NCBI RefSeq assembly: GCF_949628215.1
Contig: NC_134276.1
Location: 134,726,125-134,790,124, forward strand
Origin: Phalacrocorax aristotelis
Lineage: Eukaryota > Chordata > Aves > Suliformes > Phalacrocoracidae
Direction of reading: 5' to 3'
DNA: 64,000 bases
Shown: one piece after another, positions 1 through 64,000 of the stretch
Position numbering within the stretch: the stretch's first letter is position 1
How the letters are laid out: every line of letters begins with the position of its first letter
Notes under the pieces: generated by a model
Seen by the model: the letters and a program-made list of their open reading frames with translations, nothing else
Databases searched by the model: none
What the model was told of the DNA's origin: nothing
Made by a program: the position numbers and the translations under genes

Positions 1-170
1 GAGGGTGTTGTCCCAATGCTTCTTGAATGTGGTCAGGCTTGGTGCATGACTACCTCCCTGGGGAGCCTGTTCCCATGCTCCACCACCCTCTGGGTGAAGA
101 ATCTTTTCCTAATATCCAACCTAAACCTCCCCTGGCACATCTTCCTGCCATTCCCTCAGGTCCTATCATA
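1..170 (-). mobile_element. CR1 LINE 3' end fragment
   Basis: Reading the minus strand gives the conserved CR1 3' region: the GGGAGGTTTAGGTTGGATAT block, the grand-average 'aggaaaagattcttcacccagag' type segment, then the 'gcaccaagcctgaccacattcaag' type segment. The element runs off the window start, so its 3' terminus is not seen. It is followed head to head by a plus-strand CR1 piece. Confidence 0.85.
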
Positions 171-186
171 GAGACAGTCTGATAAA

Positions 187-605
187 GGGCCATGAACATG
201 ATGAAGGCACTGGAACATCTCTTCTATGAGGAGAGGCTGAGAGAGCTGGGACTGTTTAGCCTAGAGAAGGCTCAGGGGGATCTTATCAATGTGTGTAAAT
301 AACTGAAGGGACAGTGCAAAGAAGATGGAGCTAGGTTCCTCTCAGAGGTGCCCAGTGACCAGGACCAGAGGCAATGGGCACAAACTGAAACACAAGAGGG
401 TCCCCCTGAACATCAGGAAACACCTTTTTACTGTGAGGGTGACTGAGCTCTTGTACAGGTTGCCCAGAGAGGTGGTCCCATCTCTATCCTTGGAAATGCT
501 CAAAAGCCATCTGGACGTGATCCTGGGAAACTGGCCGTAGGTAGCCCTGCTTGAGCAAGGGGTTGGACAAGATGACCTCCAGAGATCCCTTCCAACCTAA
601 ACCAC
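187..605 (+). mobile_element. CR1 LINE 3' end fragment
   Basis: This is the C-terminal part of CR1 ORF2 and the 3' UTR: the block coding for '[21 protein letters not shown]', the 'hKLKHKRVPLNIRKHLFTVRVTE' block at 375-450, and the terminal 'ttggacaagatgacctccagag' segment at 566-588. Reading frames are broken, and no 8-bp tail is kept because the next CR1 begins directly afterwards. Confidence 0.85.
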
Positions 606-1512
606 CATTTCTTGGGTTTCAGTAAGGCTTTTGATACTGTCTCTCACAGTATCCTCCTGGACAAAATGTCCAGCACACAGCTGGATAAACACATAATGCA
701 GTGGGTGAGCAATTGGCTGATGGGTCAGGCTCAAAGGGTTATAGTAAATCAGGTTACATTGGGCTGGCGGCCAGTCACTAGTGGGGTTCCACAGGGATCC
801 ATCCTGGAGCCAGTACTCTTTAATCTTTTTGTAAGTGACTTGGATGCAGGACTGGAAGGAATACTAATTAAGTTTGCTGATGATACTAAATTGGGAGGAG
901 CTGTTGACACTTTCGAGGCCAGAGAGGCCCTGCAGAGAGATCTGGAGAGCTGGGCAATCACCCACTGTATGAAGTTTAACAAGGGCAAGTGCTGGATTTT
1001 GCACCTGGGGCACGGCAACCCTGGTTGTACATACAGACTGGGAAACGAGAGGCTGGAGAGCAGCTCTGCAGAGAGGGACCTGGGGGTTCTGGTCAATGGC
1101 AAGTTGAACATGAGCCAACAGTGTGCCCTGGCAGCCAAGAGGACCGACCATGTCCTGGGGTGCATCAAGCACTGCATTGCAGCCGGTTGAGGGAGGTGAT
1201 TGTCCTGCTTTACTCTGCACTGGTGCGGTCTCACGTTGAGTGCTGGGTGCAGTTTTGGGTGCCACAGTATGCTAAGGATATAAAGCTACTAGAGAGTGTC
1301 CAGAGGAGGGCCACGAAGTTGGTGAAGGGTTTAGAGGAGAAACTGTGCGAGGAGCAGCTAAAGTCACTTGTTTTGTTCAGCCTAGAGAAGAGGAGACTGA
1401 GGGGAGACTTCATCGCAGTCTACAGCTTCTTCACAAGGGGAGGAGGAGGGACAGGTGCTGATCTCTTCTCTCTGGTGACCAATTATAGGACCTGAGGGAG
1501 TGGTAGGAAGAG
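606..1512 (+). mobile_element. CR1 LINE, reverse transcriptase part (5' half of a split copy)
   Basis: An open frame at 612-1190 encodes the CR1 ORF2 reverse transcriptase. It shows the FSKAFDTVSH motif, TSGVPQGSILEPVLFNLFVSDL, the catalytic FADDTKLGG (YADD-type) box, and the MKFNKGKC block. A second frame continues the same protein to about 1490, so at least one frameshift is present. The copy is dead. It stops abruptly near 1512, and the same element resumes at 1913 after an inserted minus-strand CR1. Confidence 0.92.
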
Positions 1513-1912
1513 CATAGAATCATTAAAGTTGGAAAAGACCTCTAGGATCATCAAGTCCAACCATAAGCCCAAGACTTCCTCTTCCTTTCAGTATTGTTCT
1601 TCACTGCCACTGAAGGGATTGAGGAAAACACTACCTGTGCTCCCTATCCTTCAACCAGTTGCCCCAGTGCCCTGAAGTCCCTTTTAATTGCTCTTGGGCT
1701 TCTCTTCACGACCTCATCACTGCCCACCTGCACAACTAGTAGTGGGAAGTAATCAGAGGGCCATACCAGACCAGGGAGTTTCCTAGTAACATCTCTGACT
1801 GGAGCCCCAGGGAGGCAGCAGACTTTCCTGTGGAATGGGTCTGGTCGATATTGGGCCCTCTGTCCTCCTCAGAAGGGAATCACCTACAACAACTCCCCTC
1901 CTTTTCTTCTGA
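1513..1912 (-). mobile_element. CR1 LINE inserted into another CR1 (ORF1 esterase fragment joined to a 3' tip)
   Basis: On the minus strand, about 1900-1600 reads as the esterase (SGNH/GDSL-like) domain of CR1 ORF1: a GDSfLRrTEGP block, then 'slgLQSEMLLGNSLVWYGPLI' and 'REAQEQLKGTSGHWG'. Positions 1516-1560 are the reversed CR1 3' terminus ('gttggacttgatgatcctagag' when read on the minus strand). ORF2 is missing between the two, so this is an internally deleted copy. It splits the plus-strand CR1 at 606-1512 and 1913-2155. Confidence 0.75.
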
Positions 1913-2155
1913 TGCACCAGGGGAGGTTTAGGTTGGATATTAGGAAAAGATTTTCACCCAGAGGGTGGTGGAGCACTGGAACAGACTCCCCAGGGAGGCA
2001 GTCACGGTGCCAAGCCTGACGATATTCAAGAAGCACTGGGACAACACTCTCAGAGATATGATGTGAATTTGGGGTTGTCCTGTACATGGACATGAGTTAG
2101 ACTTGATGATCCTTGTGGGTCCCTTCAAACTCAGGACATTCTATGATTCTATGAT
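1913..2155 (+). mobile_element. CR1 LINE 3' end (3' half of the split copy)
   Basis: The CR1 3' UTR resumes at 'ccaggggaggtttaggttgg' and runs to 'cattctatgattctatgat', the 8-bp CR1 tail repeat, at about 2135-2153. Order and orientation show it belongs to the copy interrupted at 1512. Confidence 0.9.
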
Positions 2156-2699
2156 CTCTCTAATGCTTCCTCTCCCTTTGCAGCTGTCCCCCTCCATCAC
2201 AGCTCCGAGCGTCTGCCTGGGAGATGGGAATGAGCAAAAATGCGAGTCTGGTGTTGGGAGAAAGGGCCCTTCAAGGTCTGGTTAAAGGTCAAGCAGATGG
2301 ACAGGGCTGGGTGGGACTCCTGAGGAGAGGAGAGGAAGACTGGAACCTTTATGCAGTGACTAAGAAGACAGAGGTGGAGTCATGGACTCCTGTCAGGGTG
2401 GCGTAGGTATGAACATCTTGGGAAGAGGAGCACAGGGTGTTAGCAATAAGGTATGAAAGAAGAGTTTTTCAGGTTGCTGGTGAGGAAACAGTCCTCATGG
2501 CTGGGGCCAAATGGACTACCACAGGCTTGTTCTGGGTGAACGGTTGAGACTACTTCAGGAGAACAATTTAGGGTTTGTTTAATGATGGACATCAAGATGA
2601 TGACTAGAACAGGTCACCATCCCCTGAAAGAGTGCATGGGAGTTACTGAGCATGATCTCCAGTAACATCTAACTTTTCTGTCTTTGCTGGGTCAGAAGC
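2156..2699. other. No recognisable gene
   Basis: Single-copy-looking sequence between the CR1 block and the first fossil lectin exon. Short open frames here have no family resemblance that I can see. I looked for the missing cytoplasmic and membrane exons of the left lectin copy and did not find them. Confidence 0.6.
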
Positions 2700-2945
2700 C
2701 AAACTGTATGGGATCACTGCCCTGCACAGTAAACTGGGAAGAACAGTTCAGCATTGTTGCCAGAGAACAGGGATCCTTGCAGTCACTATATCTCTCATTA
2801 TTAGCGTTCATCTCTGTAGTCTCTCCCTGCACAGAGCGAGGCAGATGTGCTGCATGAAGGGTTGGAGATTCTTTCAAAAAAGCTGCTATTGTCTGTTGGA
2901 CAATGAGGTGTCCTGGGCTGAGGGTAGCAATGCACAGTTGAATCA
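2700..2945 (+). pseudogene. Fossil C-type lectin exon 4 with its intron 3 end
   Basis: The segment aligns with 5030-5230 (intron 3 end plus exon 4 start of the intact copy). It has the same 'cagcattgtt' and 'cttgcagtcact' landmarks and the same 'tctccctgcacag' acceptor. The exon then reads CCMKGWRFFQKSCYCLLDN and EVSWAEG, against CCPKGWKQFQEMCYYLADD in the intact copy. After about 2925 the lectin reading is lost. No partner exons 5 and 6 sit beside it. The boundary of the inverted duplication (about 2921) falls inside this fossil exon. Confidence 0.75.
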
Positions 2946-5900
2946 CAATACAAATGTGATTCTCGTTGCCAGTCTCTGCAACATGGTCAACATCAAGACA
3001 CTGGGTGTCCCCATTCACCAAGAAGGACTATATGGGCTAAAGCCAGCTCATTGTTTTCTTCAGACATGGTCTTGTTGGTCATTCAGTTTTCTATATGCTT
3101 TTGAACTGAGGCACGAATACCCTTGCCCCATGCTGGTCTGGCTATCTTAGGAAGACACTGCCTTCTTTTTGCTCTTTAGAGGGATGAACGGTTACACAGC
3201 TGGTGAATTCACTCACCTGATAGCACTGGTTGGTTCACTCGCCTGAACTAGAACAAAGGCCACCATCTGGTCCCCTTTGTGTTGAGACGAGGCCACCTTT
3301 CTTTGCACAGGTGTGGTCAGCCACGCATCGCCCTTGTCCATCTCCTCTGAGCCTGCTCCTGTTATAGGAATTCATTCATCAGTCACAGAGGCCGCTATGA
3401 TTACTGCGCCCTCCTCACTAGTAACAGTATTTCCGTGTGAAACGGTTGATAAAAATAGACATCTGTAGCACACCCTGATCAGCTTGCAATCAAGATCCCC
3501 AGAGTCTTTGAGTTAGTGATAACTCTGCAGTCCTTCAGGTTGTGGATGTGGCCTGCTGACACCTGTCACCAACACTGTATTGTTCCCCATAAACTGGTTA
3601 GGAGTTTACCTTGCAGCCTGGTTTCAGCAGCTCTAGCTGTATGTGATTACCTTCACCTGGAGTGTCTTGGCTGCTGCCGAGGTAGACCCTTCTTATGTGT
3701 TACTCATCCAAGTTACTGTTGATGTCTATCTTAGGAAGAGAGGAACCGTGTCACCAAAGTGCTCCTTTTTATTCACTGATTGTAAAGAGATTTAGACGGG
3801 CAGCTTGGCTGTAGGTATCTACATAGTAAATGCCTGTGGCTGGGTGGAATCCATCCCACCCTGCCCGGCATGTCCTCGGTGTGAGGTCCTTCCAGTGGTA
3901 CTTCTGCTCTCTGACATGGAAGATTGTCTCTTCCTGCCTGGGAAGGCAGCCATGGCACTTGTTTGGGCCAGTTTTCTCAGGGCCTTGGACCAGGGATCCA
4001 CCAACCCCACACCTTCAGCTGCACAGCCCCCAAGGGGGCCTGATGTCAGCTGCTAGGTGCTGGGACAGGGTCTGTTGGCAAACCACAGGCCAGAAATGGC
4101 CACCAGGCACTGCTTGGGTGGGTCTTGGGCTTCTCTAGGTTTGTTGGCCAGGTCACCCTGGCTAGATCTTGTCAGTCATTGGGCAAAGGAGTCCTTGCGG
4201 GCAGCTGTGAGATGGTGGGAGCAGAAATGCCTGTTCCCTTTGCTGAGAGGGTGGCAGTTGCCACTTGTGAAATGGAAAGAGACGGCCTGAGGAGAGGTGA
4301 TGCTGAGACAGTGCTTGGTGGGGAAATGGGGAAAAGAGAGAGAAGCCCAGAGATGGTGTGTGAGGAGCTGGGAGGAAGGGGTAATCCTGCTGCCTCTCCT
4401 CTCCCTTTCCAGTCGCATCCTTCTCCCATAGCAGCGACCAGCCCACAGCCCTGCAGCAGAAATTCATGGAGTGGTGGTGCGTCTCTGCAGTGCCACAAGG
4501 GAAAGGTCAGTAGTGCTGGCAGGGGTGCAGGAGGTCTTTGGGATGGGGACAATGAATGCTGGGGTCTGCTATGACAGCAAGCAGGAGCGGGAGCAGACTC
4601 CGGAGAGGCAGACTGCAGGGGAGAGAGGTGGGGATGAAAAGGGTTTCCTGCTAACAGCTATGGGGGAGGAGAGGGCCATGCCAGTGATGTCCTGAAGGGC
4701 AGGGTGGCTGTGAACACTGACAAAACAAAAAGGACAGCAATAGAGCTGCACAGGGAAGGTTAACAATGGAGCAACAATAAAAGTGCCGCTCTAGTCAAGG
4801 GAAAGAAGCCAGATTCCTTGTTCCCTGGGGCTAAAGCCCTGAAGGAGACTGTACAAGGAGAAGTCAAACCAGATCAGCAAAATAACTTTGTCAAGACCTG
4901 AGATCATGTTACAAGGATTACCCTGGGTTTGTGTGCACAAAGCTCACTGGTCAGACCCCAAAGCAATTGGAGGAACTATCTGTAGTATCCTTATTTTTTC
5001 AAGCCCTTTCTGTCAGGAAAAGTGACCTCAGGAGAACACGAGCATTGTTCCTGGAGAACTGGGACCCTTGCAGTCACCATCTCTCTTGTTATTAGCATTC
5101 ACCCCTGTGATCTCTCCTGCACAGGGCAAGGCTGGACGTGCTGCCCGAAGGGCTGGAAACAATTTCAAGAAATGTGTTACTACCTTGCGGATGATGAGAT
5201 GTCTTGTGCTGAGAGTGTGCAGAACTGCACTGGGATGGGCTCCCACCTGGTGGTGATCAACAGCGAAGCAGAGCAGGTGTGTGCAGGGCTGAGAGGGGAC
5301 ACAGCAGCTAGAGACACAGTGCCAGGCCCCGGAGGGGACTCAGCGCTCCCTTGCTCCTGCAGGGGAGGTGGGATGTCGTTTCTGCATCCCTTCAGCACTG
5401 GCTCCCCTCTGCCACCAGCCCCACCCCACAGGGACTCCTGCCGCCTGCCTCTGCTCAGTCCGGCACCTCATGGACATTGTACTCTCCCTGATTTCCAGGT
5501 TTTCCTCACTAACGAGCTACGACAATATCCACTAGCACGGAATTACTACATCGGTCTGAATGCACAGGTGGTAGGCCAGTGGCAGTGGGTGGACCAGACT
5601 CCATATAATGCGGCGGCAGCGTGAGTACCCCTGGATGGAGAGTGTTCGGTGCAGCTCCTGGTAGTGCGAGAGAGTAGGAGAGATGTGAGGGTGTCTGTTG
5701 GTGCATGAGAGGGAGGTGGGACACGTCCCTGTGAGAGGACAATGATGGAGCAGGAGAGGGCTGTGTAGGACACCAGGTTCACACAGCCCCATCCATGCTG
5801 GTTAGTGGTTGTTAGTTAACTACCTGTGATGTGGCCATCAATGCTGCAGGCACAGAAGAAGCTGCATCTGGCCAGCAGGAAGAACCCTGGCTGGGTAGGA

Positions 5901-7255
5901 TGACCAGCCTTGCCTGACCTCCATACTGCCCCCACCATGCACATGTGCACGTATATGCATGGGCATGGCCAGTGCTGTGATGCTGTGGGAGAGACAGGGC
6001 ACCAGGGCTGTCCTTGCTGCGTCTGCTTCTGGAGGACAAACTTGCACTGGAGGCAGGCACATGCCTCTGCTGGGTGTGAAATGCATGGGGTGAGTGGTGG
6101 TGAGCAACTGCCCCCACCAGGACTGACTGGCTGGAGGAAGAAGGTAGGTTTCCCCATGAGACTGGTGCCAGTGGGATAGCAGAGCGGGAGGTAGGGTACT
6201 GCTTCTGTCCGTGAATCAACACCTGGAAGTTTTCTCTCTCCTTGCCAAGCATTGCATCGTCCTGTGGCCTTTTCCAGCTTTGGTCTATGGGGTACGCTGG
6301 GAGTAACAGTCTGTCTCTATCTCAGGTTCTGGCGGAGTGGGGAACCAAGTAATGTGGCTGCTGAGAAGTGCGCTGCAATCCATACGAGTTCAGTAACGCG
6401 TAACTGGAACGATGTCCGATGTGAGGAGCATTATCGCATTTGTGAAGCTGCAGCAGTAACTGTGTGACAGAGCAACCTTCATCCTGAGTAAAACTGGGGG
6501 ATGAGCTGGGAACAGCTCAGGACTGTGTTGGGAGGGATGGTGGGCCCTGGATCCTGGACCTTTACTCTGCTTGGTGGGACAATGTGAGTGGAAGTGGTAT
6601 TACCCTGTGTAGAGCACTCCCAGTGCACATTATCAGCTCATGGAACACATGAAGACACAGCATCATGAAAGCAGGTCTTGGGCTCTTGTGTCCTCTTCCC
6701 TCTGAGTGGGTCTGGCAGCCGGTGGCTGAAAAGAGGTTGAGTTCTCCAGAAAGAAGACACAGGAATGGAAGACAGATGTTCAGAGCTGCTATTTCCTTTC
6801 TCTGCTTGAGCAGAGGCTTCTGCTTTTTCTTGGGGCACTCAGAGAATATCTTATTCTTGCATTGGTTTTGCTGAACAGATACTGATTGCCTGTATAAGAA
6901 AAAATACGGTATTAGACCAATGAAAAAGGCTCTGTGCTCTATGTGTGTGTGTTTCTCTCCCTCTCTAAGCTGCAGGTGTTTTGTATAAGCAGGATCAAAA
7001 CATGTTGCTGTGCCAGGATAGCAGCTTACGCAGCTACTGCAGCAGAAGTTGCATCCACCCAGCGAGAGTAAACCCCTCAGAGACAACCTGGCTACGCAGT
7101 CCATTGCACAGAGCTAAAGCTCTGAAGGGGACTGGGCACAAGAAAGCAGCTCTAGGGATATTACAAGTATTTGTTTCCGTTGCTGAAAGTCTTGCCCAGA
7201 AGAGTAACAGGAACTTGTGTCAGGAGTCTGACCTGCACACGGCTGACAAAGTATG
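2921..7255 (+). repeat. Left arm of a 4.3-kb near-identical inverted repeat
   Basis: The sequence from 2921 to 7255 reappears reverse-complemented at 37437-41770 with almost the same length (4335 versus 4334 bp). Where I compared the arms base by base, differences were few. There are scattered single changes and an 8-bp segment (ctagagac, near 5310) present here and absent in the right arm. The outermost ~110 bp differ a little more (three changes seen). Both arms carry the neck and lectin-domain exons of a CLEC4A-like gene in opposite orientation. Confidence 0.95.
4413..6467 (+). CDS. CLEC4A-like C-type lectin receptor, partial copy (neck and lectin domain only)
   Basis: Four exons with matching phases: 4413-4505 (neck, phase 1-1), 5125-5276, 5499-5620 and 6326-6467 (stop TGA). 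They encode the same residues as exons 3-6 of the complete minus-strand gene at 38225-46433. The lectin domain runs from CCPKGWKQFQEMCYYLADD through YYIGL and QWQWVDQTPYN to the GEPS calcium/sugar loop, NWNDVRC and YRICE. Acceptors (ccag, acag, ccag, tcag) and donors (gtcagt, gtgtgt, gtgagt) are all present. What is missing is any cytoplasmic or transmembrane exon. The inverted arm ends about 1.5 kb upstream of the neck exon, and CR1 debris lies beyond it. Either exons 1-2 lie outside the window, another promoter or exon is used, or this is a non-functional partial duplicate. The intact reading frames are explained by recency or by conversion, and do not prove function. Confidence 0.75.
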
Positions 7256-7269
7256 TTGAGAATTTTTTC

Positions 7270-7600
7270 TCTCCCTCCCAAAGAGAGGAGAGAATTTGTA
7301 CTGTAGACAAGGTGACCAGGAGATTTGGCTTCCTCAGCCAATTAATGGGATTAGTTGTTTAAATGGCAGTGTGTGGTGGCAGGAGCTGTTGAATCCAGCC
7401 CAGCAGAGCCAAGGCTTCTGCAGCTCCATATCCCCGACTCCAGCCGGTAGTGAGACTGAACGTGTATGTACAATATGTACACCTGCAAATACATATAGGA
7501 GGAAAAGAATATGTACATAATAGCAGCCACACAGGTCACCATAGACAGAAAGCACTGATGCAAATACAAATACGCATTTCAGTCCAGTGGAAGGCAGAAG
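7270..7600 (+). repeat. Older diverged inverted homology (left side)
   Basis: This segment matches the reverse complement of about 36690-36990. Shared landmarks are 'gacaaggtgaccag', 'ccaattaatggga', 'ggcagtgtgtggtggcagga' and 'gccacacaggtcacca'. Differences are frequent, far more than inside the 4.3-kb arms. Between this block and the arm end there are only about 15 bp here, but about 445 bp on the right side. It is therefore part of an older duplication next to the recently homogenised arms. Confidence 0.8.
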
Positions 7601-7633
7601 TACACCAGTGCTGGCACAATCTTCTACATGAAT

Positions 7634-7681
7634 GAGAGCCATTGTCTTCAAATTTCTGAAGCTGCAGCATCAACTGTCTGA
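7634..7681 (+). pseudogene. Fossil C-type lectin exon 6, C-terminal end
   Basis: The segment reads ESHCLQISEAAASTV followed by TGA, aligning with EEHYRICEAAAVTV-stop at the end of exon 6 of the intact gene (6423-6467). The homology continues into the following non-coding sequence ('catcctgagtaaaactg', 'atgtgagtggaagt'), matching the intact gene's 3' flank at about 6480-6600. The conserved final cysteine is changed, and no upstream part of the exon is recognisable. Confidence 0.7.
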
Positions 7682-8039
7682 TGGAGGTAACATCCTGAGT
7701 AAAACTGAGAGACCAGCTGAGTGACCTGGCAAGAAGACAGAGTATTTTTTTGAATAGGTGTGAATGCTGGAGCCTGCATCTTCCCTCTGCAGGGTGGGAA
7801 TATGTGAGTGGAAGTGATATGGCCAGGCAGTTGGTGAGCACCAATGTTCTCTTATCCAGGCTAAGCAGTTCTAATTCTCTTAGCCTCTCATATGAAGGAT
7901 CCTCCAAAAGATGCTCCATTTGCCTTTTCACAGCATAGGAAACTTTCCTCAATTACTGCAGGCTGGCAGAGATACTGGCTTTGCCATGAGATTGGCCGCC
8001 TCCTGTAGCTTATTTGGACACATGGTTAGTGGCATGGTC

Positions 8040-8310
8040 AGCTGCCTGGGTAACAACCTACAGAGAACAATACAGCATTGTCCTCATTACTTTGGTGACT
8101 CTCCAGACAACAGACCATAATCCCTCTCTGTCCTCTTGGTAGCTTTCACTCTGTAGCCTGCTATCATTACTAAGTGCAAGGTTGGATGCACCGCATGATA
8201 GGCTGGAGATGCTTTAAAAAAATGCTGCTACTACATGTTGATTGAGCAGATGTCCTGGAATGAAAGCAAGGACACCAGCATAGGGTTGGGGTCCCACAGT
8301 GACCAATACA
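8040..8310 (+). pseudogene. Fossil C-type lectin exon 4 with intron 3 end
   Basis: Another decayed copy of the intron 3/exon 4 region. After about 8174 one reads GWRCFKK, then, with a shift of one base in the A-run at about 8215-8222, CCYYMLIEQMSWNESKD and GLGSHS. This is the pattern GWKQFQE-CYYLADDEMSCAES-GMGSHL of the intact exon. The frameshift and the loss of the splice acceptor make it non-functional. It follows a fossil exon 6, so at least one more lectin gene once stood here. Confidence 0.7.
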
Positions 8311-8419
8311 GAAGGAAGTGAGGTAACTGGGAGTCTTTGCATCAGAGTCTTCCAAACAGATCCTCAAATCAGCCAGTGTCTGCCCTCCTGAAGTTTTTGG
8401 TTGTGATCCCAGGTTTTGC

Positions 8420-8640
8420 TCTGCTCCCTCCTCACAGGTTCCTGAACACCAACATCTCATAGTCACCACAGCCAAGCCTGCCCCCAACCTTTACATCCCA
8501 AAGCAGTTCTTCCTCATTTGTAAGTGTGAGATCCAGCAAAGCATATCTCCTCATCAGGCCCTCCATAACCTGTGTCGGGAAGTTATCATCAAGGCATTCC
8601 AGAAACCTCCTGGATTGCTTGTACTTTGCTGCTGGAAACA
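8420..8640 (-). mobile_element. CR1 LINE ORF2 endonuclease fragment
   Basis: The minus-strand frame reads KYKQSRRFLECLDDNFPTQ, VMEGLMRRYALLDLTLTN, EEELLWDVKVGGRLGCGDYE and MLVFRNL. This is the end of the apurinic endonuclease domain of CR1 ORF2; the LDL-LTN and GCSDHE-type blocks are diagnostic. Only this internal part is visible. Flanks on both sides are not recognisable as CR1. Confidence 0.85.
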
Positions 8641-11600
8641 AAGCTTGTAAACTGCTACACAAACTGCTAAGCCTGCTCGCTGCCTCTGTAGGTTGCACTC
8701 TCATACATACTGCTGAGGCTCAGGACTGTGGAGCTGATCTTCAGTCCTTGAAAGTGCAAAGCAGACAGGCACATTGGAAAGAACTTCCTGTGGGATTAAG
8801 TCTCTTTTCCTGTATTGTCCCAGGTAGCACTTCCTCTGTATTTTCTGCCTTTCACTGTCAGTTATCCCTTCTAGACTTCTTGCCTTTATTTGACTGTTGC
8901 ATATAAGTCTTTCCTTTCAAATCATTCTGAATTGAAGAAAACTGGAAACCTGGACTCCCCAGGGGATTCAAGTTGATGGAGAAACTGCCATTAACCTCTG
9001 AGAATAAGTTAACTAGATTCAGCAAGTTAATTTCTGAATGTGAGCACACTTGCTGTCCTTTGTTGGTGTTTGGAACTCTCTCTTCTATTCTCCATCCTGC
9101 TGCAGGTAGCTAGTTGCTTCTAAATCCAGGCACCTTCAGTACTCCCAATGTGTGGTTCCCTGTGTTTCCACCTCTTAAACAGAAGCTGCAACTGATTTAT
9201 TGTATGGTATAATTTTGCAGAAAAGCTGATGAAGTTTTATATTCCAGCTCCTGGCTTTCAGCTTCTCAGATCCTGAGTATCTCTGAGGGAAGTTGCATTC
9301 TATGTCTTCTCCTGCAACGTTGAGTCCTGCAAGACACCCTGTAACTGCAATATTTTCCTTAGTTCATGTCCCATTTATCTTTTCTGTATCCGTGCCGTGC
9401 TTGTTGACTCTTGTCTGTACTGCAACGGTCTGTGAAAATAGATTCAATGTTCTCCAGTGCCTGCTCTAGGAGTGCACTTGTTATAACCATGTACCACTGT
9501 CTTTAGCGGTTCAGGGGAGGAGTCCCTGGCAAGTCTGCATTGCCAGGTGCCACCCTGTTGTCTCAGCACACTGATCTGACACATATTTGTGTCACGTGTA
9601 CATTTGTGAAATGAAATAACCAAGGGTCACTTATGAAGCTCTTAATGACTGGAACAGGTAGAAAACAGCTGAAAATCTTTACTTACAGAACTGTGGAAAG
9701 ACATACAGGGAGACTGAGGTCACTGATACATGATCTTCCTAAGCATGATGCTAGTGTTTATGGAGCAGGAAAAAAAAAGTTCCTGCCATTTTGGAAATAT
9801 AAGATATTTGCAATTTTTCCAGAGCCTTCCACTCAGGAGGTAACATCTCCCATCAATGGTCCCAGCTGCCTGGCACCAGGACTACTAGGGAGTTTCTGTG
9901 CAGGTCAGTGCAGAGTTTGGTTACCATTACCACTTTGAGACTCTTTATCCAGGAATGGGACAGAGCTGTTAGTCACCTGAGTGTTGTGAGGTCAGCTGTT
10001 GATTTGCTGGGAACAGTGTCCTGGTTTGTGATGCTGAAAAGTCGTTTGCTGTCTCTCTGCTTTGGACCATGTTCAGACACCAAAGTGCTTTCCTATGAAG
10101 GTGCTTGCACAGACCTTCATCTTCGTCAAATGACCTGGACAGCAACAAATCATAAAACAGGAACACAAACAAACAGCTGTGTGAATTGAATACCTGAAAC
10201 TATCTGAGAGGGCATTTCCCCCAAACCTTCTATTGTTAAAGCACATCACCAGCAACTGACTTAACAGTACCAGGGAATTAATGAAAGGCTTTCGAGACAG
10301 AGAAGAATCAGTCTGAAAAAAAAGTTTAGATAAGCAAGAACATTTTTAACAGAGAGAAGAGAGAGAAGTGGGAAGGAAGTGGCAGTTGAAATTTGGTTTG
10401 ACAGTTGCCCTGCAACTTTGCAACCTCTGTTGGTAACAGAGCATCCTCCCTGTTGGATGCCATGGGTAGCCTCCATTCCTGGCAGAAAGGAGTGCAACAT
10501 GTACAGACCCACAACTTCAGTGTCCATATGTGACCACGTGCTTTCTCACTGGTTTGTGGGTTAACAGACTGTAAGAAGTGTCATGGATACTCATGACCCC
10601 TACATCTTCAGCAGGAAGTGTGTGACAATAAGGGAACACCCGCTCCAAGAAAAGGGGATGTGTTCTTGCAGCCTGCACTTCCTGTGGCAGGGAGTGGGAG
10701 GTTGCACAAGTAATCATGTGAACATGTGTGTATGTAGGGGTTAGAGCTTTTGGGAATTAGTTACGTAAGGAGGTTTAGAAATTTTTAAGTGTTTATTAGT
10801 ATTTTGTGTCTGGTATTGTGTTTTATCTGTTGGACTGATGATACGGAGCCTGAATATACAGGTCATGGTTTGTCAGTTAGTTACATGTCATGAATAAATT
10901 TGTAACTGCTTAGATCCATCCTGATTAGATTTAAACCCTATGAACTGAGTATATTTTCCTTCTGACAGGTTTGCACCCTCTGCATTCTCCATACTGATCA
11001 GCTGAAGTCAGCTTCCCACCTATATGTGCAAAAGCAAGTATACTTTAAAGCAATAACAAATACAATGCATTCTCATTTTTGGGCATCTGTGGTTCAGTTC
11101 AGTTCTGTTCTCCTGCATGATGGAACCTTTTAAAATGTCACTTGAGAATCTCTCACTGCACTGTCAGTCTGGTAGCTAGTGCCTCCTAGTAGCTCATACC
11201 TTCTACCACAATACCAGCAAGCATATGTATGGACCATCTTTCCAATGCAACAGAGCTGTTGGATGATTCGACCCTGCCTGCAGCCTGTTGTGCACAAAAA
11301 AACATACTTAGAGGATATTTTCTACACACAATTTAGGCTTGTCCTCATCTGTAACCAGTTTTGTGCCCTGGTCTTTTGAGACTTCAGCCAATAAGCTTGT
11401 GCTGTTGCATTTAGTTATCCTATTCTTTCTTCAGTGCATCCATGCATGTCTCTTCACAGGTAGAAACTAGCTGATACACAGCAAAGGCTGTGTACACACT
11501 CCAGTCCATTCAAAATACAATGAGATCCAGTAGGGATTCTTTATGCTTAGGGATATCCTTAGGGACACTTTATCCTGCAGGGTTTTGAATCAAGTTGCCT

Positions 11601-12335
11601 TGTGCAGTACTAGAACAACCACGTATGGCTGTACCTTTCATAGTTGTGACCAAGTAAAACTTCACGATCTGTAATGCACAGGGATTCTGGCACTGTCTAG
11701 TGATCCCTTCTGAGCTCCAGCTCCAGGTCATATGCAATCCCTCCACTCATAAGCAATTAGTTAAAAACTGTTGGCAAGTTCTTTGTTGTGCTCTGGGTTA
11801 CTGGGCTCTGTCTTCACATGGGGACTTGCCCAGACTGACTCACAATTATGATTTCCTGCCATTTTTTGACTTTGTTTTGCAGGACATTTTGAGTGGGTTT
11901 AGCCCTTTGCTAACAAATACCAACAGCCTAGGCATTTTCACACACATACTCACTCACCAGGGAAGAACAAACACCAAAGAGGTAAGGCCAGTAGTATGTC
12001 CTGTGAAACTGCTTGAATATGTGCAAAAGGAGGTTGCCTGAGCTGGGATGATACTACTTTTCATCTGTTTTCATTTGTCTCTGTGAGTTTCTGTGTTGCA
12101 ACAAGCATCTTGTGAAATGTCCTGGCAGAGAAATTATGAAAATTCCCCCATCTCCATGTGCTGTGGGGAATACCCAGGATATGGCTTTTTCTGCACACTG
12201 AATTAGAGACTGTGAAGGCTCCTCACTGGTGTGGGAGCTGCCCCAGTGCAGTCTTCTGTGCAGGAGGAAGTCTATATTCGTGGCCAGTATTGGTAATGTG
12301 GACTCTTGGTGAAGAGTGATACTGGGATAAAGATA
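8641..12335. other. Intergenic, no recognisable gene
   Basis: About 3.7 kb with only short open frames and no family signature. An AT-rich stretch ending in 'gaataaattt' lies near 10740-10910. It may contain the promoter and first exon of the receptor that follows, but I found no convincing ITIM-type first exon like the one at 46433. Confidence 0.5.
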
Positions 12336-15300
12336 ATGAATCACCGAGGAAGAGTCAGTGCTGGAACTGCAGGTAACTACAAAGCCTTCCTTTCTGTCCT
12401 CCTGTAGAAGAAGGAAAAGGTCAGGGAAAACACAGGGCTGGAATAGATAGTGGGCATGGTATAGTGACTTGCTTCATAATAGGAGAAGGGGCTTAGGACA
12501 AGAGCAAAGAAACAGCTGAGGGAACTGGGGAGTGCCTGGGCTGGGAGAATGACCTTTTTCCCAGAGACAAGGGGAATGAAAGTCCAGGCAGACTATGGTC
12601 TGCCATCCCCTTCCGTGTTTTTTCTGTAAATTATGGGACCGAAGAGTGCTATCCTACTATTGTTATCCAGGTAAAACTATCTGCATCAAGCTAAGTACAA
12701 GTTACTTCTCCCATCTCTGGTGTCTCTAAGGAGAGCCAAGAGAGGGCTCTCCCAAGAGCTTCAAAGTGCCCGTTCCCCCTGTGGAAACAATCTGTTCTTT
12801 TTGTCTGCCTCTGCAAACACTGAGCTGGACAGTCACTCCTTTGAGTGACTATACACTACTGCATAAAAGGTCTTGAGGGATAGAGCCAAAATAAAGGTAG
12901 CTGAAAGAAAGAAGGTGAAAGAGAGGTGAGGAGGAGGGACATATGGAAAGAGCATTCAGTGAAAGACAGGAGTAATGGAGGGCCACAAGGATGATGTGTT
13001 GAGGAGAAAGGAGGTGTCACAGGACAAAGAAAGGAGGAGTGTAGTTTGGGAAAAGTACAGGCAGGGCTTGTGATTAAAAGTGAAATAAAAGAGCAGCTTC
13101 AGGGCAGGCCCCATGTTGCCCTACTCTGTGGGTCTGAGCCACTGCTAATGACAGCAGGACCTGGTTACAGCACATGTGGGGCTCCCCAGTCCTTGGAACA
13201 AGGGTACCAGCATGTTGTTGTGGTACAGAGCCACCTGCGTTATGCTGCCACTGACTCTGGGCTGGGGGATTCCCACTCTTGCCTTTTGTTTTTCAGCCCC
13301 AGCAGACAAGAGAAGCTGCTCCTGGCTGAACCCCTGGTTCTTCCTTGTTTCTGTCCTTGCTGTCAAAATTGCCTTTGTAACTGTCTGCCTTGGTGGGTTC
13401 CAGAATCTCGTAATTCCCCTGGGACAAAGGGAGCAGTTGACTGCCTTTTTCAGCTGGAAAAAAAATACCCTAGTCTCTGTGCCAGCTGACAAATGCCCTT
13501 TGCCAGAACAGCCTGTTCTGCTGCCCCTCTCCCTCCTCTGCCCTCTTAGGGAGTAGGGTCCCTTCCACAGCTAAGGTTCATTCCCTGGCAGGGCCTTCGT
13601 ACTGCTCTTCTCACTTTCCCACCTGCCTGAATAAAGCCAGTCCTGGATGAAGCTAGTCAGTTTCTCCCCTCCCGCCAAGAGCTGAGAAGTCTCTTTAGTG
13701 TCAGAGGGCATCTGAGTAGGTTCCCCGAAGGCTGACTCTTGGATATTGGTTCCCCTGACCTGGCCTCTCAAAACTCCCTGTGACAATTTTGCAGCCAAGG
13801 AGCCAGTGTGATCTCTTTGGAAATACTGGTACCAGGCTGCCCATACTTTAGCAGGGTGGGGGTGGATCCACCAAAATGCTCCAGCCGCATACCACACACA
13901 CTACCTGGGCCAACCAAAAGGGAAATCCTTTGCTTGTACTGTCCTGGAATATCATATTGCTCTGGGATGACTCTTCTGTGCCTCTTCTTAACAACCTTGG
14001 GTGAGGCCTTGACACTCAACAGTCCTACCCGTTCTTGATAAGGGTTAAATTGGTGCTCTAAAGCTGCAACACCCAGTAAGATTAAGAGGGAATGTATATT
14101 AATATCCCACCTTTATTAAGCTTATCCCATGACTTCTTTGACCCTTTCCTGACCCCATCCTTGAAGGATGTCTAAGCTGGGAAAATGAGTCTCTCAGCCA
14201 GCAGAGGTAAGAGAAGCTCATCTGATTAATGCCTGTTCAAAGGAGGGAGTGACCGGTAGTGGGAGAAACAGCCTGCTGTTTCTCATCTGCTTGTTTGATA
14301 CAGATTTTGGAGCTTGTTAACGTAACAGAGTCTCTGTGGGGGCTCTAAGCTAGATGGAGGAGGAGGAAAGGATGACAGTGGTGCTTTCTTTCTCTTTTCT
14401 CTCTTCCCAGTTGTTTTCCTTCAAGGAAGCTATGGCCAGTACAAGACACTGCTCCAGAATGCTAGAGTGGCGCTGCATCCCCACCATAGCTGCAGGCAAA
14501 AGTGAGTGATGCTAAGAGCCTCAGAAGCAACACCAAGAACCTCACCAAAATTTACTCTGGTGGCAGTCAGCCCTTGAGATCAGGAATGTGGTTGTCATCC
14601 AGAGCTGGATTCTTTTAAGGAAGGAAGCTGGAAAGTAGAGGAGAGAGAATGTTGTATTGCACAATTTTACTTAGGATGCTATGAAAACATGTTCTGGGCC
14701 AGTGGAAGAGGGTGGGTTGTTCCCGACCTACCTTTGACTACCCTTCCTACTTTTCCCCTCTCACTAGCCCTCACACACCCCTTGACTGCTAGTCCAGTTC
14801 ACTAATCTAGCTGAAAGTGCTTCATGCTTTTGTAAAGGGCTGGTTCAGTCCAGCTCTACTCCCTGTGCTGGCTCACTGCCTGTCCACACAAGCATCACGG
14901 TCAATGCAAGGGACAGGGTAGGAGGATGTTGTTATGCAGTTTAGAGTAGCTGGAGAGCTGGGCTGCAATCACACATTAAGTGATGCCAATGGCAAGTGCT
15001 AGAATTCCTGCAGTGCAAATTCCCAAACTCAGTTCAGAAATCTGTTCTCTCTTTTGCACTGCATTCAGAAACAGATTGCAGTTTGCACAGAGGCTAACAC
15101 ATACACCTGAGCTAGCTGTTCAGACTCCCTTTACAGTCCACGTTAAAAAGGTGTTGGCAGGTATAAAATAGGCATGGTCCACCTATTCTTATGGTGAACC
15201 CATAAAGCCAGACAAGCTGTGTTCTACACATGCTCAATTTGCTGTTCCCTGTAAAAAACCCCTGCCTTGCTCCACAAGGCACAAGCACGTTCACTCAACA

Positions 15301-17482
15301 GCAGACAGACCCTCCCAACGAACACTCTTAAGAATTCAGAAGAAATTGTCCAGCACTGCTTATTCATGTGGAAAAACTTTAGCTTTCATTGTGGAATTAG
15401 GAATAGATGGAAAAGTTTTGCAGAGTACATGATGGCTACAGGCCATCCTCCAGCAGTTCAGTGAAAGGTCAGGGTGGGCAACACAGAGACAGAGATCTTC
15501 AAGTTCCTTAGAGTGCTTGAACTTGATTTTGCATATTTTCTGATGCTCTCTGGTGCCATGGTCTCTCTTTCTACAAAGGTACATAATGGTACACCTTGAG
15601 TGGGTCTCAATATATAAGAGCAGAGGTAGGTTAATAAAAGTTTTGCTAGCTGTTCCACTCACTGGACTCTACTCCATCCATTTGGTGCCAAGAATGGGAT
15701 GTGAGATTCTGGGCTGTGCAGACAGCTCTTGAAGGGCACAGGGTTATCTGTGCTTCCTTGCTGTGGGTGAGCTGGAGCATTGGCTTGACCAGGGCATTGT
15801 CACCGCATGCAACCTGCTGAATAGCTCCTGACTGGGAAATGCAAGAATAGAGTCCATGTGAGGTCTGAGATCCAGAGCAAGCACCTAAGGTAGCACATAC
15901 AAAGGTGTATTTGTTTGTTGACTTTATTGGATGAACTTTTTGGCCTGATATATTCTATACAGAGATATATTCAGAGTAAAATATATACAGCTCATAGATA
16001 TAGATATATAGCCTCAAAGCATGTAGTCTCATGTTTTAAGATAATATATCTGTGGTCTTTTAATCTGTCATGTGATTTCTGGCTATAAAACAGATCTCTA
16101 GGAAAACATGGCTAGCATAAGGAACTGCCTGTGGTGGCAGCAAGGCTGTCAGAGCAGTTTACTGTACATGTCTGTCAGTCCGCATGAGCTGAGAGCTAAA
16201 CACTTGGACAACACCTCTCTGATGGAATTGTTCCCAGGGGAGCATAAGCCAACTAATTCCCATCTCACTTTCTCAGGAAGGGTAAGGCAGAAGCTGTATC
16301 TCTCACTAAAGAGGTGACAGAGTGACAGATAGAACAGATAGAGAAATGGAAAGGCACTTTAGGCAGGGGTCTTTTGGCAGGAACCTGTCACAACCTGGAA
16401 GAGAGCGTTTACCTCTGTGCAGGTTAAAAGTGTGGTTCAAATACCTCCCCTAACACTGGGACCCAACACTGAGCTCACTAAGATGAAGGACAGCACATCT
16501 TGTTCAAAAGCAGGATTTTTTACCCCACAGAGGAGAGCGGGACGTGCTGCCCAAAGGACTGGAAACAATTTCAAGAAAAGTGCTATTACCTGTCAGATGA
16601 TAAAATATCCTGGGCTGAGAGTGTGCAGAACTGCACTGGGATGGGCTCCCACCTGGTGGTGATCAACAGCGAAGCAGAGCAGGTGTGTGCAGGGCTGAGA
16701 GGGGACACAGCAGCTAGAGACACAGTGCCAGGCCCCGGAGGGGACTCAGCGCTCCCTTGCTCCTGCAGGGGAGGTGGGATGTCGTTTCTGCATCCCTTCA
16801 GCACTGGCTCCCCTCTGCCACCAGCCCCACCCCACAGGGGCTCCTGCCGCCTCCCTCTGCTCAGTCCAGCCACCTCATGGACATTGTGCTTTTTCCAGGA
16901 ATTCCTATTCAACTTGGCAAAAGGCGTATTTACTAATGCCTATGAAACAAAATACTACATAGGCTTAACTGCTTACGAAAATGGGCAATGGCAGTGGGTG
17001 GATTGGACTCCATATAGGAAGGCAGACACGTGAGTATCCCAGGGGAGTGAGGAAGATCCTGCAGTTCACATCCCTCAGCCCAAGTGACACTGTGTAAGGC
17101 AGGTGTGATTAGGGACGAGGGGTCTTTGTCCCTAACTGCACTATAAGTCAGAAAACTTGACTCGTTTTCTAGTAAAAAGGTGTTACTAGTCTTTGCTTTG
17201 CCAGAGCTCCTGATCTCCATTACAGTAATCTTCCCCTTTCTCTTCCACAACTGTTTGAGGTGACTTCACTCCTGCTGTCATGCATCCCTGTGCATTCCCA
17301 ATAGAGGAACTTTCTTTTACAGGTTCTGGAAACCTGGGGAACCCCATTTACTCTTTGCAGAAAAATGTGCTGCAATTCACATCAAGGGAAACACAGATTC
17401 CAGCACTTATAGTAACTGGAATAATATCATTTGCTTCACAAGTTGCTATCGAATTTGTGAACTGGCAGTCAGATTTGTCTGA
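12336..17482 (+). CDS. Activating-type CLEC4-like C-type lectin receptor (Lys in membrane segment)
   Basis: Exons: membrane 13297-13392 (phase 1-1), neck 14411-14501, lectin 16531-16682, 16899-17029 and 17323-17482 (stop TGA). A possible first exon is ATG 12336 to 12372: 12 codons plus 1 nt, donor GTAACT, phase compatible but otherwise unsupported. The membrane exon reads KRSCSWLNPWFFLVSVLA-VKIAFVTVCL, with a lysine in the middle of the hydrophobic segment, the feature used by CLEC4-family activating receptors to pair with ITAM adaptors. No ITIM is seen. The lectin domain has CCPKDWKQFQEKCYYLSDD, SWAES, YYIGL, QWQWVDWTPYR, GEPH, SNWNNIIC and YRICE. The neck exon is 2 nt shorter than its 93-nt homologue and shifts frame. 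Skipping it joins membrane and lectin exons in frame (phase 1 to phase 1). The gene is either a neck-less receptor or newly inactivated. Distance from the membrane exon and unknown exon 1 limit certainty. Confidence 0.7.
16614..16890 (+). repeat. Gene-conversion-like tract shared with the inverted-repeat lectin copies
   Basis: From 'gctgagagtgtgcagaactg' in exon 4 through intron 4 to 'acctcatggacattgt', this receptor is almost identical to 5208-5485 of the left arm; I saw only a few single-base changes, near the distal end. Immediately outside, exon 4 (CYYLSDDKISW versus CYYLADDEMSC) and exon 5 are clearly diverged. The tract keeps the 8-bp ctagagac segment that the left arm has and the right arm lacks. 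Confidence 0.85.
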
Positions 17483-20400
17483 GGAAGGAAACTCCACTTT
17501 GGATGAAGGACCTGAAGGAGTATCCTTGAGAAACAGCAGCTCATGAAAGAGCTGATGAAAAGCTCGTCTGAATCCACACAAATGTTTTATCTTTCAGTGT
17601 AGGATGAGGAAGCCTGCCACAGAATTGCAGCTCTAAAGGACCTCAATTCCCAGCCTGTGCCCCTGCATCTCTTTCCAAGCTAAAGATCAATGCTGGATGA
17701 AGTCGCTCAGGCTGATATCAAGGACCTACTGTGCCCCTTTTCAGTATCCTACTTCATAGATGGGTGCCCTGATCCTCCAGTACTTTCCTTGACTCCAGGA
17801 CCAGTTGATATCTTAATGATGAGGAAAAGGCCCTCTGTCTGTTTCATGAAAGGATACTGGTCCAACAAATCACTGGAGCAGAATTTGAAAGAGCATTCAG
17901 TGGAGTGTGCTTGGCCCACCTCTGAAGGGAACAATTATTTATGGATTATCTTCAATGTTAGTTTCTTCCTTCAGCATATTTTGTGTTGATAAGATAAAAA
18001 AAATATCAATACATTAATTCTGCTTTTTGCATGAGGCTGTCTTCTGAGCAACAAGTCCCAGGCCCTTGCCAACCCAGCCTCTCTGCGGTGGATTTAACTT
18101 TTCAGTGTTTTTAGCACCTAGGGTGAGAATATTACTGTGAGTGTGCTGGACTAGCCAGAAACAGGAACAACCAAACATATGAGAAAGGCTGTGAACCCTT
18201 TTGGAGAATCATGTGTGAGGGAAGCAACAGAGCAGACTGTGTAGTGGTCAATGCCACAACTCTTTGCCCAGGATGCAGCAGAAAGGAGATGGATTTTGGA
18301 GATTCTGCTGAGACACGTGGCAGGATTAAGCGTGGCAATGAAGGGAAAAGCAAGCCATCAAATACCACATGAAGGATAAAAGCCAGAGTCTCCCCAGGAG
18401 GGATTTCTAATGTGAGAAGAGGGTAGAAGATCCCTACCAGAGGCATCACTGCAAATCAGACACATAATCTTGAGCAAGTGCTCTGCTTCCCCCAGGTTCC
18501 CCAAACCTCTGTGTGTATATTCCTCCCTTTTCATCAATGAAATCCATACACCCTGAAGAGCTGGGAGTTTCTGGTTTAGGGCTAAAAATACACCCTGAAA
18601 AATCAGTTCTGGGTGGGTTTTTTTTATTCATCAAAAAATATGAGCACAATTTTGTGTCATTTCCACTTGAAGCAATGTATTTCCCAGGTTACTATTTTAG
18701 CCATTGGACCAAAACCTTGACTGTTGCAAGGTCTTGGTCTCCTGTTTTTTACAGTTGCTGGGATCTTTTTACAGCAGAGAAAACTTTGTCATCCTGTCCA
18801 ATAAGATAACAAACAAAAACAGTGCAATGGATGACTTCTTTTGATTTCCTAGAACTCAGTTCTGGAAACCACAGCAGCAGGGTTTTGAGGAAGAAAATGG
18901 GGCAGATAAGACACAGAGAGTGATCAATGTTTTACAGGTTTTAGAGGCAGCTGCAGTTCTGGCTGCTGAGAGGAGGTATGGGACAGAGCAAAACTCTCAC
19001 CAGAAGACTGGTTTGCAAGAAAATGTAACTTGCTAGAAACAGTGTCCATGCCCCAAATTCAGAACACAAAGTTTTTCTTGAGGTGTCTTGACGAAAGAGG
19101 GATCTTGAGAGATGATACTGGGTTTGCCTGCAGAAGGCTGAAGGGAAGTTCCTGATCCCGGCTCCCTGCAAGCATGCACACACATATACATGCATCCCCA
19201 AGTACAAACTCATTCTTTTACATTAGTTTTACAATACAGTAAATGAAGGTAGACAGAAGAATTGGTCCCTGTCCCTGCTTTGTGCAGCCATTGTTGAAGT
19301 GCAAGTGGTAAAACTCTGAGCAAGAGTTTCAGTCATGTCTGAGTGAAGCCAATGCCCTTGACTAGTCCCCCCCAATAGCAGCACTCATGGTTTAGGTGGC
19401 AATGGACTCCATATACAGTAGGTGTTTGCACAGGTGTAGAATAATACAAAAGCCTTCCTCTTAATGTATTCCTCTTTAATACAGATTTATCTGAAAGAGG
19501 TACTTTTCTCCAACATATGAGAAACAGGCATTATGACTCAAGTCTGTCTTGGTTCAGGAGGCAACAGATGTCATAGCAAGAGGCAGACTTAAAGATATAC
19601 AGTCAGGTATAGCACTTTTAAAAAGCTTCAGAAAGACAATCCCTGCATGTTGAACTAGGAAGTTGGGCAGAAAGGACAAAAATTTTATCAGATTAGCATA
19701 CTTCATGATGCATCTGTAGTCCTTGTTTTCAGGTGGGCATCCTGGCCACATCACACCTGCCTGTCAGAAAAAGACCTGGATGCTCACCACTCCTTGGCAC
19801 ATTACCTTTGGAAAGGAGCTCAGGTCTGAGGGTAGGGAAGGAGCCACTGTGACATTTCATGTCTAAGAATATATACACTGAAGACATGGTCTGACTGCAG
19901 CAAAAAAATTATGTTCTGGTTCAAACCTGAGCTAGCTTCTGGTTTTCCTCAAGAAACCATGTGATACCCAGCCTTTGAGATGCTGTCATCAGCTGGAAAG
20001 AATATCAGAAGAGCTGTATTGGAAGGACTGCCTGGGAATACACTTCATTCTCTCGCATATTGTATCTTTCTGCAGAGGAGAGCACAGTCAGTTCTTCCCA
20101 CTCCTTCAATCCTACTCTGCAAGTCACTTTGAAATTTCCCAGTGGCAACCTTGTTGTCAGGCAGGTGGTGGTCTGCCCTGCTGGTTTTGTCCCACAGTTC
20201 AGATAGCAGCCTAGGTAGAAAGGGTTGTTTTTTTCCCTTCTGCTGCAGGCAAGCACTATGTCCATCAGCAAGAGATGGAAAGAAAATGCCACGCATCACT
20301 GAGGAGAGAGAGAGGGGGAAGCAAGACATTTTCAGAAAACGTGATAAAAATGTGTATCCTGTATGAGCTGGTGCAGAAGAAGACATTGATTGTGCCCATG

Positions 20401-22735
20401 GACAGCTTTAGGCAGGAGAAGGCAAGACCAGTGCAGGTACTGTCATCTGGCTTGTAGGATCACGTGGAAGAAGAGTGGTGGTGCAGGGTCTCTTGCACTA
20501 ACAGTGTATTAACCCACTTTAAAAATTCCCTGTTGCCTTGGAGAGCACTTGCATATGCTGGCTTACCTTTCTTCTCCCTGTTCTGTCAGCTGATTCTTCT
20601 TTATAGGATACACCTGACTGTCTTTAATAAATTATGATCCTTCCCAAGCCAAGTGAAGAAATAAAGTGCAATGTATGTGTTTTTCATGACAGCCACTGTT
20701 TTTTTTTTTGAGGACTTTTCTACAAATTTTTCTTCCATGGGCCTCTGATATTTTTTATACAAAGCAGGGATTTTCCTCCCTACTCTTTCTCCTCTTTCTC
20801 ACTTTTTCTCTCTTTTATCTTACCCCATTTTTTCCATGCTCCCTTACAACATTTATTCCTCTACTTTTTTATGTTTCTTTGTACTCCTGCTGTCTCTCAT
20901 ACTGTTTCCCCTTTTATTTCTTTTTTTTCTTTTAATTTGGTTTCCTTTTACCTTTTCTTGCTAGACCATGGATGAGGATCATACAATGTTGTTTTGAGAA
21001 CTAAAAGAGAAAAATGTCATTTAAAGGAGTTCTGACAGAGGAAACACATCTGTTCTGGCTTTTAAAAGTTTATAAGAAAAGAGGAAAGCGGAGATTATTG
21101 AATATGTGGAAATTACTATTCCTAGATAAACTGATAATGAAAAGTAACACTCAACCAAAAACTTTATTCTACAGTGATTTGCTTTAATGGTACATAGGAT
21201 TTAACCATTTTTCCCTTGCTCCAAACTACTCCTATAGCTCTCAGAGGCCTGGGTAGGCGCCCACAGAATCATTTAATAGATATACCCTTAGCAGATGTCA
21301 GAAGACAGTTCCTGCTGCAAAGACCTTGTGGTCTAAATGCAAAAAAAAGAAAGTAAAGGAGATGAAAAATAATGGACAACTGAACTGAAACTGCTATTTC
21401 TGAGCTGTAAATTAGTGAGTGTCATAAGGGAACCACTCTCTTGCGAAAGGGCTTGTGTTAGGTAAGATGAGCTTCTTACTCAACTGGAGTTCAGTACACC
21501 AGGAATAATGATTTGTACCATGTTGCAGTATGCTACAGAAAGTAATCACCACTCTGATAACTCACCCTCCTGAGCCACTGACACCTTCTGAGCAAGTCAC
21601 AGATCAGGGAATAGGATGTCCCCACAATGGTGGGCAGCAGTGCCCAGCAGAGGGTCTGTCTGTTTTGACCCCCTTTGCGTTAGTCTGTTTTTCCTGTGCA
21701 AAAGAGGTCTTACGGTGCATCCCTGAACAGAGCACCCCTGCTGTGTCCCTTTCTTGGTAGCTTGAATTGAGTAGTGAGTTGATTTGGAACCTCCTGTTGG
21801 CTGTAAAAATCCTCCTTGTACAATAGGTGTGTGAGCTCACTTGTGGCAGGCTGGCCACATTTGCTGTGTAACTTCTTAATGCCAAATTGTTGTCCGGCTA
21901 AAGTCAGGATTGGATGAGCTAATATGGATATTATCATGGCAGCGGCCTGGCCACACTACTTCAGAATTGCTGGGGATTTCTGCTGCATGGTATGTCTGCA
22001 TACATCTTGAAAGGTCCATTATCTGGTACAAAGTAGAAGGACTAGGCTAGTAATAGCTTTAAGTCCCAATGTTTGCATTGCAACCAAACACGACAGCAGA
22101 GGAGAGAAACAATGAGCATACTGCTAATGCACTTGCACCTTCTTGCAGGGGCATTGTTGTAACTCTGTTGTGATATTGGTTTAGGAATTTTCCATTTCCA
22201 CCCTGGCATCTCATTCCCACCTTTGTTCTGCAGTTAGCTGCCCATTCCTTATACTGATACAAGTGTCTACTGTGCTGTATTGTGTTTTGGATTAAAACCC
22301 AAAAAATCTGGGTCTAAGACCACTGCTCTTTCCTCTTTCTTTCTTTTTTTTTTTTATGGAGAAGAAAAATAATTCTCATTCTTCTCACAAATCACTTTCA
22401 TGAAACACTGAAATCAGTACCACCACCACACAATGAACCGTGCTGAGAGAGGAAGCAATCAGCTGGTGAGAATGGTGGGAAGACATTTCCTCTCTTAAGC
22501 GCTCTCTGCACAGGCAGGAAATTATCCTGTAGCGTTGCCACTGATTTGCTGAAAGGAGCACAGACAGGGCTAAAAATGCCTGGCCCAGGTTTTACAGAAT
22601 AAAAGAAACTGGAAGAAAGGCACTGGTGAGATGCTGAGCCCAACATAAACAGGTCAATCAACAGGTGAAGGGTTAACACTTTCATAGCTGCAAACATGTT
22701 TGTTTCCAGTTTCTGCCACTTCAAATGAAGTGTGG
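17483..22735. other. Intergenic, no recognisable gene
   Basis: About 5.2 kb after the second receptor. It presumably begins with that gene's 3' UTR; I saw no canonical AATAAA close to the stop. Open frames are short and lack lectin or other family motifs. Confidence 0.5.
20700..20965. repeat. Pyrimidine-rich low-complexity tract
   Basis: About 265 bp are dominated by T and C runs (for example 'tactctttctcctctttctc'). The open frame through it is a composition artefact, rich in Phe, Leu and Ser. Confidence 0.8.
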
Positions 22736-22737
22736 CC

Positions 22738-23312
22738 AGCTGGTCGAGGGAGGTGATTCTGCCCTTCTACTCCGCTCTGGTGGGTTCCAACCTTAAGTAC
22801 TGAGTCCAGCTCTAGAGCCCCCAACATGGAAAGGACAAGGAACTGTTGGAGCGGGTCCAGAGGAGGGACACAAAAATGATCCGAGGGCTGGAGCACTTCT
22901 CCTACAAGGACAGGCTGAGAGAGTTGGGGTTGTTCAGCCTGGAGAAGAGAAGGCTGAGGGGAGACCTTATTGTGGCCTTTCAGTACTTAAAGGGGGACTA
23001 CAGGAAGGATGGAGACAACCTCTTTAGCAAGGCCTGTTGTGACAGGACAAGGGGTAATGGCTTTAAACTAAAGTAGGGTAGATTTAGACTGGATATAAGG
23101 AAAAAAATTTTTACAATGAGGGTGGTGAAACACTGGCACAGGTTGCCTAGAGAGTTTGTGGAGGCCCAATCCCTAGAGACATTCAAGGTCAGGTTGGAGG
23201 GGGCTCTGAGCAACCTGACTGAGTTTAAGATGTCCCTGCTCACTGCAGGGGGGTTGGACTAGTTGACCTCAAAATGTCCCTTCCAGCCAAAAGCATTCTA
23301 TGATTCTGTGAT
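22738..23312 (+). mobile_element. CR1 LINE 3' end fragment
   Basis: 5'-truncated CR1: it starts in the ORF2 C-terminus ('REVILPFYSALV'-type block), continues through '[23 protein letters not shown]', [14 protein letters not shown] and the 'tggatataaggaaaaaa' 3' UTR block, and ends with 'cattctatgattctgtgatt'. The tail is present, so this is a normal 5'-truncated insertion and one of the better preserved in the window. Confidence 0.93.
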
Positions 23313-24189
23313 TTGACCTTCCTCTTTAGATTGCAAGCTTGAGACATATTTGGTCCGAGAGAGTATATTCAAGAGACTATTGATTAACCAACACACTACT
23401 AAGAAATGAATAAATCAATTAAATGACCAATAAAGTAATTAACTCCTTTCATCAATTTACAGGTCTATGATTTCTCACAGCTACTTCCAATTATGCAGCT
23501 ACAGTTTATCCCTCAAACACAAGCAGTACTGGGTTGCACTTCTGCTGCCCTTTCCTCTATCATCCCACATCACTTAGTTTTAGGATGGAGTCCTATCCCA
23601 CCTTACTCCACCCTCCCACATCTAGTCTTTCAGATACAGACCTGATGGAGCGGTCAGTGGGTTGTCAAAGGGGGATCCCTCCAATGTTCTCCTGGATTTG
23701 GGTCCCAGGATCAGGTTCACTCAGGTGTGAAGGATCTAGAGAGGAAAAGAGACAGGAATAAGTTAAGATCTGCCCTAGAGGTTAAGGAAAAAATGTTTCA
23801 AGCTCTTGGTTTTGCAAACCAAGTTGGATTCTGAGCTCAGCTGCCAAAGGCCATTGTGTGGTATCCAGCAAGGACCAGCCAAAAACCAGTACCAGACACA
23901 GCAGCAGTATCAGACTACTGTGGAAGGAGTATGTGAATTAAGCACTCTTTCATCTAGAAGAGGATCTCTTGGTCATGCAGCCAAGTGATATGCAGTCATA
24001 TATCTCAAAGCAGCCATGAAGGTCTGATCTGAGTGGACTTTGGCCAAGGAATCCTGAGGATTGGCAAGTTTAAGTGCCAAAGCAATGCAGTTGCTTTGGA
24101 AGACAGTTGCTGTGTATGGTGCTTTCTTATCTATAGTTTCTGTAGTGTAAGAGTGCAGTATGAAACTGACCTGCCATTTAGTACCTTTG
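23313..24189. other. No recognisable feature
   Basis: Sequence between two CR1 fragments with no gene or repeat signature that I can name. Confidence 0.5.
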
Positions 24190-24480
24190 ATGAATCATAG
24201 AGTACTTTAGGTAGGATTGCACACCTGAAGGTTGTTAGTCCTACCTACTGCTAGCAGCAGGGCTATCTTCAAGGCTACATAAAGTTGCTTACATCCTTTT
24301 CATGTTGAGTTTGGACAGTCTCAAGGATGGAGATCCCACATGTTCCTCTGGCCACATGTTCCAGTGCCACACCACTCTCAGGGAAGAATTTGGGTTTCTT
24401 ACCTGATCCAGCTTTGTCTTGCACCAATACATGAAACTGCTGCTCTTCACCATACTGATGTGGTGGAATGCAAGGGAAGT
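24190..24480 (-). mobile_element. Old, strongly diverged CR1-like fragment
   Basis: The left end ('gaatcatagagtactttaggtagg') resembles a reversed CR1 tail. The rest matches the order of CR1 3' UTR landmarks: 'acatgttccagtgcc', 'cactctcagggaagaattt', then 'atgaaactgctgctct'. Divergence is much higher than in the other copies, so this is probably an older CR1 subfamily. Confidence 0.55.
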
Positions 24481-27400
24481 GTGGGTTAGTAAGCTTATGA
24501 AGAAATACTATGCACAGCCTGTACCTTCTCAGCTCACTTTAGATTGAGCCATCAATACATATTTCCAGAGTGTCCCAATCTGCTTACCATTTTATAAAAA
24601 AGGAAATTAAAAAAAAATCTCTTCCTCTCTCCTCCCCAAGCAGATGTAGAAGAAATCCTCTGCAGATGACCAATTACAGTTCAAGGGTTATTTTCATCCA
24701 CCTCAGAAAATCAGTTATTTCAGCCTTTTGCAGTGCCAGTTGCTCAGTGGCTCCAAACTGGAACCACTAGACAAAGCCATTTCCAGCTGTGGGCAATTAT
24801 AAGGCCCAATGACCTGAGATAAAACTAAATTTAATTTCCAGCCTAAAATGAAATGGTAGGATCCTTCCAGCTCTTCCAACAAGGTCTGGGAGCCTCTGGT
24901 GGAAGAGAGATATATTTCTTGGCTGGAAGAGAAAAAGGAGTGGGGGCACTGTCACAGCTATGTGAGGGGCCCAGAGCTAGAACAGCAGGTAGTCTGGAAG
25001 GCAGAGGTTTCTTGGATCACAACAAGCAGGAAGGCAGCTGTTTGCAAGGTCCTTTGGCCAAAGGGCTGGCCTGCCTTCCTCCTAAGCAGGAGTCTGCTGC
25101 CTCAGAGCCCTGCCTGGAGCATGGCAGCCAGGGCTGCCCTCTCAAAGCTGCAGGATGCCTGTGATTTTGTGCAGCTTGCTGAGAGATGGGGAGGAGATGA
25201 CAGGGCCTGAGTGGGATATACCTGACAGGTGCCATGCAGGGGGCTGCCAGGAGACAGGAAGAATATGAAGGTTGCTGGGAGAGGGCTTGTATGATCAGCA
25301 GCTATGGTTGGGGAGAGATGGGGAAGGGAGGCAGGGGTGGAAGCAGCTGACCAGGATGTGCAGGGTGGAAAGGACCCCCTTTGTGAAGGAAACACATCCT
25401 CCTCCTGCCAAGAGGAGAGGGACAAGGACTTCTTTTTGTTCCCTTCACCCCTGCTCAGCTATCAGGGAAAGTACCAATCAGCCCTGGGCCATAAGCCTGT
25501 CCCACGGGACAGTGGCCAGTCATGGCAGGCTGCTGGTGCAGCTCAGGTGGTCTCTGGGACTGCTGGACATTTGTGCTGCACAGGGAACAGCTGCAAGCTT
25601 GTGTCACAGAAGCTGTAATGCAGAGAGCTTCACCCACAGCCCTGAGGAGACAGCTTTTCAAAGCTGCAGCAGCAAAATGCTGATTACCCCAAAGAAGTCT
25701 CACCTGCTCAGCAGAAACTTTGTTCTCCTGCTCAGAAAGTTGCACCTATGCCACACAGAAATATGCACAGCAATCACGAGTTTTCATGGTCAGGTCCTAC
25801 ATGACTACACCTGTAGCAGACACATTTTCCTTGGAGGCTTTCTACCCCAGTGGGTGCAGTACCCGTGGATCAGCTGCTCACTGGGCTAGGCTGGCTGAGA
25901 GACACTGTGAGGCCTTTGCATCTGACAAACCGAGACAGAATTGAGCTGGCTTAGAGGAAGGCAGGCTGGACAAAATTCCTGAGTAGAGCCTATGAGGCAG
26001 GCTTTTGCTTCCTTGTTGACCTTTTTCAGATTCATTATAAGATAGTAGAAACTACTGCTGTCCCCAGCTGGAAACATGTACATTGCCACTGGGGCCAAAG
26101 CAATTAACAGAAGTTTCACCCTTCTTTGCCTAAAAGCTGAATCTTTGCTTTCACAGAGGTTTGCAGACAAGAGGAGCTACTCCCTTATTCCTATTTCAAG
26201 AAACCTGTTGGATTCACAGCATTTACACAGAAGATGCAAAGTTTAGCAGTATGGGTCTCATTTGCCCTGGATTATCTCTCAAGAAAAATCTGTGTCCAAG
26301 CAATTTCCAGAACATGTTTCAATACTCATAAGAAGTCTCTACACAGTAGGTTGGCCACCATCCACTGCCACATCTTAAATGTTTGAAATTTGCTTAAAGA
26401 ATAATGCTTGTTTCTTGACTTCAAGGTACTGAACCAAGCCACCTCAGCCTCTCTTCTTTTGGCATAATAAGAGCCAGGATTCAGGGTTTCCCTAGGTCCT
26501 CTCTCATCAGATTCCCTCAATAGAGCCAGGGTGATTCCTCTTGCTGTAGCCCCACACCCAGGAGATGAAACAAAGCCTTCACAGATGTTTTTCCAGAGTG
26601 TCACAAATGTGACAGGCTCTCAAGGAAAAGCAGGCAATTCCTGTTTCCATTCTGGTATATTATTCCTTTCACAAACACAAGAAATCTTTCCTGTCTGTGT
26701 GATTAAGTACCTCTAGGTACCAGCCTCTGCAAGAGGGAAATGTCCTTATGTCAGAAGGGAACTATTAAACTTCTCTTTCCCCTACCTACCAGTCATGTCA
26801 TTGCCAATTTCCAAGCCATTGGGTAGCTCCAGCCCATACAGCATAGGAATCAGTATAGATTGTCTTAGCTCTAGCTTCAAAAGGTCTTGTAACAGCTAGT
26901 AACTCAGGTCATTGTGTGGAACCTTTTATTTCCTTGGTTAACTCTGCTTTCCTGATTGCTGAAATGGCTGCAGCTTTACTAAACCAAACATGCTCTTAGT
27001 CACATGGTTTAATTTAGGTAGTCCTGTGAGAAGCAGGGAGTTGGGACTCAATGATACTTAAGGGTCCCTTCCAACTTGAGATACTCTATGATATTGCAAG
27101 ACTGTAGCTGTAGCTGGAGGGGTGGGAAGAGTCTCAGAATCACACAGGAAAGTTTGTCCTGAGAGGAGTGGATACTTTCTCCCAACACAGTCTTTGCTGT
27201 GGCAGTAGAAAGACTTCATTCCAAGTAAAGATCATGATCTCTTTCACACATGCATCAGCATCCAGCTGCACACATGCCCAACATCATCTTCAGCCCTGCT
27301 TTTCTCTGGTGTGCTTTGACAAATGGTTTCCATCGTAGAGCATACACACATTGCAATGTGGCATGCCCAGTGGCTTTAGTCTTCTGCCTTCTCCACACCC

Positions 27401-29689
27401 AGACCAATGCAGAAGTTTATTTCTTTGCTGCCTGTGGCAAGTACTTAGAGCCAAACAGAAAAGGAAATCTTGCTGAAACATAAAATTAATTCTTCAGTAG
27501 AGGCAGGGCTTGAGCAGACAAGAGTCTCTGTGGGTTTACCGTGGAACTGAGGGCGGAAGCAGCCCAGAGAGGGTCCAACTCAGGAGCAAGGTGGGAGGTG
27601 CAGGATCCCCCCAGAACTGCTGAGCTCTGTAGTTACCTTCTCAGCACCTGTACAGATCTGGTTGGAGCCCATCCCATCGCAGTTCTTGTTCCCATTGCTG
27701 GGACATTATATCAGACAATATGTAGGAGCAGCTGACTTGAAGACCTCTCCAGCCTATTAGACAGCAGATCCTGCCTCACCCTGTGTGTGGAGGACAAGCA
27801 GAGAGCAAACACTAATGATTTCCATGGGATAACCCATAGTCCCTGGGAACCACACAGGATCATTTCCTCCCTATGTCTAAGGACTTGCTATCCTGTGTTT
27901 AGGCCTTTGCCAAGACTGCTACAAAATACGGGTTATGAGAAGGTGTCCCTAACAGAGCTTCTAAACGAAGCTCTAGCTACATTAACAAGCTGATTATAGT
28001 GGATCTAACCACTCTTGCAGAAATCTGTCCCTGGAAAAAAACAGTAGTATCTCAGCATAATCAGACTTACACCTGTCACTATTTCTCCACTCCCTGACTT
28101 GAAATGCAGTCTGTTGCTTTTCTTTGTCCCTATGTCCTACCTCATAGTCGACTGTCCCACTGTTTTTAAGAACAAAAATTTTGAGTGGGGACGTGTGGGA
28201 GCAAGTTAGCTGCCTGACTAACATAGGAGGTGTTAAGAAGAGGCAATCTACATTGCTCCTGGTGAGAAACTTTTGCCACAGTCCTCCATTCTGAAGTACT
28301 GCAGCAAAGCCTTCTGCTCTTTGCAGGTTTGGTGTCCACCCAGAAGATATGGAAGAGAACAATGAAAGGAAAAACAAAAGGAAAGAAAACCCTTTTTTAT
28401 TAACTTCTGTAGTTAATCCAATGTCCTCTGGCTATGTTACTTGCAAAAGTGCCATGCATCACTTCCCTCAGGAGGACCCTTGCATGGTTCATCTTCCCTT
28501 CTTTTCGTGCTGGCTGTTGGGAAGCCATTCTACTACATGACACTGTTCACCCTGTCAAAGAGGGATGGAAAACTGAGGGTAGTATGGGGCAGGTTGAGAT
28601 GAGTATGCTGTGGGACAGATTAATGTTATCCTTTCCCCCTGCCTGAAGAATGGCTGATGTGGAGACCATATAGTGTGGCTGCACCCACAGCCAAAACATT
28701 ATGAGTCATTTCTGAAATTGTGATACTGTTTTGCAGATCTGAAAAGCAAGAAGTTTCCAAAGCACTGTGGGTTTTAGTCCTGGAGTGTTGAGGTTTCCAG
28801 CCATCTCTCCACAGCTACTGAGTCCACCAAAGAGTTACTAAAGCAAATGAAAGCACTGGATGAAAAACTGTCCAAGTAACAAACGCTATCACACTGTTAA
28901 TGGGAGCGTATCTCCCCTGCTCTGGGGAGTTCCAGACAATGGAGTTATTGATTACTTGGTTCCACAAGAGAACAAGCATCTGTGCTTCCTGCACAAACAT
29001 TCAAGTACCATGCAACTAAACAAACATAACTCCATGAGGGAGGCTCTGCCTATGCAAAACAGTGCCTGTACTACAGTTGCAACCCATTTTGTCTGAATGC
29101 CTACTCATGTCTGTGAACTAGACTAGCAGTTCTGGCAGGAGGAAGGCAGAGGAAGACCTTATATATTGCTTCAACAAGGCAGCCTGTGCGGTTCTAGCTC
29201 TCCTGCAGCTGATACTTAGCAAGGCAACCGCAGAGCTGCCATTACCATTTATTTTTCTTCTGGCACAGCCATATGGGCAGGAGACTATCCCATATTTCTG
29301 CTAGGCATGTGCATTGAGTGGTGGTACAACACTGCTGGCTCCATGCAGGTGCAACAGTGCTGGTGTCTTGTAGGGCACAGGGGAGCTAGAACTTTATGCA
29401 TCCTGGTGATGTCCCAGGACAGCTGCATTATTAGTGCCCATCTACCAAAGTAATACAGAGCTGAGGTGCTAAACTGCTGCTGTGGTTCCCTTTTGGATCT
29501 CCTCGACAAACTCAAGGTAAGTGAGAAGTTTTCTTGAAAGTGGTCTTTGGATCAGAAGGGATTGGATCATCTCTCCATTGGGGCCACCTCTGCCTCAGTG
29601 GACAATTCTCTGCTCAGGGAACAGAGGCCCTCCCTCACCTGCCAACCTGATACATCATCTAGGCAGGTTTGTAGGTTTGTTGTTTGCCA
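24481..29689. other. Intergenic, mostly unannotatable
   Basis: About 5.2 kb containing one short CR1 tail (27035-27095) and otherwise nothing I recognise. A 205-codon open frame at 25272-25889 is the longest in the window but shows no domain, no codon signal and no splice-compatible neighbours. Confidence 0.45.
27035..27095 (+). mobile_element. CR1 LINE terminal fragment
   Basis: The segment 'gactcaatgatacttaaggg' followed by 'tcccttccaact' and 'actctatgat' is the last ~60 bp of CR1 with a single tail unit. Confidence 0.7.
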
Positions 29690-29960
29690 GGGGCTTGCAT
29701 TTGTGACGTTGTGGAAAAACATGACGCTTGTCCAGACCTCAGACTATTAGTCCCTCCTGTTCTTCCGTGTGGGCAACCATTGATACTGCGGCGGAGACCT
29801 GGAGCATATCTAGCAGGACTACATGGCTTGGGGAGCAAGGGTCAAGGGCATAAGAAGCCAAGCGAAGTTGTCCTTGATCCTGCCAGTGACAGGGAAGGAC
29901 CTGAGGAGGAGTGGATGGATTCTGTAGGCCAACAACTGCTTGTGCAGCTGGTGTTAGTGT
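29690..29960 (+). mobile_element. CR1 LINE ORF1 esterase fragment
   Basis: In the frame running through 'cgtgtgggcaaccattgata' one reads the relic of the CR1 ORF1 esterase block (HVGTND-type), then DLEHI, QDYMAWGARVKGI, 'LILPVTGKDLRRSGWIL' and ANNCLCSWC. In-frame stops are present. About 570 bp of unrelated sequence separates it from the ORF1 C-terminal relic at 30535. Both probably belong to one degraded element. Confidence 0.65.
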
Positions 29961-30530
29961 TTTTCACCAAGAACCGCTGTTTTATTATGATCCCAGAAAG
30001 AAAGGCACTCAGACTCTGTAAAGTACCAGTTAAAATGCTATTTACCAGAGATATCACTGTAAAGAAAGACTGGATAGTACAGATAATCTTATGGCCCTTG
30101 AGATGCTGGGAACCCTGCATTGTGCAGCACTGAATGGGCCTCCAGTCAGGTCACAGGATGCCAAGTAGATCCCATCTTTGCAAGGGTTACCCTGTTTTGT
30201 TGCTCTGAGCTCTTACAGTATTTTATTACAGGGAAAACAATTCTATTCATCATTTCTTCTGTCCAACAGAGGCTGTTCACATGGGTATTTCTTGCAGCAG
30301 CCTTAGATAAAGGCAAGTACACGCAGTTGGTGTAATTGCTTGTACCGAGTGGGAGCTGCCTGCAGGCTCATGTTACAATCATCAGCTGAGTTTATCCTGT
30401 GGGCAAGAGATATGGGAAGCACAACACAGCCTGAAGGCCACACTGTACACACATCACAGAGAAGCACAGCATAGACCTGCACCTACTCAGGTTAACTGTT
30501 ACATGGATCACTAACTCTAGCCTAGTCAGG
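29961..30530. other. Unidentified segment between two CR1 pieces
   Basis: About 570 bp interrupting an apparently continuous CR1 (ORF1 esterase upstream, ORF1 C-terminus downstream). I cannot name it. It could be a later insertion or unique sequence brought in by rearrangement. Confidence 0.4.
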
Positions 30531-31745
30531 ATCACTACAGTCGGCAACAGGGTTTAGGTTCCTATGACCATGGGACACTCTTCGAGGATCAACAGCTGCT
30601 TGGAAGAGATACTTGGAAGAGATGGCACCCACCTAAGTGGAGCAAAAACATCTTTGCCAACAGGCTAACCAAGCTGATGGGAAGAGAATGGTGATCACTG
30701 GGCCAAGAGGGTGATGATCAGTGACGCAAAGTCTAGTTGGAGGCCAGTTAACTAGCAATGAACGCCAGGGTTGTAAACTAGATCCAAACCTGTTTAACAA
30801 CTTCCTTAATGACCTGGATGTTGGGGCAGAGTGTACCCTCAGCAAATTTGCTGATGACAAAAAATTGGGAAGAGTGACTCCTCCCTCCTCCAGAGGAACA
30901 TGCTGCCATCCAGAGGGAACTTGATAGGCTGGAGAAATGGGCTGCCAGGAACCTCATGAAGTTCAACAAGGGGAAACGCAAAGCCCTGTGCCTGGGGAGG
31001 AATAACTACATGCAATAGTACATGCTGGGGGCCACCCAGATGGCTTGGTAGAAAAGGACATTGGGTCCTAGTGGACACCAAACTGAACATAAGCCAACAA
31101 TGTGTTCTTGCAGTAAAGGTGGCTAATGACATCCTGGGCTGCATTAGGAGAAATGTTGCCAGCAGGTCAGGGGAGGTGATCCTTCCCCTCTGCTCAGCAC
31201 TGGTGAGGCCACACCTTGAGTTTTGTGTCCAGTGATGGACTCCCGAGTACAAGAGAGACATGGACATAGTGGAGAGTGTCCAACAAAGGGCCACAAAGAC
31301 GATGAAGGGACTGGAGCATCTCTGCTGTGAGGATAGTCTGAGACAGCTGGGACTGTTCATCCTGGAGAAGAGAAGGCTTGAGGGGGATTTTATCAATGTA
31401 TATAAATACCTGAAGGGAGGGTGCAAGAAAGACAGAGTAAAGCTCCTTTAAATGGCACTCAGTGACAAGACTAGAGGCAATAGGCACAAAAAGAAACACA
31501 GCGAGTTCCTTCTGAACACCAGGAAACACCTTTTTATTGTGAGGGTGACCAAGCAGTGGCACAGGTTGTCCAGAGAGTTTGTGCCGTCTCCATCCTTAGA
31601 GAAATATAAAAATGAACTGGACATGATCTGGGAAACTGGCTGTAGGTGGCCCTGCTTGAACAGGGGGTCAGACCAGCTGACCTTCAGAGATTCCTTCCAA
31701 CCTCAACCATTCTGTGATTCTGTGATTCTGTGATTCTGTGATCCT
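30531..31745 (+). mobile_element. CR1 LINE, internally deleted, with extended 8-bp tail
   Basis: It begins with the ORF1 C-terminus (SYDHGTLFEDQQLLGRD, then SKNIFANRLTKL). It jumps to ORF2 reverse transcriptase at about 30720 (TSNERQG, LFNNFLNDLDVGAECTLSKFADD), continues through GLEHLCCEDSLRQLGLF and the KHSEFLLNTRKHLFIVRVT block, and ends at 31705-31745 in several tandem copies of 'attctgtg'. Endonuclease and N-terminal reverse transcriptase are absent. Several frame changes show it is dead. Confidence 0.9.
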
Positions 31746-32049
31746 GTGAAGAGCTATAAAACAGGAATTACAGAGGAAGGAGAGGATGACCAGCAATCAT
31801 GTTAAATCAGGAAGTGGTTCTTCCAGGAAAGGTTCCGGTTTGATATGAACAGAAATAATGAACATATTCATAGTCAACCAAACAAGGCTGAAGTGGCATC
31901 CCCACAAGGACATGCACATAAATACAGAAGTGCCCATAAGACACATTAATGGAGAAAACTTTCATACCCTTTCTGGGGAATCAGCATGCTGGGGTGCCTC
32001 TCTGATGTGTCAGTACGCCAAGGCATGCAGCACAGGGAACAAACAGGAG
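31746..32049. other. Short unassigned segment between two CR1 copies
   Basis: About 300 bp directly after the tail of one CR1. It may be the decayed start of the next one. No clear motif is visible until about 32050. Confidence 0.4.
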
Positions 32050-34545
32050 AAATTAGAAGTCTGTGTGCAGTTACAAGGTTACAGTCTCGTTGGGGTCACA
32101 GAGACATGGAGGGATAGCTCACACAACTGAAATACTGAAATGGGCAGCTACTGGCTCTTTGGGAAGGACAAGCTGGGAAAGCAAGGAGACCAAAGAACAC
32201 CTTTATGGGAAGAACATCAGAGATGCATGGAGCTCTGCTTGGCAAGAGCAGATGAGCCAGCTGAGAGCTTACAGGTCAGAATCTGGGGGCAGACCACCAT
32301 GAATGATTGTGTAGTGGGTGTCTGCTAGACTGCCTGATCAGGAAGAAGTAGATGAGACCTTCTACAGGCAACTGGCAGAAGCATCATGTTTGCAGGCCCT
32401 GGTCCTTGTGGGAGAGTTGAACCACAATATTTGCAGAAGGGACAGCATGGCAGGTACAAGCAATCCAGGAGATTTCTGGAGTGCCTTGATGATAACTTCC
32501 TGATACAGGTCATTGAGGAGTCGACAAAGAAAGGTGCTCTGCTGGACCTCTAAAGCAAAACTGGTCAGGATGTGATGGCTGGGCTCAGGATCCTGTGAGG
32601 AGGGAGCATGGTGAAAAGCAGGATCACAAGAAGAGACTTCAGGAGAACAGACTTTTTGTTGTTCAGGGATCTGCTTGGAAGGATCCTGGATGCTTGGAAG
32701 AATCCAAAGAGTTTGGGTACGGCCATGGAGAGAACAGGGGTCCAAGGAAGCTCATTGATATCCAGGGATCATCTCCTCCAAGTTCAAGAGCAGTCCATCC
32801 CAATGAACAAGAAAAGGTTATCAAGCAAAGGGAGTAGGAGGTCTGCATGGATGAAACAGAGCTCAAGTATGAAAAGGGAGCATACAAGAGGTGGAAGCAG
32901 GGCAGGGGACCCAGGAAGAATATAGAGACACAGTCCAGGTGTGAAGGGGTGGGGTTAGGAAAGCCAAAGCCTACCATCTGGAGTTGAATATGGCAAGGAA
33001 TGTGAAGGGCAACAAGAGAGGTATGTGTTTATCAGCAGCAAAAGGAAAACTAGGGGAAATGTGGGCCTGCTGCTGACTGGGGTAGGGGACTTGGTAACAA
33101 GGGATACAGAAAAAGCAGAGGTCCTTAATCTTTTCTTCACTGCAGTCTTTACTGTTAAGATCAGCCTTCAGGAATTGCAGGCCCCTCATATAAGAGGGAA
33201 AATCTGGAGCAATACAGATTTAGGCTTCATGGGGTAGGATTGGTTTAGAGAACATATAAACAAACTGGTCTATGGAGCTTTGCAGGATGCACCCACAAGT
33301 GCTGAGGGACCAGACAGATGTCATTGTGAAGCCACCTTCAATTATCTTTGAGATGTCTTGGCCATCAGGAGACATTCCTGAAGCCTGGAAGAAAGAAAAT
33401 TATGTTCCTGTCTTCAAGAAGGGCAAAAAAGAATATCTGGAGAGCAACACGCCAGTCAGGCTCATCTCAACCCCTGGAAAGGTGGTGGAGCAACTAACCC
33501 TTGAAACCATTTCCAGACACATGAAGGACAAGAAGGTGATTAGGTGTAGTCTGCATGGATTTACAAGAGGAGATCATGTCTGACCAACCTGATAGCCTTA
33601 TACAATGAGATTACTTGTTCTGTGGACGAGGAGAGCAGTGCATGTTGTTTATCTTGACTTTAGCAAGGCTTTTAACAGTCTCCCATAATATCCTCAAAGA
33701 CCAGCAGATGAAGCGTGGGCATGAAGTGGAGAGTGAGGTGGATTGAAAGTGGCTGAATTGCTGGGCTGAAAGGATTGTGATTAGTGGCACAAAGTCCAGC
33801 GGGAGGCCAGTCACTAGTGGTGTCACCCAGGGGGTGGACACTGCATCCAGTACTGTTTAACATTTCCATTAATGACCTGGATGATGGGTCAGAGTGTATC
33901 CTTAGCAAGTCTGCAGATGATACAGAACTGGGAGAAGTGACTGACACACCAGGTGGTCGTGCTGCCATTCAGATGGTGCTTGACAGACTGGAGAAATGAG
34001 CAGAGAGGAATCTCATGAAGTTCCACAAAGGGAAATGCAAAGTCCTACACTTTGTGAGGAATAACCCCATGTACCAGTACACACTGGGGTCTAACTGGCT
34101 GGAAAACAGATTTGGGGCAAAGGACTTGGAGTTCCTGGTTGACAACCAGGTGTCCCCACAAGGAAGGCCAACAGCATCCTGGACTACATTAGGAAAAGTG
34201 TTGCCAGTAGGTCAAGGGGAAGAATCTTCCTCTATTCAGTACTGGTGAGGCCACATCTGGAATGCTGGGTCCAAGTCTGGGTTCCCCAGTACAAGACATG
34301 GACTTACTGGAGCAAGTCCAGTGAAAGGCCATGAAGATGCTCAAGGTACTGCAGCATTTCAAATATGAGCACAGCCTGAGAGAGTTGGCAGTGTTTAGCA
34401 TGGAAAAGGAAAGGCTCAGGTGGATTTTACCAATGCGTATAAACATATGATTGGGGGATGTAAAGAAGATGAAGCCAACCTCTTTCCACTGGTGCCCAGT
34501 GACCCAGAAAGAGGCAATGGGCACAATTCCATAAACTTCTTCCAC
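32050..34545 (+). mobile_element. CR1 LINE with most of ORF2 (endonuclease and reverse transcriptase), dead
   Basis: The order of ORF2 blocks is kept over 2.5 kb. Endonuclease: LVGVTETWRDSSH at about 32090, RLPDQEEVDETFYRQLAEAS at 32325, LVLVGELNHNICRRD. Linker: DFRRTDFLLFRDLLGRILD, AHPQ-type blocks, KTRGNVGLLLTGVGDLVT. Reverse transcriptase: 'ISRHMKDKKVIRCSLHGFT' at 33510, TSGVTQGVDTASS-type block at 33810, LFNISINDLDDGSECILSKS-ADDTELGE at 33855-33930, MKFHKGKCKVLHF at 34012. Many frameshifts and stops are present. The 3' UTR and tail are missing after about 34545. Confidence 0.9.
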
Positions 34546-35514
34546 CAAGTTAGGAATGCAGAGAAAGAGCAGACAATTTTCTTTCCCTTCTTTCCCTTCA
34601 TCTCCCTTCTGCCGCCTGTAGAATTCATTTTATTAATGAAATGCAACTACAAACATCTGGTCAATGAGGTGAGAGAACATAACAATTTAGATGCGATGTG
34701 TATTGTGGCAGATGTAGTTTCTGGCCAACCAGTACTAGACCTCGCCTTTCAGGTGAGTTTCAATGTCAGAGAATGAATTAGTGAGGCAGCATGTGGGCCT
34801 TCTCTTCTGCACCTTGCTTATGTACTCCAGTATATCATTGCATACAATCCCTTCCATAAGGATTCATGAAACAGTCACCACCACTGTTTTCTAGGTACCT
34901 ACTCAGATTCAATCATTGGCTTTACCTAGAAAGAATCAGTATGACCAAGGTGACCCCAGTAAGTCTGCTGCAGAAATAGCAGCAATGCAGAATATATCCC
35001 ATAAGCAAGGGAACATAGAAAACTCAGGAGGTTAATGTTTGTGCCTGTACTGTGAGGCTAAAGAGATATCTAGCTGTATAAATACCATGGCTACTTCTCA
35101 CATAAATTTTGGTGGAGGTAGCGGGGTGCACAGGAGAGAGTTAACACTGTCTTTGTAATATGCCATGGGACAGACAGAGGACAAGCACTCAAAAATGTAA
35201 ACTCTACCTCCAAGTCTTTTGAGCATAAAAGATTTGTAAAAAAATTAATTTTTTCAGCAATGTGTATTTAATCTCTAGCAGCTAGCTAGTAATCTAAAAG
35301 AAGAGCAAAATCCCACTGAAGAACACAGGTTACTTGGAGTTACTGGACATCTTCCTCTGAACCTCCACAGGAGAACTGCAGAGCATTTGGAATGTTTGAA
35401 GAGAATAGAAGTAGTCGTGCTCTGTATTAGGGACCCCATTTCCTGTTCTATAGTTATGAATCACACCAGCCAGGAGGCAGACCCTAACTTTGCAGAGATC
35501 CATGCTGAAAGGAG
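34546..35514. other. No recognisable feature
   Basis: About 1 kb between two CR1 copies. An open frame reaching 34776 starts in CR1 and runs into unassigned sequence. I see no gene. Confidence 0.5.
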
Positions 35515-35828
35515 GTTGTAACAAGGTTGGAATCAATCTCCTCTCCTACATTTCAAGCAATAGGGCAAGAGGAAATGGCCTCAAGTTGCACCAGGGGAGG
35601 TTTAGATTGGATATTAGGAAAAAAATCTTCACTGAAAGGGTTATCAAGCACTAGAACAGGCTGCCCAGGGAAGTGGGTGAGTCACCACCCCTGGAGGTAT
35701 TTAAAAGATGTGGAGACATGGCACTTAGGGACATGGTTTAGTGGTGGACTTGGCAGTGTTAGATTAATGGTTGGACTTGATGATCTTAAAGGTCTTTTCC
35801 AACCTAAAGAATTCTATGATTCTATGAG
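35515..35828 (+). mobile_element. CR1 LINE 3' end fragment
   Basis: It starts in 'atagggcaagaggaaatggcc', passes 'ggaggtttagattggatatt', 'ggctgcccagggaagtggg' and 'tggttggacttgatgatctt', and ends with 'attctatgattctatgag'. This is a clean 5'-truncated CR1 with its tail. Confidence 0.95.
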
Positions 35829-36211
35829 TTCGAGGCAAAGGAAGAAAAATGGTGAAAAGAAGTCTGTTAAGTAGGACCTGTGAAAAAAGATGAGGCTTGG
35901 CACTGGGAAAAAGCAGTTGGAAAAGGGGAGGAGAGAAGCATCTTAGCCACAAAGAGGCTGTGAAGAACACAGTGGTCATGTTCCCACCAAAGGACACTGG
36001 AGGACATTAACTGAAGTGGCAGCAGAGAAGGATTTTCTTCTACATGAGATACACCATTGTCCTGGAAAGCTGGAGAGGACCAGATCGCCAGGAATGGAGG
36101 CAATTTCCAGCACTGCAATTCTCCAGTTCCCTGATACCACCACAAGTCTCTGCTGACCACGACTTTCTGACAGCTGTCTGTGACACTGCTTCATGTTGTC
36201 TTGTGTTACAG

Positions 36212-36345
36212 TATCCTCTGGAATTAAGTCAAATCTCTACAAGTGTCAATACTACACTGGTGGAAATACCCCTATCAACCAGTGTGGGTGGCTAGTTTCC
36301 AGAAAAGGACTCCTGAATCTTCCCATCTGTCAGATTACATGTTGA
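36212..36345 (+). other. Exon-like cysteine-containing open segment of unknown identity
   Basis: A 44-codon frame begins after a good acceptor ('ttgtgttacag', 36201-36211) and ends in TGA at 36343-36345. It encodes LYKCQYYTGGN, NQCGWLVSRKG and LPICQITC, with four evenly placed cysteines and no resemblance to the lectin exon 6 in this window. No partner exon was found. It may be a decayed last exon of another gene or a chance frame. Confidence 0.25.
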
Positions 36346-36689
36346 AGAGCATCAGGCAGTTATGAACACCAGGAACCTCACTACTGAAAAAGGATCAGAG
36401 ACTCCAGGTGTCCAAGCTCCCAGACAGACATAGGGGTCTGGGAGGCAGCTACTGGAAAGACCAGAAGTCTTGATTAGCTACCAGAGACACCTTTTTCTCT
36501 TTGTGTCTGGCATGAAACAGAGTATAGGGAAGACTGGGGGATTTAGGGGCCAGCTATGTATAGACTGAATGAGTAAGCCTCGCTACTGGAGGGGTCCATA
36601 TTGCATATGTGTAAACATATATTTTTTCTGCTACCAGGCCTTCATCCTGCTAGCAGCCAGAGAGGGGAACAGGATCAGGGTGCTCGTAT

Positions 36690-36990
36690 TGTTTTGTCTT
36701 TGCATCAGTGCTTTCTGCCTGTGGTGACCTGTGTGGCTACTTATATGTACCTATTCTTTTTCTTCTATATGTACCTACATATGTACATATTGTACATATA
36801 AGCTCAGTCTCACTACTGGCTGGAGTTGGGGATATGGAGCTGCAGCAGCCTTGCTTCTGATGGGCTATGGGATTCAGCAGTTCCTGCCACCACACACTGC
36901 CGTTCCACTACTCCCATTAATTGGCTTAGGAAGCCAAATATTCTGGTCACCTTGTCTCCAGTACAAATTGTCCCTTCTGTGTGGGACACA
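36690..36990 (-). repeat. Older diverged inverted homology (right side)
   Basis: Reverse-complement partner of 7270-7600, with frequent substitutions and small indels. A stretch of about 445 bp (36991-37436) then separates it from the right arm, against about 15 bp on the left side. Either an insertion here or a deletion on the left explains the difference. Confidence 0.8.
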
Positions 36991-37436
36991 GAGAGAGGAT
37001 TTGCTTTCATAGGTAGCACAGAGCTGTGCAGCCAGGAGATGTGCACCAGTGCTGTGTGGGGAGCTGGCACTGTTTGGTCAGAAAGGCTTAAAGCAGATGA
37101 TGTTTCCTGATGCAAACAAAAGTGGGAGCACAGGGACAGGAAGTGGGAATGGGTGGAGAAAAGCTGGGATCCATTGTGGCATATGGTCTGCAGCAGTACA
37201 CAAAGGCACATTAGGCAATGCACTTCTGGATGGGACCTCATGTGCAGCAGCAGCCCTGCCTATTCTGCAGCATCATCTGGCATGGGTAGGTATGCCCTTA
37301 AAGGGACCGCTTAGGTTTCCACCTCCCAGAAAGGCTGCTGTGTCAGGTGAGCCTAAAATCATCTCTGAGTTGGGAAGAGTTCTTCCTAGAGGTGACACGG
37401 AAGACCCCAGTCATTTTGCCAGTGGGGACAGCTCCT

Positions 37437-40400
37437 CATACTTCATCAGCCGTGTGCAGGTCAGACTCCTGACACAAGTTCCTGTTACTCTTCTGGGCAA
37501 GACTTTCAGCAACGGAAACAAATACTTGTAATATCCCTAGAGCTGCTTTCTTGTGCCCAGTCCCCTTCAGAGCTTTAGCTCTGTGCAATGGACTGCGTAG
37601 CCAGGTTGTCTCTGAGGGGTTTACTCTCGCTGGGTGGATGCAACTTCTGCTGCAGTAGCTGCGTAAGCTGCTATCCTGGCACAGCAACATGTTTTGATCC
37701 TGCTTATACAAAACACCTGCAGCTTAGAGAGGGAGAGAAACACACACACATAGAGCACAGAGCCTTTTTCATTGGTCTAATACCGTATTTTTTCTTATAC
37801 AGGCAATCAGTATCTGTTCAGCAAAACCAATGCAAGAATAAGATATTCTCTGAGTGCCCCAAGAAAAAGCAGAAGCCTCTGCTCAAGCAGAGAAAGGAAA
37901 TAGCAGCTCTGAACATCTGTCTTCCATTCCTGTGTCTTCTTTCTGGAGAACTCAACCTCTTTTCAGCCACCGGCTGCCAGACCCACTCAGAGGGAAGAGG
38001 ACACAAGAGCCCAAGACCTGCTTTCATGATGCTGTGTCTTCATGTGTTCCATGAGCTGATAATGTGCACTGGGAGTGCTCTACACAGGGTAATACCACTT
38101 CCACTCACATTGTCCCACCAAGCAGAGTAAAGGTCCAGGATCCAGGGCCCACCATCCCTCCCAACACAGTCCTGAGCTGTTCCCAGCTCATCCCCCAGTT
38201 TTACTCAGGATGAAGGTTGCTCTGTCACACAGTTACTGCTGCAGCTTCACAAATGCGATAATGCTCCTCACATCGGACATCGTTCCAGTTACGCGTTACT
38301 GAACTCGTATGGATTGCAGCGCACTTCTCAGCAGCCACATTACTTGGTTCCCCACTCCGCCAGAACCTGAGATAGAGACAGACTGTTACTCCCAGCGTAC
38401 CCCATAGACCAAAGCTGGAAAAGGCCACAGGACGATGCAATGCTTGGCAAGGAGAGAGAAAACTTCCAGGTGTTGATTCACGGACAGAAGCAGTACCCTA
38501 CCTCCCGCTCTGCTATCCCACTGGCACCAGTCTCATGGGGAAACCTACCTTCTTCCTCCAGCCAGTCAGTCCTGGTGGGGGCAGTTGCTCACCACCACTC
38601 ACCCCATGCATTTCACACCCAGCAGAGGCATGTGCCTGCCTCCAGTGCAAGTTTGTCCTCCAGAAGCAGACGCAGCAAGGACAGCCCTGGTGCCCTGTCT
38701 CTCCCACAGCATCACAGCACTGGCCATGCCCATGCATATACGTGCACATGTGCATGGTGGGGGCAGTATGGAGGTCAGGCAAGGCTGGTCATCCTACCCA
38801 GCCAGGGTTCTTCCTGCTGGCCAGATGCAGCTTCTTCTGTGCCTGCAGCATTGATGGCCACATCACAGGTAGTTAACTAACAACCACTAACCAGCATGGA
38901 TGGGGCTGTGTGAACCTGGTGTCCTACACAGCCCTCTCCTGCTCCATCATTGTCCTCTCACAGGGACGTGTCCCACCTCCCTCTCATGCACCAACAGACA
39001 CCCTCACATCTCTCCTACTCTCTCGCACTACCAGGAGCTGCACCGAACACTCTCCATCCAGGGGTACTCACGCTGCCGCCGCATTATATGGAGTCTGGTC
39101 CACCCACTGCCACTGGCCTACCACCTGTGCATTCAGACCGATGTAGTAATTCCGTGCTAGTGGATATTGTCGTAGCTCGTTAGTGAGGAAAACCTGGAAA
39201 TCAGGGAGAGTACAATGTCCATGAGGTGCCGGACTGAGCAGAGGCAGGCGGCAGGAGTCCCTGTGGGGTGGGGCTGGTGGCAGAGGGGAGCCAGTGCTGA
39301 AGGGATGCAGAAACGACATCCCACCTCCCCTGCAGGAGCAAGGGAGCGCTGAGTCCCCTCCGGGGCCTGGCACTGTCTGCTGTGTCCCCTCTCAGCCCTG
39401 CACACACCTGCTCTGCTTCGCTGTTGATCACCACCAGGTGGGAGCCCATCCCAGTGCAGTTCTGCACACTCTCAGCACAAGACATCTCATCATCCGCAAG
39501 GTAGTAACACATTTCTTGAAATTGTTTCCAGCCCTTCGGGCAGCACGTCCAGCCTTGCCCTGTGCAGGAGAGATCACAGGGGTGAATGCTAATAACAAGA
39601 GAGATGGTGACTGCAAGGGTCCCAGTTCTCCAGGAACAATGCTCGTGTTCTCCTGAGGTCACTTTTCCTGACAGAAAGGGCTTGAAAAAATAAGGATACT
39701 ACAGATAGTTCCTCCAATTGCTTTGGGGTCTGACCAGTGAGCTTTGTGCACACAAACCCAGGGTAATCCTTGTAACATGATCTCAGGTCTTGACAAAGTT
39801 ATTTTGCTGATCTGGTTTGACTTCTCCTTGTACAGTCTCCTTCAGGGCTTTAGCCCCAGGGAACAAGGAATCTGGCTTCTTTCCCTTGACTAGAGCGGCA
39901 CTTTTATTGTTGCTCCATTGTTAACCTTCCCTGTGCAGCTCTATTGCTGTCCCTTTTGTTTTGTCAGTGTTCACAGCCACCCTGCCCTTCAGGACATCAC
40001 TGGCATGGCCCTCTCCTCCCCCATAGCTGTTAGCAGGAAACCCTTTTCATCCCCACCTCTCTCCCCTGCAGTCTGCCTCTCCGGAGTCTGCTCCCGCTCC
40101 TGCTTGCTGTCATAGCAGACCCCAGCATTCATTGTCCCCATCCCAAAGACCTCCTGCACCCCTGCCAGCACTACTGACCTTTCCCTTGTGGCACTGCAGA
40201 GACGCACCACCACTCCATGAATTTCTGCTGCAGGGCTGTGGGCTGGTCGCTGCTATGGGAGAAGGATGCGACTGGAAAGGGAGAGGAGAGGCAGCAGGAT
40301 TACCCCTTCCTCCCAGCTCCTCACACACCATCTCTGGGCTTCTCTCTCTTTTCCCCATTTCCCCACCAAGCACTGTCTCAGCATCACCTCTCCTCAGGCC

Positions 40401-41770
40401 GTCTCTTTCCATTTCACAAGTGGCAACTGCCACCCTCTCAGCAAAGGGAACAGGCATTTCTGCTCCCACCATCTCACAGCTGCCCGCAAGGACTCCTTTG
40501 CCCAATGACTGACAAGATCTAGCCAGGGTGACCTGGCCAACAAACCTAGAGAAGCCCAAGACCCACCCAAGCAGTGCCTGGTGGCCATTTCTGGCCTGTG
40601 GTTTGCCAACAGACCCTGTCCCAGCACCTAGCAGCTGACATCAGGCCCCCTTGGGGGCTGTGCAGCTGAAGGTGTGGGATTGGTGGATCCCTGGTCCAAG
40701 GCCCTGAGAAAACTGGCCCAAACAAGTGCCATGGCTGCCTTCCCAGGCAGGAAGAGACAATCTTCCATGTCAGAGAGCAGAAGTACCACTGGAAGGACCT
40801 CACACCGAGGACATGCTGGGCAGGGTGGGATGGATTCCACCCAGCCACAGGCATTTACTATGTAGATACCTACAGCCAAGCTGCCCGTCTAAATCTCTTT
40901 ACAATCAGTGAATAAAAAGGAGCACTTTGGTGACACGGTTCCTCTCTTCCTAAGATAGACATCAACAGTAACTTGGATGAGTAACACATAAGAAGGGTCT
41001 ACCTCGGCAGCAGCCAAGACACTCCAGGTGAAGGTAATCACATACAGCTAGAGCTGCTGAAACCAGGCTGCAAGGTAAACTCCTAACCAGTTTATGGGGA
41101 ACAATACAGTGTTGGTGACAGGTGTCAGCAGGCCACATCCACAACCTGAAGGACTGCAGAGTTATCACTAACTCAAAGACTCTGGGGATCTTGATTGCAA
41201 GCTGATCAGGGTGTGCTACAGATGTCTATTTTTATCAACCGTTTCACACGGAAATACTGTTACTAGTGAGGAGGGCGCAGTAATCATAGCGGCCTCTGTG
41301 ACTGATGAATGAATTCCTATAACAGGAGCAGGCTCAGAGGAGATGGGCAAGGGCGATGCGTGGCTGACCACACCTGTGCAAAGAAAGGTGGCCTCGTCTC
41401 AACACAAAGGGGACCAGATGGTGGCCTTTGTTCTAGTTCAGGCGAGTGAACTAACCAGTGCTATCAGGTGAGTGAATTCACCAGCTGTGTAACCGTTCAT
41501 CCCTCTAAAGAGCAAAAAGAAGGCAGTGTCTTCCTAAGATAGCCAGACCAGCATGGGGCAAGGGTATTCGTGCCTCAGTTCAAAAGCATATAAAAAACTG
41601 AATGACCAACAAGACCATGTCTGAAGAAAGCAATGAGCTGGCTTTAGCCCACATAGTCCTTCTTGGTGAATGGGGACACCCAGTGTCTTGATGTTGACCA
41701 TGTTGCAGAGACTGGCAATGAGAATCACATTTTTATTGTGATTCAACTGTGCATTGCAATCACTACCCTC
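37437..41770 (-). repeat. Right arm of the 4.3-kb near-identical inverted repeat
   Basis: Reverse complement of 2921-7255. It contains exons 3-6 of the complete minus-strand CLEC4A-like gene. The outer end (41763-41775) lies inside the fossil lectin exon that is longer in the left flank, so the arm boundary is a rearrangement or conversion breakpoint. The two arms flank a spacer of about 30.2 kb that contains the second receptor. Confidence 0.95.
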
Positions 41771-44700
41771 TGCTAAGTGCAATTTGTACATGGGTTTCTG
41801 TTTAAATGCATTGCTGTGTCACTCTGCTAAATCAAAATCCTATGTAACATCAGTTAATTTGGATAAGTAAATTTGACATTAAAGATTAGTCCTTCCTTGT
41901 GTGGAATATCTAAAAGAACCTGGCCAGACAGTATTAGACTCTAACAGCCTACCCTAAACCTCCCCAACCATTTAACAGAGTATTGTGAAACAATACATTT
42001 GGAAACAAAGCAACACAGGCTTCTGGGACTTCATCAATTTAGCCTGACTGCATGCTTTCTTCCAGAATCCATCACCTTTATTGACAATTTGTGCAAACAT
42101 GCCATGAATGAGAATGCAGAAAATGAGAACGCAACATTTATCACCATCTCTGCAAACTGTGTGTGCAAGAATCACTTTTAATGAATTATGCTAGTAGAAT
42201 GTAGTTAACACTAAAAAGGTATGAGGGTCTGCACTGCGCAGTTAATCCTGGAGATACCAGGACTAACTGTGAAAAGCTGTGTTTTCTATTAGGACACGGA
42301 GTGTGTCAATGCACCTAGAGAGCTCAAGTGCAGGTCCAGCTGCCTGTATAGACACTTATGCTGTCATCTCCAGGCTTTTTTCCCTCTGCTAAATGTAATT
42401 AAGTTCTTCTTGTGTGGTAGAGAACTGTTCCACGGTTCCAAAGAGAATGAGCAAGATGGGGATGTACAATCTGGGAACACTGAAAAGGCCTCAGGGTAAA
42501 CAGTGGAAGATTTGGGGGATGTATGCAGACATGTACAAAGTCAGGGCAGAAAAGAGACCTTACAGAAAGCCCAAGCAACCCTGAAATTCGAAGATGGCCA
42601 TGCTTCACGTGGGGCATTAGACTAGAGACCTCCAGAATTCCCTTCCTATCTAACTCTTCCCATCATAAGAAAGAGGATATGTACAACAGAACCATCTTGC
42701 ATAATTCTGTGGTAGTCCCTAGTTCCTGCACACCAGTTGGCCAAAACATCTGGTTTGGCTGGCCTGCAACAGAGAAGTTTGTGTCATGTTGCAACTGTAT
42801 CTAACATTAAATCCCCACCGTTTAAATAATCAGGAAAGATTTTGCTTCTAAACATACCTTTCAGATACTCAACACTGAGGTTTTCTGAGACTAAATGTTG
42901 ACACTTGCATCCTTTCTCAGGACAGAAATGGTTCCTGAGTAAAAGCTCCCTCCTGGCTGGAGATGTTCCCCTTTGGGCTTCGTTTTCTCTGCTTTTCTCC
43001 CAGCATTTCCCCCAGACCTCTCTCCCGTAACTAGTCTGCAGATACTCACCAAGGAGGAAAATGATAAGGGCAATGCACACCAAGAGGAGCAGCAGTGAGA
43101 TCAGCCACGGGAGCCAAGAAGGGTATTTCTGGGAGTGGTGCTCATGCTTCTTCATTTCAGGAGGTACTAAAAGTACCAAACACAACAACACAATCAACTA
43201 TGCTTCAGTCAGCCTGCATACCAAGGATGTACAACTCAAGGGACATCTGCTCAAAAAAAAGTGCAGTTTCATTTCTGATGTGGAAGTTACACAGTCTGGG
43301 AGAGGGGCAGATTGGGACAGAGCAGGGCATCTCTGTGTTTTCTGGAGAAGGTCAGGTTCAGCGATACTGTTCATAGCTCCAGCCCCACTGGTGAGCTAGC
43401 ATTGCTAATTGCTGGTGTTTGGGGGTGAGGCCTTCACATGCCTCAAAATCTGGAGTGAAACCATGTCTTTCTAGATTGTGCCCAGAGCTGCCAAATAAAA
43501 TATTGTTCTGTGTGATACCTGAGGCATTCACATGAACAGTTTTTGTTGACTTCTCCCCAGAAAACTTTTTACGCCTGCTTCAGTTTCTTCTCAGTTTTTT
43601 GGACTTTCTGTGTAGAAGGTTGGTGTAAACTGAATGAGGGCAGGAGACAAAAAATGTGTAAAGCAATGATGGCACAGAATCACTGGAAGAGAAAAAGAAA
43701 TTATTTTCCCTTCCATCTCTGCTTTCCAACCCAGGGTTCAGAGATTTGCTGTAGCAGAATTAGGCTGTGCTGGGCTGGGTGCCTGGGGAGACCAGAGGGC
43801 TGTGTCCAGCAGCCTGAGTAAAGTATCCTGCTCAGATTCACACTTGCCAGGGCCTGATTTTTGTCTAGAGGAATACTGCCAGTGCTGAGGAGGTCACATG
43901 AAGGAGAAGCAAACACTTGTTAGGAGACTATTCTAGGTTGTGGCACATATACAAGCCAGAGGAAACAGGAGGGTAAAGAGACAACAGCACTCGCTGCAGG
44001 ACAGGAGCAAAGAAGTTTTGAGAGAGACTGATATTAATGATAAGCTTTACAGAGACCTCATTCATTGTTCAGCATGAAACTCCCCAGTCTGCCAGCAACC
44101 ACATGTGCCTGCCATGCCTAGTGAACAAGACTTTCAGAAACCTGCTGTTTGGGGAAGGCCTCTGACTACTTCCGAAGAGCTTGGGGAAGGCTGTTAGAGC
44201 AGGGCAAAAAGCATCATCTTTCATTATCACAAGAGTAAACATTTATAGACAGACAAGATCCAGATTTCCCTGGCCAAATCATGTTTTTCTAGCCAGAGCT
44301 TTTGTCTGTAGTGAAAACAAGGACCTGGATCATGATCTGGAGTCCAGCCACCTATTTCAGACAACAGATCCAACCAGTCCAAACGATTTTTTCTGATGTG
44401 CTGCATGTCCACAGATTAAATGTTTAACCTGTGCATCTCACATTCACACCCATGTGGCACAGAGAGCACTGGCGGTATGCACTCACCTCACCAACACAAC
44501 TGAAGTGCAGTAGATTTTGTGCATACTCAGTGGGTTAATCTCCCTGCAGAACACTTCCTAGAGTTAGTCTGCATGCTTGCATCATGTCCAGCATGATCAC
44601 AACACAACAGACCTGATCCTGATGAGCATGTGCTTGTTATTTAGCATGTAAACTCAACATCTCCTAGGCAAATGTAACAAGTGCTGTGCAGCACAGATGC

Positions 44701-46433
44701 CTACATTTCTGCCTGGGAAATCCTGGTTGGAAATGCAGGAATCCTAACTGCACTGTGGTATGAAACCCACCCCGCTAGTCTCTGCCATCTCCTGCCACAG
44801 ATTATACATTGATTAGCTGCTGCCTTCTCCTCTCTATCTTCCAATGATTGCAAATTTTGTTATCTCTACAGCCCAACTAGAAGAGGCTACAGAAGGGAAA
44901 ACCCAGGTGAGCTTGGCCATTATCAGCATGGAGCCTGCATGGCCAGAGTAACCACTCAGAAAGACAACAGAGCGGCAAGACTCCCTCAATATTTCAACAA
45001 TTTTCAATTGTAACTCTTATCTTACAAGCATACTATGAGGTTGTGAGAGGCATTAGCACTGTGTGCAATGGTACTACTGGACACTTCTCTGAATTCAACA
45101 TATAAGCACTTGGACAGGTGCACTAAAAGACAGACCCTAAGGACACAGCCAAACCTATAGCATGAGCCTGGCATCAGCAGCATAGGCAAACATGGCAGGA
45201 TAAGGTGTCTTTGGAACAGGTCACTGGGAACATAGCAGAGAAATTCCACCACCCCCACCTCACCATGATGGAAATACTAGCTGTAACCAGAACCAGCTAA
45301 TCTTGGTGCATTGAAAACAGTGAGCTTTCAAGGCAGTCAGGAGTATGCACATTCTTTATTTCCATGACTCATACCTTAGAGCAGGCCAGGAATAAACCTG
45401 GAGCTGATGCCTGCTCTGTTTGGGATTGTAAAACTGAGGTGAAGCAGTATATAGGCAAGATAATATCCTTAGCAGCAATAATTATATATTTATTCATTTA
45501 TGCACACCTACTTTTACCCCTCTGGAACCTGCTGTTGTGTAGGGTCCTGCATCTAAGGGTAGAAGAAATGAGCCATACATGGAACAACTCTATGTGTTCC
45601 TACTTGTGGCATAATAACTACAGAATACATACTGACCAGAACATGTCTTAAATTTGTACAAAGCCTAGTAAAGGCACCATTTTACAACCGTGATTTTTAA
45701 AAGCAATGAAAAACTTGTTTGGTGTGTTAATTATTTTTCAGGAGTGGTGGCAGAGTGAAATTTTCTGCTCTTCTGTAAGGAGGCATATTTGTTCCCTACT
45801 CCTGCTGTCTCCATAAGCAGGAATCTGTAGCCTCACTCTCTCAGAGGGAGGAGCAGTAGCAGCCAGGGCTTGGGTTCATTTGCTGCCATTTGCTGCCCTG
45901 GGAGCCCCTCCACCTTTGTGACAGATCAGATTGATTGTAATAAACCGTACTCTCTATTGTTGGTACTCAGTATTTGTCCAAAAATTACTCTCTCATCCAA
46001 GACTAGATAACATATAGAGAGGCAGCTACTGCCTGCATGGTACCAGGGATAAGGACTAAGGGGGCCCAAGTATGTTCCTTGCTGAATGCTCACTTGAAAC
46101 CTACTCTTTGTGCTCCCAGTAGTCATCTTTGTTCATGTTGCAGCTCCAACCACCTAAAGATTCCCACCTCTCCTCTTGTAGACATTCCTTGACCCTCTTA
46201 TTTCAAAACTCCTCCAGTCTGCACATGTAATGGTAGACAACTCCTTTTCCCCACCAATTTGTCAAGGCCAGGTAGGAACCAGTCACAGAAAGAAGTTTCC
46301 ATTCCCTGTTCTTCAGCCCTGCTCCTTCCAGGTCCCCTTCCCTTGAACGACCCATCCATTCCTTACCTTTGACCACTGCAGCTGGTGATGCATTGTTGAA
46401 CTTCACCTCAGCGTAGGTGATTTCTGATGCCAT
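38225..46433 (-). CDS. CLEC4A-like: CLEC4A/DCIR-like inhibitory C-type lectin receptor, complete
   Basis: Six exons on the minus strand: 46433-46367, 43166-43050, 40271-40179, 39559-39408, 39193-39072 and 38366-38225. The total is 693 nt, i.e. 230 residues plus stop (human CLEC4A is of similar size). All junctions are GT-AG and phases agree (1,1,1,0,2). Residues 1-22 are cytoplasmic, starting MASEITYAEVKFNN; ITYAEV (Tyr7) is an ITIM, as in mammalian DCIR, predicting SHP phosphatase recruitment. Residues about 43-61 form an uncharged membrane segment (LISLLLLLVCIALIIFLL); it is a type II protein. Residues 62-92 form the neck. The lectin domain (about 93-230) has the six canonical cysteines, an NCT glycosylation site, YYIGL, QWQWVDQTPYN, the EPS loop motif (as in human DCIR) and WND for calcium. 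The usual Trp of SWAES is Cys here (SCAES). Exons 3-6 lie in the recent inverted repeat and exons 1-2 outside it. The lectin half may therefore have been overwritten by conversion. NECAP1 lies 12 kb beyond exon 1. Confidence 0.92.
42598..42650 (+). mobile_element. CR1 LINE terminal fragment
   Basis: The segment 'gcattagactagagacctcc' plus 'agaattcccttcctatctaa' matches the last ~50 bp of CR1 ('ttggactagatgacctccag'-type). It lies in intron 2 of the minus-strand lectin gene. Confidence 0.6.
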
Positions 46434-47609
46434 TTAATCACAGTATGACCACTGATCCCTGTCCTTAGTTCTGCTATGTAAAAGGTGGGCCTTTTTGGTC
46501 CCTGATTCCAGAGGGAGACACCAGTAAGTTACTGAGCCTTTCCCATCTGCTTGTTCACCCACTGTGTGTCAAAGAAGGCTGTGCTGAACACTGGAAGAAC
46601 TGGCGATAGCCTGAGAATTCCTGAAAGCTCAGAAATGGTCTGAACAGATCTTCAGTTTCTTAGCCCAGGAAATCAGTGCCAGCACTACAGAAACTTCTGA
46701 GAGAGAAAAAATTAGAACCTAACAACTGAAAAGGAAGTTGTACTCCTTCCTCATACCAGATTCTCAGCTGATAGGTTTCCTTTTTAAGATCTGAAGATTT
46801 TTTTTTCTTTTTCTTCTTTTACTCTCTCTCCTTCCTTTATCTTCATGCCTTTCTTTGTCTGATAGTAATGCTGCCATTTCTCTTAGGTTTGCAGTTGTCA
46901 TAGGACTTATCCCAGTTTAACCTGCAGCACAGCCTAATACAAAATGCATTCTGCCCTCACTTGTCTCTTGTGGTTAAGCTGCATTTCCTACATCAAGTAT
47001 TGCATGCTATGTCTCATCCTGGGAAGTCAGCCCCAGTTGGCAGCTAGCACTAGAAAAAATGTCAAACAAGGAGCTGTTCCTGTAGAAGTGAGACTGGGGA
47101 GTTACAGTCTTCGGCAGAGGAATAGAAATAATCAGAACTTTTTTATATCCAAAGAGAAACAGAGAAGGATGAGGCCAGGGAGAAAAAACGAAGTGGAATT
47201 AAAAAAAATGGTGTTGATGGTTTGAGAGATTATTGGGAAGAACACACACAGAGACCTCTCTACCACAAACTGACTTATAGCCTGGGGAAGTTCAGAGCAG
47301 TGCTTGCCTCAGGGAGTCAGGCTCCATTTCTGAGGCTGAAAGGGCTGGTTTATATTTTTTTGCTCCAACACTGGCATTTATTTCTCTTTTCTGCTTTCTG
47401 GTAAAGGCCTCTGATATTACGCTGGGGAAAACGTCAGACTACTGTTTAGTCTGATTTCAAGCTGAGGCAGATGTTGAAAGGAGACATTTAAGGGAAATGG
47501 CTGCTGAGATACACGCTGAATCAGAAAGACTTCCAAGAAGAAATGCCAATGAGTCAGAATACCCTGGAGAAAAAGGGTGAGAAGATTTTAGTCAGCAGAT
47601 AGGACTCAG
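46434..47609. other. 5' flank of the CLEC4A-like gene
   Basis: Upstream region of the minus-strand receptor. It should hold its promoter and 5' UTR. A strong T-run with pyrimidine-rich sequence (about 46796-46850) and purine-rich motifs of the Ets/PU.1 kind are visible, but I cannot place a start site. Confidence 0.4.
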
Positions 47610-47965
47610 GAATCACAGAACGGTTTGGGTTGGAAGGGACCTTCAAAGATCACCAAGTCCAAACCCCCTGCCTTGGGCATGGACATCTTTCACTAGATCA
47701 GGTTGCTCAGATCCCTGTCCAGTCTGACCTTGCCCATTTTGGGGCACCCACAGCTTCTCTGGGCAACAAGCTCCAGTGTCTCACTACCCTCATCATAAAG
47801 AATTTCTTCCTTATATCCAATGTAAATCTACAGTCTTTCAGTTTAAAACCTTTGCCCCTTGTTCTGTCACTACAGGCCCTGGTAAAAAGTCTCTCTCCAT
47901 CTTTCTTATAAGCCCCCACTAAATATTGAAAAGCTACAATGAGGTCTCCAAAACAACCAGAAAGA
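47610..47965 (-). mobile_element. CR1 LINE 3' end fragment
   Basis: The plus strand starts 'aatcacagaacggtttgggt' and 'tggaagggaccttcaaagat', the reversed CR1 terminus. It continues through 'aatttcttccttatatccaa' to 'tacaatgaggtctcc'. On the minus strand the ORF2 tail reads KDGERLFTRACSDRTRGKGF and LKDCRFTLDIRKKFFMMRV. It is 5'-truncated. Confidence 0.93.
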
Positions 47966-50900
47966 AGAAGGAGGAAGTTTTGCTTGGTTAGTTCAGCTAG
48001 CTAGAACTTCCTCAAGGCAGACCAGAATGACACACTAGCAGGACATCCAGGGAGCTAGCACAGAGGGTACACAGGGCAGAATTGGAGGTGAGATATGACA
48101 GTGCAAGGAAGAACACACATCAGACAACAGAGAACAATGTGGCAGAAGGTAAAGGGCAAGGGAGGGATGTGGTGGACATGTGAACACAGATTATGGAGAA
48201 ATGCTCCTAAAGAGAATGGGGCATATGTAGCTGGATTTCTTTACCAAGGAGCCTCCTCATGTCTTGTGTGCACTGACCTGGCTTCACGTCTTTTTGTACC
48301 ATGTACAAAGAGGGTGACTTTTATACAAGAAGAAGAGCAGCAGAAGGTTGGTCCTTTGAGAAGATGCATGCTGCCTGCTCTTCTTTCCAACATCCTTGAG
48401 CACTTTCCTATGTCTTCAGGCTTGGCCCTCTCACTGGACCTAAGTGTTTGCTGAAACCTAGTTATGCCCTCAAATTTCATGCTGAGATTTCAGTCAGAGT
48501 AATTCTCTGTGTGCTTATCCCCTACCCCCGGCTAACCAAGCCACAAAAGACTCACAGTCTCATGGGGAAAAGGCTTACTTTGAAGCAAAGCCCTGCCAGG
48601 GCAGGGTTTTAAACTTTCCACCATGAAGAAATGGGAAATAAAATCAGCAGACAGAGGAGGAAGTCACAGTGCACCTTCATGAGCGTTTTGCCGTTGAAAT
48701 GCATCTCCAAACACAGCTGAGCCACTCTGATCGCAAATTCAGGATCTAGCTGCTGATTTTGTTAAAATACACTAGACTGCATTCAAATATCAGGGTACAT
48801 CTCAATTTTTCCTTCTCGGCCATCAGAGTTGTTACTTGCTGTCAAAATTCAACTCTGAAGAGTACTTCCATAGGATACAATGCTGGGCTCTTGTGCAACA
48901 GTGAGGTGATATTCCTGAGAGTAAAATTTGTGCTTTGAATTTCATATGAACTGATGGCATGTAAATGGGTGAAAGATGGGAGAAATGAGCCCAGCAGTTA
49001 GTTATGGGGCTAAAAATATAAAAAAGAAAACCTTGCTTAAAAAAAACAAAACCCAAAATTCCCACTTTGTGCAGTTCTCCACGTCACTCAGATAAAGACA
49101 GCCCAAACCCAATCCTGGCTTTTTGTCCCTGCACCTGGGTGAGGAGAGCATCAGAAGTGAATTCACGCTTCCCTCTCCATATCATCTTGCTGTTCTCCTA
49201 GGGATTAAGGCAGAATTGGCCATGGAAATAAAGGCAGAGCAGAGCCCTTGCAGCCAAGGGAAGAGCATAAAAAGGCATTGAAGCACGGGGAGTGGGGCCC
49301 CAAGGCGTGGCACTGAGTGGTTAGTAAGGGATGGCAGGCATCTAATCGAAGGGATTCAGGCAGCCAGAGGTCCTTGAGAGCCCTGGAGGGATTTGGCTGG
49401 TTAGAGGGGATCTAGTGATAAGTGATTCCACTGTGTACCCTCCTGTAAGGAGCTGGCTAGGGAAGGGAGGGGCAGGATGCTGCAGTTCTCACTGCAGGAG
49501 CTGAGGTCCCCCAGCTCTAGACGACAGTGTGACAGCACTGCAGCCTGCTGGGACCTGAGAGAAAAGCATCCTATGCCCATATTATGCATGGCTGACAACA
49601 CTGGCCAGAGCTGCAGGGAAAAGAAACCTCTTCTGGAAGGCAGTCACCCCTGCTGATAACAGAAGGTGAACCAGGCTGCCATACAGATGCATTAGGAGAC
49701 CTAGGAAGAAATGGATTAGATAGAGCTGTGAAAGCTCAGGGAAAAGGGCATTTGAGCATCCAGGGGTGAAGGGGAAACAGAGAAGAACTGAATGGAGAGT
49801 AAGAAAGACAAGAGCAGAGTGGGAGGGATAAAACAGGAGGTAGCACTGCAAAGCCACACTGATTTCTGGCAGGTGGCAGCATATCACCGCAGGTAGGCCT
49901 GAGTCAGCAGCACCACTGTGTCCTGAACAAAACCACGTAAAGTGGCACTCTAGCATTTTGACAGAGCCCAGCATCTCCCCAAAATGCTGTGTTTACAGTA
50001 CCATGCAGAATAAGGTGGAATGAAAGAAAAGTAGGAGAGATGAGAAAGAGATGTTCCTCGCCAAAAGTGTTTGTGCGTTCCTCCTCCACCCACATCGCTG
50101 CCAAGTTTTAGGAAGAGCTGAAGGTTTCACATAGAACGCACTACGTCCCAAAGCTATATGAGCTGAGGGAGCTCAAACTCAGTTAGCTTTGGAATGAGAA
50201 AGTCGTGTGCTCTCCTGTGATGACAGGGTCCCGAAATGCCTCAGGTGTAAGAGAAGGAATAGGAGAAAGAAGAACAGTATCCAGGGAACCTTCAAACTGA
50301 CAAGAAGCCCCAACCTGCCTCTTTACATATCCCACTAACCTGGGATTGTTTCTTCAGAAGAGAATTAAATTATTCAACCAAACCCAGCAGAGGACACAGC
50401 TTTGTTTTATGCCATTCTTAGGAATGTTTACCCCCTTCCTCTTCTGGGTCTGAGCCACAAGTCTCAAGGCCAGAAATCAATGGAGATCAGATCTAAATAC
50501 TGCAGTTGCTTGCCACAGCTGCACATCTGACTCCAAACCTGGGCCAGATCCAAGTTCTGGTCAGACCCAGGGCTGTGAAGTTTAGCTTCTTAAGAGTGGG
50601 CACGTGGGATTTGCATGAACAAGCTGTGGCCACATAACACCTCCCCACAGAAGCAATCCTTCATGCTTCATTGTCAGTTCTGTCCAAGGATCACACAGAA
50701 CTTAACAGCGTTGAATTCAGTTTGGCTATACCTCTGCCCAGTGAGGTGCATGTACTAGATCTCCCTCTTTTGAAGGGGGAGCGGGAAGATTGGAAAGAAA
50801 AGCACAAAAATGGAAAACAACCACAGCCACCAAACAAGCATGGGGGCTATTGGGGAAGGTCACCCCCACCCATGCTGTAACCTTAGGGCCACACTTATTT

Positions 50901-51965
50901 TACCTCAAGCTATTTCCCTCCACATCCATGCACATGCAGTAAAGACCGCTGAGAGAGGTTTTGGGCAGAGCTGCACTGGTTAGGCTGTCCCACCAGATGG
51001 CACTGGAACAGCAGCACAAACCTTCCAGGCCCTGCAGCACTTGCCTCAGCGCTGGCATCGTTTGGCTCCCTCGTGCTGCTTCTGTCCTCAAGGGTGATTT
51101 ATCAGGACGTTTGTAAATGGCCTGCACTGACCCTTACCCTACACCCTATAGCAAATAAAGCCCTGCACACCATTTAGAGCCTCTGCACTCATTGCATGCT
51201 ATATTCTTACCGGCTGGCAGTGGGGCGAAGGACACCACCTGCCTCCAGAACAGCGCAGCCATCCTACATGTCCAGCCAGGATGGGACAAGGCAAAAGCCA
51301 TCTGGAAACAACTATAGGTAGCTGAATTAAACCCAGGGAGGGCAGTCACCTCAGCTGGACACTCCCTTGTACCTTGTCACTGAAATACACTGGGGAAGTT
51401 TTAATGCCAGGCAGTGAGCGTTCTAGCTTTTGGGTTCAACTGCACACAGAAGCCTCCCCATGTCATAGATGTCAACGCGGTCAGATCGGGAAGGACACTT
51501 TTTTCCCTCCCCAGGTGCCTATGTCAGCCACTTTTACCATGTAGGGCACTGAAGTCAATGTTAGCAGAGTAAAGTGAAGGGTGAGCAAATGCGCTCCTGG
51601 GTGCCAGCCTCCAGCACAGAGCCGGCATTGAGTCAGAGGGTGAAGGGTCCCTGCTGCTGACTCCCTGCAGCTGCCATCTGGGACTGACACAGAGGGCAAA
51701 GTGCTTCTTGCTGACTCACACTGGCCTGCAGCACCGTGGCCTGTGTCTCAGACTCTGCCTCTAGTTCACACTTATTTGCATATTTAGCATTTTAAGACTG
51801 GGCAGGCACAGCACACCACACTGGTCCTTGTGCAGCCTCTGCCCTTCCTGAGATGAAGGCTCAGCATCAGACTGCAGCATTCCTCATCATCTAGCAAACC
51901 CTGTGTCAGATGTCTCACCAGACACTGCTGGCCCACCGCAGGACCCACCTAACCACAGCTGAGCA
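47966..51965. other. Intergenic, no recognisable gene
   Basis: Four kilobases with only short open frames and no repeat or family motif that I recognise. Confidence 0.5.
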
Positions 51966-51967
51966 CA

Positions 51968-52085
51968 AAAGTTATGATACAAAATAGTTCAGGCTGGAAG
52001 TATCTTGCTCAACACTTGCTCAAAGCAGGGCTACTTCTGAAGCTAGACCAGACTACTCAGGTCAGGTTCTCTGCTTACAGAAATG
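51968..52085 (-). mobile_element. CR1 LINE terminal fragment
   Basis: The segments 'aatagttcaggctggaagta', 'tgctcaaagcagggctactt' and 'ctagaccagactactcaggt' follow the reversed CR1 3' end in order, with moderate divergence. Confidence 0.75.
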
Positions 52086-55000
52086 CTATTTCCATATGGA
52101 ATGTATTGCTTAAGGACTTTTCCTGTTCTTCTACCTAAAAAGTATCCAGCAGTCATTTCCAAGCATGCTTTGTACATGTACCTACAGTATTGACTTCAGC
52201 TTCAGGTACTGATGACAGCAGCCCCTAATTCTGGGCCAGACACGTAGCCTATGCCACCATATCTATAGCTCCTTAGCACATAGTCTCCAAAGAAAATTAT
52301 CTCCTACCCCTTTCCTCTTGGTGCTGCTGCTCACTGGAATCCAGTTCCTTGTCCCTGCCAGCTAACCAAAACAACAGCTTGTGTAGCACTACTGATGTAG
52401 CATCTCCACACCTCTTTGAAGAGTTTGCTTAACACCCTAAGCTCATGGACAAGTGCTTAGACTTCACTTAGAAAAAGACCAGGAGGAGTTCAGTTCCTAT
52501 AGGACCCAACTAAAAAACAACACAAGACACACATGTGTATGCAATGGAAGACCACAAGACTGGGACATCTCGATTCCAAGCCCTACACTACACTGCGCAT
52601 GAGGGCATTAGAATAGCAGAACATGTCTGCATTTGGAAGCACCAATTCCATTACTGCCAAACTGTCAAGAAGGAAGAAGAGGGGAAAAAAAAAAAATCTT
52701 TAAACTGTGCTTCTGTGAACTTGACCAGGGTTGGTTTTAAATCATTCAGGAAAGCATTTGAATGACAAGTTATGATACTGGTGGACATGAGGTCAAAGCT
52801 GCTATTGGACTGAGGGAAGTGTTCAATAAAAGTCAATAGAAACTCTGCTGTCACCCAAAGCTGTTCTGGTCTGTTTTAAACCAGATCCACCGAAGTCCTT
52901 GCCCTGTTATCTTTTGGTTGCCTACCTCTTTCTCCTTTGTGCCTCCTGTGTGCCAAAGTCAAGGCACCCTTTCCTTTCTCCTCCATCTCAGATGTTCCTG
53001 GGAACACCTCCAGATGCTGCAGTTCTGCTTTGTGGCTTGTTCCTTACCCAGGTCCAGCCCTTGCCCACATCCCACCCACAAGCACTCCCTGGGGAGTCTC
53101 CCCTGTCCAGGGGAAGGTCACTGCAGGCAGCCAACCCAGGAGTCAGCATGCTCTTGCTGACAGATGCCAGCTGCAATTTCTTTTCAGACACACTTCACCA
53201 GATATAGCCAGGTCCCAGGTGATGTCTGCCTGCATTCCTCGCTTCCCAACTGCAGGGGCCCAGCCAGTCACTGGAGATGGCAGCTAAGCCCAGTGATTGC
53301 CAGAAGCCCCACAACAAGGGGATTCAGCAGCAGGTAGCAGCACATGGTCATCGGTGAGACTGAACTTGCAAGCCCTGGTCACAGGTGTCACCAACACAGC
53401 CAGGCTTGCAGACCAGGCTAGGAGGGCATGGCAGTATCACATTTCTTTACATCCCTACAGCACAAGACTCAACATAAAGGCTGCAAGTTACAGGCAGCTC
53501 CCTCAGGGAGGACATTCCCCTTCAGGGAATGTGTCTTCAGACTGCTTCAAGGATTAAAAAGCTGGTCTCCTGAGCAAGCCAGCTGCCTCTGCCCCAGCAT
53601 GCAGGAGTTGCCCTCCTACAATGCCCGGGAAAAAAAAGGGGGAAGCAGGCCATTGCAAGTTACCTGGCTGGCCTGCCCCAAACACAAGTGATAAAAGAAG
53701 TCCACCACATACTCTCAGCAGTGACAGCTGGCAAAACATGGCTTTAGTTTAGAGCCACTACAGGCACCAAGTGCTGCTGACTTATCTTCCCATGCTCAGA
53801 GGCAGCTTCAAGGTAAGTCTGTCAGAGTCCCAACTCCGGATGAAGACACAGCTATAGCAGCTGGCAAAATTAAGCTATCAGACTAGAAGGGCACTATATC
53901 CTGCAATATGCTTTTCTTGACTGTTAGCATGGACAAAGCTATTAACATGGTAGGAAGAGACCTAAAACAGTCTCCAGAGTGAGAATCCATTGTGCACATA
54001 ATGTAATGAGTACTCAGTAGATTGCTTAGACCTTCAGGCATTACAATGTGTGTAACTATATAGGCCCCTGTGCTCTGTTTTTATGCATTGACAGCCCAGT
54101 TGTGCTCCCTCCTACAGTCGTGTAGGTTTATGCTGATTTAACAGGATGAATTCAGTTTCAGATCCTGTTCCCTCATCACCAAAGCTCAGGAAGACTTTGG
54201 GGTTTTTGGTTTCTCATTTGGTTTTTATTTTGTTTCATTTCCTCCAATAGACATCTGCTCTTCTCCATTTCTTCAGGAGTCTACACACAACACCAAAGCT
54301 TTGTTAAAGCTAGCAAGTCAGTGCCTGCAATCCAGGCACCAGTTACTACACGGCTGTCAGGCAGGAGTTTTGAGTCACAGAACACAGAACAAAATTAATG
54401 GGATAAGGGAGGGAAAAACTCACATCCCACCTCAACTATACCTCTCACAAAAGAAACAACCAATAATGACCAAAATTGGGATCTTCCCTTTGAAGCTTGT
54501 TTCTTGGCTCTTTCTATATGTGCTACAGTCTCTCCCCCATTTGGCATGAACTTTTTTCCCCCTTTGACCACTGTCCCTCTCAGACTGAGGGCAGATCTTC
54601 CCAGCTGCCTAAGGAAACCAGTTGATCTATTATGTGGAACATAATAAGTTTTCAGGAGGTATCGCTCATTTGATCTGCTGATCCATATTAAAGGCCTGGC
54701 CTTAATCCTTTACCTAGAGAAGGATATTGTCTGCAACATCTGAGACTGTAGGTCTCAAGGAGCCTGCATACAGGCTACTGCTACATCAGAAGAAACCACT
54801 GGCAACAGAAGGTGCAGGAAGAGATTGGAGGATTCAGCCAGTCCAGTCAAAGGCCAAGTCATTTCACCACTAACTTACCGTCACAGCCAACATCTCCCAC
54901 TGGGGACAGAAAAATCATTCCTGATGGTCACCAAGGTGAAGGGGGAGAAGATTTACACAAGACACATCAAGCTGTTGCATTCTAGCAGGCCCTACTGTGA

Positions 55001-58000
55001 GGAAAGACACAGGGACCAGTAAGATCTCCAGAGAGGACTAAGCTCCCCTTCATTAACTGTTTCCCAATTCTCTATGCTTTTCTATGCACAAGCATGAGTA
55101 TATCCCAGCACCTCCCTTAGGTACGCCCTCACCTGAAAATCCTCCTGCTCTGGAGAAATACCCTCAGGCTATTCAATGCTTTTTGCTGGAAGTACCTACT
55201 GAAAAATCAGAGAAGCTGATGGCATATGGACAAGACCCTTCACCTTCTGTCTGGCCAGGACCTACGCAACATATCCACCCTACTCACCAGAACAGGGTAA
55301 CAGCTTTTCTCCTAGATCTGAAGAAATGTAGAGTTTGGGGTTTTTTTGGCTCCCATGGATGCTAGAATAATTTACAATGACACTAGCATTTACTGGTGTC
55401 ATTCAAATAGCTGACTTAAAAGGTTAAGACTTCCCATCTTTACCCTGGCCACAGGGTTTCTGCTGTACTTTCAGTACAATCCCATGTAGAGCTGTCTGGC
55501 AGAGGAACACCAAGCAAGTGTGGCTGTGCAAGAAGATATGGTTGTGAGTAGGCTTGATAGAATGTCTGGGCCCTTAGCATATTCTCCATCTTCTGGGTGA
55601 TTGGCTACCTAGACTCAGGTCCCACTTAAATAATATAGGTGTCTGGCTTTGAGAAACCTCAGGAAGGTTTGCTTGCGAGCTTATTTCAGCTAAGGTTCTC
55701 ACCCTTGATCCCTGCCTAGGCTAGTGCAGCCATGCCTGTGCCTGGCCATCTACCTTGCTGATCTAAATCCTCATCCTGACCTGCTCTGATCTTCCTGATT
55801 AGTTACTCTGGGACTGTTCCTTTGTTGGTGAGGCCACTGCCCCTACCTGCTCTGCTGCAACTCAGCTTGCTCTCCCTTTCAGAGAAGCCTACTCTTGCTC
55901 CTCCCTGAAAAAGGGCCCACTCAGCTCACCCTGCTCATCTCTGCAGTCAGGAGAGAGACTGCTTCCCATTTACAAGTGTGGTGAGAATCAATTCTGAAAA
56001 CATCTGCAGGGTATAGAAGCCTCTAATGTCTGCAATGCTAAATGGCAGGGCAACTAAGTCTTCTCACTTGCTAGTTTTATGCACATTCTTACCAAGCACC
56101 ACACAAACACCTACAGCCAGGTCTGTTTCCAAGTTGTTGTGGGTTTTTTGTTTGGGTTTTAGTTTTTATTGTTGATGTTGGTTTGGGGTTTTGTTTGGTT
56201 ATTTTTTTACTGAATTTGGAAAAGCCATAGATACTTTTTGTGTCCTTCCATGCCTAGAGAGAGCCTGAACCCATTCATTCCTAAAGTTGTTCTTGTCCAG
56301 CCTGCAGGCCATAATGCACTTGGCAGAAGGATAAGTAGGCTACTAGGATCTTGCTGGAGACATAAAGACCTTCAATCTGCAGGCCTTCCAAAGCAACAAG
56401 TTGACCACTTAGACTCATGACATCCTTTTCCCAATATTACTAGTTTAATTACCATTTGCACCAGTACATCTTATGCTTTATATACATATATCTTTAATTT
56501 TTGCTTCTTCAGCTTTTCAAATACATAATATATTATCTCCAAAACACTAAATAAGACAATACAGAAGAGGCTCCTAGTTAGTTATTAATTGGTGCCATGA
56601 ACTTCCTTGATTTGGGTAACTGATACATAGTTGAAATGACAGGACCTCACAGTGATTTGAGAAAAAAAAAAAAAACACCACAAAAAGCCAACCAGCAGAG
56701 TCCATGACTTTGCTAAGAGATTATAGCTACCCACAAATTCAGAGAAGGCAGGGAGTTTAAATACAATGAGACTGCAGGAGTGACTACAAAGGCAGGGGAA
56801 GGGCAGCAGGGAGAACACTATGAGAGCCAGGGGATCAGGATTAAATGACTACTTAAAATACATCCAAGAGCAGTCTGGTCCCCACTTCCACAAGTGGAAC
56901 TGTAGCAGCTTTAGAGCTATTTTCAAGAATTTTGCTTCCCAGAGGGATGGTTTAAGTGGAAACTTTGTCTCCAAAATGTCCTCAGCATAGAAAGAAGACA
57001 AAAAGGACAAGACCTTTTCAAGTACAAGGTGCATACAGCTAACTACTCTCTTTTAAAAATCTCACCAGGAAATCTTTGCCCAAAGGGAAAACTTTACTTG
57101 CACAGGTATGCTAGGAGAGCATATTCCAGTTACAAGTGTTGCTGCTGGCTGAGTGTTCATAACAAGAAGCCTTCCAGTGAAGTACCAAAACCCTAGTGTT
57201 CTAGTAACTCGGTACAGCTGTAGAAGAGTCACTAAGACCACCTTCCCAGCTAGTGTTTTCACTTAGCAGCTAGCACAGAGGGTAGCTAGCATTGTGAAAT
57301 TTCCAGCCTGCCCATGGGCTTTGCCCAGAGTAATCAGCAGACCTACATCCCAGATCACATTCATAGCTGCTGAAGATGGAATAGTGTCCAGATCAAAGGG
57401 ACATAGGCACTCTCCCAAAGAAAACAGCAGAGAGTAAGGGCCTTCTACCTCTTTCTAACCTCCTAAACTACACAGGACATAGAGGGGGTTTGGGGTACAT
57501 TAAAAAAAAAAAGTCCAAGTTACAAAAACCAGTTACATCCCTCAAAAGTTAGCCTCAGGAGAAAATCCACAAGGAGGAACAGAGGTGTGAGAATTTCACT
57601 GCCACAGTTCTCAAGATTGGGCCTACAACACATTTCTTGCCCAAATGATAGGTATGAGCTGAAAAGAAGAAGGAGATTGTCCCTTCACCGGAGAATAATC
57701 CACTGTCCCACCATAGTTCTTACTGTGACACAGATATGCAATACTTATAACACAGTGCCAAGTCACAACACAAGGCCAGGGCTCAGGACAGTGATGCAGG
57801 AACATGAAGTGCTGAGTGATGGGATTACCTGGTTACTATCTAGTGCAAGTAACTACTGAATTATAAAAAACAGGCTTTTTTTTTAAAAAAAAAAAGCTAT
57901 TTCCAGTTAAACCAGCTCAATAACAATGAGGCCTTTGCATGGGGCAGGAGGGAGAAAGTTTTCTCATTTTCACTCCTTCCTCCAGTGAACCTGCAAGCCA

Positions 58001-58726
58001 AACAAAGAGCCTCAGGATGGGGAGCCCACCTGAAGCTACAACACAACAGCAGTGGGGCTACTCAAGGAGTTGCATGACTCCTCCCACAAGGGCACAGGAA
58101 TATCCAACACTACCAAGAATTGCACCAAAGAGAGGAAGAGTAGTGCATGCATGGGGAGTTTTACCCCTTACCACAGATGTAATTAATCAAAGAGGGTTTT
58201 GTGCTGAGACAAGACCTATCTCCTTACAGCTTCCATCTACAAGCTGCAGCCAAATGCAGCTGCCCTTAGCACTACAGGCCAAACTGCAGAGACTTGAGCC
58301 ACTATTCAAAGCAGCCACAAAAAGCAACAGTCTAACCAGAGAAAATTTAAAGGACAAGGAACCCAGAGGCACCTACCCAACCTCCTCCTGTACCCACCTT
58401 CTTCAGGATTCTTGCTTTCCCTGTATGGAAAGACAGGCAAAAAGAGCTAAGATGTACCATGTAACGGCCAACTGGGTGGAAGAGATGAAGTTACCTTTCT
58501 CCTCCTTGCCCACCTTGTGAAGAGTCATTATGTTCTCTTTAGATTCAGTGGTTTCACTGTGGGGTCAAGAATAGCAAGTTTTGACTGAAGCGAAGATACA
58601 GTTTAAAAAGGAAGGATTGTCCCAATTTGGATTGAAGACTAGAGAGGTTTGTGTCCCCTCCAATTCCATTTGGTGCCTCTAGAGCCTCTTGGTCATCAGT
58701 TTGTCCCATTCCACTGCGTTGACCAT
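52086..58726. other. Intergenic plus probable NECAP1 3' UTR
   Basis: No coding family is recognisable. A T/G-rich stretch lies at 56138-56212. NECAP1 transcription continues into this region past the stop at 58727. Minus-strand polyadenylation-like hexamers occur near 56493 (ATTAAA) and 56163 (AATAAA), so a 3' UTR of roughly 2 kb is possible but not proven. The 193-codon plus-strand frame at 57939-58520 is antisense to this region and has no domain. Confidence 0.45.
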
Positions 58727-61700
58727 TCAGAACTGGACCCAGTTGGACTGCTGAGGAGCCTGATTGGGAACAGCACTGAAATAAAGAAAGGACAATCAAA
58801 GGAGCAGATCCAATAAGACTTCTTAACTTATGGCTCTTTCAGTGCCCATCAGGACACGACATTTCTTGTGCGCATTTCCCTTCACCACAGTTTACCTGGA
58901 TGCAGTGCTGAAGTCTCCCCAGAGGTCTGTGGTAGCTGATGCTGGTGCCTTAGATGCAGATGCAGGAGCATCTAAGTCTAATAGAATATCTAAGGCAGAG
59001 GGGAAAAAAAAGGAGGGGGGGAGGGGGGGTGGAAAAAATCAAGCTAATCAAGAAAAAAACCCACAGGCATTTAAACTATCACCTTACATAAACTGCTGGA
59101 TGCAGGGGCAGAGAATCTTTGAAGTGACTCCAGCTCTCCCTCCAGAAGCACTTAGACTTTTTAAGGATTTTGTTATAACAACATACCAGCAGATCCTCTT
59201 GCTGAATGTGCACTAAGCCTCCAGCTCCTACTACAGGGGTACATCATCTTCAAGAACTATTCAGACTCCACCTAGCATACCAACTGGCAGATTTGTGACA
59301 TATTACCTCTTCCAGTAGAAATATGGCTCAGACACAGCCCAAACTCAGCAATCATTAACAGCTGCCAAGCAAGCATCACCTTAAAAGTACAAACCCCAGT
59401 CTGTACTGATACTGGTGATTGGCCCACCGCAGATGCAAGGACCTTGAACTGGGCCTTACTGAACTTCACACATATATACACACATGTGTGTGCATATATA
59501 TGCATGTATGAAGTTCAACATTTATATTCTTAGATATTTTATTATTTTATATATTATATAGAATTATACTTATTTTTAAAATAACCCACTATACCCACAA
59601 TCCCACTATACTTCACACTTCTTCCTTTCTCCCTATTCAAAGCCACTCAAGAAGTGCTTTTCCTGCATCTTTCAACAATAACCACAAGTTTATCTATATT
59701 TTTCTGCAGAAAGCAAGTGACTGTGCAGTGCTTTCCTGGATACCTTACACAGCTCTGCCAGTGCCCCTAAAACACATATAAATTCAAAAAAAACCCAACT
59801 ATTTAAATTTCGTACACTCCCCTCCAGATCATTTTGGTTTTGCCTTTTGCAAGGACAGGATCTCCAACGCTGCCCTCCTTGCAAGGAGAACAAGCAGGTA
59901 TTATTAAGCAAGCATGGAGATCCTCAGGTCAAAGAGAGCAAAGCCCTCAGGACACATCATGTCTCACAGGGCACTGTTGGCACTAGATTGAACACTAGTT
60001 CCCTGAAGCAGGCCTCAGTCCTCTCTATGCACCTACTAGTGTCTGACAGACTGTTTGCTCTCTGTTAATATTTACCTGCACCGCTCCCGTTACTGGATTT
60101 CAGCAAGGGTGGTGGTGTGACATGGTTGGCAATGGCTGTGGAAGAAGGGGGGGGTATAGGAGGGACTGCAATTTTGCCTCCTGGTGGGGGTGGCAGCAGG
60201 CTTAGGCCCCCTGATCCAGACACACGGGGCTTGGCTGCTCCTCCTTTCTTTGTCATCATGTTCTGTGTAAAGAGAAAGGACAAGTGAGGAATAGTCTCCA
60301 TTGGCATATCCAGAGAAATAAGTAGGGTGAACTGGGCTTACCCCGATGTTCAGTTTGATGGTCTGCCCTTCCTTAAACCCTAAGTCTAATTTGGGACGTG
60401 TGTCAGCTTCCTGGGACTCCTTGGAGATCTCAGTCTCCTGCTTCACCCACCTAAAAAGAAGAGAGGAAGACATAAGACCTTGTGGCAACGGGGAACAAGG
60501 CTTCAAAAAAAGTGCATGGTTCCTCTCCCCACCCAGCCAAATAACTACCTTGCCTTGACTAACCAGCTACCTCCTACTCCCAGTGTAATACAGCAAAAAG
60601 CTGAGACCACCACAAACCCAAGAGACTAACACTGCACCTATAGCATCACAGGGCCTAAGCTTAAGACTTACAGATCTGACCCTGCATGACTCTCAGCTTG
60701 CGTGGCATTTGGCAGCACATTCAGACATCCCTGATGGAGCCAGAGCAGGGCTTCATTACCATCCCAAGGAAGCCTGCAGTAAATGAACATGCACCACCAC
60801 CCACCATGTTCTACAGACCAGAGGAAAAACAGCATTCCAGAAAAACATAACTCACTTGAAGTGATCCTGCAAAGAGACGTTGAAGTCAAAGGCATCACCA
60901 CGATCCGTGAAGCCAATGCCTATAAAAGCACTTCGTCCTAGCAAGGAGACAGGAGGAGTCATTGGAGGTGCCCCGCAAATGGGCCCTTCTGTTCATTCAC
61001 TCCAAAATCCTTCTGCTTCTCCTAAACCATTCTGTGCTACCTCCCTGCGACACACCTGCAGCTGGACACCAGCAGCTCACAGCAGTCCATTGCTCCCAGA
61101 CTTCAGGACACGTCCTTCTTCCCATGTGGCGCACTCAGAAACAATGTAGGAAACCCTCCTCTGTTAACCTTGCCCTCCCACCCCTCCAGGCACATTATCC
61201 AGCCTTTTTAGCACTCCCAACACCATTTCAATCCACTTGGCATACACCCAGCTCCATGAGGCTAAGATTCTCCCACTCCTAGCACTTGGCACATCAATGA
61301 CCCCTCAACTCACCAGTCCCATCCTGAATTCGAATGACAAAATAGCGGCTGGAATCTGTCACAGTTTCTACTGCAATGCCAGGGTATTGATCTATAGGAG
61401 CCTGAGCGAAGAGTTCTCCTGCAAACAAAGAATCAGCTGTTAAAGAGAGCAACCTCTTGCTAAAGAGTGGCCAGGGTTGCCACTCACTACTCCGAGCAAG
61501 TTTAGAAGCACAGGCTCAGAAGCAACAATCATAGTCACAATCTTGCCAAGTCACAGCCTTTCCCTTACCGGAAACCTTATCCTCCAGTTTTATGTATGCA
61601 GTTTTGCCTTTGGAGGTGACACGAAGCCGCCCTGTCCAGTCCGGATGGTCCAGTTTCCAGTCAGATGCCCTGAAAAGAAAAGCAACTGTTCACAGATGAT

Positions 61701-63014
61701 ACATCAACCCCTCCACTTCTGCCCAACCACCTCAGCAGAAGTCTCTGCTCCCAAGCCTTTGACACCTGCAGTCGCCTTATTCCAATTCTCTCCCCAAACA
61801 ATATATGACATCTCAGATCCTGTCCCTTGCTGCCAGTTGACAGACATGGCTCTGACTGGGTAAAGAGAAATAGATACAGCCCAGAAAACATCAACTCTGT
61901 CTTTACCTTTATCACCTAGCAAAAGAAGGGAGACTGAAACCCAGAAATTCACTTAGAACAGTAAACCAAACGGCGACTAATAAGTGCCTTGTGAGCATCA
62001 GGAAAAATTAATTTAAAATTAATTAATAGCATGCTGAAAAGCCACTCCATTATTCTACCCTGTTGATGTAAAGTAATATCAAGTACCTCTGAACCTAGAG
62101 CAAGCTAGCTTACGCTATGTCATCATACACCCAGCCATCTTGACTAGTTAATCAAACTCTTTGCTACAGACTGTTGTGAAGGAAAAAAAGAAAAGGGGGC
62201 AGAGGGGGAAGAGAGAGAGAAAGCAAACCCCAACCTACAGGATTCTACAACTGGAAACAAACACCTGCAACCAGATGTGGCACTCATGATGGCAACAGTT
62301 TGCCAAGTTCAGCAAGTACCACTGATACCCATCAGTGCTTCAGAGCACAAGCCTATTTCTCCTGAAAGTCTGTGGGCACAGCTTACAAAGTCACACTCCA
62401 CCGGTTTTGGCTAAGGAAAGAGAGAAGGCATCTCTAACTCCTGGTCCTGCAGTCTCTTCTTAAGAATCATGCTGAACTCCCGGCTTCCTTTCTGCTACTG
62501 CGAGAGCCAACAGACCAAATTCTGCACCCCGCTATACCACATCAGAGCCCCATCCCAGGGAACGGGGCGCACTTGGGGAGAGGGGGAGGTGTCAGCTCTG
62601 CCTGCAAGAGCAAGTTACTGACGTGCCCCCACGCGATTACAGAGGAGCCCCCGCTCCTCCACATCACGGACCGAAAGCTCCCGCTTTTCGGCGCGGACCA
62701 CCTACTAGAGGCGACTCACGCCGCTACGTCCCCCAGATCTGCTGCTGGCGCGGACTAAACCCTAGGCCTGGCCTGCCCGCGGCCTCCCAAGGCCGCGCTG
62801 GGGGCGAGGACGCCCCCTTCCCAGGCCCAGCCCCCGGCCGCCCTGCCCGCCGCCGGCTGCTGGTCTGGGCCGGCCCGCACCAAGCCAGGGCGATCCAGGG
62901 CGCCGCGCACTCTCACCTGTACCCGCGGTTAGAGGTGCGCGGCGGGATGCGGTAGACGTTGACATCGGGCTTCACGCAGAGGACGGACTCGTACTCCAGC
63001 TCAGCTGCCGCCAT
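58727..63014 (-). CDS. NECAP1: NECAP1, adaptin-ear-binding coat-associated protein 1, complete
   Basis: Eight coding exons: 63014-62917, 61669-61569, 61418-61314, 60937-60856, 60450-60342, 60262-60076, 58989-58896 and 58775-58727. The total is 825 nt, 274 residues plus stop (human 275). All junctions are GT-AG with consistent phases. The protein begins [20 protein letters not shown]. Residues up to about 133 form the PHear domain: DWTGRL-type block, [52 protein letters not shown]. Then come [33 protein letters not shown] and a proline-rich part with [11 protein letters not shown]. The C-terminal DLWGDF motif and terminal NWVQF (WVxF, binds the AP2 alpha-ear) are intact. It works in clathrin-mediated endocytosis with AP2. 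Exon 7 is shorter than in human ([20 protein letters not shown]), a normal kind of linker variation. Alternative: NECAP2, but the start, linker and WVQF end fit NECAP1 better. Confidence 0.97.
58999..59036 (+). repeat. A/G-rich low-complexity tract with long G runs
   Basis: Runs of A8, then G7, G7 and shorter G runs lie within about 35 bp in NECAP1 intron 6. The G-rich strand is opposite to the NECAP1 transcript. Several close G runs could form a quadruplex in DNA. Confidence 0.7.
59465..59580. repeat. CA/TG/TA microsatellite followed by AT-rich sequence
   Basis: Alternating 'cacatatatacacacatgtg' and 'tgcatatatatgcatg' at about 59468-59508, then an almost pure A/T stretch to about 59580. 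It lies in NECAP1 intron 6. Confidence 0.8.
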
Positions 63015-63640
63015 CTCAGCCGCGAACCCCAACAAGCCGGCGAAGAGCAAGGGGTGGGAGCCTAATAACTGGGGGCGCTTCCGACCGCCATCTTTGATGA
63101 GGGCAGACACCGCCTACGGCCGCTGGAGCTGTCGGGTGGAAAGCAAGCAACGTTGAAGGCATAGAGGAAGGCATCTTGGATCCTGGCAGCAAAGCGCGGC
63201 GGTGGAGAAGTAGCCATCTTGGAGCCGGTTCTGACACAGCAGAGGGAGCCGGCGCCATCTTGAACCCTGGCAGCTCCCCCACAGAGCCTGGCGCGGCCAT
63301 GTTTGGTTAGGGCAGAGGGAGTGGTGCCGGGCGCCATGCTGGAAGCGGGCAGAGCCGCGCAGGGCGGGCTGAAGTGCCCCTGGGGAAGCTGACCGGGTTC
63401 CCCTCCGCGAGCTGGGGTCAGCTCCGCACCGCGGTGGCAACGAGCAAAAGGCGCCGGTGTCACGCCGAGAGCTGGGAAACCGGAGCTGGGCCGTGCCGAA
63501 GGGTGGTGGCGAGTTTTGTGCCGCCACGCAAATACCTGGGGGCGCTCGTGGGTTCCTGTGTGCCCCCGGCGGTGGGCTGGGGCGTCTCGCTGCTCCCCTG
63601 CGTGTTTTTCTTTCCTGGAGCCTTGGGTCAAAGCTTGGGT
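62540..63640 (-). promoter_or_regulatory. CpG-rich NECAP1 promoter and first exon region
   Basis: The sequence is visibly enriched in G+C and CpG compared with the rest of the window. It surrounds exon 1 (ATG at 63014) and extends upstream to about 63640 and into intron 1. This is the expected CpG-island promoter of a housekeeping adaptor gene. No TATA box is evident. Confidence 0.8.
63005..63345 (-). promoter_or_regulatory. Periodic array of YY1-like sites (AAGATGGC core) at the NECAP1 promoter
   Basis: On the plus strand the core 'gccatctt' or a close variant recurs at 63011 (ccatctc, overlapping the ATG), 63088 (ccatcttt), 63172 (gcatcttgg), 63213 (gccatcttgg), 63254 (gccatcttga), 63296 (gccatgtttgg) and 63333 (gccatgctgg). 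Spacings are 77, 83, 43, 41, 42 and 37 bp, close to multiples of 41. The flanks of neighbouring units share words such as 'ctggcagc' and 'agagggag', suggesting a degenerate tandem repeat. On the gene strand the motif reads AAGATGGC, the YY1 consensus core. Confidence 0.65.
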
Positions 63641-64000
63641 TTTAAGTGAAAATGTATTTTTGCGTGGCCTGTCGTGCTGGAATCAGGAGGCCTTTGGTAA
63701 AAGAGCAAACCAAAGAGAAAACACGGTGCAAACCATCACAAGTTTTGCAGCTAGAAGTGATGAAAACGCCTGCTATGTAAAGGTTAATTTCAGGAGGGTG
63801 ACTTCCCAGAAACGTGGCCAAAATAAGCGTATAGATAGTAGTTTATTTGTCCAATATGGTAAGATAAAGACTAGTAGCATTTAAACGTTTAAACCAGTGA
63901 AGAATAGTGTTGGAGTGTACTGCTATGCAGTGGCCTGTGACTGAGTCTCTAAAAGTAGTAAATATTTACTCTGAAAACTGGAAGAAGCAGCATAAGAAAA
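63641..64000. other. Upstream flank of NECAP1, no recognisable feature
   Basis: AT-rich sequence beyond the CpG-rich region. No divergent gene start is visible in the last 360 bp. Confidence 0.5.

Follow-up and report, generated by a model that had tools for sequence, protein, structure and literature searches.

A candidate pair of inhibitory and activating-type C-type lectin receptors with Mincle-like lectin domains in Phalacrocorax aristotelis

In the published account of the mammalian receptors DCIR and DCAR, the ITIM of DCIR is quoted as ITYAEV and recruits SHP-1/2, DCAR combines a transmembrane Arg with FcR gamma, and DCIR and DCAR (clec4b1) are 91% identical over the lectin domain (CRD) (PMC3061320). 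Mincle is likewise described with a transmembrane Arg (PMC11632378), and five amino acids are described for the conserved calcium site (PMC4505424). With respect to birds, three duck receptors have been reported, DCAR1 and DCAR2, predicted to be activating, and DCIR, predicted to be inhibitory, along with a similarity to APLEC (PMC6522936, citing Guo et al. 2008, Mol Immunol 45:3942); the same paper has all three clustering with the Mincle branch (PMC6522936).

We have analysed a stretch of 64,000 nucleotides of the genome of Phalacrocorax aristotelis (contig NC_134276.1), called the window below. Its lectin locus is part of the bird group II C-type lectin receptor cluster (of the Mincle/DCIR/Dectin-2 kind) and contains a minus-strand gene with an ITIM (R), a plus-strand gene with a lysine in its membrane segment (P) and an incomplete inverted copy of R (L; Table 1). 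Going by their published description, duck DCIR and DCAR1/DCAR2 resemble R and P in that inhibitory and activating types occur together in a bird and cluster with the Mincle branch, so that the design of P and R has already been reported, in ducks. However, the duck is described as having two activating genes, whereas here there is one intact-looking gene (P) and a copy of the ITIM gene that lacks exons 1 and 2 (L). It seems reasonably likely that R and P form an opposed inhibitory and activating-type pair, related by duplication and by a recent exchange of DNA, and probably with different ligands.

Table 1. Features of the lectin receptor locus, in positions of the window
Feature	Positions	Strand	Remarks
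Fourth lectin gene, truncated exon 4	2836..2925	+	cut at the L junction; same strand as L
L, near-identical to R 37437-41757 but inverted	2927..7255	+	4.3 kb, 99.5% identity
L exons 3-6, span	4413..6467	+	0/509 coding bases differ from R
P exon 1 (candidate)	12336..12372	+	MNHRGRVSAGTA; without ITIM, without tyrosine
P exon 2	13297..13392	+	APADKRSCSWLNPWFFLVSVLAVKIAFVTVCL; transmembrane segment with one Lys
P exon 3	14411..14501	+	stalk, 91 nt; needs acceptor 16514 or is skipped
P exon 4	16514..16682	+	stronger acceptor 16531 if exon 3 is skipped
Tract identical in P and L	16614..16839	+	226 bp; covers the last part of exon 4 and most of intron 4; 8-bp gap in R
P exon 5	16899..17029	+	lectin domain
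P exon 6	17323..17482	+	EPH and WNN replace the sugar-site motifs; stop codon
Inverted duplication, arm on the R side	37437..41757	-	contains R exons 3-6
R exon 6	38225..38366	-	calcium-site motifs EPS and WND; stop codon
R exon 5	39072..39193	-	lectin domain
R exon 4	39408..39559	-	lectin domain, first part
R exon 3	40179..40271	-	stalk, 93 nt; Cys 13 residues ahead of CysCys
R exon 2	43050..43166	-	uncharged transmembrane segment
R exon 1	46367..46433	-	start codon and ITIM, MASEITYAEVKF...; ITIM = ITYAEV

Gene structure and signalling parts

Joined by splice site and phase, the six exons of R (38225-46433) encode a type II C-type lectin of 230 aa, with consistent phases, AG/GT borders and no stop across the 230 aa; the acceptor of exon 2 scores 1.4. 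The ITIM and the uncharged membrane segment that an earlier note on this DNA had ascribed to R are both present in this six-exon model. ITIM-like matches occur in 14 of 508 first-exon-like open reading frames (nested ones counted apart), so that a bare ITIM is not rare. What distinguishes that of R is its being in frame with a transmembrane exon and identical to the ITYAEV quoted for DCIR.

For P, the candidate first exon and the second exon confirm what had been proposed, namely a lysine in the membrane segment and no visible ITIM. The true first exon might nonetheless have carried one, and this was checked: the ITIM is absent from all 36 first-exon-like open reading frames upstream of the transmembrane exon of P (7256-13296), and an alternative first exon with an ITIM was consequently rejected. 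A scan of both strands for transmembrane-like exons of phase 1/1 gave seven rows: the P exon three times in nested form (2.37), the R exon (3.25) and three others (1.66, 1.68 and 2.12). Both proteins have the N-terminal hydrophobic segment and single Lectin_C domain (Pfam, E 9.9e-17 in R and 6e-17 in P) of group II C-type lectin receptors. For P, the searches for family and structure used the 191-aa form, the lectin domain of which is identical to that of the 227-aa form (both are described below).

Aligned exon by exon, P and R score 58 in exon 5 and 54 in exon 6, where the best shuffles reach 30 and 32, respectively. The transmembrane exons, in whose alignment the Lys of P faces a Cys of R, score 32 at the DNA level (shuffle mean 18.2, sd 3.6, top of 500 shuffles 36), and exon 3 taken alone scores 27, likewise the value of the highest shuffle. 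Since these exon-alone scores lie within the shuffle range, the homology of the transmembrane exons and of exon 3 rests also on position, phase and flanks. With flanks included, no other of 1259 tiles, from which R and L themselves were excluded, matches R exon 3 as well as the stalk exon of P does (59; the next unrelated region reaches 43). Homology of the exon-1 regions is uncertain, depending as it does on the gap costs. With loose costs, the hand-placed P region 12060-12460 scores 65.8 against the R exon-1 region, above all of 1263 tiles, the best of which are the one covering P exon 1 (63.6) and one that lies elsewhere (63.0). With stricter costs, the P region is not the best, as it scores 42, whereas 351-1050 reaches 67 and three further tiles reach 43; the core alone scores 26, compared with up to 36.

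As for the surroundings, a Pfam search with ten of the 531 open reading frames (at least 55 aa) yielded a reverse transcriptase (576-1187) as the only one to pass the cut-off. The window also contains the repeat ATTCTGTG; this repeat and the reverse-transcriptase frame look like CR1. No Rfam family reached its gathering score in the window, and ARAGORN found no tRNA there.

Descent of the lectin domains and the sugar site

The nearest solved relative of both lectin domains is Mincle (CLEC4E), which scores 132.8 bits with R and 129.7 bits with P in the PDB search, versus 93.8 and 98.0 bits for DCIR. In a tree of nine sequences, P and R join the two Mincle rows, apart from DCIR, BDCA-2, DCAR, Dectin-2 and MCL. 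Support for the fork of P, R and Mincle is 90/91 on the whole CRD, under the program's own mark of 95, and 97/97 on exons 5-6, for which the program flags long branches and on which the tree does not resolve P and R as sisters. Identity of the CRD of R is 47-48% with Mincle, 45% with Dectin-2 and 38% (49/128) with DCIR. Neither protein has the EPN/WND motifs of Mincle, R having EPS/WND and P having EPH/WNN; moreover, unlike Mincle, R has an ITIM and P has a Lys in place of the Arg.

The DCIR/DCAR-type pair that the earlier note suggested thus holds for the design and fails for the descent. R resembles mammalian DCIR (CLEC4A) in its cytoplasmic ITIM of sequence ITYAEV, its uncharged transmembrane segment, its single CRD and its motifs WND and EPS (the latter as in PDB 5b1w), but its CRD groups with Mincle rather than with mammalian DCIR. 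P resembles rodent DCAR (CLEC4B) in lacking an ITIM and having a basic transmembrane residue, but this residue is Lys instead of Arg, and the CRD is only 65% identical (86/133) to that of its presumed partner, versus the 91% quoted for the mammalian pair. Because the CRDs of P and R score and group nearest Mincle, we have rejected a simple orthology of these domains to mammalian DCIR and DCAR.

The two domains had also been called close relatives, in a design with the same ligand-binding fold. They are indeed related, both being Lectin_C domains with the overall identity just given; over exons 5-6, the half that holds most of the sugar site, identity drops to 51% (44/87). Going by the five residues that we take to form the calcium site, P departs from R at two, and EPH/WNN in P replaces the EPS/WND of R. 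Given this low identity and these two departures, a shared ligand is not supported. Over the 87 codons of exons 5-6, dN is 0.51 and dS is 2.45, which is saturated; the resulting dN/dS of about 0.2 suggests that both P and R have been kept as proteins.

An inverted copy and a tract shared with P

Neither L nor the 226-bp tract that it shares with P figures in the earlier note. L and the arm containing R exons 3-6 differ in 20 columns, made up of an 8-bp gap and 12 substitutions, two of which lie at the right edge; there is no substitution between 4731 and 7247. L lacks exons 1 and 2, its start falling in the intron after the membrane exon, and the scan for transmembrane exons found none upstream of L within the window. 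At the left junction, GAGGGTAG is common to L and its source, and the truncated exon of another lectin gene lies immediately beyond. A possible remnant of the stalk exon of this fourth gene near 2168-2211 scored 35, below the 43 of unrelated tiles, and is not claimed. Beyond the right end of L, 7268-7570 again matches 36994-36693, at 84.6% over 306 bp. Because of this further match, L may be either an older inverted duplication whose centre was re-homogenised by conversion or a recent one that ends near a shared repeat.

Could L instead be a false inverted duplication, an artefact of the assembly? The identity of all 509 coding bases and the long stretch free of substitutions are what such an error would produce. 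We nevertheless consider this improbable: there are ten substitutions elsewhere in the arm besides the two at its right edge, L agrees with P at the 8-bp intron difference, the left flank is not the same and runs into an exon of another lectin gene, and the 84.6% match past the right end fits an older duplication or a shared repeat but not a copying error.

Around the shared tract, the identity of P and L in windows of 60 columns is at least 93% to about 16888 and 33-70% in the windows that start at 16889 or later, up to 17499; over the initial 90 coding bases of exon 4, P and R are 81% identical. From this pattern, we read the tract shared by P and L as the trace of a recent gene conversion that would have ended short of exons 5-6.

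Both exon 2 of P and exon 2 of R end in the phase that L exon 3 requires. Signalling exons of the fourth gene, if they survive to the left of the window, might therefore be spliced to L exon 3 to give an activating receptor with an ectodomain identical to that of R. We regard this as very doubtful; if true, it would be a receptor pair freshly made by exon capture.

The stalk of P and the proposed pairing

Might P, as an avian Mincle-like sensor, and R, as a DCIR-like regulator, be independent receptors that share a locus without being an opposed pair? That the CRDs of both are nearest Mincle, that identity in exons 5-6 is so low and that the sugar-site motifs differ would all fit with this. 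However, the similarity of exon 3, the identical 226-bp tract and the opposed signalling parts argue against independence, which we judge unlikely. Such features are seen in families of paired receptors. The ITIM of R and the transmembrane Lys of P opposite the Cys of R support the design of an inhibitory/activating pair.

The exons of P are those described earlier, but the reading frame through them depends on a detail of splicing. The stalk exon, being two nucleotides shorter than that of R, does not stay in frame when joined to the stronger of the two exon-4 acceptors (16531, score 5.4), and it is the weak acceptor at 16514 (score 1.1, not far below the 1.4 of R exon 2) that restores the frame. 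Two forms can thus be built: one of 191 aa in which the stalk is skipped, and another of 227 aa in which acceptor 16514 is used. In the longer form, the stalk Cys lies exactly 13 residues from the CysCys of the lectin domain, the same as in R, and we prefer this form because it preserves the spacing of R, despite the weak site. An alternative stalk exon of phase 1/1 was not found in 13400-16500 among sites with acceptor and donor scores of at least 4, a threshold that weaker sites would escape. Since the frame break and the low score of acceptor 16514 make decay of P possible, the gene could be a decaying pseudogene, its stalk frame lost and its sugar site eroded at two of five calcium-site positions, with R alone functional; this is decidedly unlikely, however, as exons 1, 2, 4, 5 and 6 of P join without a stop or frameshift, acceptor 16514 puts exon 3 back in frame and gives exactly the Cys-CysCys spacing of R, and dN/dS in exons 5-6 is low (though with dS saturated).

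Returning to the opposed pair as our preferred reading, we infer that both genes are expressed and that they would act as follows. On ligand binding, the ITIM tyrosine of R would be phosphorylated and would recruit SHP-1/SHP-2, damping nearby activating signals. P itself carries no signalling motif; its membrane Lys would bind an ITAM adaptor, either DAP12 or FcR gamma, and the receptor would signal through Syk. DAP12 generally prefers Lys. Because the basic residue of P is Lys and not Arg, DAP12 would be at least as likely an adaptor as FcR gamma. For NKG2C-type receptors, Lys or Arg is described along with DAP12 (PMC10004456, where the residue is misnamed negatively charged, evidently a slip). 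P and R would have arisen by duplication and have since exchanged DNA, recently and outside the exons holding most of the sugar site; since the exchange missed these exons, different ligands are probable, and the two receptors would probably combine opposed signalling with different ligands.

A DCIR-like ITIM on a Mincle-type lectin domain in a bird bears on the question of which receptor type of this cluster is the oldest. Together, the inverted copy and the identical tract illustrate a way in which ectodomains and signalling exons can be reshuffled within clusters of this kind.

The inverted duplication and its flank

Exons 3-6 of the minus-strand, ITIM-bearing C-type lectin receptor gene (R) recur as an inverted copy (L), the 4.3-kb arms being spaced about 30 kb apart and free of any substitution over 4731-7247 of L. 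Just outside the right end of L the inverted similarity picks up again (7268-7570 against 36693-36994, 84.6% over 306 bp), which may represent either a shared repeat or duplicated sequence of older date.

Repeated features in the window
Feature	Coordinates	Detail
Inverted duplication, two arms	2927-7255 (+, L) / 37437-41757 (-, R side)	99.5% identity
Tandem repeat	31709-31749	unit ATTCTGTG, 5.1 copies

Probable traces of mobile elements

A reverse transcriptase ORF at 576-1187 (Pfam RVT_1, 5.6e-17), which we take to resemble a CR1-type LINE, has similar repeats elsewhere within the window; the tandem repeat resembles a CR1 element tail.

R, L and the related plus-strand gene

Exon 4 of R (39408-39559, -) reads SCAES, giving its lectin domain an additional cysteine, where the related plus-strand receptor gene (P) reads SW; in the lectin-domain alignment five of the seven mammalian sequences also have SW, MCL has TW and Dectin-2 VW. 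A 226-bp stretch of P (16614-16839), which runs from the last part of exon 4 through the greater part of intron 4, matches L at 100%, an identity that we read as gene conversion.
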